A DNA stretch of 64,000 nt from Acholoe squamosa (lineage: Eukaryota > Annelida > Polychaeta > Phyllodocida > Polynoidae). The stretch lies in NCBI GenBank assembly GCA_949317995.1, contig OX439038.1, positions 60,470,813 to 60,534,812 of the forward strand, read 5' to 3'. Numbering within the stretch: the stretch's first letter is position 1; every line of letters begins with the position of its first letter. Under the pieces are notes generated by a model. It saw nothing but the letters and a program-made list of their open reading frames with translations, did no database searches and had not been told where the DNA came from. Positions 1-64,000 of this stretch are shown here, one piece after another. Position numbers and translations under genes: made by a program.

Positions 1-411
1 ATATTGAATTTAATTGAAGGGGGCGGGTGTGGCTACCATCACTTCACGAAACAAAAATGTTGAATATGGATGGTGTTGTGAGCAAAATACTAAAGTCTTT
101 TATCATCCATTCATTTATACTCTCATATAAATACCAAAACCATTTCAAGCTAATCTTGAACAAGTAATTAATGGATAACTCATGACGCGTGTGTGTTAGT
201 GAAGGATAATGACACGAGGCCGTAGGCCAAGTGTTATTAGCCTTTGCTAACACACACAAGTCATGAGTTATCCATTGACTACTTATTTTATACCACGAAA
301 CCAATAAATAATCAATATTATACCAATAAATTCAAGTTGAAAAAAAATTACGATCGGTACATACACCTCGTCGCCCGGCAGCGGACAGCGACAGCGCACA
401 CGGCGAAAAAA

Positions 412-698
412 GATGCGCCCGGACCGGGGCTCGATCCATGTACCTCTGACGGCTAAGCGCAACGTGCTAACCGCTAGGCCACCGCATCTCCTCCTGCTGC
501 GGCAGTCTCGGCTTGGATTGATTTGAATGGGTCCCTAGGTTATGTATACACGATCGGTACACACGCCTCGGCGCCCGGCTAGGATTCCTTTGTTTGGTTT
601 AGTTCTAGCCAGCCACCTCTCGACGGTCCCTGTGGCGCAGTGCATAGGGTGTTGGGCTACAGACCTGAGATTGGAGGTTCGACCCCTACCATGGCAAT
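412..698. mobile_element. Pair of tRNA-like SINE heads, opposite orientation (unit 1)
   Basis: On the minus strand, 412-488 has pol III A-box-like TGGCCTAGCGGTTAGCAC and B-box-like GGATCGAGCCCC, and its ends pair as GATGCG/CGCATC. On the plus strand, about 625-698 has A-box-like TGGCGCAGTGCATAGG and B-box GGTTCGACCCC. Both lack clean anticodon stems and sit in repeated DNA, so they are read as tRNA-derived SINE heads or pseudo-tRNAs, not working tRNA genes. Confidence 0.6.
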
Positions 699-1161
699 GA
701 AATATTCTGTTGGTTTTAACATGTAACATATAACATGGGAGGACATGAGAGGCGTGCTGTTATCCTGGATAACAGCACACCTTACATGGATAACAGCACG
801 CCTTACAAAATTGGTGTTACAGCCTGTAGGGTGTGCAATAACGACAGATATGTGTATGGGAATAGCCACCAAAAAGCACTGAGTAACCAAGAAATCGTGG
901 TATAATGAACAAGTAATCAATGAATAACTCATGACACGTGTGTGTTAGTGAAGGATAATGACACGAGGCCATAGGCCAAGTGTTATTAGCCTTTGCTAAC
1001 ACACACAAGTCATGAGTTATCCATTGACTACTTATTTTATACCACAAAACCAATAAATAATCAATATTATACCAATAAATTCAAGTTGAAAAAAAAATTA
1101 CGATCGGTACATACACCTTGTCGCCCGGCAGCGGACAGCGACAGCGCACATGGCGAAAAAA

Positions 1162-1448
1162 GATGCGCCCGGACCGGGGCTTGATCCATGTACCTCTGAC
1201 GGCTGAGCGCAACGTGCTAACCGCTAGGCCACCGCATCTCCTCCTGCTGCGGCAGTCTCGGCTTGGATTGATTTGAATGGGTCCCTAGGTTATGTATACA
1301 CGATCGGTACACACGCCTCAGCGCCCGGCTAGGATTCCTTTGTTTGGTTTAGTTCTAGCCAGCCACCTCTCGTCGGTCCCTGTGGCGCAGTGCATAGGGT
1401 GTTGGGCTACAGACCTGAGATTGGAGGTTCGACCCCTACCATGGCAAT
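1162..1448. mobile_element. Pair of tRNA-like SINE heads (unit 2)
   Basis: This is the second tandem copy of the tRNA-like pair, with minus-strand 1162-1238 and plus-strand about 1375-1448. The A- and B-box-like motifs are retained and there are only a few base changes from the first copy. Confidence 0.6.
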
Positions 1449-1656
1449 GAAATATTCTGTTGGTTTTAACATGTAACATATAACATGGGAGGACATGAGA
1501 GGCGTGCTGTTATCCTGGATAACAGCACACCTTACATGGATAACAGCACACCTTACAAAATTGATGTTACAGCCTGTAGGGTGTGCAATATCGACAGATA
1601 TGTGTATGGGAATAGCCACCAAAAAGCACTGAGTAACCAAGAAATCGTGGTATAAT

Positions 1657-2361
1657 AATGGATAAGGGATGATCAATACATATGTATGAATTCCATTTCA
1701 GCTTAGCGTTTGGTCAACTCCAAAATGTGTGAAATTCATGCCACTGCAATATATCAATTTTATTGATGGGGCTGGTGTGGCGACCATCACTTCAGCTAAC
1801 AAAAATTGATGTTGAATTTGGACGGTGTTCTGAGTATCATGCTAAGGGTTCTGTTAAACTATTTCCTAATGGTGTGCCTTATATGATAAAGAACCCTTCG
1901 CTAGTTTGATTTGTGAAACCTGCCAGTTAACTTATGTTGTGCTTTTACCCTTTTCTATCTTTTAACATCAGTTCATTGCTTATTTCTCTTGTATTTAGAC
2001 TTTAAAAATCACTTTCAAGCTAATCTAATTAAAGCCGATGGTATGGGGAATCCATAGGTGTTAGTATTAGAGCTAATCATCTAGAGTTACCCTTATCATT
2101 ATTACTTTTAATTCTACAGCTGCTATTCAAATATTGGTCACTGATAATCAGTTATATTGTCAATGGTCATTATCTATGAAATATATGTTAAGTACAAAAA
2201 ACAGTTTGGTTCCCAGAGATCAACAGATACATTGATACAATTTGAACTCTACCCTTGTAGGGCTGACACTCAGGAGGTTAATATTCTGAATGGACTATGA
2301 TAATATGGTCCCATTAGATTAGGTACAGTATCAGAACTATGAGACAGTCACAACAACGATA

Positions 2362-2437
<76 letters not shown>

Positions 2438-2935
2438 ATTTGACCTCTGACCTCAGTGGGTTAAATAGAGTAACTGGGAAGTTTCACCTTAGGGGATCTT
2501 CAGACTGCTATGAAATAAAATTATTTTTGATGATCTGGACAGGCCAAAAAATCTCAAATAATTCTGGGCGGTACCTAGGCCACTGGGGCTTTAGGAGGGA
2601 ATACATTTCCTTCACAATGTGGCATTTTGGGTGTGAAAAAAAATTCCGTTTTCTATGAATTAATTAGTTTTAACTCATTGATAAATTATGAAGATGTTGC
2701 TAGACCCATTTCTGATTTATTTCTATGATGTAGTACCATAGAAATAATTTTGTGGGTCTAAATGAACGAAGCTACTGGGAAGTTTGTTCAAACATCTCAA
2801 GATTTTATGGGCTAAAAGGTGTAGCCCACATTATATAAATATTGGAAAGCTATTGCTAGTAGTATTGTTCTGATACGGGGTAATGTTGATGTTATCGCAG
2901 TTACCGCTGGAATGGCACAAATTTTGAAAATGTGC

Positions 2936-3000
<65 letters not shown>

Positions 3001-3031
3001 CATTTATGTATGTATGTATACATGTATGTAT
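1657..3031. other. AT-rich intergenic DNA with two (TA)n microsatellites
   Basis: No coding exon is recognised here. It contains (TA)n runs at 2365-2435 and 2939-2996. The short open frames present show no family motif. Confidence 0.6.
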
Positions 3032-3066
3032 GCTGTTACCTTGAGACTATATCTCAAGGTAACAGC
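3032..3066. repeat. Perfect 15-bp stem hairpin
   Basis: GCTGTTACCTTGAGA is followed by a 5-nt loop (CTATA) and its exact reverse complement. It lies just after a (TA)n/(TATG)n microsatellite. There is no T-tract or gene next to it, so no role is assigned. Confidence 0.75.
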
Positions 3067-3506
3067 GATGTATCTGAGGAGCGACCTATGACTTGTATTA
3101 AACTACATGATGCTAGTGTGTCTAATGGCCCAGCGGGTACACCACATAAATTCAATGTTGCAATGACATGTACCTCTGGAAGGGGTGTGGGGGGCAATTA
3201 GCACAAACCTTCTCAAAGTCAAGTGCCAGGTGCATTTCCGTCAACCCAGGATGTCCCCCTTTTCTTAGGTTCTTGGGTACTTACATGATCTATTACTTAG
3301 AGGGTATGGCTATTCACCTGATTAATTTAGCTGGAAGTTTGTCAATGGGTTTTAACATAATTTGTTTAAATCATATAGTAAGAAGGGCAAAATGACACTC
3401 TGCTAGGACGCGTGGAGTATTTTTAACTACCAATTATACCACTGATATGAATACTCAGGCTTGGGTAGAAGAAAATAAAGGTCTGTATAATTATAGGATT
3501 AGTTAC

Positions 3507-3712
3507 CTGTAGGAGGCTGCCAGCTGCACCCTGGCCCTCCTGTTCTCCTCCCATGCCGCCCTGGAGGAGGGGCTATTGCCAGGCACACTGGAGTAGTTCT
3601 TGGAGAATTTGAGAGGAGCAGCAGTCACTAGCCTCCTGCCTTTGAAAACTCCAGGGGCACGCAGAAAGGTTGACGTCGATGCCACTAGACGCCTTGTCCA
3701 TTGGCAAGCCAT
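3507..3712 (-). CDS. First coding exon of a probable mitochondrial class II aldolase/adducin-like protein
   Basis: On the minus strand, ATG (3712-3710) opens a 68-codon frame that ends at a good donor, CAG|GTAACT (intron from 3506 downward), in phase 2. The first ~35 residues are rich in Arg, Ser, Ala and Leu with no acidic residue (MACQWTRRLVASTSTF...), which looks like a mitochondrial targeting peptide. The exon ends in WEENRRARVQLAASYR; the LAxxYR pattern resembles the start of class II aldolase/adducin domains. No following exon was found between 1 and 3506, so the gene either continues beyond the left edge or lies across a long repeat-filled intron. A TATATA on the minus strand lies about 60 nt upstream of the ATG. 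The family call is an inference from a short motif; the exon itself is better supported. Confidence 0.42.
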
Positions 3713-6189
3713 GGTAAACCTTCTCCTGTACTGACTGGGACCATACTGGAGTGAGTGATTGTGTAAGGTATATATGGGAAGATGGCATGTGTTTGACCTG
3801 GGGGAGGGTGTAATTATAAATATATGTATACCTATACCGACTTTGCATGTTTACCAGTGGGTGCTAGTACCATGCTGGTAGTGCAGGCAGGTGTGACTAC
3901 ACTGCAGCTACCAGCTCAGGCCTAATTAACATGCATTCTCGCGAGATTTGCAGCTTCAGGGGTCAAGAAGCCACTCTATACAGTTTCCACACCTGGAGGT
4001 GTGAAGACTTTACAACTGGAGGTGTGATGAGTGATAACCCACACTAACCATACCTTTGAAGTTGTATTTATATTATTAAGCCACTCTGTGTTAATTAATG
4101 AGTATTAATAGTACTTCTGTGTGTAGGGTGGGACAGAGTGGATTCCCACCAGCTATTACATAACTGTACCCTACAACGAGTGTAAGGCACATGCTGGTGG
4201 CCAGCTTCAGCTAGACACTACGGCACCACCCCTATCCCGCTAGGTCGGAATACACGGTCAACTAGTGAATGCATTATCAGCTGTATAGAAGTAAGTTATT
4301 GCATAATGTGTAATGTATCAGACATAGACCTACAGTAGGCACTTACCTACCCCCAGTGCATGGTTCTGCTGCAGTGGAGGTGTGAAACTGTGATAAAGCT
4401 GAAACTGGGGAGTGCTAAACTCTCCTTTTTTGGCAAGCTCATTGTGTAGCTATTTATTGGAGGATCTTAACAAACATGGGCTCATTTTATAGGTATTGAT
4501 TAGGGGTTTAATAAGAATCTATTTGAGAAATAATTGATTCAGATAAACATCCCATTCTCCCCAAGTGAAGTTACCCCATAACTTTGAAATCATTTTTTGG
4601 TATAAAGGCCAAATCTCACATAAAAGAGAATAGTTCCCACACTTTCTACAGAAAAAAAATGGTTTAGAAAACTGTCTAGGTTTTTTCATTTCATAGGGGA
4701 ACAGGATGTTTGCCAGACCCCAACAAAACTTTAGCGTGCCATTCGCTATCACCCTTCCACCAGCTTCTCCATGTTAGGTCCTTGTCTGTTTGCTAGAATC
4801 CAATCCTATGTATATCATTTATATAGCAATAAATAGAGCTGATAAAAATAAGTGGATTTCCTTTTTAAATGAAGTCTTTACATCAATTTAAAGGGATATT
4901 CTGACCGATTGAAGATCTCATATCAACTCCATAATTTTGCGCCAATTATGTGAGATCGCTTAACCGCAGATGAAATTAGGTCAAGATAAAATCCCTTTAA
5001 ATTGTTAAATTTTGATATGATACATTGATTTTCAACCTTTTATGGGGAACTCTTCCATACATGAAAAGAAAATAGTCAAAAATAATGATTTAAGAGATGT
5101 AGCCACTCCTGTATCAGATATGCTTGATCACAAATCTGGGCCCTATTTAAACTCCTAACAGTGGCAGAATTTTGGGTTCGATTTGGGGTCTTTGATCATT
5201 CATAACTTCCCTTATAATTGGCATAAAGACTTCATTTAAAGAGCAAATCTATTTCTTTTGGTGAGATCTATCCATTGCTTAAAAGATAAATTGCATGGGA
5301 CAAAGTCTTGAAAACTAGGTAAGTGCCTACCTACAGAAATAGGCCTACTGTTATATTTGTCAAACTAAGTTATACGTGAGCTTAAAAGAGAAAAGAAAAA
5401 AAGAGAGAACATTTTGGCCGTATCTGTGCAAAATTAGCTGTTAAATTATCTGCCCACAGCTAATTTTATACACATAGGGCCAATATTAAATGGAGACATT
5501 GGTTCTGAGTAGGCCAACACGTACTAGGTTAAACCCTGTAAAGATATTATAGTGGTCACTTGGCCAGCCCCGCTTGATGATAGAATAAGATACTCTTGCA
5601 AATCCGTAGTACACCTTTAATTACTTCAGCTTTTAATGTCATATTCAGTATGGAAGCATAGTTCATGGGTCTATGAGACCTTAATTGAAATGGCGATGCT
5701 TGTTCAAATTCATCGTTGTTTCGTACCAAATGTACCTGAGATACCCTTAATACTCACACCCCACCTGGCGTACGCCCAGTGTACTAACTATCTAGCTCTA
5801 ATTAAGTTGTGTGTACATGGTCGGGGTAGGATATCCCTAGATAAGGCTTTCTGCATATCAGCTGGTACCAAATCGTCCCCTTATCGTGGCCGATACCTCT
5901 ATCAGCCAAGAGTATCATCTAGTAGAAAATGGCCCTTACCCGCGGCTCCCACACTAGTCCCATAACAATTTGACTTATGACGTTGTACTATATTATATTT
6001 CAAGGACAATAGAACTTCAGTGAAAAAGGCACTCAATATTGTCGATACGATTGGTGTTTATATTATGTATTCATTCCATCCATTCATCCATAGTGATCCT
6101 AGAAGATTGAATCCCAAAATACAAATATGGAGGGAAATGTCTGTAATTTGCCAATCCTGATTTAGACACCCCCTCTCCCTCCGAATTGC
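3713..6189. other. Intergenic DNA, no gene recognised
   Basis: No exon with convincing splice sites or a family motif was seen on either strand. A weak inverted match (GTAGGCACTTACCTA near 4330-4350 and its complement near 5315-5335) could mark a degraded foldback element of about 1 kb. Confidence 0.5.
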
Positions 6190-6264
6190 AGCATTATTAT
6201 GTCGTAATGACATAAGTATGGGGCGATTACATATCTAGGCACTTATATGGAACTATATACAGCC

Positions 6265-6317
<53 letters not shown>

Positions 6318-7274
6318 GCGACTGGAAGTAATTTCTTCTTGCATGTATTACTACATAATTTATGACGTCATAGTAAACATTCCTCCAGTATAGGGTTGAC
6401 CCGGGATACATTATAAACCAATCAGATCATTCCCTGGATTCAATGCAGAATTTTTTAGGTACATTATGTAACACCTGGTACCCATCATGCTGGTTCTTAT
6501 CAGTGCTTATCTCACCAGGTGACAGATCCAGCAATGGCGGACTCACTAGGCCTCCATACTTAGTCCCATATAAGGAGCTGGAGTTCAAGCTATCGTAATG
6601 ACATAAGTATGGGGCGATTACATATCTAGGCACTTATATGTGTAGAGGCAAGGAGAAAGGGTGCTCCGTGCTAAAAGTCAACTTTAAAATTCAAATCACT
6701 AGCTTTACAGTGATACATAGCATGAGAAGATACTCCTGTTAGTTTTGGAGGAATGGCTTGCTAGATATGGGTAGGTGTGACCATTTCAAGAATGTTAATA
6801 AGCTCTATGTCTAATTGGTCATGAGATATATAGCTAATTAGCATAATTTATGCTAATTAGCTAAATTCGTATAAATTTTTATTCTTTTGCCCATAACTTT
6901 TGATCTAGAAATGGTATTTTCATTCTGTTTTCGCCATAGTAAACCTTGTGGGATGTTCTTTCAAATGGAATCATTGGTTTTCCTATTTAGAATGAAAATC
7001 ATGTTTCCATGGCAACAGAAACCAACAAAAATGCCTATTTTGGCCCAAAAACATTCTTTTTACATGCCAAATTTGGAACCTTTCCACCCAAAATAGAACG
7101 TTTTATCAAAAACCATTGAATTCTCCATAAAAAAGTAGCCTATAACAGTTTTAGTCATATCTTTCCTATTCTAGTCCATAGTGGTGCCCCCTGGTGGCTA
7201 AATCTGGTACTAAATCCCGCAGTAACTGTCCTTTCTGCTTGCTGGCTCACATATGGGAACTATATACAGCCATG

Positions 7275-7329
<55 letters not shown>

Positions 7330-7395
7330 TGTGTGAAGCGACTGGAAGTATTACTACCTATGACGTCATACTAAACATTCCTCGAGTATATAAGG
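6190..7395. repeat. Direct duplication, second copy interrupted by a 611-bp insertion
   Basis: The block beginning near 6205 (TAATGACATAAGTATGGGGC..., then CACTTATATGGAACTATATAC, a (TA)n run at 6268-6314, and GAAGCGACTGGAAGTA) reappears at about 6593-6640 and continues at 7252-7390. The second copy is split by the element at 6641-7251. The first copy therefore acts as an empty site and fixes the insertion boundaries. Confidence 0.8.
6641..7251. mobile_element. 611-bp LTR-like element (solo-LTR candidate), copy 1
   Basis: It begins TGTAGAGGCAAGG and ends GGCTCACA (TG...CA ends) and is flanked by the direct repeat TATG (6637-6640 and 7252-7255). The related empty site near 6240 has a single TATG. 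A second copy of the same length lies at 50401-51011. There is no open frame of note; the interior has an AT-rich palindrome (TAGCTAATTAGCATAA region, about 6832-6864). A MITE is the alternative. Confidence 0.6.
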
Positions 7396-7478
7396 AGAGT
7401 TTAAGCTAACGGCCAATTGGTTGTTTCAGCTCATATGGGATGCACCACGTCGGTTGATCCTTGGAATTTTTAACTTAC

Positions 7479-7765
7479 TACCGTAATCTCGCACGTATAA
7501 GGTGCACCTCGCGTATAAGGCACACCTAGAGTTGAAGAATATAATAAAAAAAATCATAACTTTGGTTCTACTGAATGGATTTTCAAAATTCAAAAAACTA
7601 TGTGTAGCTAGGGCCCCCCACACCCCCCTGAATCCCCCTTTGTTATTTTTTGAGTTAGGGGGAGTGAAAAATATCAAAATAAAGCTCTTGGTGTCCCCCT
7701 TGTGGATCCAGGAAGAACTAAAACCCCTCGTATAAGACGCGCCTTATACGCGGGAGAGTACGGTA
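7479..7765. mobile_element. MITE with ~25-bp imperfect TIRs (TA target site)
   Basis: Left end TACCGTAATCTCGCACGTAT and right end ...ATACGCGGGAGAGTACGGTA are imperfect inverted repeats, and each end has a flanking TA. Subterminal ATAAGGCGC-type repeats are present. Degraded relatives occur near 28775-28870 and 37575-37635. This fits a non-autonomous Tc1/mariner-like MITE, judged by ends only. Confidence 0.6.
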
Positions 7766-8836
7766 TTGTTAACTAATATTATTGTATTTATCTTTTATTC
7801 TATTGTACATTTTATTGATATGTCCAGTGTTTCAAGTCTTAAATAAAGGCATGTATGGTTTTGATATTGACAATGTCAATTCCCACCAAACTCAAAAAAT
7901 CTGATGGGTCAGTCTCTTGTTAATGGAAAGAGGACACCCTTAGCTTTCAAATGCATGTTTTTTTCTGCACATCGGACCAATATATTTGGATTTGTGAGCC
8001 TCCAAAGTTGAAAAAAGCTAAAAAAAAACAACAACACAACTTTTACCAAAAATCCAACTCTTTTCAGTCACACCATATATCCCACAGGGGTTTTAGAACC
8101 TCCATTATAGCTTTTTTCATATTATTTGAGTTGATGTGTCTGGAGGTTTTGGAGTGTTATAGAGGATACGTTTTTGTTAATGCAATATTCAGTGAAAAAT
8201 GACACTCAAATGTCCATCCGACAGTAAGAATAAAACCCGTCCATATGATAAACTAAGGCATTCAATACATTATCCTTATACTGCTTAAAATTGAAGGGCA
8301 CTAGGTTGGTTAAGTTGGTGTAAAAATTATTTGGCTGCAGACAGAAGTTTTCCCTCTATACCCAAGAGTGTATTCCTATACACGTTTTACTGTCGGAAGG
8401 ACAAAATTAATGTCCATCCAACAGTAAAAGTACAGTTTTTCAAGATCTCAAAGTTTTGCATCCAATTAAATGTTTTATGTTTCAAATCAAGTGTAGTCAT
8501 CCCTTGAACAATCTTAGATAGCATTTGTACCAGTATTCCCACTATAAGGGTGTTGTAGACCCTCTAATGAGCTAAACAGACTAGTGTCCATCAGACAGTT
8601 TTAATCTGGATTTTAGGGTCTATTTAAACCAATGGTGTGCCAAGTTGGTGGTTGATGGGACTAGAATGATTGGTTATTCCTAGTGTAGGCATGCTGAGAT
8701 TAGTGTGGATTGATTTTAATGAGTATATGTTGTTTTGTGAGATCAGATGCTGCCTTTGGTTTATAAATGTGGTACCTGGGGGGGTGTCAAACAGAGTAAG
8801 GCTTAAATGTGCACTCACTAAGGCATACCCGAGTGA
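7766..8836. other. Non-coding, probable 5' region of the non-LTR element
   Basis: No exon is recognised. A short motif, TGTCCATC(C/A)(G/A)ACAGT, recurs at about 8210, 8410 and 8587, with an inverted copy (TACTGTCGGAAGGACA) near 8390. The last part probably forms the 5' UTR of the retrotransposon that follows; its 5' boundary cannot be fixed by eye. Confidence 0.4.
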
Positions 8837-11695
8837 ATGAGTAAAGTTGGTTTTGATGACATAGGTCAGCAGAAGGGCCTTAAAATTGTTGCTATGAATG
8901 TGCAGAGTCTTAATGATAAACATCTGAGCCTTTCATATTTAGGTATTGAAGTGGATTATTTAGGTGTCACTGAGACGTGGCTTAACGCCAGGGACCAGAA
9001 TCATAATATCTCTCTACCTAATATGTTATTCTTTAGGAAGGACAGGAATAATGCACATAGGAGAAGTGGTGGGGTTGGTTGTTACGTGAATGACAAGTAT
9101 GTGGACTATACCATAGGGTTGGAGAAACTAACTATGACTAAAAAGGACATCAAGTCTATTGGTCTCCTAACCAAATTTCCCAACCAAATACATAGAGTGA
9201 TAATTACGGTATACCGCCCCCCAAATGGAAATGTGCGGAACTGTTATAATAAGTTACTTGAAATGGTAAAACTTCCTGAGTTGAAGAATAAGGAGATCTG
9301 GATTATAGGAGATCTAAATGTAAATACTGCTGCACGTAGAAGTAATAAGTACAAAGTTATGCAATCTTTTTTACGCCGTAGTAAGCTTCGTTATCAGCAA
9401 ACAAAATCAACTTATTACCACCCTCGTGGGAAATCCACATTGGATCATATATATTGTAACTCCCCCCATGTATCAGCTCATGGGATCATTGATCATAGAA
9501 TTGGGGATCATTTTCCAGTATATGTTATAAAAAAACAACGGAAAATCAAAAATGACGGCTATAAAGTAATTACCGGTAGGGTATACAAAAATTATTCTCA
9601 AGCATCTGTACGGCAATATTATGATGAATACAATATTGATGAAATTGATGATCCTTGCTATTATAGCAAACTTATCACCATGGTCAATTCATTCCTTGAT
9701 AATAAACATCCGGTAAAAACAATGAAAGTGAAGGTAAATCCACCAAAGGGTTATTCAGCAGTTATTGATAGACTTGTCATAAGAAAGAAGAAATTTCTAA
9801 AAAAACTCAGGAAATATAGGGGTCTTCCACCAAATCCATTTTTGGCACTACTTCATGATCTTGATCGACATATTAAATATGAACTTACCATCAATAGAAG
9901 GACTGATGTACTTCGTAAATTAGATAAATACAAGAATGACCCTCGCAGATTTTGGCAAGAAGTATCACAAATGTGGAAAGGCCCTAAGAAGGAAGCAAAC
10001 CTGAACATCGTTGATGATAATGGTGAAACTATTGAAACACACTTGGTTTGTGAATTTGTAAATGAGTTCTATGTTGATGTTGGTCCCAGATTGGCATCGA
10101 TGATAGTGAACCCAACCAATGTGGCACATAACATCATAACCACCCTACTAGCACAACATCAATATCTGGATCTTGGTGTCATGGAATTGAAAGAAATATC
10201 ACTGCCAGCTTGTATAAATTTAATAAAAAGTATCAACATAGGCAAATCATCTAGTATTAAGGATGTCAGAGCTGTGGTACTGCGTGACTTCATGCTGTTA
10301 CAGCCTATTTTAATCCGTAATATCATAAACCAATCAATTAATAATGGGGAGATGATTACTGTATTTAAGCAAGCGAATGTAGTCCCTCTACCTAAGAGCG
10401 GTGATCTATGTAATATATCCAACTGGAGACCAGTTAGTCAATTAAATTTAATTGCCAAGATGGTGGAGAAAGCTGTACATGCGCAAATAATGGAATTTCT
10501 GCTGCAACACGATATCATAAGTAAGAGACAGTTTGGTTTTATGCCTGGTAGGTCTACCGCTAATGCGATTTTCCAGCTGAGTCATGACTTATTTGAAAGT
10601 TATAACAAGGGGGAGTGCTCGGCTGTAGTCTTCCTCGATCTGAGGAAGGCTTTTGATACAGTCGATCACTCCCTCTTGCTGATGGAAATGAGAAAACTTA
10701 ATTTTTCACCCCACAGTATTGGTTGGCTAAGGTCCTACTTATGTGGTAGGACTCAATGTACTACAGCAAATGGGTTTGTCTCCACTGACTTGACTATATC
10801 CTGTGGTGTGCCCCAGGGATCAGTGCTGGGGCCCCTGCTTTTTGTAATTTATATAAACCAGATAACAAATGTTACTGAGAAATGTAAGTACTGCCTCTAT
10901 GCAGATGACTTAGCTGTTTATGCCTCAGGTGAAAATGCTGCCACTGTAATAGCTGACCTACAGCATGATCTTTGTAATATATACTCCTGGTGTTGTATAT
11001 ATAAACTGACTGTAAATACTGATAAGACCAAGTTACTCTGGACTGCCCCAAGCCTGTTATATAATAGACTTAATTTAGTCCAGCAGTCGGTTAATTTAGG
11101 TGGTTCACCACTTGAAGTTGTTGAGAATTTCAACTATCTTGGTGTCATTGTGGATAGGGAATTGAATTTCTCCAAACACATGGACAAGGTCAAGGCCACT
11201 TTCCAAACAAGATGTTACCAACTAAGAAAGCTAAGGAAATATTTAGACGGCAACCTGTGTTTAAAACTGTACAAACAAATGGTTCTACCTTCGATTGAAC
11301 ATGCCAGTTTTATACACGAATGTGGACCAAATACCAATGTAAAAAAACTACAAACTATGCAAAACCATTGTTTAAGGTTAGTCTATGGCATAAAAGATCC
11401 CAGGGACATTTCAGTTCATGACTTACATGTAAGATCTCAATGCCAGCTACTCCAAGTTAGGCGTAACAAATCATTGTTAGGTATCATGTATGATGTATCA
11501 AAGGAAAGAGAACATGTGAGAGTGCCCACACGAGTACTAAGAGGCAATGATAAGATCCAACTTAAAGTTAGTAGATCAACATGTATGGTATATGATAAAT
11601 GTCCTTTATCCCGCGGCAAAATACTTTGGGATAAATTAAGCGGTGATATACAAAAAATGGGTACCAAAAAGGAATTTATGTCAAAGGTATCGTAA
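8837..11695 (+). CDS. Endonuclease-reverse transcriptase of a CR1/L2-group retrotransposon
   Basis: A 952-aa ORF starting at ATG. The N-terminal ~240 residues look like an APE-type endonuclease: KIVAMNVQSLNDK near residue 16, VTETWLN (catalytic E), IIGDLNVN (D/N), LDHIYCN and GDHFPVYV (terminal D-H pair). The middle is the reverse transcriptase: ISNWRPVSQLNLIAKMVEK, FGFMPGRST, VVFLDLRKAFDTVDH, GVPQGSVLGPLLFVIYIN and the catalytic YADD near residue 690. The C-terminus ends RGKILWDKLSGDIQ, typical of this group. There is no RNase H domain. It would copy its own RNA by target-primed reverse transcription. No internal stop or frameshift was seen. A separate gag-like ORF1 was not found upstream. 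Confidence 0.93.
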   Translation: MSKVGFDDIGQQKGLKIVAMNVQSLNDKHLSLSYLGIEVDYLGVTETWLNARDQNHNISLPNMLFFRKDRNNAHRRSGGVGCYVNDKYVDYTIGLEKLTMTKKDIKSIGLLTKFPNQIHRVIITVYRPPNGNVRNCYNKLLEMVKLPELKNKEIWIIGDLNVNTAARRSNKYKVMQSFLRRSKLRYQQTKSTYYHPRGKSTLDHIYCNSPHVSAHGIIDHRIGDHFPVYVIKKQRKIKNDGYKVITGRVYKNYSQASVRQYYDEYNIDEIDDPCYYSKLITMVNSFLDNKHPVKTMKVKVNPPKGYSAVIDRLVIRKKKFLKKLRKYRGLPPNPFLALLHDLDRHIKYELTINRRTDVLRKLDKYKNDPRRFWQEVSQMWKGPKKEANLNIVDDNGETIETHLVCEFVNEFYVDVGPRLASMIVNPTNVAHNIITTLLAQHQYLDLGVMELKEISLPACINLIKSINIGKSSSIKDVRAVVLRDFMLLQPILIRNIINQSINNGEMITVFKQANVVPLPKSGDLCNISNWRPVSQLNLIAKMVEKAVHAQIMEFLLQHDIISKRQFGFMPGRSTANAIFQLSHDLFESYNKGECSAVVFLDLRKAFDTVDHSLLLMEMRKLNFSPHSIGWLRSYLCGRTQCTTANGFVSTDLTISCGVPQGSVLGPLLFVIYINQITNVTEKCKYCLYADDLAVYASGENAATVIADLQHDLCNIYSWCCIYKLTVNTDKTKLLWTAPSLLYNRLNLVQQSVNLGGSPLEVVENFNYLGVIVDRELNFSKHMDKVKATFQTRCYQLRKLRKYLDGNLCLKLYKQMVLPSIEHASFIHECGPNTNVKKLQTMQNHCLRLVYGIKDPRDISVHDLHVRSQCQLLQVRRNKSLLGIMYDVSKEREHVRVPTRVLRGNDKIQLKVSRSTCMVYDKCPLSRGKILWDKLSGDIQKMGTKKEFMSKVS

Positions 11696-11974
11696 TCATG
11701 CTATATCATAAGTAGCTACAATATGTAAAGGCGACCGAGTCTGCAGTTTGACTTTATCTCATGATAAGCAATATACTACACGGACCAGTATTACATCAAT
11801 GAATGCCAGTCGGCGATGTGAAACATCTACCATGTACCTTTCTTGTAATCCGATCGCAGCGAATGTCTCATTTCTCTTTGATTATTTGATTTTCTTTCTT
11901 TTGTTTGGCAAATCCTGAAAAGCTTCCTTTGTATGATGCTATTGTGCCAATAAAATTGTTAAACTCAAACTCAA
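8837..11974 (+). mobile_element. CR1/L2-group non-LTR retrotransposon (5' end undefined)
   Basis: One long ORF is followed by a ~280-nt 3' UTR that ends ...AATAAAATTGTT and then the short tandem repeat AAACTCAAACTCAA (11961-11974). Ending in a short repeat and not a poly(A) tail is typical of the CR1/L2 group. The uninterrupted ORF points to a fairly recent insertion. Confidence 0.8.
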
Positions 11975-12372
11975 GTATTTGAGCATGTTACAGAGAACTA
12001 GAGAGAAAATAGTGTTTGCGACTAAAAATTTCATTAAATCATTTCTTTTTACCTACAGCTAGGAAAATATCCACACATTAGGAAAAAGGCCAATGTCCAC
12101 AGATTCCATGTATGTACAACAGTTAGAAGGGGAAGACACTGTATATGAGTCACCAAATGCTGTCCTCAATGCCTATAGAGCGTCTTGTGTACAGGCAGAA
12201 AGGAAAAATGTGGGTCATATCCCTCCGACTAGACTAGTGTATAATCTTCCTAATTCTACCTGGAGGTCTATAATATTGAAGGGGCATTTACTAGTCACTG
12301 GGTAGGACTGATAATGCCTATTGTGTAATCCACTATCAGTATTCAGCAATTTTACCGTAACCAACTGATAGG
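11975..12372. other. Short intergenic gap upstream of receptor copy 1
   Basis: An open frame at 12093-12305 contains Tyr residues (VYESPNAV), but no splice phase joins it sensibly to the receptor family, so it is not called as an exon. The 5' UTR and promoter of copy 1 must lie here; the shared promoter block of the other copies was not found. Confidence 0.4.
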
Positions 12373-14144
12373 ATGGGGTTACATAAGTTACCATACACCT
12401 GTGGTGTTATCCTTGCCATCATATTGTGCCAGCTTAATCATGCTACACAAGTTCAAGGTAAGTTAGGCAGTAGTGCCAATCCGTGTTGGTCTGGCCTATC
12501 TAATCCTAGCATTTGAAAGTATGCTTGATAGTAAAAGTGAATTTGGTTTTCCTTCTTTGGATAGAGCTTGATTTACAAATGGGCTTTGACTATAATTAAG
12601 AGTCTTAAAAATTGTTAAATGAAATATTGCCATAAAACATAGAAACCTACAGGAAGCTAAGCAACATTGTTAACATGTACAGGAATGAGAGAATGTTGAT
12701 TAAATCTTTCACAGGTGACGTCTGTGTGAAAAGCCACATGAATCCCCTGTAAAAATACAATGGCTGCTTTTATAGTTGACCCCTCACGATAATAAATCAG
12801 CAGCAAGGACAATTATTTTGGTCGGCTTACCCAGAGTCTATATTTTGCAAACTTAGAAACCTACTGAGTACATTTAATGTCTTTACTTTGCAGCACAACA
12901 TGTGGTTAACATCACAATTCCCTGTGACCCAGTGACTTCAGCAGTCAGCACAATGAGACAGACCTGTGGCAGCAATGGTGAACCCATGGTCACAATCATA
13001 TACTATACAGCCTATGTGCACACTGGCCAATGTTGTCTGTGTCCTACCCCTGATTCACTGAAACCGAAGGGCCAGCTTTTTAAGACATGTTTAAATCTAA
13101 ACAGCAACCAATTGACATGTAATCTCATATGTCCTACACAGGACAAAGTCAACTGTGCTCAACAACTCTCAATACGTTACTCATGCCCAGCTGATCTACC
13201 AACCCCATCAGAATTGCCAGAAGCACGTACGTATCATGATATAATTCCTTCAGATGGAATATTTTCTCTCATACATGCATGCTTCAAAGACTAAAGTATC
13301 TCATCATTTGAACATAAATTTTCAATTTGTGAAATAATATTGTAGGCTTAGACTCTATACCTTCCATATACTGCATATATAGGGACTAGATGATGCAGAT
13401 TATACTACACACTGAAATAAAACATACTTTGTATGATATGGGGATTCTGCTTATACTACAAGTGTCGAGGGGGGGGGGCATTTATAACGGCTAAACGTGT
13501 GTTTAAAGCAGATGATAATGACTCTTGGATAGTCTTGACCAGAATTTCTGTTAGACTAATCAAATAAGGTACACCATAAGCAAAGTTATATAAATTATTG
13601 AATATGAATGTCAGTTCTCAGTTTAAGATGGATTTTGTCGTAACTAAGATTTAAAAATCTGTGGCTGGACGGTTATCTTAACTTAACATCAATAAATTTG
13701 AAATGCTCTTTTTTTTTTGTACAGCCATCGATGAGGATGCGACTACCACTACAGTAACTACTAGTAATAGTATGGCGGGTAGAGCATCTGAAACGAATAA
13801 AGGTAAGTTTAAATCAAAGAATTGCTCCTGTTTTAGTCATGGCTAGACTTAAGGTTGTACGACTGAAGTTTTTTTTTCAAGAAAAGATATTTTCATATCT
13901 TTATCATAAATGAATTGATATAAATTCTTTAGTAAGAATGTCTATATTCGAATTCAAATCAATCTTGCTATAACCCAGATATCATCTTTTCTCTTGTTCT
14001 CTCTCTGAATTGTCCCACGTATATGTTGTATACCAGCAATATTCTTTTATATAATAAGGTCTGTGCTTTATGTCCATTATTCCAGGGGCGGCCATCGGTG
14101 CATCAATCATGAGCGTCATTATGGGAGTGCTTCTCACCGCATGA
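12373..14144 (+). CDS. Receptor array copy 1: ten-Cys protein truncated in its membrane segment
   Basis: Exons: 12373-12457 (signal peptide; hydrophobic CGVILAIILC), 12894-13226 (ten-Cys ectodomain, 111 codons), 13725-13802 (stalk with DATTTTVTTSNS), then 14086 to the TGA at 14142-14144. All introns are GT/AG and phases match the other copies; the assembled frame encodes 184 aa. The ectodomain has the family signature: PCD, CC-L-C, then C-x9-C-x3-C-x7-C-x9-C ending in IRYSC. The membrane exon reads GAAIGASIMSVIMGVLLTA and then stops, although the downstream donor (14176|GTACGT) is intact. No cytoplasmic exon was found before the Ty3/Gypsy element at 14789 or after it. It is either a recent nonsense pseudogene or a short form whose hydrophobic C-terminus acts as a GPI-anchor signal. 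AATAAA occurs at 14309. Confidence 0.68.
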
Positions 14145-14788
14145 GAACTAGTCATATGCTACTGTAGAAAATGCATGTACGTAATCAGACAGAATGGATG
14201 GTCGTGTTTTTTTTTTGTTTTTTTTTAATCCCGACATTTGGCTTGTTCCTGTTTATGTGCGGGGTGACCCAAAAACAATGCAAACGATTTCATTATGAAC
14301 TATAGTGGAATAAATGAATACACTGAATTATAGATATTTATGTATAAGCTCAGTGATAGGAACCAAATGGAAGCAGAATAACACAGTCATAACCATGTAT
14401 TAAATTGCAGTCTTAGCTGGAATGATGAGCGGAGTTGGTCCAAGTGTTCACCTGTGAACCCTACAACACAGACCTGAAACCATTGGGATTATTGGTGGAC
14501 AGGTGAACTCTTGATATTCTGGTCTCACACGACCTACAATTTGCACCATATAGGCTATCATCGATAGCAAATTCATCAGTTAATCAACTAATCTACTATA
14601 ATTATGCCTGACGAAGGTGAAGAAATTCACTGCTGAAATATTGCCTGCCCATGTGCTTGGTGTGGTGAGGAAACAAAGCCACCTCAGTTCTTTAAGTGTT
14701 CAACCACAAAATAAAACTGGAACAAATGTCCTATCTGGTGGTGTCCGGTGTTATTGATGAATCTTTTTTCCTATGTGAAACAGCATAG
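14145..14788. other. 3' flank of receptor copy 1
   Basis: This holds the remainder of the membrane exon homology (14145-14176) with its unused-looking donor, an AATAAA at 14309 and another at about 14710. No cytoplasmic-tail exon is recognisable. The TSD ATAG of the Ty3/Gypsy element is at 14785-14788. Confidence 0.5.
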
Positions 14789-15163
14789 TGTAGAGGTACA
14801 CTTTACTACCATAGGAGTTGGGTACCGTCTGACGTGGCGGGTGAGTCGAGTCGTCGGACGTTCCTCAGGTTCCGGATAGGTGGCAGCACCGATCCGGGTC
14901 TGTGGGGACATCTGACGACGAACACCTGGGTCCGTATATAAAGCCCAGGGCTCAGCCGCTACGTCAGAGGCCCTTCTGGCCTCCACACTATGTAAACCAC
15001 TGTCTTTTAATATTAGCTGCCTCTTTGATATCATTCGGCAGCCGTGAGTGTGCATTAAGTAATAAACCTAACCGTTGGCATACACTTGGAATACTGTCTT
15101 ACTCTTTCTTTCCGAATCGTAAGACCCGAACCCCCCAGGTCCGTAAGGCCACAAACCCTTACA
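14789..15163 (+). repeat. 5' LTR (375 bp)
   Basis: It begins TGTAGAGG and ends CCCTTACA. It contains a TATATAAAG promoter element (about 14935-14943) and AATAAA at 15061-15066, so U3, R and U5 can be placed roughly. The 3' LTR matches it. Confidence 0.95.
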
Positions 15164-15164
15164 C

Positions 15165-15182
15165 TGGTGCCGTGACCAGGAT
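15165..15182 (+). promoter_or_regulatory. Primer-binding site
   Basis: TGGTGCCGTGACCAGGAT lies one base after the LTR and starts with TGG, as expected for pairing with a tRNA 3' CCA end. The tRNA species was not determined. Confidence 0.75.
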
Positions 15183-15302
15183 ATTCTGGTGTATAGCCCG
15201 GACGTTATAACGTCCGAACGGCTAGTACATGGGTTAGACACCCTTAGGGAAGCTAACCCAGCAGGGCAATCACTTGCCCAAGAGAATGGAAATGGATCGC
15301 TA

Positions 15303-18086
15303 ATGCTCCAAGCCCATTCGGACCCACAAGATGCAGAATCAGCATCCTGGAGAGATCCCGGACCCCACTATAATGATAGTGAGGAGAATCTGCCAGACTC
15401 TGTACGACGCGAACAGTCCATACAGAGACATAGTAACTTAATAGGCCAGCATTCAATTGTTGACGAATTATGTGATTCGATGTTTGAAGTCGGTGGTAGT
15501 ACTAACCCAGAACATCCGGCACCAATGCGAAAAAGGGTAACATTCGGAGAACTACCTTATAGGTTACCCAGGCCCGAATTACCAATATTAGATTATAGCG
15601 CTATAGATGGCGACTTAACCTATGCGGTACCGGAAGGTGAAGAATTAAAACGACCGGATGTCCTGTTGTTGAATGAAACTTATGTAACTTTGAACGAGAA
15701 TTTAAATACCTTGGTCAAAGCTAAGGATGAAGTACTGCATGAAAAACTTCAAATGGAAGAGGACCTAACTGGCATGCGAAAGGAATTCGAAGCCAGAAGG
15801 AGCGAGTACATGAAAGAACTCGAGAGTGAAGAACTAAAACTTCAATCTATGAGAGATTCATTCAATAAAGAATATGACAATAGGCACATTCGTATCCAAA
15901 CATACATAGATACGAACGACCAACTAAACCTTGATAAGACAAAATTCGAATCCGAAATTCGCCATTATCAGGAGGAGTTGGATAAATTGAAACTTCAGTG
16001 CAGTAAACAAGCTGAAGATAATGAGACCATCCGGGTAGGCATCATAGCTTACAACAAACAACTGGAGGAGGATAGACAGAAACTCACGAATGAGCTTCAG
16101 GAATTGCAGGCCACTGCAATAACTCTAGATAAATATGTAGAAGCAGCCCAGTTAACTATAGGTAATATAGACCCAGCTGTGGTATCTACAATGTTGGGAA
16201 AGACATCTAAAGATGCAACCCCAATTAGATACAGCCCATTCGTTGATGATGGGGCTGACAAGAATGTGGTATCCGGAATCTATAAGAAACCGGATAACGC
16301 TGCAGTAAATGGAACCGCATCTAAACCAGTAGTTCCAATGCTGGATACGATAGGACCAGCACCACCCATACCAGATTTGAGTCACAAAATCAAAGCGACT
16401 CACGATGGTGCTACAGGGAATAATAATAATTCACCCGTGGCACAACCAAGAGCACCCGGACCAATGAGACATATGTTGACACCACCTTCATATTTCCCCC
16501 AACCCGGCCACAGTACACCAGCAGTACCAAGATTACCGAATCCACCCCCAGGTTCTGGTAATGGTCCTACTGATGGACGTTTTCCGAGACCAAATCCGCC
16601 ACAAAACAATATCAACGGCGGTACGCACCAACCGAGAACATCTTCCTATGGATATAGAAATAATTATAATCCATCGGGAAGTGGCAATTATCAGAATGGT
16701 AATAGCTATAACCAGGGATGGAATCAAAATGATTCTTACCCTAGATATGCTTCTTCTGGAAACACCGGTCACAATAGTGGATACCCTGGTGGTTCATCTG
16801 GAGGCTATAATAATAATGGTCCACCAGGAGGAAACCCTCCAGGCGGCCCAGGAGGATCCGGATTCGGAGGATCAGGATCAGGAGGAGATGGCAGGAAACC
16901 TAACAGGAGAACTTCTATGCCTGCAGGGATGCAAACCATCTTTGATAGAAGCCAATGTATACAAAACCTTGGCATTGACTGCTACCGAAAGGGAGCAGAC
17001 GGCATGGAAGTCATGAACTGGAGCATGCGAGAAGCAGATAGACTACGCGGATGTAATAATCCGGCACGTAGGCAGGCACGGATACCCCCTCCATATGATT
17101 CTAATGATCCATGGAAGGACAGGTATCAAGCTTTTGTTGACGAAGTCAATTGTAGTGGCTGGACAAAAGAAGAAGCTCTGCCATATTTGATCTGTTGGTT
17201 AAATAAAGGCGGAAAAGTAGCTCTCAACCAATGGAGAGCAGCTTACGGGATATATGGTACCTATGATCAATTGGTCGAATGTGCCGCATACCTTTTCGGA
17301 TCAATCGTTAGAGAAGATCCGTGGGTAAGCTTCAAGAAGAGGACACAAAAACCTAAAGAATCACACAAAGTCTTTGGTTTGGAGCTACAGGACTTGCTTT
17401 CGAAAGCACGTCCAAATTGGGCTCATGATGATGATTGTTATCTACAAGAATTGTTTATACAATTCTACAGTGGATTGCGTGATCCGGATCACAAGCAAGT
17501 GGTCTGGGACTCTTGGAAAGATGACACTTCCTTCAGTGATCTGTTCATAGCAATCGATGGACATGACATGAAGAAACGTTTGGTAGGTCTCGGACCTAAT
17601 CCAATAAGAGCAGCTCCATTCCAATATGGAGGTACACCTACTCCGGTATACGATACTTCCCAATTAGCTCCGGTTGAATCGAATGAAGTTGATGAGAAAG
17701 ATGAATATGTCTCCGATGAAAACGGAGATTATATTGGTTCAGTCCATGTAGCTGGAAAGTATTACCGACAAAAGCGGTATAGGAAAGTACATTCGAGAGG
17801 GAGAGGAGGATCTGTTGCTGGTAAAACAGCTTCCGGATCAACTCAACCTGGCAGTGTAGCCTCTACGGCGAACCCAACTGTAGCAGCCACTGTTGCTCCG
17901 ACTAACATGATGGAAACATTATTAGCCGGATTAACAGAAGCTCTAAAGAGACCGAGAGTTGACAAATCTCAGAGGAGATGTTTCAGATGCCAGAAACTGG
18001 GGCATTATGCTCCAGAATGTATGGCTGAAAAACCTGTCCCTCGTAGACAGGAGAGTGTCTCTGGAGTAAGTACAGAGGAAAACTAA
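15303..18086 (+). CDS. Gag polyprotein of the Ty3/Gypsy element
   Basis: The first ATG of the frame is at 15303 (927 aa); the frame is open from 15189 upstream without an ATG. Order: acidic N-terminus; charged coiled-coil region roughly residues 110-280; Pro/Gly/Asn-rich low-complexity region roughly 340-540, including APPIPDL; a globular capsid-like region roughly 550-800; a Ser/Thr/Ala linker; and near the C-terminus a CCHC zinc knuckle C-FR-C-QKLG-H-YAPE-C that binds nucleic acid. It is longer than most Ty3/Gypsy Gags because of the coiled-coil and low-complexity parts. It ends EEN-TAA, overlapping the open pol frame by about 40 nt in the -1 frame. Confidence 0.9.
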   Translation: MLQAHSDPQDAESASWRDPGPHYNDSEENLPDSVRREQSIQRHSNLIGQHSIVDELCDSMFEVGGSTNPEHPAPMRKRVTFGELPYRLPRPELPILDYSAIDGDLTYAVPEGEELKRPDVLLLNETYVTLNENLNTLVKAKDEVLHEKLQMEEDLTGMRKEFEARRSEYMKELESEELKLQSMRDSFNKEYDNRHIRIQTYIDTNDQLNLDKTKFESEIRHYQEELDKLKLQCSKQAEDNETIRVGIIAYNKQLEEDRQKLTNELQELQATAITLDKYVEAAQLTIGNIDPAVVSTMLGKTSKDATPIRYSPFVDDGADKNVVSGIYKKPDNAAVNGTASKPVVPMLDTIGPAPPIPDLSHKIKATHDGATGNNNNSPVAQPRAPGPMRHMLTPPSYFPQPGHSTPAVPRLPNPPPGSGNGPTDGRFPRPNPPQNNINGGTHQPRTSSYGYRNNYNPSGSGNYQNGNSYNQGWNQNDSYPRYASSGNTGHNSGYPGGSSGGYNNNGPPGGNPPGGPGGSGFGGSGSGGDGRKPNRRTSMPAGMQTIFDRSQCIQNLGIDCYRKGADGMEVMNWSMREADRLRGCNNPARRQARIPPPYDSNDPWKDRYQAFVDEVNCSGWTKEEALPYLICWLNKGGKVALNQWRAAYGIYGTYDQLVECAAYLFGSIVREDPWVSFKKRTQKPKESHKVFGLELQDLLSKARPNWAHDDDCYLQELFIQFYSGLRDPDHKQVVWDSWKDDTSFSDLFIAIDGHDMKKRLVGLGPNPIRAAPFQYGGTPTPVYDTSQLAPVESNEVDEKDEYVSDENGDYIGSVHVAGKYYRQKRYRKVHSRGRGGSVAGKTASGSTQPGSVASTANPTVAATVAPTNMMETLLAGLTEALKRPRVDKSQRRCFRCQKLGHYAPECMAEKPVPRRQESVSGVSTEEN

Positions 18087-21000
18087 GGAGGGGTCTCCCG
18101 AGGGGCAAAGAAGGGGATCCCAGTGACAAATCTTGCCATGATATCACCATCCGTGATGATAGTTCACATGAAGTAACAAGATCGCCTAACACCGAGGTGG
18201 TTGTAGACACCCGGAAGGTTAGGGAAGCTGATATAACAGGTGCTATGGGAGCACAGGGGAAACCCAATATCAGTAACGAGGCAGGCGGCTATTCGTTAGC
18301 CAAGGTCTGTGGTGCCCACCTGCCCCCGGGTCATCCTTGTCTGGAATTCTTAAAAGGATGTGGATTGACTCCTGGTGTGAAAAATGACGTTCCGATTGTC
18401 ACGGACATGCCCTCTGTTCTAAACGGAAGGCGGTGGTATGTTTGCCTTACTGTTAACGGAAGGTCTGCCGAATTCCTTGTGGATACGGGAGCTAGCCACT
18501 CTTGTATCTCCAAGGGGTTCTACGACCTTATACCGGATGAACATGATACTCTCAAATCGGGAGGAAGTGCTCAGACGGCCGACGGCAGTACCTTGCAAAC
18601 GTATGGTAGAACTTGTGTGAGACTACAGTTAGATGGTATACATGACTATGTCATGAGCGCCACCGTTGCGGATATAGCAGATGAGGGGATACTCGGGTTG
18701 GATTTCGCATCCCTGTATGGTGCTGTATTGGAACCCCAAACAGGAGTGTTGAGTGTGAGATACCCGTACCCCGTGAAGGTTAGATGTGCACTGAGACAAG
18801 TGAGCAGTATGGCTAGTGTGGCACACACTGTGCGAATCCCTCCGGGAGTAGCCTGTGATGTGCTTGTAAGAAGTGATCCTGCAATGCGTAACAAACCTGC
18901 AGTGATAGAACCGGATGTAGTTACTTTGTCAGGTATTGGATTAAATTCTGTAGACACTATAGTAGCGAATGCATCCTGGTCGGTAGTACCTGTCTCCAAT
19001 ACTGGAAACACTACTATCTACTTGAAAAAGGGACAAGTTTTTGGAAACGTGACCCTTTCGGAAACTGTAACGGATAGTAAGCTAAGCTTACAGAAGGTAA
19101 CAGGAGATGATGAAATTTCGGAAGACTTACTTAAGTTGTATGAAGAAACTTCATTAGAAGATCCGGAACACCGGAAAGAGTTCTATGATATGCTCTGTCA
19201 GTATCATACTGCCTTTGCCAAACCTGGTGAAAAACTAGGTACGACAAATAAGGTATTACATAAAATAGATACTGGAGATGCCGAACCCTTTAAGATACCG
19301 TATAGACGGTTACCCTTAGCAAAAAAGAGAGTAGCTGAGGATGAAATAAATAAGATGTTGGAACAGGATGTAATAGTCCCTTCCAATAGTCCATGGAGTA
19401 GTCCTGTGTGTATGGTAACAAAAAAGGACGGTACTATCCGTTTCTGCATAGACTACAGGAAGTTGAATGGAATAACGAAAAAGAATTCGTATCCATTACC
19501 GAGAATAGATGAAACCATTGACTCCTTAGGAGGAAACAGTTGGTTTTGTACCCTAGACTTGCAATCAGGCTATTGGCAAGTGGGAATGAACCCTTCAGAT
19601 ATGGAGAAAACTGCATTTTCAAGTCATATTGGATTATTCCAATATAATGTAATGCCGTTTGGATTGTGCAATGCACCTGCAACATTTGAAGCAATGATGG
19701 AAACAATTCTAAGTGATTTATTGTGGAAAAGATGTCTTGTATATCTAGACGATGTCATTGTCTTCGGAAAAACATTCGAAGAATGTTCTAATAACCTAAA
19801 AATGGTACTAGAACGTATTATTTCAAATGGTCTCAAATTGAAACCTAAGAAATGCCACATGTTTAGAAAGTCCATAAATTATTTGGGCCGCATCATCAGT
19901 GATGAAGGAATAAAGGCTGATCCGGAAAAAATCGAATCAGTCACGAATTGGAATAGACCTAAAACACCCAAGGAAGTGAGGTCCTTTTTAGGATTCTGTT
20001 CCTATTACAGGGAATTTATTCCGAATTATTCTAGAGTCAGTTACCCATTACAAGCAATAGCTAACTGGACTCCAGGAAGTACCAAGGAAAAATTTCCTTG
20101 GACACATGAACAGGAAAACGCTTTTCGAAAGCTAAAAGACCTGTTCACGAGTACTCCCGTATTGCAATATCCGAATGAGACGGATCATTTCATACTGGAT
20201 ACTGATGCTAGTAATGATAGCATTGGTGCAGCTCTCTCGCAAGTCCAGAATGGGAGAGAAGTACCAATTGCCTTTGCCAGCAACACACTGAGCAAGACTC
20301 AGCGCAATTACTGCACAACCAAAAGAGAGTTGTTGGCAGTAGTCGTATATACCAAGAAGTTTAAACATTTTCTATGGGGAACGAACTTTACTTTGCGTAC
20401 GGATCATTCCTCTTTAAGGTGGCTACTGAACTTCCGAGATGCTGAAGGCATGTTAGGCCGATGGCTAGCCCATTTATCCGAATATGGGCTTGAACATCAA
20501 CAGATTCAGCATAGACCCGGAGTTAAGCATTTAAATGCTGATGCTTTGTCTCGAATACCAATCCGGAAATGTGATAATCCGGATTGTACTGATTGTGGAG
20601 CTCATAAGGCAGTGTTAGCAGGGATTCGAAGACCATTCGTACCCCTAGTTGCCAGTATACTGGATTGGTCTATGGATCACATACGACATTTCCAGGAAGC
20701 TGACTCGATAACTGCACAGCTACTGCAATTAGTACCAAAGGGTATACGTCCAGTTAGACCAGAGGTCTCTCTGGAAAATCGAGAAATGAGAAGGTTTCTT
20801 GCTCAATGGACCGAGCTTGAAGTCCGGAAAGGCGTGTTATACCGTTGGAAGCCATGTAATAATGGTGATAGAATCATGCAAGTGGTGATACCACATGCCA
20901 TGAGACATGACATTATGTACTTTTGTCATGGACATCGGACCAGTGGTCATTTCGGAAGGAAACGCTCGCTAGCACGACTTTCCAAGAAATACTATTGGCC

Positions 21001-22282
21001 TGGCATGACACGGGACTTGCAAAGATGGGTAACCACCTGTCCGGATTGTTGTAAAAACAAACCCGGACCCGGGATGGGCAAACTTCCCCTATCCCAAGAA
21101 CTTTTCGGAGTTAGATTCGCAAGAATCGGGGTAGATATTATTAGTGGATTTAATACAACCGCTAATGATAATACCTGTATGATGGTAGTGTGTGATTATT
21201 ATACGAAATACACTAAAGTATTTCCACTACCGGACCACAAAGCAATTACTTGTGCCGAAGCTTTTGTAAAAGGTTGGGTACTAAGCTTCGGTGTACCATT
21301 AATGTTACACAGTGACCAAGGCAGAGAGTTCGAATCAAATCTCTGGCAGGGTATGTGCGAATACTTGGCTATTTGCAAGACTAGAACCAATCCGTATAGA
21401 CCACAAAGCGACGGATTGGTGGAAAGGTTCAATAGAACCCTCATCCAAGTCCTAAAGTCACTCGTTAATGAACATATGGATGACTGGGATGAGCAATGTC
21501 ATTTTGTGACACATGCTTATAATAGTACGGTACATTCAAGTACAAATTGTTCTCCGAACCTTTTAGTATTCGGAGAGGATTTGATAATGCCTGCTGACCT
21601 AGTTTTTGGAGTCGTAGGAATGGACCCTGAACTACCTTGCCATGTAGTTTTTGTGGAATGTTTAAGAGACAGATTTAGAAAAGCATATGAGTCTGTCCGA
21701 ATTGATTTGGAGAAAAGTGCCAAATGGCAGAAAGTAGGATACGATACCGATCTAAAGCATCGGAAATTCCAATCCGGAGACAGAGTCCTCAGATTACATG
21801 AACCACTTAGACACATAAAATTAGCGTCTAATTGGGACGGTCCCTTTACTATAACACAAATTATCAGTGATTGTACCGTAATTATTAAATCTGACCTTGG
21901 TCGACTCTATAAGTCAAATGTGGCTAGATTAAGGAGATGGTCTGGGAGGGAGACCTCCACAGAAATGTATGGTGAAGGTTCCGAAAGGATCCTGAATCAG
22001 AATCGCATAATAGACCAGGTAAAGAACACTACAGTGAAGCGTGGTCAAGGTAGACCCAAAAAGTGTTCCGAATCAGTGACACCCACGCCAACACCGATTA
22101 AGCGTGGGGGAGTTAAAAAAGTCTCGGCAGGTGAAGACAGAAAGAAGAGGAAAGGTGTTTCTAAGGCTAAGAAGCACCTAGAGAAAGCTCTTCAGACTGT
22201 CAGGTCCGATAAAGAACTATCCGAGAAGGGGAGATACGTTCGCCGCAGCCCCCGAATTGCCCAGAGGACTGCAGTGACCTAA
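18047..22282 (+). CDS. Pol polyprotein: protease, reverse transcriptase, RNase H, integrase
   Basis: The frame is open from 18047 (first ATG 18245) to 22282. Domains in order: aspartic protease FLVDTGAS (about 18472); RT with FCIDYRKLN and the catalytic YLDD (19742-19753); RNase H with LDTDASND, KRELLAVV, RTDHSSLRW and NADALSR; integrase with an H2C2 zinc module (HGHRTSGHF...CPDC), catalytic D in GVDIISG, D in HSDQGREF and E in GLVERFN with the exact D35E spacing; then a C-terminal domain. The tail is very basic, includes GQGRPKK (AT-hook-like) and ends RRSPRIAQR. All catalytic residues are present and no stop interrupts it. It carries out maturation, DNA synthesis and integration. It is probably translated as Gag-Pol by -1 frameshifting. 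Confidence 0.95.
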   Translation, partial: TGECLWSKYRGKLRRGLPRGKEGDPSDKSCHDITIRDDSSHEVTRSPNTEVVVDTRKVREADITGAMGAQGKPNISNEAGGYSLAKVCGAHLPPGHPCLEFLKGCGLTPGVKNDVPIVTDMPSVLNGRRWYVCLTVNGRSAEFLVDTGASHSCISKGFYDLIPDEHDTLKSGGSAQTADGSTLQTYGRTCVRLQLDGIHDYVMSATVADIADEGILGLDFASLYGAVLEPQTGVLSVRYPYPVKVRCALRQVSSMASVAHTVRIPPGVACDVLVRSDPAMRNKPAVIEPDVVTLSGIGLNSVDTIVANASWSVVPVSNTGNTTIYLKKGQVFGNVTLSETVTDSKLSLQKVTGDDEISEDLLKLYEETSLEDPEHRKEFYDMLCQYHTAFAKPGEKLGTTNKVLHKIDTGDAEPFKIPYRRLPLAKKRVAEDEINKMLEQDVIVPSNSPWSSPVCMVTKKDGTIRFCIDYRKLNGITKKNSYPLPRIDETIDSLGGNSWFCTLDLQSGYWQVGMNPSDMEKTAFSSHIGLFQYNVMPFGLCNAPATFEAMMETILSDLLWKRCLVYLDDVIVFGKTFEECSNNLKMVLERIISNGLKLKPKKCHMFRKSINYLGRIISDEGIKADPEKIESVTNWNRPKTPKEVRSFLGFCSYYREFIPNYSRVSYPLQAIANWTPGSTKEKFPWTHEQENAFRKLKDLFTSTPVLQYPNETDHFILDTDASNDSIGAALSQVQNGREVPIAFASNTLSKTQRNYCTTKRELLAVVVYTKKFKHFLWGTNFTLRTDHSSLRWLLNFRDAEGMLGRWLAHLSEYGLEHQQIQHRPGVKHLNADALSRIPIRKCDNPDCTDCGAHKAVLAGIRRPFVPLVASILDWSMDHIRHFQEADSITAQLLQLVPKGIRPVRPEVSLENREMRRFLAQWTELEVRKGVLYRWKPCNNGDRIMQVVIPHAMRHDIMYFCHGHRTSGHFGRKRSLARLSKKYYWPGMTRDLQRWVTTCPDCCKNKPGPGMGKLPLSQELFGVRFARIGVDIISGFNTTANDNTCMMVVCDYYTKYTKVFPLPDHKAITCAEAFVKGWVLSFGVPLMLHSDQGREFESNLWQGMCEYLAICKTRTNPYRPQSDGLVERFNRTLIQVLKSLVNEHMDDWDEQCHFVTHAYNSTVHSSTNCSPNLLVFGEDLIMPADLVFGVVGMDPELPCHVVFVECLRDRFRKAYESVRIDLEKSAKWQKVGYDTDLKHRKFQSGDRVLRLHEPLRHIKLASNWDGPFTITQIISDCTVIIKSDLGRLYKSNVARLRRWSGRETSTEMYGEGSERILNQNRIIDQVKNTTVKRGQGRPKKCSESVTPTPTPIKRGGVKKVSAGEDRKKRKGVSKAKKHLEKALQTVRSDKELSEKGRYVRRSPRIAQRTAVT
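18077..18083 (+). promoter_or_regulatory. Candidate -1 frameshift site between gag and pol
   Basis: GGAAAAC lies immediately before the gag stop (18084-18086). The pol frame is -1 relative to gag and is open from 18047, so a -1 shift anywhere in 18047-18083 joins the two. The heptamer is not a perfect X-XXY-YYZ site, so the exact slip point is uncertain; the frame relation is seen directly. Confidence 0.45.
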
Positions 22283-22791
22283 CCTGTATACACAACGAGT
22301 GTAATGTTTACATTTAGAGGAACGGATGACAACTGACCCTAAAGGCTTATTTGTCGCCCCCGCATGATGTACCAATGGGTAGTGGACGGATAATCCGGTG
22401 GATTTGCTTAAGCTTTCCATAATCTCCACTTAAATCCCCAGTCGAGTCATCGGGGTGAGCGATAATTACCTAAAAACAATCAGTTTGTTGATGTACCGCC
22501 TGTAGCACGTGCGTTTCCGCATGACGTCACCGTGTCCAGTCTCGGCTGACCTCTCGTGACCTCGCGGACCGCGGGGAAATGACGTCACGAAAGCTGGCCC
22601 GTCGCCATATTGTTTTTTGGTAGTGTTTGAGACAGTCGGGTCACCCCTTCTCTCTTGAATTCTACCATCTAGCAAACCCCCTGTGCGCCCTCAGAGTCTG
22701 TCTCTCAGCAGGCAGACTCCGCTAGTGTCGGCCCCGGCGCCGTAAAAGCCGGAAAAAGGAGTAGTTTACTCCCGTGGTCGATTCCCCAGTC
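22283..22791 (+). other. Non-coding gap between pol and ORF3
   Basis: About 500 nt without a useful frame. A pyrimidine-rich stretch ending TCTCTCAGCAG|G (about 22698-22711) resembles a splice acceptor and could serve a spliced subgenomic RNA for ORF3. No matching donor was identified, so this remains a suggestion. Confidence 0.4.
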
Positions 22792-25740
22792 ATGGCTGAG
22801 GAATCCGTAGCTGCAGCCAAGCTATCCGGTGACCCGGATAAGCTGACTCCGTCCGCAGAAGCTTTTCCGGAAGCTTTGTCGCCTGTTACACAGGAAGAGA
22901 GCGAGATGATGGACGTGGAGGAACCCACGGATCGCTCGTTCGAGGAGAAGCTGGCTTCATTCTCACTCAATGAGCCAGAGAAACTGCTGTCTCCACTCCC
23001 AGCAGAGGGATCCGGAGCGACTGCGAGTGCTGAACCCGCAGCGACAGAGTCCGAAACTACCCAAGTTGACGGACAGAAGGATGAGTGGAAGCCAGCAGTG
23101 GCGGAGCCTTTTCCAGCTAGCTATGATGGTCGCTACCTGTATGTCCACCCGGAACTGCAGGCACAAGTGACCTACGCGGACGGGACACCAGTCAGGATGG
23201 ACCCGAAAGTCAGGATAGCTATCGAGGGCGTCATGGCTCCCGAACAGCTAACCAGGATGCCTCCCGAGTGGCTTCGAGACTGGCCGTGGTTCCAACGGGG
23301 ACTTATGGTGGACGCCGGTTTCCGTGAAACCGTGTACGCAGCTAACCGAGCCTTCGAGCTCGGAGCGTATCCGAAGCCTGACAAGTCCCTGTGGAACGTC
23401 AAGGCTACGAACATTAACTGGGTAGGCTGTGTCTGGGATACCGATGGCCAGACCTACCCACGCCCTAGTGCTATCCGGACGCCGTGCCGGACCACTAAGG
23501 AATTCCGGGAGGCCGCTGCTAACTTCGAGCAGTGGGACGACGGTTACTACATAACCGAACAGGAATTGGTGGATGTCCAGAACAATTCACTAATCGGATT
23601 GGACCGAGCTGCAGCCCTTCGGACGGTTATTGTCCGCCGCATGACTGCCGAACAGGAGGCACAGGAAGAGGCTAAGAGGGCCGCGGAAGCACCCGCACCT
23701 CCTATCCCCGACCTGAAGCTTGCCACCAGAAGCTCCGCCAGTGCTACATCAGCTACCGGCAGCACTACTACTCCAGTAGAAGCCACGACCTCCAGCACAT
23801 CCGGAACCCAGGAACCGGAGGAAGACTGGAAGGTCAGTAAGAACCGACGATCCGCTGCTCGGAAGCTCAAGAATCTCCCGGATTCTGCGAGAGCCGAGCC
23901 GAAACCCAGCACCTCAACCACTGGTAGTACTGCCATGGAGGTTGAGTCGTCTGACGAGGAGTCGGTGCACGAATCCTCGGTTGAGTATGATGAGAAGGCC
24001 ACTCCATCAACTCAAACCGAGGCCGAACGTTGGGCTAACGCCAAATCCGGATTCAAAACCCGGATCCCGACGTGTTTCTCCGACTGTGCGTACGGAGTTA
24101 AGAAGGACGGCTCTACCCTCTATGCCTGTCCAGACTCAATCAATAAGAACGATGAGTCGGATGATGAAGATTGGATGCGCCTTTCGGACGAAGACCCCAA
24201 TCCGAGCAAAGCCTATCGAAAGATGTGGCTTATGCTAAACCACACCGAAGGGTATTACACTTATACCCAGAGGAGGAAGCTGCGTTGGGCTTTAGAGAAG
24301 TGGTACGGTGACGATCAAAAGTCCTGTCCCTTCTCTATCTGCCAGGATGCGAGTGATGTCTCGATCCGGACCTGGAGTACTCCAGCCCGGTTCCAAAGGC
24401 ATCTGGTAGAGGCCCACTTCCACCATCACCCGGTTTACATTTGTGATCCGAGTTATGGTAAGAAGGGCAAGAAGTGTACTACGAAGGTGCAATACAACCG
24501 ACGTAGTGATCTGGCTAGACACCAGAAGAAATGCCACGCAGAAGGTTTGGACGGGGCCCGGAAGCGCATCATGGAGCTTCATCAGGAACTCATGAAGGAG
24601 TTCGATAGCCTGAGCGAGGATGCTTGGTCTAAGATCCGACCAGGGGACCAAGTCCTCTGCGAAGTTCCGAAGACCAAGGATTCGAAACTCCGAGCAAAGA
24701 TAGTCCTGACTCCTGGAAAGGGTAAACTGGACATGCACGAGTCTCTCTGGCAGAAATGCGAGGAATCCGGAAAGGATGCAAAGAGAGCTCGTGAAAGGAG
24801 CAGGAGAGACCAGAACCGTGGCGGCAATGGTAATGGTCAGAGCACAACAAAACCAAAGGTCAGAGCAGAGGACCGTTCCAGGTCCCCTCTGACAAGGCAC
24901 CCCGCAGAACAGGCTCAGGGCACTCCGGTGTTCAAGAAGCCTGAACCTGCCGGATACGCTGGAGCCGTATCTAAACCTGGGAAAGTGAGTTCTCGAAACT
25001 TTCCGTCCTTAAACCAGGGACCTGGACCTGAGAGCCAGACCTTGGTGGTAGGAAAGGATGGTCGCCTTATGCCAAAGAAGACCACCGCATCTGCTGCCGC
25101 CGGATCTGCATCCGCTCCAGCCGCCCCACCAGTTACCTTTACCCAGGAGCAGTTAAACATGTACCTGCAAATGGGACTGAAACAGAATGTACCACCTGCC
25201 TTCTGTGTACCAACAACAGGTGTGTCCGGGAGTCCTAAACCCGGAAGTGGTCCACAGGCCGCCTCGACTCCTCCCAAGGCTGTCGCGGCACCTGAGAAAC
25301 CGAAGGACGCCATTACCATTAAAACTGGTAATGCGGAAGTTTGGTTTGAGAAGTCTCGCCAAGGGGAGGCAGATGTCCAGAAGGCCATCTACACCCATTG
25401 GGAGAAGACCGTTCGTGAGAAAGCGATCGAGTTTCATCAGGGTCTCCTAAACGAAACCCTGTTGTGTATGAAACAGGTGGGCGACGCTGAAAAGCAACGT
25501 CTCGAGACTCTCATCCGGGACGATGTAAAGGCCCAGGAGGAGGCTGCCTCAGCTGCTCAAGAAAAAGCAGCTATGGATGTACACGTGTTGGAAAAGCGTG
25601 TAAAGGAGGAGATCACTCGGAACACCAACCTGAACACTAAGTTCATGAGGGTGTTCGGAGTCGACTTGGACGAGTGGGACGGCACTCCCGAGTCGGCTTT
25701 AGCTCTTCTGAAGAAGAAGCATGCTAAGAAATCCGTTTAA
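22792..25740 (+). CDS. ORF3: 982-aa accessory protein with Cys/His zinc-finger motifs
   Basis: It starts at ATG 22792 (the frame opens at GTG 22774) and is uninterrupted. I do not recognise the family. Visible parts: acidic, Ser/Pro/Glu-rich N-terminus (1-100); a globular region with many Trp/Tyr (about 105-285: YDGRYLYVHPEL, PPEWLRDWPWFQRG, NINWVGCVWDTDG); a charged linker containing APPIPDL, also found in this element's Gag; a Ser/Thr-rich segment; two Cys/His modules at about 512-580 (C-x4-C with a following RHLVEAHFHHH, then C-x10-C with RHQKKCH); a basic stretch; a Pro/Ala-rich linker; and a C-terminal charged helical region (about 850-975). There is no signal peptide or membrane segment, so it does not look like an envelope protein. 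Its codons are visibly richer in G+C than those of gag and pol. Confidence 0.8.
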   Translation: MAEESVAAAKLSGDPDKLTPSAEAFPEALSPVTQEESEMMDVEEPTDRSFEEKLASFSLNEPEKLLSPLPAEGSGATASAEPAATESETTQVDGQKDEWKPAVAEPFPASYDGRYLYVHPELQAQVTYADGTPVRMDPKVRIAIEGVMAPEQLTRMPPEWLRDWPWFQRGLMVDAGFRETVYAANRAFELGAYPKPDKSLWNVKATNINWVGCVWDTDGQTYPRPSAIRTPCRTTKEFREAAANFEQWDDGYYITEQELVDVQNNSLIGLDRAAALRTVIVRRMTAEQEAQEEAKRAAEAPAPPIPDLKLATRSSASATSATGSTTTPVEATTSSTSGTQEPEEDWKVSKNRRSAARKLKNLPDSARAEPKPSTSTTGSTAMEVESSDEESVHESSVEYDEKATPSTQTEAERWANAKSGFKTRIPTCFSDCAYGVKKDGSTLYACPDSINKNDESDDEDWMRLSDEDPNPSKAYRKMWLMLNHTEGYYTYTQRRKLRWALEKWYGDDQKSCPFSICQDASDVSIRTWSTPARFQRHLVEAHFHHHPVYICDPSYGKKGKKCTTKVQYNRRSDLARHQKKCHAEGLDGARKRIMELHQELMKEFDSLSEDAWSKIRPGDQVLCEVPKTKDSKLRAKIVLTPGKGKLDMHESLWQKCEESGKDAKRARERSRRDQNRGGNGNGQSTTKPKVRAEDRSRSPLTRHPAEQAQGTPVFKKPEPAGYAGAVSKPGKVSSRNFPSLNQGPGPESQTLVVGKDGRLMPKKTTASAAAGSASAPAAPPVTFTQEQLNMYLQMGLKQNVPPAFCVPTTGVSGSPKPGSGPQAASTPPKAVAAPEKPKDAITIKTGNAEVWFEKSRQGEADVQKAIYTHWEKTVREKAIEFHQGLLNETLLCMKQVGDAEKQRLETLIRDDVKAQEEAASAAQEKAAMDVHVLEKRVKEEITRNTNLNTKFMRVFGVDLDEWDGTPESALALLKKKHAKKSV

Positions 25741-27241
25741 AGCATGCTAGGGTTATTTCTTCCATAATTTTTTTCCAACACCAAATGACCAGATATAGTC
25801 TTTGCGGAACCCTAAAGGTCTGCGAATGCTTTTACTAGTGCATGAACACCTATGCTATGTGTTCCGGGTTCCTTTGACCAGTCTATTATTCAGGTTGTAT
25901 AACATTTATTACACCCTGAATAGCCTATTCGGATTTATAATTTCATCCATGAACAACCCGATAGTAGACTTGCTGCTGTGAGACGTATCCGGATGCCAGT
26001 TCCAGACTCCTGCTGTTACCCGTGCTAACCAATTACTAGGATGGACTTTACGATTTACCTCTACAACTCATCTGTACTCCCGAATGGACTTATATCTCTA
26101 CTACTATTACTTCCGGATCAACCTATATCGGACTATTATTTTACTTATGTCAACTAAAACTTAAAAAGGATTACGTTCTCTACACAGTTGACACATCCGG
26201 ACTAATATTCTACAAATCTACACCATTCGGATATACTATAAACTTTAGCACTACTAGAGGATTGTGGGTAGCTGCCCCAAATCAACTACCGTGTTCACTC
26301 AATATAAGGAAACTATAAACTTTAGCACGTCCATCCCGTGGTTAGCTGACCACACCTACCTACTAGTACCCGGAGGATACAGCAGAAGACTCCAGCAGCA
26401 TTTATAATTCCTGTATATTGTATATAATGTCATATTTCTATTTTTCTATAATATTATATGTATGTACATATCCACTAGATACATATTATAATACGGGTAC
26501 ATAGACATTTCCTGATACGGATCTCTAATCACTATTAGTATTTATATTATAAGATCCGTTAAACTTCACCAGATAACACATATTATTGTCCTGCGAGACA
26601 AATTATATAATAAGTATAATGATCTGGTGCTATAAAAGTTATTAGGTACACGGTGATAATATATTATTATATTCATTATCACACCGTGATGTTTTTTTTT
26701 TTTCAAGTGTATGTTATAAATAATCATATTCGTACTACTCACGGAATCCTTAACGGATTCGTATAATATTAATATACGACATGTCATTAGATAGTGATGT
26801 TACTATAACAGTCTTTTTTAAGACTACATATTCAAATGTGGTGTCAATGACTACAAACACACGTACGGATGTTATTTTGTGGTATGTTTTATTGTCGACA
26901 GTTCCGTTACATATAGCTGTCATCATCACATGTATACGATTCATATTACTTGTCTTATTAATTATACCTGAAATATAATACAATATTATGTGGTATAATA
27001 ATTAAATAGACAGTTCCGTTTCACATAACTGTCTCTTCTTCAAGTAATTCGTATAATATTTCAACATCCTAATCGTTATATGTAACTAAAATTCACTATC
27101 GAATATATATATATGACATCTGGTTCACAATTTATTTAGTGCTAATGTTATACCTGTGGTTGTACCTCTATTACTAAAGGTTTAGACATGTAGAAATGTT
27201 ATCCTAGTAATATTATACGTATAACACCCTCCTAAATGTCT
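25741..27241 (+). other. 1.5-kb AT-rich 3' non-coding region of the Ty3/Gypsy element
   Basis: There is no substantial frame apart from an isolated 65-codon one at 26781-26978 with a hydrophobic C-terminus. The sequence has many dispersed CGGA(C/T) motifs and becomes very AT-rich from 26400. It may hold packaging or replication signals; this is inference. Confidence 0.5.
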
Positions 27242-27251
27242 GGGGGAGTGG
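27242..27251 (+). promoter_or_regulatory. Polypurine tract
   Basis: GGGGGAGTGG abuts the 3' LTR, the expected position for plus-strand DNA priming. Confidence 0.7.
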
Positions 27252-27626
27252 TGTAGAGGTACACTTTACTACCATAGGAGTTGGGTACCGTCTGACGTGG
27301 CGGGTGAGTCGAGTCGTCGGACGTTCCTCAGGTTCCGGATAGGTGGCAGCACCGATCCGGGTCTGTGGGGACATCTGACGACGAACACCTGGGTCCGTAT
27401 ATAAAGCCCAGGGCTCAGCCGCTACGTCAGAGGCCCTTCTGGCCTCCACACTATGTAAACCACTGTCTTTTAATATTAGCTGCCTCTTTGATATCATTCG
27501 GCAGCCGTGAGTGTGCATTAAGTAATAAACCTAACCGTTGGCATACACTTGGAATACTGTCTTACTCTTTCTTTCCGAATCGTAAGACCCGAACCCCCCA
27601 GGTCCGTAAGGCCACAAACCCTTACA
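27252..27626 (+). repeat. 3' LTR (375 bp)
   Basis: It has the same length and, by eye, the same sequence as the 5' LTR, with TGTAGAGG...CTTACA ends and TATATAAAG and AATAAA at matching positions. It is followed by the ATAG target duplication. Confidence 0.95.
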
Positions 27627-27630
27627 ATAG

Positions 27631-28660
27631 TATTAATCCATAATTACACCCTATAATGCTGTATTTAGTGAACCGCTGACTTCTATCACACATGGCAACC
27701 ATTCTCTTCTTAACATGGCAGTTATTTCATTAATGAATTATACAACGACTGATAAGCCGTTGATATCCTTCAGTAAATGTACACCTGCATGCATTCCCAA
27801 ACGCATGAAACAAGTGTGCTTTAGAAAAAAAAATACACCCCTGCTATCTAGAAAAGAAAACGACTTTAGTCAGTGGAATCTATGGAAAGGTGCCTGGTTT
27901 CGCAAACTAAACAGGACAAATGAATATCAGATTAGGAAAATTGAAGGAGTGGAAATTCCATGTTTGTAGATTTACAGTTTTGCAATGGCTTATTCATTTT
28001 TTTTTCTGATGGGTACACTGTCCACCCAGCACATGGGTATACAGTAGAGTCCTTTTTATTCTGAAAATGTACCTGCTGTACGTATCAACCCGCATACCAG
28101 TGATGAATTCTGGTGTAGGTACAGGTGGTTGTACTGCCTACTTACAGGGGTATTTATAGCCCATTTACAGTTGCGGCTGAGAGTGTACAGTGTATCTGTA
28201 TTTGGGAAATGGGGGCATTTTGCACATCCGGATTTTCCAGAGAAATTGTACTCAGTTGTAAAGGGGGTTGATGACTGTAACGCAGGTCTGTGCAGGGTCA
28301 ATTTACGGCATCTATATCTATCACTTAACACAGCGGTATATATAAACATTAAAAAAAAGATAAAGGTGATAATAAAGGATTGAAGTTATGGACCACGCAC
28401 CCTCCAAATGCTCTAGATTTCTTACAAAGACACTGTGTTGCGTATTGATGTACATCTTATAATAGAGGGGTCGGCCGTCCATTGAATCACGACGTCTGAC
28501 ATAGTTGGCCGCACCGCTTACATAGCGTGGACTGCGTGAGTACAAAAACCAAAAATATCTAGAGCATATAATGGCGTCTTACAATAAAATCCACCTCACT
28601 TGGCAATACTCCTTGGTGACTGGTATGTGATAGGTGTTTCTAGACGGTGTAGGGTGCAGG
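27631..28660. other. Intergenic DNA between the LTR element and receptor copy 2
   Basis: No exon is recognised. An open frame at 27715-27969 has no family motif and no supporting splice context. The shared promoter block seen upstream of later copies was not found here. Confidence 0.45.
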
Positions 28661-31472
28661 ATGGCAGTCTATGGTGTACTCAACACCTTTGGAATCATGG
28701 TTCTACACCTGTGTTCATGTATCAGATGTGCCTCAGGTAAGAGTCCTTCTCCAATACACGGTGACCGAGATGTACCCGTCTCCCGTGTAAGGCGCACTAC
28801 GCGTATATGGCGTACTTAGAGTTTTGAGGACTTGGCCAGAAAATTAAAATGTCATAACTTTTGTTCTAACCAACGAATTTTCATGCATGTTTGACGATTT
28901 GGTTCTGATCTCTGACCCACATTTGTAGTATAGAGGTACCCTGTCCCCATTCACAATCTTCCAAGGGGGTCTAGATCCCCATGTCACCTGCCAATTGTAA
29001 GTATGTGCAAGGTCACATGTCACAAACTCTTTCTCTATGTCTTCGTCACTAAGCTGCCATGATATAATATCGATTTTAAGGGTTTGGACCCATTCACAGC
29101 AAGGATATATATATAATCAACGATGTATAATGTCTGTATTAAATAGTTTGTACTGGAGATAGTTTATAATTATAAGATCATGCCCCTGTTTCCTTTCAGG
29201 CCAACCACACTTAACATTTAATGTCACTGTACCATGTGGTGGACAACAGGCACTAACTAGGGCTGTTTGGGACATGGAACGTGCTTGTCCATCTGGTTTA
29301 GAGGTGTCTTCTTTATTCTACACATCATACAGTTGTTGTGGTTGTGTGCGTCATCATCGTAGACCCAAAAGTGGTGGATTACGTCCTTCATGTCTAGATC
29401 GTGAAAACAACCGATTAAATTGTGCAGTGCCTTGCCCTGGGTACCTGAATGATTGCATATATTATCTTTTTATAAAATATAAATGCCATCCTTCACAAGG
29501 GACAACACCAGCCACTGAACCACGTAAGTGTGCTGTAGGTAAAATCAAATCAAATTATCGAAAGCCCTGACTATGAAATAGTTAAAATAACAGGTTAATG
29601 ACATATTTGAATACCAAAAACAGAATATCACCCATTTAATCATGATTGGGTTCTGACATTTTACTAATCATATTAACTTACAGTACATATGACTCTATGT
29701 AAAATATTTTATTAGGGATTGCTTTACGTTAATAGATCATGTGACTTCATATGGGACATGAAAGCAAGCAGAAATGGCTCCTGCGGTATTAGTATTGATG
29801 GTTTTGCGAGATGGTGATAAAAACCCTTTTTGTCACCATCTGGACATGTTTTGTCGGTATCTCTCACTTTTGTCAGTATCTAGCCTGATGGTTGCAAGAT
29901 GCTAACAAACCTATACATTTTTGTCAGTATCTCGCAGTTTTGTCAGTATCTAGCTTAACAACGCCCCTTGTACTGTATATCACTGTTTTATTTTACAACC
30001 AGTGGAGGCTTTCAGCTCTGAAAACACTTATGAATCATCGATAGATAAGCATAGCAAACTAAGACAGGGTGAGTGTTGATTTGGCAATGTCATATTCTAA
30101 AGGTCACAGTTATATAGTTGACATTGATATTATACATGTACCAATTTCATGTTCAAGGTGTCTGGCAATAGGAGATTCTGTCCATTTCTGTTAGCCATTC
30201 AAGTTTCGACTGTAACTACTGCACTTTTAAGAATCACCATTTACTTGCTTATTCCTTTCTTTGTTGTTGTAGATGTACTGATCGTTATTGCTGTTCTCAG
30301 TGGTTTGGTGGCAGTCACACTGATTGTATCTGGTGTATGTGTCATCTATCATAAAAAATGGTAAGTATTTATAGGAGGTATCCACGGCCTCATTCACCTA
30401 GGAACTCTATTGACTATACTAACATATATATCCCCCCAACTAAAGGTTTCTAATTCCTCAAATAGTATAAGATGTATTACTTTGTGATGATAAGGAAGTT
30501 CTCATCTCTTTTAGCAATGGAAGGGAGAATGGCTTGGGGTAGTGATATTTCGCAAGGAAGCACAAAAATAGTTTGCTCGGCACGTCGGAGGTGCAGGAAA
30601 TTCCCAGCCCCAACTTTACACGCCCCTTTCAAGGGAGGATAGGCCTATATCTAAACAGTCCCCTAAGGAGGGTGTCAAAATGACCCTTCAGCTCCCTATG
30701 CATTATTGATAAGAACACCACTCATGATAACAGTTAATTTTGCATTTACATTTTCTTGTTACATCTATTTCTCTGCAGGAATTCATTTAGGAGACTGAGC
30801 GTAAAGCCTGAGAGGATAGACAACATATACACTCAATCGGTGAACATAAGGCGCCCAACTCAACAAGGCCAGCCGAATGATAGCACACAATCAATGCCAA
30901 GGTCTGTACATGAAGGTGATGTGCAAACTCTCAGGGATTCTACTATAGCAGAACGGCCACGTGATAATACAGAATGGATGAGTATATGTGATGTGCGAAA
31001 TGTAACACAGCAAACTGTAACAGAACAACCTCCTGATGACACAGAATGGATGAGTGCTGGGGAGGTGGAAAAGGTGAGGTTATCAATGAAAAGTCAGCCT
31101 CCGATGGAGGCCCTTGACCAAGTATCACCAGGTTTTGCCCCTGGACTTGAAGCTCATGAAGATCTAGCTGATTATGAAAATGTCCCTAAACTAAATACCA
31201 ACCAGGGTGAATCAGAATCAGATCATTCTGAGGCTTCCAAGGCTTATGATGATGTGAAGGAAGCTTCAGAACCTGGTCAAGATGACATTGCATCTTATGA
31301 GAATATGCCAACAAACTCAGCACCTCCTATTATGATTGTCCCAGCTAAGGAAGCACCAGAGTTGTATGAGAATGTAAAACCTAGGACAGCTCTGAGTGTC
31401 AGGCTTGACACAGATAAAGCAAATGTGATAGCTTCCGAGGACATCCAACCTGTCTTACCACCAAGGAACTAA
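28661..31472 (+). CDS. Receptor array copy 2: intact ten-Cys transmembrane protein with long Tyr-rich tail
   Basis: Exons: 28661-28736 (signal peptide), 29200-29523 (ectodomain), 30003-30068 (stalk), 30273-30360 (membrane), 30779-31472 (tail). The total is 1248 nt with consistent phases (1,1,1,2), giving 415 aa. The ectodomain has ten Cys: PC, C, CC-G-C, C-x9-C-x3-C-x6-C-x9-C ending IKYKC. The membrane span is VLIVIAVLSGLVAVTLIVSGV, followed by YHKKW and basic FRRLSVKPERIDNIY. The 231-residue tail, the longest in the array, has two DxTEWMS boxes (DNTEWMSICDV, DDTEWMSAGEV), tyrosines in DYENVP, AYDDVK, SYENMP and LYENVK, and ends PVLPPRN. YENV/YENM fit pYxN (Grb2-type SH2) ligands and PxxPxR an SH3 ligand. 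Probable role: type I surface receptor signalling through tyrosine phosphorylation. The ligand is unknown and I do not recognise the family. Confidence 0.85.
28775..28870. mobile_element. Degraded MITE fragment in intron 1 of copy 2
   Basis: CCCGTGTAAGGCGCACTACGCG and the following bases resemble the end of the MITE at 7479-7765 (CGTATAAGGCGCACC type). The other end was not found. Confidence 0.4.
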
Positions 31473-31856
31473 ATGTATGATGGATGCTTAAGTGCAACAA
31501 CTTAGCAACAATATCTGTACATTGCATGCTATGGTTCCCAAGTGTCAAAGGCTTATGTTTGTTTCAAATCAGAATTAATTTGCTTCCCTTTAAGTACTAT
31601 TAGCCTGATTGATTCGATAGACTAATCGATTTTATCAAACATTATGTATGTACATAAATAACGTATTATTGATTGATTGATTGGTTTGTTTCATTGACAT
31701 ACTTTCACATAAGACACGGGGTGCTTTTCAAGGTAATGTCAACCGACTGTAACAAGCAATTAAAGTCACATATAAAAGAATGTATTAGATTACTCTCGTC
31801 AACAAATAGAACAGTCGATCAGCAGTCTCTGCAAGGAAGTAATGTCATTTTTGGGC
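31473..31856. other. 3' flank of receptor copy 2
   Basis: It contains the 3' UTR of copy 2. No further exon is seen. AT-rich TTGATTGATTGATTGG repeats occur near 31668-31684. Confidence 0.4.
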
Positions 31857-32572
31857 TTACTGATCAGCATTCAGCAATTTCAAGAAATCTTCTAGATTTT
31901 CTGCATGCTGTGCTTTTTTACTCAAGGTATTCCACAATTCATGACCTCTATGTGCCGGACTTTTGGCAAATATGTGCTTCTCAATACCACCTACTATTCT
32001 TTTTGTGTTTCGTATGTTGAACCCTTCGAGTTTCAGTTCTGGTATCCCACGCTGTGGTCCTTGTTGTGGCATATGGGCAGCGTCTATTGCCTCGTTGTCT
32101 GGGCCAATCTTTCCCCAATATTACAGTAGTATCTGTTAAAGTAGTCAGCTATTTCAGAATATGGCTCCTATCTTCATTCAGCAAGCAAATGGCAGTTATA
32201 TTTTTGGTACCTATCCAGAGGTTGTTAATCACAGCCCAGAAGCATCGAGGGTCATTCTTGAACTGCCTCAGGCTATCCATACCACCGTGTGATTGGACTA
32301 GTGGCGAAACATCTGGATACTTGCTGTCCAATTACCATGAAAAAAAGAAAAAAAAACTACCAAAAGAAGACACGCCAGAATTCACATCTGAGGTCAGGAG
32401 AGTAGTCAGGAAAAGAAAAGGACTATTGAAAAAATCAAGAAGGAATAGGCACCTTAGGTACAATGTGCATACAGCTAGAGCAAGAAATATGATGAAAGAC
32501 ATCAATACCAAGCTAGCAAATAACAGAAGAAAAGCTGTCCTGACTCATTTATATGCTTCCATAATAGACTAG
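31857..32572. mobile_element. Rearranged CR1/L2-group retrotransposon fragment
   Basis: On the minus strand, 32331-32149 encodes FKNDPRCFWAVINNLW, and 32072-31857 encodes the typical C-terminus (HRGHELWNTLSKKAQH...FLKLLN) and stop. On the plus strand, 32340-32572 encodes a linker (RRVVRKRKGLLKKSRRNR...ANNRRKAVL) that aligns with the segment just before KNDPRRFW in the intact element at 8837. The 5' piece is thus inverted relative to the 3' piece, and most of the RT is missing between KNDPRCFW and the C-terminus. It is dead. Confidence 0.72.
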
Positions 32573-33714
32573 TTGACCAATCTCCCCCCTGATTCCCATT
32601 ATGAAGTGCCATGTGCCATTTAACACATCAATCTACAAACACTAAGCTGATTCCCATAAACTGACATTTGAAGCTTATCCTCATCAATTCAGCATCAGCA
32701 ATAAACCCAGCGCAGTATCAGGTGTAGTTGATGGTTGATCATGGAAGGAAAGATCATCTAGAGAATAGAACACAACATTCTTCACCCTGAGCTGTTGTGG
32801 TCAGCAATGATGCCCAGACATGAGTTCAAATACCACTACGAATAAGATGGTGCAGAAATGTATGTGATTTAGGATATCGGCAAGGTGGCACTGTTGCTAA
32901 TGCTTCAAATCACAGGGTTCCCATCAGATCTCTATCTTCTCCAAATCCCACAATTGCTTACATCTCTGTACAGTATTCCATTTTCCTCCATAAGCACCAA
33001 AAGATCCAACGTTCCCCCGAAAATGTCCATAAAAAGTTAGCAGGTTGAACACAACATTATTTTTAGGCCCTAGACAGAGCCCTGGTATTATCACACAAGC
33101 ACTCTTGTAGAATAGAAATCCTTATGCTACATAAACATGCCCTTGGTTCTCAATTTCCCCAGGAAAATATATATATCTACCTGTGAACAATAGGGACATT
33201 TTGGTAATTCTATTTGTGTAAATCTCTCTTTCTCTTTGTCGGGGGTGGGAGAGGGTAGCTTTCAGAGAAAAGGTATCTGGTTGAACAAAGTCTGGTTTAC
33301 CTAGATCTACTGCACTGCCTGAAACCATGTGTTACTTAATGTTGCATCATCATGTTATACAAAAATATCAAAAAGGTCTGTTTTATAGCAATACTTTAAT
33401 CCTTTAAGGAAAGCCACTACCCTCAGACAGCATCAGAAATGCCCCTGAAACACCGCTGCTGCCACAGGGTAGCATCACTAGGCCGCCCAAGGGATGCACT
33501 ACTACTACATTGCTGACATGTATCCCTATAAAATTATCACAAAATTATTGTGTCATATCACCAATGTAAAAGTGTTTTTACATGACAACACATACTTCCT
33601 CATGAGAAAGGTACAAATCCCATAGCCATTTGATATTTCTTCCTCCTTAGCTGCATGATTTATTATTGTAATAAACACGTACAAAAATAAAAATGTGTAC
33701 AATTGGCACATAGG

Positions 33715-33773
<59 letters not shown>

Positions 33774-33780
33774 TGCAGAA

Positions 33781-33858
<78 letters not shown>

Positions 33859-35457
33859 CCACGTGATGACATACAGGTACCACTACGATTTGAAGGGGAT
33901 TAATCATAGAACATAAAGAATAACCTCCTGTCAAGTGTCCAAGGTTGGTAAACTAGTAATCCCAAAGAGTGAGTGAGTGAGTAATAGATGTTTAATGCCA
34001 TTTCGACAGCTAAGGTCATATTCATGGCGAGAACGACATTACACAATTTCGAGAAGGAATGTGTCAGTGCCTGCGCATATGTGCACTACACACATCCTGA
34101 GGGGATAGGAAAGAAGAGATATAGACCCTTTTAAGTGGGCTAGGGATGCCCGTAATTCCAAAGAACCATATCAGTTAGCTGTGGAGTGCATAGTAGGCCA
34201 CTTGAGTAGCAATGGAGGTTTAAATATTACATATTATATTTAAGGTACCGTTATACATAGGCATGGGTATAACATGTATAAAGCAAGGCTTATATGTGAA
34301 GATGGACATTAGACACGCCTTATATGTATACACAAATAGGAAGCTCAGGGTGCACCTTATAGGCGGGACATACATACTATAGAACAGTACTAAATTGTCA
34401 AAAATCCACATCTCCTGCTGAGTAAAAGGTGAATAGCTTATCCATCAACCCAGGATGACAGGGTCCAGCGAACAAACAAATTTCCTTAGTAAACCAACCA
34501 ACAGTACAAGGAGGAAGTTGTATTGGCCTTTTCCCACTAGTGTGGCCCATGTGTATTGTATAATACAAGAAGTAGGGTGTAGGTCATACTTATATACATG
34601 TTTATTACACGACTTCTGTGATTTTGGGTGCTTTTTCTGGATATCCCCGTGCTGGTATTCCTGCACAGTTGGCCCTAAACCAATTTCTTTCCTGAGATTT
34701 AATAGCAAAATCCTATATAGTTAGAATCTGCATAGTATTTACCTATAGAAGGACAGTCGTAGCAATGTAAGCACTTTGGGTTTGGAATGACAAAAACGTG
34801 CTACGATATAAAGGGGAGCAGTCGTAGAACTTTAAGAAGTAACTTTCTGTCAAGTGTCCAAGCTGTGTAAACCAGTAATTCAAGAGAACCATATCTGTGG
34901 TATAGTGCGCTTGGGCAGCAATGGGTGTTTGATGATATATTATTAAGACTTGTGGTACCCTGTATATAGGACTTAGTATAAAGGCCTAGTGGAGCCTCAA
35001 TCTTGAATTTTGCTGGTTGAGCTAAAACCCACTGATAAAACATACCATGATGGGTAACTTGTCCCTGGTTAACACCCACTTCCAGGGACATGCTGGTCCC
35101 ATCTTATTAGTTCTTATCAGTGTGTGTCGCCAGGAACCAGCTCCAGACCAGCTAGTGGCCAATAGGAGGGATTAACATGTATAAGACAAGGCTTATTATG
35201 CAATGATGGACATCAGACACACATTATGGGAAGTGCCTAAGGTCAGGGTGAGCCTTATAGGTGGGATATGCATGCTACCACAGCTTCTCCATCAACTCAT
35301 GGTGCACCATATGTGCGACCGTATGCTACCAGTATACCTGGTAGCATTCCATAATAAACCAACCATAAATCGACACTAAAAGGAAGTTTGAAACATTGCA
35401 GCCGAGCTGGCATTTTCCTCTAGGCTGGCCTACTGGTATTGTATACATGAAGTAAAG
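32573..35457. other. Intergenic repeat-rich DNA between copies 2 and 3
   Basis: No exon is recognised. It holds two long (TA)n runs (33717-33770 and 33781-33857). Diverged duplicated blocks occur around 34130-34480 and 34840-35290 (shared AACCATATC...GTGGT, CAATGG and GGTACC features). A promoter-like remnant without a following signal exon lies near 34560-34600 (GTGTAGGTCATAC), possibly a lost array copy. Confidence 0.45.
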
Positions 35458-35483
35458 TTTAGGTCACATGCCCCTGTGCACAT
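35458..35483 (+). promoter_or_regulatory. Shared upstream block of receptor copy 3
   Basis: TTTAGGTCACATGCCCCTGTGCAC lies 142 bp upstream of the ATG at 35600. Related blocks precede copies 4, 5, 6 and 7 at a similar distance. It contains the half-site AGGTCA. A regulatory role is inferred from conservation alone. Confidence 0.5.
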
Positions 35484-35599
35484 ACATACACTTGGGAGCA
35501 GACTACACGCATCTCTATGGATAACAGACATCATCCATAGAACTGAAGGTCAATGTGTAAACATTAGAGTTCTGCAACCAATATTACATTGTCATCAAC

Positions 35600-38500
35600 A
35601 TGGATTTCAGCAATGTCCTTGTCATCTGCTGTGCCTTGTCTTCTGTCGTAGGTCAGTGAACCAGTTATCACAAATTTGCCATCAGCAAGGTATAATACAG
35701 ATGTACCTCTTGTTTAGAGTGGATTTCTTCCCGATCACATAACAATGTTAAAATACCCAGTATCATCATAATATACAAGCCCCATTCCAGGTTATGTAGA
35801 CAACGGATGCATGAATGAAATTCAAATGAAAGTGGCAATGGAGAATCCGATATATGTAAAGTTTACTTTTATTTTTACTTTTAAGTGAATTTTATTAAGG
35901 AAAACCCAGTATAACATACAATTAAGACACTGTACTACGGTTGTGCCGGTCTCTTTGCAGGACAAATCAAAGAAGTCCGTGTGAAATATCCTTGTGATGC
36001 ATCAATAACAGTCAAAATGAGAAGGGCGTGTGAGCCTACAGGTATACACAAAGTCCAGTCCATATCGTATTGGTCCTCTACAAACATGAACTGCTGCAAC
36101 CAGAAGTGCAAGTATCTAAAGGGCTCGCATACCAGTCTGCAGCCAGATTGTATCGATGTTTGGCACGACACATTTAACTGTGACTGGGAATTATATTGTC
36201 ACAGTGAATACTACTATCATACCTGCAACTATTACAGATTACGAGTACGGTTTTCCTGTGAAAAAACAGATTTCTATTCAGCAGAACCTTCTTCCTTTCC
36301 AATCACAGAGGTTGTAACATGTAAGTATGTCAATATCTGTCTTCATAAAGAGTAGCATAATATTACTACCATAAGTATCAACATCTGACAGTCTCCCAAA
36401 ATCATTGGGCTAACCCTTGTAGTAAGAACATATCACCTTGCATATTCAGGGACCGTCTTCTAGGTGGGGTGCACAATTCTAAGGTGACCGCCCGCCCCTC
36501 CAACATAGAAGGCATTCCCTGAGTTAAGGACCAATCTATCAGGTGTTATACCACGATTTCGGCACTTCCGGTGGGTTTATATGCAGTTTAGCCGTGCATT
36601 ATTCTGCATATACCACCCTTGTGCATTTTTGAAATTTTTGGTATATACTTTTTCGAGGTCAAGTTGGACTTAGAATATTTTTGGAGACGCTGGCGGACAT
36701 AGAAATTTGGTCTCGCAATTGTTTCAATGTGAAAAATCGTCCCAACTGGTATGAGGATTGAACACCGGCCGCAGTGGTGGTAGGCGAAGGCCTTAGCCAT
36801 TGCGCCACACTGAACGGTGATGAAATCCAATGCGAAAATAAATAAATTCTAACCTTAGGTCCTAGTGGTACGTTTCCATTCAGTTTTCGTATTGATTCCA
36901 AGCTTTTCATGTTATAATATCGAAATCCTAAGAAGTTTTTGATCCATAGAAGAGGAATGCGTGCTAATTGTCTCCATTTTCTTCGATATAAATAAGAATC
37001 CATTGATTTTCCCGTGGCCGCTCTGCGCGAAGCCATTGTTTCGGCGTCTTTCTTGTACGACGAGCAGTTGACCTATATCTACATCCGGGCCACTGACACA
37101 CTTTCGCCGGACAAGGAGGCGGGTGGGAATGGCCGGACCGCGACTCGCGTACTTTGGGAAAATCAATGGATTCTTATTTATATTGAAGAAAATGGAGAAA
37201 ATTAGCACGCATTCCTCGTCTATGGATCAAATACTTCTTGGGATTTTAATATTATAACATGTCATGGCTGGATTCCATACGAAAAGTGAGTGTAAACACG
37301 GCGGTACCTCTCCCGGCCAGAACAAAAACAATGGCTTCGCGCAGGGCGGCCACGGGCCGTGTCGCTAGCACTTACAAAATGTCTTCGCCTGGCTATATTC
37401 TTTGGATTTCAGGTAAGAAATTGATACAAAATGGAGGAAATGGTGGTATAAACCTATTAGGTGATGCATATCGGGGCCCCACGGGCTGTATATGCTGTAT
37501 ATACAGCCCTAGGGCCCCGATATGCATCATCTATTAGCTTACAATCTGAATCATACGTTAGTCTCTCGTGCTGTTATATAGTATATACACCTCACGTATA
37601 AGTGCACCCCTAAGTTCGGGGGCTTCCATAAGGTGCAGTAGCAATTTATCCTTGCTCATAAGGCATGAAATTGAAAATGATTTGAATTGGCCATTGCCTT
37701 ACATGCTGGGTATTATTACAGTGTGCTCAAGCAAGATCTTTACATGATTGTAATTGCTAATGAATATAAATCTAACTCAAATTAATTCAGCTGCCTCTGA
37801 ATTTAATAACACACCCACACTTTAGGGAGCATCAAATCATCCCCATGGTGAGAATATCTCTATCTATTCTTGAAGATTCTTCTGGGAGTTCTTCTACAGC
37901 ATCACCAAGAAATACTGGAAGTCAAGTTGATACTACAGAAAATCAACAGCCTAAGCAAGGTGTTAATCGTAATGGTTAAGTATAGCATAGTGTAACACTC
38001 TTCCCATTTTCTCATATTTTTCTGTCTTTATTGTTCATGCTAAACAATATAATACAACGCTTGCGTAATACATGCATAATATCTAGTGTGAACTATAGTT
38101 TCCGACTTTTTTTTTTGCTTTAGTACATTATCGCAATTATCTTATTCTTTCTCACAGACGTTGTTATCATTGTTGCAACAATCATGAGTGCTTTGGTGGT
38201 ATCAACTTTGATTGCTGTCGTAGCATTTATTGTTCACAGGAAGTGGTAGGTGCATTAAAATTATTTGTTTGTTCGTACAATATGTATGTTTCTATGTTGG
38301 ATACAGTTAGTTCTACATTAGTCCTAGATGCTATCCACTGTCAAAAAAGAAGTTTGGTGCAAGCGGTTATGATAATCGCTTCCCTAAGTTCAGATCTGTA
38401 GTGCTAAACAACTAAAATTGCATAACAGACTTCATATACAGAATAATTCTAATACATGCATCATGGGAAAATTTGTAGGAAGCCTCTGAAAAGACTGTCA

Positions 38501-38920
38501 GTAAGACCTGCATGGGTGGAAAACTTATACAGCAGACCTCCACCTGCATCTGTACCAAATAGACCACCACCAGACCGCCCACTGCCAGAGGAACCAATAC
38601 AAGACCAACCACCTGAACTACCTCCAGATGACACAGAGTGGATGAGTATTGGAGAGATGCAGACTCTCCAGATACCTGTTAGTGATGAGCCATCACTCCA
38701 GGGTCACTCTAACTTAGGGCTGGCTGAGCAACAGGAGTCACCTTCAGGAATGCCTGATCTGAATGACAATGTCCCTACTCATGGTTCGCAGGGGTCAGCA
38801 ACATCTGACATTCCTCATTATGATGTTGCAGCACCTGCAAACCTTGACCGTGAAGACTATGAGAATGTACCAACCTTTCACCCCTTACCTCCAATTCCAT
38901 CAAAGGGTATTTGGCCATAA
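35600..38920 (+). CDS. Receptor array copy 3: intact ten-Cys transmembrane protein
   Basis: Exons: 35600-35651 (signal peptide MDFSNVLVICCALSSVV), 35961-36320 (ectodomain), 37876-37974 (stalk), 38158-38245 (membrane), 38479-38920 (tail). The total is 1041 nt, giving 346 aa with consistent phases. The ectodomain has ten Cys (PCD, C, CC-NQK-C, C-x9-C-x5-C-x8-C-x10-C, ending VRFSC) and is rich in Tyr. The stalk is Ser/Thr/Gln-rich. The membrane span is VVIIVATIMSALVVSTLIAVVAF. The tail starts KPLKRLSVRPAWVENLY, is Pro-rich, has DDTEWMSIGEMQTLQ, then HYDVAAPANLDREDYENVP, and ends HPLPPIPSKGIWP (PPIPSK, PxxPxK). The donor after the stalk exon is GTTAAG, weaker than GTAAG in other copies. Introns hold foldback repeats. 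Type I receptor, ligand unknown. Confidence 0.83.
36545..37537. mobile_element. Foldback elements with a tRNA-like segment in intron 2 of copy 3
   Basis: A minus-strand tRNA-like stretch lies at about 36745-36815 (A-box-like TGGCGCAATGGCTAAGG, B-box-like GTGTTCAATCC). Arms at about 36880-37015 and 37145-37280 are inverted repeats (AATCAATGGATTCTTAT; TTAGCACGCATTCCTC). A GC-rich hairpin at 37455-37537 pairs GATGCATATCGGGGCCC with its complement. Confidence 0.6.
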
Positions 38921-39770
38921 TGGTAGAATGCACATGGACTAATACTCAAAGCCATCCTGGATTGAAAACGAAGTCCTCTTTTTCGCATTACCCTTTGGTT
39001 AAACGTTTTATACACACTATGGTATAGAAATAGATATTCAATTCTAACTCCATTAAAATAACATTGATTCATTATCATGTATCTGTGACGTCAAATGTTT
39101 GCATGTTGTAAGTAAGGTTAACATAATCATGGACAGTATTTGTGATGTTCATGCATAATGAAAATTAAGTATATATTGCTTTATCAATAGACGTTCCATC
39201 TAAACATCAACTACTACTAATTCGAAGTTGACAAGACAGGCAAACTGGTATGAACATGGAAATGCATGCACCTTTTCTATTTCATACTATTTCCACCAAA
39301 GTACAGGATCAAATGACCTCTACCCAAGTCATTCAAGAAACCATAGAGAGCACACTTCTGGTTGATAATGGAAATAAAAACAACATTAAGTGGATTTTCT
39401 AATAAAGCCACCCACATTTTTCGTTTTCCCAGTTCATGGTACTTCAGCTGATCAGCATGTCTGGTATCTAGACTATATGCCTGGGGTTTCCCAATCTCAT
39501 TTGCTAGTCACGACTCTTCTTCTAAGCACATTTAATTAGAACATGTCGGAACACCTAAATAGGAATGTTGAAGAAAAGATAATACAATGTCATATCTTAA
39601 CTTGTTACAGATTAATCACTAAGATATATATCGAATCTTCTTCTTTGGTGTCAGCTGTCCTGAGTAACCAACCATGAATATACATGGAAAAAAAGTTTGT
39701 AACTGGATTGGCCTCTTTCATTGTGTTTCGATCTGCTAGTATTGTATACAAGAAGTAGACAGCTGGCAGG
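38921..39770. other. 3' flank of copy 3 and upstream region of copy 4
   Basis: It contains the 3' UTR of copy 3. No exon is seen. The end (TATTGTATACAAGAAGTA, about 39740-39757) matches sequence upstream of copy 3 and forms part of the duplicated promoter region. Confidence 0.45.
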
Positions 39771-39797
39771 GTGTAGGTCATACACCCCTGTGCAGCA
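39771..39797 (+). promoter_or_regulatory. Shared upstream block of receptor copy 4
   Basis: GTGTAGGTCATACACCCCTGTGCA lies 141 bp upstream of the ATG at 39912. It is the same block as at copies 3 and 5-7. Confidence 0.5.
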
Positions 39798-40379
39798 CAA
39801 ACACGGATGTAATTCTCAATGTAGGATCCACTCCCTCAGTTTCCAAATAGCAAATGTCACATGAAAAATTATATTTGTATCTCTAATGAAACTAATACCA
39901 TAGTCATAATCATGGATTTGACCAATGTCCTAGTCATCTGCTGCATCACGTGTGCTGCTACCGCCGGTAAGTTCAATGTTGGTTTTGTAACATTGTCATC
40001 TGTAACCAGCATATCCTGCTTCAGTGGTCTTTTCTGTCAAAAATTTCATAAGGATCCTGTCATGATGCTCTGGAGTGTACTACGGCTGGGATAGTCCCAG
40101 GATTTTCCCATCACTGATTTCCTTCGCAGGTCTGTGTTAATACTGCTATAGATGTGCATCTGCATCAATGAAACTGTTAAATATAAAAGATACTCTGTAG
40201 TGTAAGGTAAAGAATATAGTAGGGTTGTATAGATTGTCATAAAATAAAGTTTGTATTTTCTGGTGTATATCTGTAACATTGAGAATGTTATAGTTTATAA
40301 CTAAATGGGTTATAATCAAAGTACAGTAAAGGTATGTTGATGGTTGTATGTTTCAATGACCTAGTATTATGTGGTAAGC

Positions 40380-41120
40380 CTACATCAGCATTCTTGGAAC
40401 ATATACACTGGCTGATCTCATGCCTGCTGATGTCATACTTGTCTCATGTGTACCATTTAATGTGCTTACTTCATCCTTTTAGCTGATATCATCAGTCACC
40501 TGTTTGTCTCCCTATCTGACATCAGTCTGACCTCATACTTCTGGATGATGTGAGACTCTGATCTCAGCCTTTAGATAGCATATAAAAAGCAGGTCCCTCT
40601 CTTCCCTCCTCAATCACTACATCTGATCTGTGCTGTTCACATCAACCCTATGGACTACCTTGCTGATATACTGGACTTTGTACCTGAGGACTAAGAGGAG
40701 GCAATATTCTTTGTACAGGTTATTATACCAGATTACCCTGAAGGTTATATCCATGCTAAGGTTGGACTACTGAATGTTATTGCACACAGTTATGTTCAAT
40801 GGACTCTATGCTGAAATGATATATTACCTGAGGACATTTGTGTGTTACTATGTGCTACTGTGACAACCATAGGAAATAAGTGTCTACCAAAGGGTATTAG
40901 GCCTCCTGTGGCTACTTCAGCAATAAACCTGTCAACAAGCAACTTGTAACAAAGACTTTGTCTGCAATCATTGGCCAGGGCCACCACATACTCCCTCATG
41001 CCATAATAGAGATTGAAATATGGCAGGAGGGCATTTCTCAAGATGGTATGACTAGACACAACCAGTACGACTTGAAACCCTCAATATCAGAGTAGGGTGA
41101 TCATAGGTAACACACTACGA
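40380..41120. other. Unclassified region with a TATA-like promoter inside copy 4
   Basis: GCATATAAAAAGCAGG (about 40578-40593) is followed by a pyrimidine-rich leader and a 14-codon frame at about 40650. It resembles the U3/R part of an LTR or an inserted promoter, but no matching second copy or boundaries were found. Confidence 0.25.
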
Positions 41121-41745
41121 CCACTCTGTATGATCAGCACTTAAGGCAGTTATTACATAGGGTTTGGAAGGGAGTAGTACCAGTGCAATTATTAGCAACC
41201 ACTAGATACTGCAGGGCTGTATTGGCATTTAACTGAGGGATCTCATGACGACTTGAAGGGGGTCTAGTCGTACCATCTTAAAAAATGCCTTCCAGGTATC
41301 CATATGAAATAAGGCAACTTCCCTGTCAGATATGAGAGGAAACCTCTGAAATACTCATTGGTTGACTACATGTCTTTTGGCACCTTGTCATTAGGCCTCC
41401 TTACAGTTCACCCCCTGGCATATGGCCCCTCTGACACTAGGCCTCCTGGATATTAGGCCTAGCGCCTATACCTAAATCATTCTAAAACTGTCATGGATAA
41501 ACATTCCCTCTTTTTTTTATATTCTGTGCCATTACGATGCCATTGATTTAACCAACACATAGAAAAGTTATATTGACTTCATAGTCATATCAGTATGGCA
41601 AGAAAGGTCGCTCCAAAGTTATTTTTTGATGGCCCCAGATTAGTATAGGGCCCCCCAGACATTTCACCCCCTTTTTCTTCAGGACGTCAATATGTCTGCA
41701 ATATTTAACAAACTGAAAGAAATCACAGACCTTCCGCTGCATCTT

Positions 41746-41930
41746 GCAGTCAGACCAGAAATCATTGTGGGCAAACTGGAAATCATTGCAGTCAGACCGG
41801 AAATCATTGCGGTCAGACCGGGAATCATTGCGGTCAGACCCGAAATCAGTGCGGTCAATACAGAAATCATTGCAGAATGACCGCAAATCATTGCAGACTC
41901 ACTGCAAATCATTGCGGACTGTCTGTGACC
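41746..41930 (+). repeat. 21-bp minisatellite encoding a heptapeptide repeat
   Basis: About 8.8 imperfect copies of a 21-bp unit (type GCGGTCAGACCGGAAATCATT). Because 21 is divisible by three, one frame stays open through most of it and reads as repeats of AVRPEII (41692-41880). It sits directly upstream of the membrane-exon homology of copy 4. Confidence 0.85.
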
Positions 41931-43131
41931 ATTTTCTGGCAGCAGTTTGCTGTCGTTGCACCTACGATCAGTGCTCTAGTAGCAGCAGTTTTGATTTCTA
42001 TCGGAGCATTCTTCATTTTCAGAAGGTGGTAGGTTTATCTAAATTCTCTTTTGTGTGTGGGGTATGTGTTACCCATTCGCTTCGCACAATGTCATAGCAA
42101 ATCCACACTAATGTATTGTCAAATGTATACATAGAGAGAGGCCGGTGCAAACAATACTCAGATATATAGCTTGGGTTTAAAATACGAGGTGGACGAACTT
42201 ATATGGCATTTTTAAGAACGAAAACAAAGATAATGAAATTGCCAATTGAATTAAAAAGTGAATTATTTAGACAAAATATAGTCTACCAGATGAGAATAAT
42301 AGAATCCCCGAATTTGTAGGAAACCCCTGAAGAGGCTGAGAGTTAAGACCTGCATTGGTGGAAGACCTATACATCCAAACAGCACGTCCAACAACAACAA
42401 ACCAATCACACCGACCAATGCCAGGAGGCTATTGCGAAAAGAATCGGAAGCGGATTCTCACTGACGTAACTCACCTTCCAGTTCCTGGCTGTTCTGCTGC
42501 TCAGAACAAACTTCTTACCTTACACTCAGAATCAATCCTCTTAATGTGAGTCATACTGGAAAGCATTCCCCAATTCATGAAATCTTAAGAATCAATTCTA
42601 TAACCTATGACCTTGCTGCAAAACAGGGGAGAAGTCATTGCTTGGGGGTAGTCAGTTCCCATTTGGGAATAGCACCTCCGACAGAATTGAATTCCTGTCC
42701 TTTCGCAACACCCTCGACTGCCCACATCCAGGAAGACCAGATGGTTCACAACAGGATCGACCGCCAGATGACACAGAGTGGATGAGTGCAGGAGAAGTGC
42801 ATACTCTTCAGGCACCCGGCCATGATGATCATGCAGGTCAGGCACCTGTCCAGCCAGATGGACTTATCAGTATGGCTGACAGTAATGGTAATGTTCTAGC
42901 TCATGGTACACAGGGACCTACTGCACTAGACTCTGTTCATTATGATGTGGCTGCACCTGCAAACCTTGACCATGAAGACTATGAGAATGTACAACAGTCC
43001 CTTACCTCCAATACCACCAAGGGGAATTCGTACATAATTATACTGATTGAATTGATGCTGAACGCTGTGCTGAAGTAAAAATAGTTGCCTTAAAACACTC
43101 ATTCTGTTACAAAGTAGAGTTATGATCATCT

Positions 43132-43983
43132 GTGATGTCAACCAGAGACGTAGGAAACAAATTGCTACATGGAGGGGCAGTGGTCTCGGTTGAGGGGGCC
43201 TGCTATCATTATATTATTTGGGGTCCCAGCCCCCGGCCCTTTTTTTCTACGCCATCGTCGACTCTATTTCCATCTTTAATAGATGCAGCACAAAGCCAAC
43301 TTCAATTTGAGTAGGACTAATAGACACACATAATTATTATCAAGTCAAATATGCAAGGCAAGCTTTCATTTAATGTCAAAACTGAATACATAACTTGGAA
43401 AGCGGAGCCATGCATGACATTTCATATTTTATAAGTTATACTACATGTTCTATGTCCTGAATTCATTCCTGTTGACCCACCAAGAGCTGAAAGAAAAAAG
43501 CGGCCCTGCACTGGGTGTGTACGCATTCCAAAGGAGACCTGTCAGGTGTAGGTCACACACCCCTGTGCACATAGGCATGTGCATTGTATATAACCATGTA
43601 GGTAATATCACTGTAGTGTAGACTGTGTATATTTTTGGATAACTGCTGTTAAGATTTATTCCGTACTGTTGGTGTGGATGTCTAATGACAATATATATTA
43701 CTAGTATGGAATATTGAACATGGATTGGTACCCTGTGCTGGTCATCATCTACTGTTTGACTAACCATGCCATTGGTGTTATTGGTAAGTGAAAGAGCTAT
43801 CTCACATGTATAGTTTTGGGATGCAGTCCAACATATTTCAGCTTAGTAACGTGCCTGTTGTCATAGTCTTCCACTAATACGATAATATTTATTATTGTAC
43901 ATGACTAGTGTCATTAAGAACCTGATCCTGGTTTATGAATACATGTATTAATGAACAAATCTTAAGACCTCCAGAAGTGCATG
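43132..43983. repeat. Segmental duplication, copy A (matches ~63105-63984)
   Basis: From GGCAGTGGTCTCGGTTGAGG (about 43175) through the promoter, signal exon and start of intron 1 of copy 5, the sequence closely matches the region ending at the right edge of the window, with a few substitutions and short indels. This is the repeat unit by which the array grew. Confidence 0.8.
43546..43573 (+). promoter_or_regulatory. Shared upstream block of receptor copy 5
   Basis: GTGTAGGTCACACACCCCTG and GTGCACATAG lie 174 bp upstream of the ATG at 43720, followed by GTATATAAC (about 43587), a TATA-like element. The same arrangement occurs at copy 7. Confidence 0.55.
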
Positions 43984-46940
43984 GTATCCCACTACAATGA
44001 TGTAACAAGAAATGCGGTTGTGACCGCGTAAAAAAACGCCTCCAGCCTTTAATGTCGGTATACCAGTGTTTGATGACATGTCTCATAAAAGCAGACATAA
44101 AGAAGATTTCACAATTATCAATTTCTCTATTCAGTAATTTTGTATTGTGAGACCTCATCACATGGGGCAAATGCAATCATCATAGCGCACTCCCGTACCG
44201 CTTCGCGGTACCGCTGCTACGCGCCGTAGGAGGCGCTAAAAAAAGAGCCAATCCACAGCGATATGTGTACGTGTATTATCTCAATGTGGCAGTAGAATCT
44301 TTTACATGGACCTAGTGTAATAAAACTCAAATGTTGACTATCATTAACATCATTTGTGATGGTGTCATCTTCTTTTTGCAGGTGAATTCGTTATTGACAT
44401 TACACTACCTTGTGATTCTATATCAGATGCCATTGAAACTATGAAAAGACAATGTACAGTTAGAGGTTTACCAACACCCAGAATCACAGCTATAATCTTC
44501 GAAGGATACAATCGCAAACGCAGGTGTTGTTGTATCCCTGATCTTTTTGGCAATTACTGGCATGGTGAGATATCTCCATATTGTATAGATATCGAAACCA
44601 ACCAGTTCATATGCATGCATGAACTTGACTATCATTGCCAAGGGAAAAGATGCACCAATACATTAGCAATATTCTACATTTGTGAGGAGACAGTTATTCT
44701 TCCAATAGAACCCTCTTCCACTCAACTCACGCATTTACTAACAAGTGAGTACAAAATATCGCATAACCTTGTGTACCACTATCATAGTTGCTCTCTTGAT
44801 CAATAGTTATTCTTAAGATCTTTTTGATAACCACTTGGATTCATAATCTGATAATCATATTTTTGTTTCTTCGACATTTGGACACGATATAAACTTTATT
44901 GACATCTGTAAATGCATTAACATTCTCTCGATTTAAACTAAAGAACGGGGTCTATGTCACTGATCATATTTTTCACTCTGCGTATTTAAAGAAAAGCAAA
45001 ACAAAAAAAACCACAAACACAACAACAAATGGAAACAGTGTGTGTTAAGGAATCACCCATGTTCTTAGGGATAGTGGGCATTAATTTATCTGACATGTCT
45101 GTTCATATTGTGTCAAGCATCCTATTCCCTATGGCATCATCAGGGGAGACTGATGGTCAGGTTGATACTAATGGAGACCAGGAGTCTGAGCAAAACCATA
45201 ATGGTAAGTAGTAAAGGAGACAATATGCATGGAGGATCTGCATGAAAATATCAAGCAGTAAATGTATCATTCTTTTGATTTTACACCAAGTAAATTTGTC
45301 CAGGTTGACAACATCCTGTGCACCTAGTATAAAGTATAACCTGCCGGAGAGGTAACACAATAAATATCTTCTCTACATCCTAATACCCAAAGAAGATAAA
45401 AAAGGGCGCCAACTAACTTGGCAAGCTAAAAATATCTATAAGAAAAAAACACATTATTTTATTCTCTTTTGACCTTCCGGTAGTGTTCACTAACTCTCAT
45501 GACCCAACCCTTTTCTTATTGTTTGTAGACATTTTATTTCAGATTAATTACCTTTATGTATGAGCTGATCCTTATTGCTGATAGGTCCTATAGTTGTAAC
45601 ATATAAATTGTTACAATATCAGTATGGCCAAATTCATAACTGATGGGGATGATATATTGTAAATTTTATTGAAATATCAGTATGACCAAATCAACAAGAT
45701 GGGTAAAGTGATATAGTTGTTGCAATAATGGTACGGCCCAATTCATTTTAATGGGAGAAACATGAACATGGATGCTAACTGGCAATATGTCATATCTCTT
45801 TTCCAACTTACAGAGGTTGCCATTATTACAGCTACAATCAGCATAGTAGTAGTATCAGCTCTTATTGCCATCGGAGCATTCATCGTGCATAAAAAATGGT
45901 ATAAACCTTCAAGATAATTACTTGTGAGATTTACCTTGTGACATAATTTTGTAGTTTCATATCAGTTGATTTATTTTTGAATGCTGGTAAAGGTGTTACA
46001 ATTATAAGTGGGAACATTTACAATAAATCAATGTTAATATAGTGTGGATGCTGTTTGGCTCTCAACGTTTGTGTCAAGGTTGAATTTGAAGTAGGGTTGA
46101 ATTTGAAAGTCGACACAACATTCATAATCTAATCATCCATAATTCACCATCTACAGATAAGTGCTGATCGAAAGTATGATGATTGATTGCCGGTAAAATA
46201 TTTTTTTTACAACATTGATAGGTTATTCAAAGCTAACATATCAGTATTGAATTGAGTTGGTTCAATGGTGGCAAAATCAATGTTAAATCAGCATTCTATC
46301 AAAACTGGTATTTCAACATTGACATATCTACCTTTGATCTGGTGTTAAAATATTTGATGGATGACAGAATCAATATTGTTGCAAAAGTGTTGAAACAGGT
46401 TGATCAACATAATCAAATCTCATATCATTCGTTTTGTCATTGACTTGTTGTTGCATATAGGTTAAAAGACATGTTACATGGACTTTTAGGAAGCCTCTAA
46501 AAAGACTGCAATTAAGACCTGCATGGGTGGAGAACTTGTACACTAGACCTACACACAGGTCTGCACCAACCAGAACAATGCCAGACCAACCACTACCAGA
46601 CCCACCACCACCTGACAGACCACCAGATGACACAGAGTTGATGAGTATAGGAGAGGTGCAGACTCTCCAAGTACATGTACATTCCCTACAGGGTCACACT
46701 AACCCTGGGATGGCAATTGTTCAGGAGAGATCTTCAGCATCAGCTGGTCAGCCAGATGGACTTATCAGAATGGCTGACCATAATGGTAATGTTCTAGCTC
46801 ATGGTACACGGGGACCTGCAGTACTAGATGTTGTTCATTATGATGTTGCTGCACCTGCAAACCTTGACCATGAAGACTATGAGAATGTACCATGGTCTCA
46901 TCCCTTACCTCCCATACCATCAAGGGGAAGTCAGCCATAA
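43720..46940 (+). CDS. Receptor array copy 5: intact ten-Cys transmembrane protein
   Basis: Exons: 43720-43783 (signal peptide MDWYPVLVIIYCLTNHAIG), 44382-44744 (ectodomain), 45069-45203 (stalk), 45814-45898 (membrane), 46490-46940 (tail). The total is 1098 nt, giving 365 aa with consistent phases. The ectodomain has ten Cys (PCD, C, CCC, C-x9-C-x7-C-x4-C-x9-C, ending IFYIC). The membrane span is VAIITATISIVVVSALIAIGAFIV. The tail has KPLKRLQLRPAWVENLY, a Pro-rich run, DDTELMSIGEVQTLQ (W to L), HYDVAAPANLDHEDYENVP and a PLPPIPSRG end. The stalk acceptor used here (CTTAG at 45064-45068) lies upstream of the place where copy 6 has its acceptor; the homologous AG is mutated, so this stalk would be 13 codons longer. 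That exon boundary is the least certain part. Confidence 0.8.
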
Positions 46941-47500
46941 TGATAGCAATATGAATTGATGCTGAATGCTGTCCTGAATTGAAAAACGATTGCCTTTAAA
47001 ACAACCTTAAATATATCTATTCCATTACAAAGTAGAATGATGATCCTCTGTGATGGCACTGTCTATTTCCATTAAGGATAGTAATTGCAACCCAGAGCTA
47101 GCTTCAATTTAGGTATTACATTCAAATTGAAGTATCAATTAAATAAAAAATGCAAGGCAAGTTTTCGTATTATATTTTTGTCGAGAATATGCCTGCTGAA
47201 AGAACTCCCTTTCACACATGGTGCTTGCTGTGTCATGAATATCCAGTAGCAGCTGGAACATGACTAGGAACAGTGATATGGGAGCCATACATAACATTTG
47301 TAACAGTGTTACACAACACCTTCAATATTTTGAATTCATACAATGTTGCTCATGTAGAAAAGAATCCATTCTCCCAACCTGTGACCACTGAGGTTATGTA
47401 TGTAATTCCCCTCCTCTTATCCAATGATGTTAAAATCCCTGCTGACCCACGATGAGCAAATAGAATAAAACATGAAAAAGAAATTGGGTGTGTATGTATC
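46941..47500. other. 3' flank of copy 5
   Basis: This is similar to the 3' flank of copy 4 (ATTACAAAGTAGA, ATGATC.TCTGTGATG), showing that the duplication unit runs from tail exon to the next promoter. No exon is seen. Confidence 0.5.
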
Positions 47501-48039
47501 TAACCCAGATAACCCTTAAGTGCCAAGATTTGTCATAGAGTGATAAAAATTGATAAGTAGACTATTTATGACTAAATATGCCCTGTTCAAAATTTCGGAC
47601 TTTCATCTGCACCGTGTCCAGAGATATGAGGGATTGCTTACCGTCCTACATGTAGGACAGTAGGACTACTGTCTTTTGAAATTTGTGTTCTTTTGGTTGC
47701 CATGGAAACCACAATTCCTGTACGAGAGTGCCGTAAAATGATAAATAAGCTTATATATGACCATTTATGCCATACAAGAAATTTCAATGCTTTAGCTATA
47801 GGGGATCCAGAGATTAGCACCGTCCTACATGTAGGACAGCAGGACTTTTGGCGTCTATCTCCTATGAAAAGGTCCAAATCTTTACCCGTATGGAGCATTT
47901 CTAGAGGACTTGGGCCTAGAACTATAGGATGCAACATTTTACTTCCATATCTGTTAAGTTTAATTGCAGATATAGACCTCTTCCCATGATGTCACTTCTA
48001 AGGCGTCCTACATGTAGGACAGTAGGGCTATCTGGGTTA
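47501..48039. mobile_element. 539-bp MITE with TIRs and internal palindromes
   Basis: The ends TAACCCAGATAACCCT and AGGGCTATCTGGGTTA are inverted repeats with one mismatch. The interior has three copies of the perfect 16-bp palindrome GTCCTACATGTAGGAC (about 47642, 47821 and 48006). It inserted just upstream of the promoter block of copy 6. There is no coding capacity. Confidence 0.75.
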
Positions 48040-48052
48040 AGAAGGAGGTTTA

Positions 48053-48080
48053 ATGTAGGTTACACGCCCTGTGCACATAG
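48053..48080 (+). promoter_or_regulatory. Shared upstream block of receptor copy 6
   Basis: AATGTAGGTTACACGCCCTG and TGCACATAGG lie 166 bp upstream of the ATG at 48219. It is more diverged than in copies 5 and 7 (AGGTTA for AGGTCA) and is followed by TATATATTATATAG. Confidence 0.45.
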
Positions 48081-48440
48081 GCATGTATATATTATATAGA
48101 TAATTATCACTAGAATGTAGACTGTGTCTGTCTACGGATAACCACTGTTCAACAAGATTTATTTCGTACTGGTTGAGTGGATATCTGATCAAAACATAGC
48201 TATTAGGGAATACTGAACATGGATTGGTGCCATGTACTGATCATCTGTTGTATGGTTAATCAGATTATGCCATTAGTAAGTGAAGAAGCTATTCTACAAT
48301 CTACAGTCACACGATACAGTCTAACATACCACAACTCACCTATGTTACTCTGCTGTTTGCCATAGCTTTCTGCCATGTAATAGCATTTTACATGGTCAGT
48401 GTCTTTGTCATATTCCTCTGCTATATTGGACATGACTACC

Positions 48441-49460
48441 CAGGGCCCTGTTTCTATACTTTTCAAAAAAGAATGGCACCATCCATGTTCACTAATGCAA
48501 AGCAAAAAGTGTAGAAAGAGCAAAACCAGCTTTCTGTTTCTTAACTTGAGTTGTACTCTCCTGTTCTATTGACTAGAACTGGATAAGACAACTTGAGAAA
48601 TGCTAATGCAATGGTGGCATCCACCTTTAGTGCACCTCTCACTGGTATATCCTTAGGACCTTCTGTCTATTCATTTGTGTGTTATATCATATGTTTGAAT
48701 GAATTGAAATATGTGGATCCTGTTTTATAGTGGGTTATGGAAGGCACCGTTTGCATTAGTGTTTCTTAAGTTGCTCTCTCCAAAATGGCTCGAGTTCGAG
48801 TTCATTTTAGGCAACTGCCTAGACCCAAATGAATAGAGCAGAATGTACCACTGTTTCTAAACCTTAGGATATAACTCAAACTCAGTCTTATCTGCTCCAA
48901 TGATGAAGGCAAAATTATTGCTTTTCAAACAACTTTGCCACCAACCCTTATTATATAGGTGGTCAGCAACAATTTAAATAAGAGAAATACACACAAAAAC
49001 TCTGATGATTCATTTGATGATAGATAAGCTGAAATTCACGGATTTGGATGGCACCATTGCATGAGGGTTTCTAAAGTTGTCCTATCCGGCTCTAGCCAAT
49101 AGAGCATTAGAACAGAACTCAAGTTAAGAAACAGAAGCATGTTTTTGCTGGGTCTGCACTATTAGCTTTGCATTAGTAAACATGGATGGTGCCATTCAGG
49201 TATACAATCAGGGCCATGATGGCAGCAAAGTCAGTTGGAAAACAACAGATTTACTTCTGTCAATGGAGCAGATAGGACTCAGATTGAGTTCTATTCAAAA
49301 CTTTAGAAACAGTGACACTTCTTGCTCTATTCATTTGGATTTAGGCAGTTGGCTAACACAGACTTAGATAGAACTCGAACTGAGCTATTTTGGATAAAGC
49401 AACTTAGGAAACACTAATGCAAATGGTGCCATCCAAACCAACTATAGAAACAGGGCCCAG
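48441..49460. mobile_element. ~1-kb foldback element in intron 1 of copy 6
   Basis: The ends CAGGGCCCTGTTTCTATA and TATAGAAACAGGGCCCAG are inverted repeats. The GGCACCAT...GCATTAGTGTTTC motif recurs inside on both strands. No transposase frame was seen. Confidence 0.65.
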
Positions 49461-49618
49461 TTAACGCAGACACGTGTATCAATCTAAATGAACATAGTCT
49501 CTAGGTATCAACTACGTTGATGTCGTACATAGAATCATCTGAAAATGTTATGTCCTGAATTACATTAGGTTTGAACCTACCTTCTCCAATGAGAAAAATA
49601 GAATAGCCATTTTCAAAA

Positions 49619-49698
49619 CTCCAGACACCAGGATTTGAACCCACATTTTGGTTTCCTTAGGTTATGAAGGCAGGAATCTAACCTATGTGGCCACGGAG
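49619..49698 (-). mobile_element. tRNA-like sequence (Met-CAT-like), probably a SINE head
   Basis: On the minus strand it has A-box-like TGGCCACATAGGTTAGA, a TTCATAA loop with CAT in the anticodon position, CCTAAGG after it, and B-box GGTTCAAATCC. It resembles elongator tRNA-Met in the anticodon arm, but the stems are imperfect. A pseudogene or SINE is more likely than a working tRNA. Confidence 0.45.
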
Positions 49699-50400
49699 CC
49701 AACCTATAGGTCGATGGTGTTAGGAGGCACTTATTTGGGAAGTCATCATGACCTCTTTACCACCATTGATGTCTCAACAAGAAGATTCTAAGTCCACATA
49801 TGAGAGAAATTCTAAAGAGAGGTATATATACGAATTTTTGCTATGTTGCACCATGTCAAACCATGTAAATTCTATCTAAACATTCACCCAACGTAACCAG
49901 GACATAACATTTTAAGTTGTTTAAACTTTTGTTATCTACCAATTTGCTAAGTTGGATAAAGTTTTGTGTTTACTTGGTAGTGTCTCTTAGATGCAGTTCC
50001 TGGTTTAAAAATATCTTGTGGAAATCCTGAGACCTTCAGAACCCAGAAGTGTATTAGTTATCATTACAATGATGTCAAAAGAGGCCAATTGACATAGACC
50101 TCAATTCTAGATGGTACATGTATTATCTCAGTGTAGCAGTAGTACCCTACACTAATATCCATACCTTGACTATGTTTACATAATTTTTCACTGTGTCAGG
50201 TCCTTGTTGCAGGTGAATTCTTCATTGAAATTACAATCCCCTGTGATAGCATATCAAATGCCATCAAAGATATGAAACAAGTTGTGCATATGAGGGTTTA
50301 CCCCTCCCAAGAATAACATCAAAACATTACAGTGGATACAAACACAGGTGCAGGTGTTACTGTACTAACGTTTGGTATCGTTGGTTTGACGAGATAATTG

Positions 50401-51011
50401 TGTAGAGGCAAGGAGAAAGGGTGCTCCGTGTCAAAAGTCAACTTTAAAATTCAGATCACTAACTTTTCAGTGATATATTGCATGAGAAGATAGTCCTGTT
50501 AGTTACTGAAGAATAGCTTCCTGAATATGGGTGGGTACGACCATTTCCTGAGTGTAAATAAGCTCTATGTCTAATTAATCATGAGATACATTGATAATTA
50601 GCATAATTTATGCTAATTAGCTAAATTAGCATAATTTTTTTATTCTTTTGTCCATAACTTTTGATCTAGAAATGATATTTTCATTCTGTTTTCACCATAG
50701 TAAACCTTGTGAGAGGTTCCTTCAAATGGCCCCATTGGTTTTTCAATTTGGAACGGAAATCATGTTTCCATGGCAACAGAAATCAACAAAAATGGCCATT
50801 TAGGCCCAAAAACCTTCTATTTACATGCCAGATTGGAATGTTTCGGCTGAAAATAGAATGTTTTATCAAAAATCATTGAATTCTACATAGAAAAGTACCT
50901 TAAAGAAATTTTAGGCATATTTTTCATATTTTAACCCATAGTGGTGCACCCTGGTGGCTAAATCAGGTACTAAATCCCGCAGGAACCCCCATTTCTGCTT
51001 GCTGGCTCACA
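50401..51011. mobile_element. 611-bp LTR-like element, copy 2 (inside the ectodomain exon of copy 6)
   Basis: It has the same ends (TGTAGAGGCAAGG...GGCTCACA) and the same length as 6641-7251, about 90% similar by eye. Comparison with copy 5 (GAGATATCTCC) shows the exon is interrupted here, but a clean target duplication is not seen on this copy. Confidence 0.65.
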
Positions 51012-52093
51012 ATATCTCCGTCTTGTATAGATATTGAAACCCACCACTTCCTGTGCATGCCTCAACTAGACTCTCATTGCCAAGGGGATAAATGTATCAA
51101 TATCCTACGATTGTGAACCGACAGTTATTCATCCACCAGATCCCTCTTCCACTCAACTCACTCATTTGACACCATGTGAGTACATAATTATTGCATGACA
51201 TTATACCCCACTAACGTGGTTGCTTTCTGGACAAGAATAATCTTAATTCACTTTTAATTACCACTCTTGGATCTGTTAAAACATTTTAATGATTCTACTA
51301 CAGTAAGACAAAATAGAAATATATTAATACATGTAGAGTTATTCTTGTTCTCTTTGCTTTAAACAAAACAACGTCATTATCAGGGTTGTCGGAGCAGAAG
51401 GGACTGGGGATGGAGTGTATGTCCCTGACAATGAGAAGGGCAAAACTATGAGTTGCATCAAGAAAAGGAAAAGAAAAGGGGGTAAAAAAACAAAACAGGG
51501 CGAACAATGCTAAGGGGTCAGACATTTTTTTTTAATCGAGTTGCTTACAACAATCCTACATATGGTTGAGCAGGGTTCACAGCCTTGTACTTACTTATGT
51601 CAATAGTCCACTTGACCTCTGTCGCGCAATTGGGCCATATATTTCTTTTATAAATTTCTGTGATAGAGGCCTAGTGGACCATGGGTGTTAATGTCCTAGA
51701 CATTGATTCATCTGATATACATTGTACATGTTGTAGCAAACATCCCATTTCCTACGGTATCACCGGGGGAATCTGATGGTCAGGTTGATAGTAGTGAAGA
51801 TCAGGAGTCTAAGCAAGGTGTTAGCCATAATGGTAAGTTTATAATGCTGGGGCTTACAGCAGGGGAGACAATTAGAATTGAAGATCTGTAGGGAAATAGA
51901 ACAAAATATCTAAAAAGGCCACTAGTATTATTATATCATTCTCATTTTTGATTCCCGCATTGTTAACTAGCTCTCAAGATCCAAATATATCTTTTGTGAA
52001 CATTCTGCTTTAGATTACCATCTATGTATTATAATTATTACAATGGATCAATTGGTATGGCGAAATTCACCTAACTGGTGGAGTTGCTCTAAT

Positions 52094-52813
52094 ACTAGTG
52101 TAGAAGTCGGCGAAAACGTGTCTTGGAGAATCCGGGACTCGAACCTGGGACCCTCCAACTTCGAAGCGGAAGCTCTTCCTCTGAGCTACTTCCCCTGGCC
52201 TGACATACCCTGTCACCAACACGGCCCCACTGACATTTCCACCTTTCACCTACCTCTGGATCGGAGTGACCATCAAGTGAGCTGGCCTCTGGAGGCTCAA
52301 CGCACCCGGGGAGGGAACGAACCCCTACACTTGTCCCAACCAGCTTCAACCGTATCCCGCCAGACCCGATCCTCCAGTTCAGGTCTGAATGGTACCAGTA
52401 CTGAGTCACACACAGCATTACAGTCTCCTGTTCCCAGGACTTACTGTGGGTGCCACCTGTTTCCAAGTCCCCCAGCACTAGCAAGTTTAAGCGCTTGTCT
52501 ATACCATACCGGCCCAGGTCCCGAGTATCTTAGTCCCCCTTGCAGGGCAGGACCACTCGGTTTCTCCACCAGTGTAGAGGTCGGCGAAAACATCTCTTGG
52601 AGAAACCGGGACTCGAACCCAGGACCCTCCAACTTCGAAGCGGAAGCTACTTCCCCTGGCCTGACATACCCTGTCACCAACACGGCCCCACTGACATTTC
52701 CACCTTCCACCTACCTCTGGATCGGTATGGTATACATAGGGGGAGTGACCACCAAGTGAGCTGGCCTCTGGAGGCTCAACACACCCGGGGAGGGAACGAA
52801 CCCCTACACTAGT
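52094..52813. mobile_element. 720-bp composite of two SINE-like repeats with TIRs, in intron 3 of copy 6
   Basis: The outer ends ACTAGTGTAG and CTACACTAGT are perfect inverted repeats. Two direct repeats of ~240 bp (52094-52328 and 52572-52813) flank ~245 bp of unique sequence. Each repeat carries a minus-strand tRNA-like segment with B-box GGTTCGAGTCCC; the first also keeps the A-box (TAGCTCAGAGGAAGAGC), which is shortened in the second. Copy 5 lacks the whole block at this place. Confidence 0.65.
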
Positions 52814-53280
52814 ATGACTAAATTCATATGGCTGATGGTTAAATTAAAGTTGTTGCAATATTGCAACGGCCTAATCTATTTTAAGGATAGGTAAGATAAC
52901 ATGGGTGCTATATAGATAATATAATAATCATGCCGATGAATTTGTCATTATGTTTCTTCTATCTTACAGAGATTGCCATTGTTGCAGCTACAATCAGTAT
53001 AGTAGTGGTATCAGTTCTCATTGCCATCGGAGCATTAATTGTTCATAGGAAATGGTATGAGCCCTCAGCATATTAATTTTACATCTTCTGTGGATGCTTT
53101 GTAATTCTATATAAACCATTATTTATTTTCGAATTCTGGTAAAATCAAAACAATTATGTTCAAATAATTCTAGGCAAAAAGACCCTCTGACATTTCTGTG
53201 CTATCAATTTGTAAAAAGGGTAAGCAATAGATCACCGGTATGGGTGGAAAGAGGACGGACAACATTGCAGTACCATATAT

Positions 53281-53346
53281 GGATCAACACGGTAAAAGGT
53301 ACCCCGCGAGGGGTTGCGTGGGTGTACCTTTTACCGTGTTGATCCA
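53281..53346. repeat. Hairpin with ~22-bp arms
   Basis: GGATCAACACGGTAAAAGGTAC and its reverse complement are separated by a ~20-nt GC-rich loop. It lies in intron 4 of copy 6. It is probably a small palindromic element. Confidence 0.7.
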
Positions 53347-53628
53347 CATATACCTTTATACCATCAGTTAACATACTTTGCCACTGCTTTAATTAACCTT
53401 AATCAAAAATCTCAAATCATTACTTTTCACCTTATGTTCTACATAATAAAATGAAATATGTTACATGGACTTTTAGGGAGCCTCTAAAAAGACTGCAAGT
53501 AAGACCTGCATGGCTGGAGAACTTGTACACTAGACCTACACACAGGTCTGCACCAACCAGAACAATGCCAGACCAACCACTTCCAGACCCACCACCACCA
53601 CCTGACAGACCACCAGATGACACAGAGT

Positions 53629-54925
53629 TAGGCCGGGGTCTGATAGGGCCCACCATGCACACCCCCCCACATCCCAACGCACCAGGTATTTTTTCGATCC
53701 TTAGCGTCCCCTGAACAAGATTCAAGATGTTAACATTGATTATCTTGGGGTGCACTACAAGTTTTTGCTTATTATCTACGTGCGGGTTCAGACCACTTTT
53801 GAGTCAATTTTGCTACCATGTTATTCAAGGGGTACACTCAATCCCTAAGCTCTAAGTCTACCTTACCTTGTCTGGATCCTGAAGCTATTGGTCTTGTTGG
53901 AGAGAAGACATGCAAGTTTTTCATTAAGCCCTAATACATGTTTTTACGTTCAGATTTGAGTGTACCAGACAGTCCAGAAGACGGAAGATTGAAATCACAA
54001 AGTTCCTTTTTTAACTGAAAATTTTAAATGCACTCCAGATACATGTATAAAACTTGTTCTTATCCCCATCTAACCACAATATCTAATACGGTTCATGTAG
54101 GCCAAACCTTTCTGAGTAATATGAGACATTTTGCAGCATTCCTTGTCGACTGACCCATGTTATTGCCTTGGAAGTGATGACTCTACTTTGAGCCAATACG
54201 ATGCTGTTCCATTTCAATAATCTCCCTCTTCATCTATATGGATGATATTTCCATGCTAAATCTTAATCAATTCTCCTGACACTTATGTAAAAAAGGGTGC
54301 TGATTAAGAATATATGTGTTTCTACTTCATAACATTTAATGGCAAGGCTGTATATAGCTGAAAATCAAAATGGCCGACAATAGATTCAAATATCACTAAG
54401 AATTACATATATGTGCAGTCTAGAAAGTATCTGGTGGGTCCTACCCCCTATAAATCAACTAAGTAGAATACAGTGGTGCTTTTGTTTATTGCTAGGTGGT
54501 GTGGTTGCCTAGCAACAGTAGCTTTGCATAGCAACCAAGCCTGAAAATATGCTCGAATGTGCATATCTGCAAGGTGTCCCTTCAGCAACATACTCCCCTG
54601 ATGTAAACTTGCATATAACTCTTTTGTGACTTCCATCATAGACTAGGAATATAGGTGATTAATGGATGCTAGGTTGTGTGGTGGCCTAACAATAGCAGTT
54701 TTGCATAGCAACAATGCCTAGATTCATACCTTTAGGTATATACGATGTCTTGTGCATAGTCTCCCCTCAAGGACATAGTTCACTGATTTCAAATTGCATA
54801 TAGCTGCCTTGTGCACATCACACAGTATGAACATAGGTAGTAAATGGTTGCTATGGTTTGTGGTTGCCTAGCAACTGCAGCTTTACATACAACCCAATGT
54901 CCAAATGGCCCATGTCTCGCCTCAG
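53629..54925. repeat. Left arm of the long inverted repeat
   Basis: This pairs with 61890-62996. It contains an internal imperfect direct duplication (about 54480-54650 versus 54650-54860), so it is longer than the right arm. RFX X-box-like palindromes GTTGCCTAGCAAC occur at 54503-54515 and 54863-54875. Confidence 0.78.
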
Positions 54926-55901
54926 TAGTAGTAGCGTAGGTTGGGAAAAGTCACCTTGATGGTAAAGTGCATCTATAATCATGATTATGCTAGAGCATTG
55001 TTTAAATAGAACAGAGATCTGGATAGGAACTACAGGCTTACTTACCCTTACTGGGGACAATGAGTGCTAAGATCATTGAACAGACCTCAAATGACAGATA
55101 GTTTTTGAAAGTAAACCTACAGTATTAGTATTCTGAAGTGATCAGTGAGAGTCTGGCTGGGTTAAGAGAAGATCAATCCCAGAAAATCAGTCTAGTTCTG
55201 TGAAATTATTGGTCACAATAACACAAGAACAAGGTTGTAAATGTGTGTTTGGCTGATGTAAGGGTTGTTGTTGTTGTTGTTGTTGTTGTTGCAATTCATT
55301 TATTAATCCCAGCTCAAGTTAGAGATAGGGCAGGGAGGTTATTTTTCCCCAGATCCTGGGGAATAATTCACTTGGATTCAACTAGATGGGAGTTTGAGAT
55401 CATACTTTATATTCAAAATATCTGTACAGGGGAGACAGGTAAAGCATGGGGATGATAGGGTGCCCCTTGTGAGTGAGGGCGAAAACAGGGGATGATTGAC
55501 TGGTAACTTCTTGTACCATGTCTCCAATATACAGGCAGGTTTCCAATATTCTAGAATGGCTAGCTTGATCTTAATAGCTACCTGTTACTTTGTCCCTATC
55601 TGTCAGATGTCATTGATAGTGGTCACACATCCAATAGACCCCCCATTAAGTACTTTCTCCATTTGCAGTTATGTATCCATCACAGCCATTCATCATGCTA
55701 TGAATTTTTTTTCTCTCCCATGTTAATCAATCCTTCCTACAAAATGAATTATGTAGTTAGTGATCAAGTCTGTGATTGCTGTTTAAATGATGCAAAAGAT
55801 GACTTGGCACTGTGGTGAGCAGCTCAATGTTTAAACCCTGGGTTACTTTAAAAGATGGCTATCAATTGTCAAGGGCAGTAAGATGATTTCCAGTCAAAGG
55901 A

Positions 55902-55978
<77 letters not shown>

Positions 55979-56711
55979 CAGATTAAAGTGAAGGTGACAG
56001 AAGCACAACAGTAGCCTCAGGTGCTTTCTAGATATGATAGGAGCAATTTGTACAATATGGATGACACTTCCCTCTTCTATAAGCCAAACCAATCAACCAC
56101 CATGTCCACTGTCAGTGATGTGGAATGGTAGAAGATACTTAAGGTCTGTGTGCCAGTGGACTTCAGAAGTATTATCAGGGTCAACTAGTAATTCACTACA
56201 CCAGGTGTTTGGGATAGAGAACTATAACAGATCAACATGCCTTCTCAGAAGTGCCCAGCCGCATAATCCCCAGCTGTTGGTATCACACTGCTATGAGCCA
56301 GAGTGTAATGTCCAGAGATATGTAAGGATGGATAACACTGGGCCTGATGCTCTGAAGAAGTAACAGATGAGAGAATATCCTGAGAATTGTACAATTGTAT
56401 TCTAAGCCTTCTTTTTCATTTTTTCAATATGTGAACGAAACCACCTTTCACTTACTTTCAGACAAGTAGGCTGCCCAAGCTTTTGGGATAATCAATAAGG
56501 CGTGCAGTACATTATAAGGCTGAGAGTAAATCTTCTGTATTCTAAATATGTGTTATCCGTACCAGCACTGGTAAATTTTTATAGTATGGCAGTGGTTACA
56601 GGAATTTGATATGGGGGGAGGGGAGAGTTGTTAGGAATTACAATCCTGTGTAATTGTGGATGATCTGAGATACATATGCATGGATATATATATATATTTA
56701 TATATATATAT
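54926..56711. other. Inner sequence of the long-TIR element
   Basis: It holds (GTT)n at 55264-55291, (GA)n at 55908-55975 and (TA)n at about 56686-56711. A 109-codon frame at 56034-56363 has no recognised motif. No transposase signature was seen. Confidence 0.5.
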
Positions 56712-56890
56712 AAGTTATCTCGCTACCAGGGAATAATTATTCCGGTAATACGTAGATAAGATAATAATAGATAACAGGGTATACCGGTAATTAATAGGAA
56801 ATAATTAATATACATGTAATAAATGACCTATGACAGAATACATGAGTTTGGTGGGTTACTGAACTTGGGGCTATCAGCACCATACATGCC
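56712..56890. repeat. Split direct repeat A, outer copy
   Basis: It begins AAGTTATCTCGCTACCAGGG and ends CACCATACATGCC. It matches 57214-57392 with about four differences. Confidence 0.9.
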
Positions 56891-56998
56891 TTTATTAAAA
56901 CAACTATAATAATTAGTTGACAAAGCATAGTCAGTAAAAATGCACAATATAATAACAATAATATAGAATAACAGTATACTAAACAGTACTAACAATGG

Positions 56999-57392
56999 TA
57001 AAATTTAAAATACCAGGGAACACCCAGCGTGGTGTTACCTGTCCAGGTGAATCGAGCCAATTGACGGTTACTTTGAACCCACCTCTTATATACCAATGGG
57101 ATTGTTGACTATGACGTCATACTATGACATCATTGGTATCCTTGCGCGCTGCAAGTAGTCCCTAACCGTCCGCGGCTAATTATATAAATATACACGAGTG
57201 TATATAGTTCCATAAGTTATCTCGCTACCAGGGAATAATTATACCGGTAATACGTAGATAAGATAATAATAGATAACAGGGTATACCGGTAATAAATAGG
57301 AAATAATTAATATACATGTAATAAATGACCTATGACAGAACACATGAGTTTGGTGGGTTACTGACCTTGGGGCTATCAGCACCATACATGCC
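56999..57392. repeat. Inner B-A repeat pair of the Ngaro element
   Basis: B (56999-57213) is directly joined to A (57214-57392). This junction is the template that lets the recombinase circularise and integrate the element, by analogy with known Ngaro/DIRS elements. Confidence 0.88.
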
Positions 57393-57438
57393 AAAAACAC
57401 ACAAAAACACGCCAAACACATGTGAAAACACATATCAA

Positions 57439-58392
57439 TCAGCATTGCAAATGAGATTGACATATTTTATCCAACTCCAATAGCTCATCTTTGTAATTAT
57501 GTAGATAATTAAACACTGAGTTGGATTTCCAATTGACCCTCTTTTTGATAGACTCTATACTGAGCCCAGCATCTTTTAATAACATAGCACCACCATGCCT
57601 TAAAGAATGGGTAGAAACAAAGCCTTCGATACCAGAATGAATTGATAAAGATTTTAACTTAGAGTTGACATACTGATACTGTAATGGACTACCATTTGAC
57701 TTAAACAAGTGATCTCTACTACTCCTACCCCTGCACAACTTTCTCAAACCTCGGTAAGGACATAGTGGAGAATTAATATTCTTTGATAAATAGATATTAA
57801 AGGAGTTTTTACCAAGTTGATCAGTTTTAGATGTCCTGATACATATAGACAAATAATGCTGATGAAATTTAACATCACCAACTTTTAAGGAATGTGGAGA
57901 CTTAACTACATGTCCCACTCGTAGTACACCCCAATAACATAATAAAATTGCCATCCAAAACTTCCAGTCTGCCCTGTTGGTTAGATCCAAATTCGATCTT
58001 AACCTCAACATGTCTTTTGGAGTTAAAGAATAAATTTCTTTAGTAGAACAGGTGGAAAGCCTGTCAATGCCCTCTAGGGTCTTTTTAAACATGAAATTAC
58101 TACTATAATCGGGGTAGCCCTTAAGTTTTTGAAAATACCAAACCGCAGACAAGTAATTTCTTACAGATGATGGCTTCATAAAATCCGATAAATAAACAGC
58201 ATATATGGAACCTTGAGAGGGAGAACAAGGAAAAGTTTGTAAACAAAATTTTTTACAAAATTTCTTATACCTTCTAAGCTGTTGGTTCCTTGTCCTCCTC
58301 GTATTTTCTGACACACCCTGGGCTAAAAGTAACCTTTTTCTGTTTAGTAACCTCTCCCACTCTGGAATCAAAGCAACACATATTATTATCAT
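57439..58392 (-). CDS. Tyrosine recombinase of the Ngaro element
   Basis: 317 aa from ATG at 58392. An N-terminal SAM-like region (VSENTRRTRNQQLRRYKKFC) is followed by a catalytic domain with R in YWGVLRVGHVVKS, HxxR in STHSLRHGGA, W in KRVNWKS and Y in FNYLHNY, the R-H-R-(W)-Y set of the family. It replaces an integrase in this class of retrotransposons. It overlaps the 3' end of the RT-RNase H frame by about 120 nt in a different frame. No internal stop. Confidence 0.9.
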   Translation of the reverse strand: MIIICVALIPEWERLLNRKRLLLAQGVSENTRRTRNQQLRRYKKFCKKFCLQTFPCSPSQGSIYAVYLSDFMKPSSVRNYLSAVWYFQKLKGYPDYSSNFMFKKTLEGIDRLSTCSTKEIYSLTPKDMLRLRSNLDLTNRADWKFWMAILLCYWGVLRVGHVVKSPHSLKVGDVKFHQHYLSICIRTSKTDQLGKNSFNIYLSKNINSPLCPYRGLRKLCRGRSSRDHLFKSNGSPLQYQYVNSKLKSLSIHSGIEGFVSTHSLRHGGAMLLKDAGLSIESIKKRVNWKSNSVFNYLHNYKDELLELDKICQSHLQC

Positions 58393-60328
58393 GGAGAGAG
58401 GCTATACATTTGCTCGGAATACCCTTATAAGCAAGTCTAGATAGTTGGTCGGCCAGGATATTGTCCTCCGACTTAATATAGGTCGCGTATACCTCCACAT
58501 TGTTAATGAAACAAAGCCAGAAAATCTCCCTTAACCACTCCATACATAACTTGTTCCTGGATCTACCCATATTTATCATCGCTAGCACTTGCATGTTATC
58601 AGTAATACAGTGTATTCTTTTATTTTTACAACTTGAAATCCAACATTTCAGACCAACCATGACCGGATATAACTCGTACACATTTATATTTCTATGATGA
58701 TTTTTAAATCTATCCAATATTGGGGGAGGAGCAAAATGGCCTGTACCTAGGTTGAACCTATCATATGAGGTCCAGTCACCATATAAATAATCATTCCCCA
58801 TCCATGCTCCAAAGCCTTTGATAGATGAATCGGAGTACATAGGCGTATCTACCAAGTCGTTTAGAATTAACTTCTTGCAGTTAAACACTCTACAAAAATC
58901 TAGCCACCACTGCATATCCTGGTGAGTACAGGCCGAAGCCCTAACATAACCCCCTGGTCTAGCTCGCGCGCAGAGATAAAAAATTCTTCTGCTAAAGGTC
59001 CTACCACCCTTAACCACCTGCGAGCAGAAAGACATAAGGCCACCTATCCTTTCAAGATTTTTTCTAGAAATAAATTTCTTGTTAACATTCTCCATCAAAA
59101 TAGTTCTCATTTTAGTCACCTTATCCTCTGGTAAGGATAATTCCAGATTAACAGAGTCTATATTAATACCAAGAAATTTACAAGTTTGTGAAGGTTCCGT
59201 TACCTTTTCCCTCGATACCACGAACCCCATATGCTGCATGCATTCAATGAGGACGTTCCTTTGACGTAAACATTCACCATAAGTATCAGCAATTATGATA
59301 AAATCATCTAGATAATTAACCAATCTTTTTACACCATAGCTTTTGGCCACCTCCACAATAAAATCAGATATTCTATTGAATATGAAAGGGGCACATTTAA
59401 GTCCAAAAGTTAACCTGTTGCTTACATAGAAACCTTCACCTTGACCAAAATCCCACCTAAAGCCCTGCATACTAGTGTGGGGGCCATAAACATTAATGGT
59501 TCTATAGGCAGATTTCAAATCTACCACGCTCATAAAATTATTTCTATCTAACTGAGCTGTGACCGTACCAATATTATTGTAAGAGAAGGTAGAACTAGTC
59601 TCATCCATATAGTTATTAATGGAAATTTTTTCCGGCATACTGCAATCCGTTATAGGCCTTAGCTTGCCATTTGACTTCTCCACACCGCCCAGAGAGTGAA
59701 TGCATTGTGGTTTGTTTTCAACCTTAGAAACGAGACCAGCCTCTAACTCCTCCCGCAATATGCCACAAAATTCCTCGTAAAAACTACCTTCCAGAATGGA
59801 CTTATAATTTTTGCAATCATAAGACGTATTGCACGCAGGGTCAACTATCTTAAACCCTTCAATAAAACCCTGCCACAAAAATAATGCCTCTTTACTATCT
59901 ATATTTATCACACCTTTTTGGGTTAAGTAAGGGGCTACTCTGCAAGGTAAAATTTGGGACCTTTTCCCATGAACATAGTGAACACAATTGCACACACCAT
60001 TTATACAGCTATCATACACTTCGATGCTAGGTAAATTATCAATAGCAACAGTAAATAGTGGTTTAACCTTGCCCTGTACTGGGCTACTATATGATACATC
60101 CAAACTAACCGAGTTTGCATTAATATTAATATCATTTTCAACATTAAACTGTAGATTTGCTACAGGCTCCACATAAGGACCACAGGGCCCTGAGCTCTCA
60201 CAGACATCACTCGAGGAGACAAATTCTACCACTCCAGCATTATCTACACCAACACCCTGAGCTGGAGCAACGGGTGGAGGCAAACCAGGATCTACCAAAC
60301 CTACTATACACGATTTTGGCATCGACAC
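58274..60328 (-). CDS. Reverse transcriptase-RNase H of the Ngaro element
   Basis: 684 codons on the minus strand; the frame is open back to a TAG at 60367-60365 that is the gag stop, so it may be reached by read-through. RT motifs: GGVEKSNGKLRPITDCS, VVDLKSAYRTI, LTFGLKCAPFIFN and catalytic NYLDDFIII. RNase H: YSDSSIKGFGAWMG (D), INVYELYPVMVGLK (E), ITDNMQVLAMINMG (D), EDNILADQLSRL (D). No protease is seen, as usual for DIRS-order elements. The N-terminal ~100 residues have no recognised domain. Confidence 0.9.
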   Translation of the reverse strand: MSMPKSCIVGLVDPGLPPPVAPAQGVGVDNAGVVEFVSSSDVCESSGPCGPYVEPVANLQFNVENDININANSVSLDVSYSSPVQGKVKPLFTVAIDNLPSIEVYDSCINGVCNCVHYVHGKRSQILPCRVAPYLTQKGVINIDSKEALFLWQGFIEGFKIVDPACNTSYDCKNYKSILEGSFYEEFCGILREELEAGLVSKVENKPQCIHSLGGVEKSNGKLRPITDCSMPEKISINNYMDETSSTFSYNNIGTVTAQLDRNNFMSVVDLKSAYRTINVYGPHTSMQGFRWDFGQGEGFYVSNRLTFGLKCAPFIFNRISDFIVEVAKSYGVKRLVNYLDDFIIIADTYGECLRQRNVLIECMQHMGFVVSREKVTEPSQTCKFLGINIDSVNLELSLPEDKVTKMRTILMENVNKKFISRKNLERIGGLMSFCSQVVKGGRTFSRRIFYLCARARPGGYVRASACTHQDMQWWLDFCRVFNCKKLILNDLVDTPMYSDSSIKGFGAWMGNDYLYGDWTSYDRFNLGTGHFAPPPILDRFKNHHRNINVYELYPVMVGLKCWISSCKNKRIHCITDNMQVLAMINMGRSRNKLCMEWLREIFWLCFINNVEVYATYIKSEDNILADQLSRLAYKGIPSKCIASLHDNNMCCFDSRVGEVTKQKKVTFSPGCVRKYEEDKEPTA

Positions 60329-60364
60329 ACTATCACATATAGGACCCTGGCCACCTGTACAATC

Positions 60365-61144
60365 CTAATCAGATTTGTTCACTTGACAGTCCACCTTACT
60401 GTGGCCTGATTTGGTACATGAACTGCATACATGTCTATACTTGCAGGGATCCCTAGTACATCCCTCAGCCCTGTTAAAGGCATAGCATGAATTTGTAGAG
60501 ACTTTAATTTTTCCAGAATTTCTTGACTTAGTTGAATAAGCCTTCTGGGCTTGCACTGTCCCATCATAAGACAAATGCCTTAGGATATCAGAATTTTCGA
60601 TCATTGCAAAGGCATCCAAACCATCGATATTAGCCCTGTCCCTAACGGACTTGTCATATGCAACTAAGGCTTTTACAGTGAAAATCTTCGTGTCAGATTT
60701 TTCAACCAACATCTGAAGGTGCCTAAGCATTCCTACTATATCATCTCCGTCTTTGTAACACTCTATGATACACTTGACACTGACCAATACAAGCTTCTCA
60801 ATGCTATCGACCTTATCATGCTTTTTAATGAATTGTTCGTGATCAAACTCACCAATTTATTGTTTGGCATGATAGCGAGGCATTGACGAATCCATTGACG
60901 ACCCTCCTGACGAGCTAGGGCTCCTGTGACGAGCGGTATAAGATGATTTCGATCTCGTTTGATGACCTATACGTCCGGCTCTAGTCCACTCGCCGCCATC
61001 TTGGTTGCTATGGACGCTGTCGTTGTCAACGTCCCGCTGTAGACCACCCCCCCGTCGCCTTGGTTTCGCGTCTCTCGAATCTTGTTTGTATACAGATGCA
61101 CGTGCCTTCGCCGCCCCGCTGTCCGCTCCGCTCGGAGGATTCAT
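60365..61144 (-). CDS. Gag-like protein of the Ngaro element (one in-frame TAA)
   Basis: Minus-strand frame from 61144 to the TAG at 60367-60365, interrupted by one TAA at 60859-60857. The N-terminal part is basic and Ser/Arg-rich. The C-terminal part has CX8CX4CX3H (CYAFNRAEG-C-TRDP-C-KYR-H) followed by a CX2CX4HX4C knuckle (CSSCTKSGHSKVDC). The frame is the same as the downstream RT, with single stop codons as the only separators. Whether the TAA is a mutation of this copy or part of the design cannot be told from one copy. Confidence 0.72.
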
Positions 61145-61449
61145 CTCTTCTTTACTGACCCCTTGGTTAGCATGACATCACGTAGCATTTTCTTTATATC
61201 CAAGAGATCCTCCTCCAACAGGTCCAGCCGCGTCTGGTCAACAATCTCACTCTCTATAGCCTGTGGCATATTAGGCTGTAAGGGCTCCAGACCCCCATCC
61301 AGAGAAGTAAGACTGCTCGAAAGTCCTAGATTGGCCGATTCTCTGCCCGTTTTCGCCAATTTAGCCGATTTCTTCGACGAACCTTTCTTCTTAGTACCTG
61401 CAGTAGTTCTTTTCCCCATGATTGGGCCGATATCTAAGCACCAATCCAA
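61141..61449 (-). CDS. Small 5' ORF of the Ngaro element
   Basis: 102 codons; a second ATG at 61419 gives MGKRTTAGTKKKGSSKKSAK, very basic, followed by an acidic leucine-rich helix (DLLEEDLLDIKKML). Its stop overlaps the next ATG as ATGA (61144-61141). It may be the N-terminal part of Gag, separated by a frameshift, or a distinct small protein read by reinitiation. Confidence 0.55.
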   Translation of the reverse strand: MDWCLDIGPIMGKRTTAGTKKKGSSKKSAKLAKTGRESANLGLSSSLTSLDGGLEPLQPNMPQAIESEIVDQTRLDLLEEDLLDIKKMLRDVMLTKGSVKKR

Positions 61450-61461
61450 GAAAAACCGCTT

Positions 61462-61672
61462 TAAAATTTAAAATACCAGGGAACACCCAGCGTGGTGTTA
61501 CCTGTCCAGGTGAATCGAGCCAATTGACGGTTACTTTGAACCCACCTCTTATATACCAATGGGATTGGTGACTATGACGTCATACTATGACATCATTGGT
61601 ATCCTTGCGCGCTGCAAGTAGTCCCTAACCGTCCGCGGCTAATTATATAAATATACACGAGTGTATATAGTT

Positions 61673-61676
<4 letters not shown>
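61462..61676. repeat. Split direct repeat B, outer copy (5' end on the coding strand)
   Basis: 215 bp matching 56999-57213 with one difference seen (GATTGGTGAC versus GATTGTTGAC). It includes GTATATAAT/TATATAAATATA motifs and probably the element's promoter. Confidence 0.88.
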
Positions 61677-61719
<43 letters not shown>

Positions 61720-61889
61720 AAATAACACAGGGTGTGGATGTAGCAAATATTTTATCATAATATTATAAATCATTATCTCATTATTTGGTCTCTGACAATT
61801 AGATGATTTTAAAAGGTAGACTAACATCAAGCACATGACCTTGCAACCTGTTATTTGCTGAGAGAAGGGGAGCTATACATACAAGTTCT
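61677..61889. other. (TA)n run and remainder of the long-TIR element's inner part
   Basis: (TA)n at 61675-61718 borders the Ngaro element. The rest is AT-rich without an exon. Confidence 0.5.
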
Positions 61890-62996
61890 CGAGGCGAGAC
61901 CATACACTTAACTGTGACTATCTGTATAGATTTGGACATAAGGTTCTATGTAAAGCTGCAGTTGCTAGGCAACCACATGATATAGCAATCATTTACTACC
62001 TATGTTCATACTGTGTGATGTGCATAAGGGAGCTATATGAAATCTGAAATCAGTGAACTATATCATTGAAGGGAGACTATGCACAAGACACAGTATCTGC
62101 CTAAAGGTATGAATCTAGGCATTGTTGCTATGCAAAACTGTTATTGCTAGGCCACCAGACAACCTAGCAACTTTTTGATTTATAGGGGGTAGGACCCACA
62201 AGATACTTTCTAGACTGCACATATATGTAATTCAAAGTGACATTTGAATCTGTTGTCGGCCATTTTGATTTTCAGCTATATACAGCCTCGCCATTAAACT
62301 TAATGAAGTAGAAACAAGTATATTCTTAATTGGCACCCTTTTTTACATAAGAGTCAGGAGAATTGATAAAGATTTAGCATAGAAAAACATCCATTTAGAG
62401 AAAGGGAGATTATTGAAATGGAACACATCGTATTGGCTCAAGGTAGTGTCTTCACTTCCAAGGCAATAACGTGGGTCATAGTTAACAAGGATTGCTGCAA
62501 AATGTCTCATATTACTCAGAAAGGTTTGGCCTACATGAAGCATATTAGATATTGTGGTTAGATGGAGATAAGAACAAGTTTTATACATGTATCTGGAGTG
62601 CATTTAAAATTTTTAGTTAAAAAAGGAACTTTGTGATTTCAATCTTCTGTCTTCCGGACTGTCTGGTACACTCAAATCTGAGCTTAAAAACATGTATTAG
62701 GGCTTAATGAAAAGCTTATCATGTCCTCTTTCCAACAACTAGCTTTAGGATCCAGACAATGTAAGATAGTCTTAGAGATAGGGATTGAGCATACCCCTTG
62801 AATAACATGGTAGCAAAATTGACTCAAAAGTGGTCTGACCCCGCACATGGATAATGAGCAAAAACCGGTAGTGCATCCCAAGATAATCAATGTTAACATC
62901 TTGAATCTTGTTCAGGTCCCTTAGGATCGAGAAAATACTTGGTGCGTTGGGATGTGGGGGGGGGGTGCATGGTGGGTCCTATCAGCCCCCGGCCTA
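61890..62996. repeat. Right arm of the long inverted repeat
   Basis: This is a diverged reverse complement of 53629-54925, ending CCCCCGGCCTA. It includes an X-box-like GTTGCTAGGCAAC at 61961-61973. Confidence 0.78.
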
Positions 62997-63628
62997 AGTG
63001 GATGAGTATAGGAGAGGTCCAGACTTTCCAAGTACATGGGCATGATAAACCTTCCCTACAGGGTCACACTGACCTGGGATGGCAATTGGTCAAGAGATAT
63101 CTTTTGGGGAGGGGGGCAGTGGTCTCGGTTGAGGGGGCCTGCTATACTCCTGTATATAGGCTTGTATAGGGGGCCTCCTCATTATTTGGGAGGCCAAGCC
63201 CCCCCCACCTGCCCCTTTTTCCTACGCCCCTGTCAGTGTCTATTTCCACCTATAATAAATGCAGCACAAAGCCAGCTTCAATTTGAGTAGGAATAATAGA
63301 CACTCATTATCAAGTCGAATAATTATGCAGCTGGGAAGCTTTCAAATGCATTGTAATGTCAAAACTAAATGTATACATGACTTAGAAAGGTGAGATCGGA
63401 AGCATACATGGTATTTCATATTTTATAAGTTATACTACATGTTCTATTTTTTTAATTCAAATAATGCTTTTCATATAGAAAAATCCATTTTCCCAACATG
63501 TGTCCCCTAAAGTTAAGTAGGTTCTTCCCTTTATCCAATGATGTCAACATTCCTGTTGACCCACAAAGAGCTGAAAGAAAAAGCGGCCTTGCACTGGGTG
63601 TGTACGCATTCCAAAGGAGACCTGTCAG

Positions 63629-63656
63629 GTGTAGGTCACACACCCCTGTGCACATA
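63629..63656 (+). promoter_or_regulatory. Shared upstream block of receptor copy 7
   Basis: GTGTAGGTCACACACCCCTG then TGCACATAGG, 178 bp upstream of the ATG at 63807, followed by GTATATAAC. It is identical in layout to copy 5. Confidence 0.55.
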
Positions 63657-63806
63657 GGCATGTACATTGTATATAACCATGTAGGTAATATCACTGTAGT
63701 GTAGACTGTGTCTGTATATGGATAAATGCTGTTAAACAAGATTTATTTCGTACTGTTGGTGTGGATGTCTAATGATAATATATATTACTAGTATGGAATA
63801 TTGAAC

Positions 63807-64000
63807 ATGGATTGGTACCCTGTGCTGGTCATCATCTACTGTTTGACTATCCATGCCATTGGTGTTATGGGTAAGTGAAAGAGCTATCTCACATGTATAG
63901 TTTTGGGATGCAGTCCAACATATTACAGCTCAGTAATGTGCCTGTTGTCATAGTCTTCCGCTAATACGATAATATTTGTTATTGTACATGACTAGTGTCA
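63807..64000 (+). CDS. Receptor array copy 7: signal-peptide exon, gene continues past the window
   Basis: The exon 63807-63870 encodes MDWYPVLVIIYCLTIHAIGVM and ends in phase 1 at GGTAAGT, exactly like copy 5 (two residue changes). Only the start of intron 1 is in the window. Confidence 0.75.

Follow-up and report, generated by a model that had tools for sequence, protein, structure and literature searches.

The 64-kb window (the whole stretch of DNA analysed, 64,000 nucleotides, representing one haplotype) very probably carries a gene family of receptor architecture, in which seven tandem units on the plus strand (c1 to c7) show gain, loss and partial homogenisation of copies. The first-pass annotation had described a duplicating, partly pseudogenised receptor cluster with candidate SH2 and SH3 ligands in the tails. 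The sequence supports this description, and the products are predicted to be type I, single-pass cell-surface receptors of a tandem family with duplication and partial pseudogenisation. The array may represent a birth-and-death family of SH2/SH3-coupled receptors whose likeliest job would be immune-type or self/non-self recognition, a reading to which we give slightly less than an even chance; the immune or allorecognition function is what we infer from it.

Gene models and state of the copies

Five-exon open frames with AG/GT borders were modelled for three copies: c2 (28661..31472, plus strand; exons 28661-28736, 29200-29523, 30003-30068, 30273-30360 and 30779-31472; 415 aa), c3 (35600..38920, plus strand; exons 35600-35651, 35961-36320, 37876-37974, 38158-38245 and 38479-38920; 346 aa) and c5 (43720..46940, plus strand; exons 43720-43783, 44382-44744, 45075-45203, 45814-45898 and 46490-46940; 363 aa). 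The earlier count of three open copies stands, as do the first two of its lengths; the third had been given as 365 aa. Intron phases are 1, 1, 1 and 2 in all three models, and one reading frame joins signal, ectodomain, one membrane segment and cytoplasmic tail. As read from the sequence, the exon order is signal, ten-cysteine ectodomain (phase 1-1), stalk (1-1), membrane (1-2) and a single tail exon. Hydropathy peaks were obtained for both the signal-like and the membrane segments of c2 and c5 and for the membrane segment of c3, while the signal peptides of c1 (1.58) and c3 (1.56) lie slightly below the threshold used (1.6). The stalk exon of c5 is uncertain in that its open frame depends on an alternative acceptor; by eye, the AG of the c6 stalk acceptor is GT at the same place in c5.

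The claim of seven five-exon copies with identical phases holds for c2, c3 and c5, but not for the other four units. The truncated copy c1 (12373..14176, plus strand) was modelled with four exons (signal 12373-12457, ectodomain 12894-13226, Ser/Thr-rich stalk 13725-13802, membrane 14086-14176) and an in-frame TGA within the membrane exon, and a tail profile search found no tail exon near it. Its hydropathy peak lies at the extreme C-terminus (residues 166-184 of 184), so that c1 may encode a tail-less or GPI-type product or else be a decaying gene; at the DNA level c1 matched neither c2 nor c3. The broken unit c4 (39912..43078, plus strand; borders set by eye) is a remnant with a signal exon at 39912-39966, a membrane exon at about 41946-42028 and a damaged tail within about 42319-43078, and a search of both strands gave no significant match for an ectodomain exon. 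The second broken unit, pseudogene c6 (48219..63103, plus strand; borders again by eye), comprises a signal exon from 48219, an ectodomain at 50213-51175, a stalk at 51737-51832, a membrane exon at 52970-53054 and a tail at 53477-53628 and 62997-63103. Only the signal exon of c7 (63803..63866, plus strand) is present before the window ends. Its surroundings are 95% identical to those of c5 over 454 bp, and because this c5-like duplicate at the right edge runs to base 64000, the array probably continues beyond the window. Within the window, no more than three apparently working genes are seen.

Two insertions interrupt c6. Its ectodomain is frameshifted and split by a repeat of about 615 bp (50397..51011), which is 86% identical to positions 6639-7251 of the window, and its tail exon is split by a 9.4-kb element (53629..62996). 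The latter has inverted ends of more than 1 kb (84% identity over 1094 bp) and contains a tyrosine-recombinase (DIRS-type) retroelement; by eye, its outermost bases are TAGGCC...GGCCTA, with AGT flanking both sides.

Unequal divergence, a homogenised tail tract and an upstream block

The two halves of the predicted receptors have diverged to very different extents. The ectodomains of c3 and c5 share 27% identity over 115 codons (dN 0.90), whereas membrane and tail are 68% identical over 167 codons (dN 0.23, dS 0.57, dN/dS 0.41), and pN differs between ectodomain and tail at p=1e-17 (approximate Fisher test, as for the pS and pN comparisons of c3/c5 tail and c1/c2 ectodomain below). At synonymous sites, too, the ectodomain has diverged more than the tail (p=0.003), so that the contrast may partly reflect a younger tail instead of faster change in the ectodomain. 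The long c3/c5 DNA match extends from 6 bases 5' of the tail exon to 48 bases 3' of the stop; apart from it, only the upstream block described below matches between these two copies, the introns and the ectodomain and membrane exons being too diverged for a match at the threshold used.

An excess of pS over pN was found in the c3/c5 tail (p=1.5e-5), in membrane plus tail of c2/c3 (p=2.6e-6; dN/dS 0.40) and in the c1/c2 ectodomain (p=2e-4); the corresponding value for the c3/c5 ectodomain is p=0.16. No positive selection was detected in the eight pairs computed; several ectodomain dS values among them (1.3-2.6) approach saturation. A dN/dS close to 1 (1.03 over 49 codons) was obtained only for the tail of c5 against that of pseudogene c6.

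A tract of about 170 bp in the tail of c5 (46471..46639, plus strand) is shared with c6 (53458-53629). It is 96% identical over 172 bp, against 77% in the adjoining membrane region (p=3e-8) and 82% in the following part of the tail, which points to local homogenisation. In addition, a 27-bp block, a putative promoter, lies 140-173 bp 5' of the ATG of four copies on the plus strand: c3 (35458..35484, TTTAGGTCACATGCCCCTGTGCACATA, 142 bp from the ATG), c4 (39772..39798, 140 bp, five mismatches to c5), c5 (43547..43573, 173 bp) and c7 (63630..63656, 173 bp, identical to c5). The pattern search that located it gave a mean of 0 matches in 100 local shuffles. The block is visible in diverged form in c6 and was not found in c1 or c2.

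The c3/c5 divergence contrast, the c5/c6 tract and the upstream block are new in this analysis. A diverging outer part joined to a conserved signalling part is frequent in immune or self-recognition genes, and our comparisons of divergence, tail homogenisation and upstream sequence strengthen the likeness of the array to recognition-receptor clusters.

Tail motifs and a proposed mechanism

All three readable tails (c2, c3 and c5) contain YENVP and carry both a candidate SH2-binding tyrosine motif and a candidate SH3-binding proline motif, the proline motifs being PVLPPR, PPIPSK and PPIPSR. The long tail of c2 has five tyrosines and three YxN motifs, and a DDTE[W/L]MS[I/A]GE[M/V] box is common to the tails. 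An ITAM is a paired YxxL/I and an ITIM is [S/I/V/L]xYxx[I/V/L]; none of the 11 tyrosine contexts across the three tails fits either in strict form, and in YENV and YDDV the +3 residue is V, whereas the one at −2 is not that of an ITIM. Motifs such as YxN and PxxP are short and occur commonly. A pattern search for relatives of the c3 tail gave zero matches in viral contigs and 26 in prokaryote genome contigs, none of which was confirmed.

Putting these features together, the disulfide-rich ectodomain would bind a partner or foreign ligand, and the resulting clustering of receptors would allow a Src-type kinase to phosphorylate the tail tyrosines. Phosphorylated YENV, as a YxN motif, may then recruit a Grb2-type SH2 adaptor, while the C-terminal PxxPx[R/K] motifs would bind SH3 domains and the DDTE box may serve as a further docking site. 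Copies would be born and lost through duplication and transposon insertion; the tails would be under constraint, with one or more episodes of local homogenisation, as the ectodomains diverge, and the phase 1-1 ectodomain exon would be exchangeable in frame. The cluster is directly testable from the gene models, the upstream block and the tail motifs.

The ectodomain and its possible relatives

Exactly ten cysteines, as claimed before, occur in each of the four readable ectodomains, and eight of these hold invariant positions in the alignment. Leave-one-out profiles searched against six-frame open reading frames of the window recovered the held-out copy with E values of 7.3e-17 (c1), 2.2e-10 (c2), 1.1e-10 (c3) and 2.9e-15 (c5). 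The array is surrounded and interrupted by transposons, and one might take the exons for open frames that arose by chance or for transposon parts. Such an origin is already contradicted by the leave-one-out values (2e-10 to 7e-17) and the constant phases, and the exon frames submitted to Pfam returned no transposon domain; we regard it as scarcely credible.

Sequence searches of Pfam, NCBIfam and PDB gave no recognised family for the ectodomain, in line with the first-pass annotation, which could not match it to a named family. An Ig domain was not matched in Pfam by any of the four ectodomain exons, in a search of sequence, not fold, whose filters remove most matches with E greater than 0.1, and no immune marker domain was found there. 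The Pfam matches of the spliced proteins (Cytochrom_B558a, Protocadherin, DUF6338 and DUF4516; E 0.043 to 0.16) and the one NCBIfam match (E 0.16) were taken as chance. The PDB sequence search, in which c1 and c2 were the single ectodomains used, gave chance matches (best E 0.26 and 0.28) or none. No named family was matched in the protein database either, and the receptor family was not described in the titles or abstract openings found in the open-access literature. The term "undescribed" rests on weak negatives, because even the LINE in the window has no close relative in the protein database, the best being 44% identical.

Prompted by the last strand of the ectodomain, a profile-profile comparison was run by hhalign against SUEL, the rhamnose-binding lectin domain (PF02140; latrophilin, CSL3), which is marked by an eight-Cys pattern and by YGR and DPC motifs. 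A partial alignment was obtained, at the C-terminal end only (16 columns, score 16.3, one-to-one E 0.039, probability 1.3%). Among 200 cysteine-preserving shuffles the mean score was 11.6 and the maximum 20.4, and the reversed profile scored 8.1. With seven of the 200 controls equal to or above the SUEL score, and with no Pfam match, an origin of the ectodomain from a SUEL lectin is marginal and not supported.

Alternative explanations and related systems

The ectodomain could still be a far-diverged member of a known cysteine-rich fold such as SUEL, that is, a known kind missed by sequence. Both are short, cysteine-rich and extracellular, and their last strands resemble each other and end in Cys (here L-x-[IV]-x-[YF]-x-C); moreover, the hhalign score exceeds the control mean and the reversed profile. 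Against this stand the low probability, the few columns and the high-scoring controls; the SUEL motif core (YGR and DPC) was not seen by eye in the ectodomains, and Pfam and PDB sequence matches are not above chance. We consider such a relationship unlikely. Animal recognition scaffolds are few (Ig, lectin, LRR and SRCR). We are equally doubtful of the boldest version of our own reading, in which an undescribed disulfide-rich ectodomain family would supply the variable part of a locus for self/non-self or pathogen recognition in an animal, with diverging phase 1-1 ectodomain exons, a signalling tail exon kept similar by gene conversion and a retained upstream control block; if true, an unassigned ten-cysteine scaffold would join those known.

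Receptors of the same build might instead serve development, adhesion or gamete recognition. Growth-factor, adhesion and gamete receptors have YxN and PxxP tail motifs as well, and the lack of positive selection in the eight pairs and of an immune marker domain in Pfam would suit such a role. The strong contrast in divergence between ectodomain and tail, the copy loss and the homogenised tract speak against it, as features less usual in developmental receptors, although gamete-recognition genes can look alike; on balance we find this role rather unlikely. It is quite improbable that most of the cluster is dead, left over from a family that was active in the past, with c2 and c3 as the only copies that might still work. 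The stop in c1, the missing ectodomain of c4, the two breaks of c6, the lost stalk acceptor of c5 and the c5/c6 tail ratio near 1 would fit such decay, but the low dN/dS and the excess of pS over pN in membrane and tail of c3/c5 and c2/c3, together with the restriction of the c3/c5 DNA match to tail exon and upstream block, speak against it.

Recognition by a tandem receptor family, the reading we prefer, has parallels in two animal systems. The Alr1/Alr2 allorecognition complex of Hydractinia is a stretch of the genome that encodes a family of membrane proteins, each with a single membrane pass and with variable ectodomains (PMC11067881), and in this the two invertebrate loci are alike. Alr genes belong to the immunoglobulin superfamily, with polymorphism and control of allorecognition reported in that account, whereas the present array is known from the sequence of one haplotype. 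The CEACAM receptors of mammals are likewise of type I; their genes consist of leader, ectodomain, membrane and tail exons, and some of the receptors have tyrosine motifs for signalling. Gene conversion has acted on some exons and spared others, and one paralogue has a very short tail (PMC7042247). They differ from the present family in having Ig-like ectodomains and ITIM/ITAM-type tails, where we find ten cysteines and no strict ITAM or ITIM; exon build, tyrosine motifs, exon-selective homogenisation and a short-tailed paralogue are the points of likeness.

Structure and integrity of the receptor copies

Seven units of the receptor family (c1 to c7, numbered along the window) lie on the plus strand. 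Five exons, coding for the signal, the ten-Cys ectodomain, a Ser/Thr-rich stalk, the membrane segment and the tail, could be modelled for c2 (28661-31472), c3 (35600-38920) and c5 (43720-46940), with AG acceptors, GT donors and intron phases 1,1,1,2; the predicted products are 415, 346 and 363 aa respectively. The first-pass annotation had assigned five exons and identical phases to all seven copies and open frames of 415, 346 and 365 aa to three. The common structure holds for c2, c3 and c5, but c1, c4, c6 and c7 are incomplete or broken. The first two lengths are exact and the third is two residues too long. For c5 to be open, an alternative stalk acceptor must be used, at 45075, since its position homologous to the stalk AG of c6 reads GT (by eye). 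The c5 stalk exon has phase 1-1, and skipping it would also preserve the frame. The tally is three open units, one tail-less, two broken and one truncated by the window end.

In c1 (12373-14176) the first four exons and their phases match those of the open copies, the membrane exon holds an in-frame TGA, and no tail exon was found with the tail profile. The product would terminate within its own hydrophobic segment (residues 166-184 of 184, by hydropathy), which is the shape of a GPI-anchor signal; c1 may therefore be a tail-less form or simply a decaying gene. The fourth unit (39912-43078) retains the signal exon, the membrane exon and a damaged tail, and a six-frame search gave no significant ectodomain match. 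Recognisable pieces of all five exons are kept in order in c6 (48219-63103), where an insert of about 615 bp splits the frameshifted ectodomain and a 9.4-kb element interrupts the tail; this element has inverted ends (84% identical over 1094 bp) and AGT on either side. With c4 and c6 broken, the family is partly pseudogenised, as had been proposed. The last unit, c7 (63803-63866), is a signal exon; the surrounding 454 bp are 95% identical to c5, and since this match reaches the window end the array probably continues beyond it.

Three minor features lie beside these units. A tandem-like repeat (41744-41917; offsets 84 and 105, from which the unit is perhaps 21 bases) lies immediately 5' of the c4 membrane exon. 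An open frame at 12093-12305 (by eye; ...EGEDTVYESPNAVLNAY...), directly 5' of c1, may represent the tail of another gene truncated by the LINE; it is absent from the tail-profile matches. Short stretches in 33883-34379 resemble the region 5' of c3 (34801-35277; 74-79% identical) and, with a neighbouring TGTAGGTCATAC stretch near 34581, are a possible relic of a further unit.

A 27-base block, TGTAGGTCACACACCCCTGTGCACATA in c5 and c7, sits 140-173 bases 5' of the ATG in c3 (3 mismatches), c4 (5 mismatches), c5 and c7; these four matches are not independent, since c5 supplied the search pattern and c7 closely duplicates c5. With as many as 6 substitutions allowed, the block was found nowhere else in the window on either strand, c1 and c2 included, and local shuffles gave a mean of 0 matches (n=100). 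A diverged, one-base-shorter block stands at the equivalent place in c6 (by eye). The block may be a promoter element.

The ectodomain and searches for its relatives

Ten Cys were counted in all four readable ectodomains (c1, c2, c3, c5), in agreement with the earlier description; eight are invariant in register, as are a Pro before the first Cys and a Leu before the last. When six-frame ORFs of the window were searched with a profile of any three ectodomains, the one left out was recovered each time, at E values of 7.3e-17 (c1), 2.2e-10 (c2), 1.1e-10 (c3) and 2.9e-15 (c5). Judged from sequence, the receptor family is real, and no named family was matched for the ectodomain, as the first-pass annotation had also found. 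Pfam gave one match to the four ectodomain exon frames (E 0.12), none to four tail frames and four to the spliced proteins (E 0.043-0.16); these, one NCBIfam match (E 0.16) and the matches to PDB sequences (best E 0.26) are regarded as chance. A set of 5.8 billion proteins, with candidates restricted to a length similar to the query, gave nothing at E<=1 for the four-member ectodomain alignment and nothing at E<=10 for c3. These two negatives are weak, because of that length restriction, because intron-split genes are probably underrepresented among predicted proteins, and because the set seems to lack close relatives of the species, its best relative of the window's LINE being only 44% identical. 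The one lead, a relation to the SUEL rhamnose-binding lectin domain, was marginal and unsupported (hhalign score 16.3 over 16 columns), since 7 of 200 Cys-preserving shuffles scored as high.

Unequal divergence of ectodomain and tail

Between c3 and c5 the ectodomain is 27% identical (115 codons, dN 0.90, dS 1.33) and the membrane plus tail 68% (167 codons, dN 0.23, dS 0.57). At E<=0.01 their DNA matches only in a 28-bp upstream block and the tail exon, the latter match extending 6 bases into the intron and 48 bases beyond the stop; at the DNA level the remaining exons have diverged too far. The excess of pS over pN indicates constraint on the tail (c3/c5, p=1.5e-5; c2/c3, p=2.6e-6) and likewise on the c1/c2 ectodomain (p=2e-4), and is not significant for the c3/c5 ectodomain (p=0.16); in these tests site fractions are approximate and ectodomain dS, at 1.3-2.6, is near saturation. 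Only one of eight computed pairs has dN/dS near 1, namely c5 against the pseudogene c6 (1.03). Ectodomain and tail differ in pN (p=1e-17), but pS differs as well (p=0.003), so part of the contrast may reflect a younger tail.

Evidence for tail homogenisation comes from the c5/c6 pair, not from c3/c5 itself. These two copies are 96% identical over a 172-bp tract that takes in 19 intron bases and the beginning of the tail exon; identity falls to 77% in the region of the membrane exon (p=3e-8) and to 82% in the next part of the tail (p=2e-4). Gene conversion is the simplest reading of this tract; alternatively, unequal crossing-over may have produced it. Gene conversion is also described for CEACAM receptors (PMC7042247), where it covers leader and intron and spares the Ig-domain exons of one paralogue. 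By working mode, CEACAM receptors and the Hydractinia allorecognition complex are the nearest systems (PMC7042247, PMC11067881). Both are Ig-based, and we therefore claim membership in neither. The build of the family is ordinary and its scaffold unusual.

Tail motifs and proposed signalling

YxN is a Grb2-type SH2 site and PxxPx[R/K] a class II SH3 site; by this rule the tails carry candidate sites of both types. YENVP occurs in all three readable tails (c2, c3, c5). The c2 tail has three YxN (YENV, YENM, YENV) plus YDDV, and YDVAA is common to c3 and c5. SH3-type motifs lie at the C-terminus (PVLPPR in c2, PPIPSK in c3, PPIPSR in c5). The tails also have a DDTE[W/L]MS box in common, and c2 adds a second, related one, DNTEWMSICDV. 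Of the 11 tyrosines in the three tails, none fits a strict ITAM or ITIM. Architecture, motifs, duplication, loss and one homogenised tract are observed in the array; in the mechanism that we propose, the ectodomain would bind a ligand, the tail tyrosines would be phosphorylated and adaptors recruited, and the receptors may serve in immunity or self-recognition, much as first suggested.

Mobile elements in the window

The 64,000 bases are 40.5% G+C, with a CpG observed/expected ratio of 0.52, and contain LINE, LTR and DIRS-type elements; the genome is presumably that of an animal. The LINE ORF (8837-11695; 952 aa), just 5' of the array, encodes a reverse transcriptase, with a sub-threshold endonuclease match. 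Between c1 and c2 lies an LTR retrotransposon of about 12.8 kb (14788-27626), whose identical 376-bp ends argue for recent insertion; it has a pol ORF, a gag-like ORF whose zinc-knuckle match is sub-threshold, and a third long frame, open over 991 codons (22765-25740). The DIRS-type element (57439-60364, minus strand), with reverse transcriptase and tyrosine recombinase, is nested in the 9.4-kb element of the c6 tail. A tRNA-Ser-like sequence (52124-52195, minus strand), within a duplicated repeat (52094-52334 and 52568-52813) in a c6 intron, is probably a tRNA-derived SINE.
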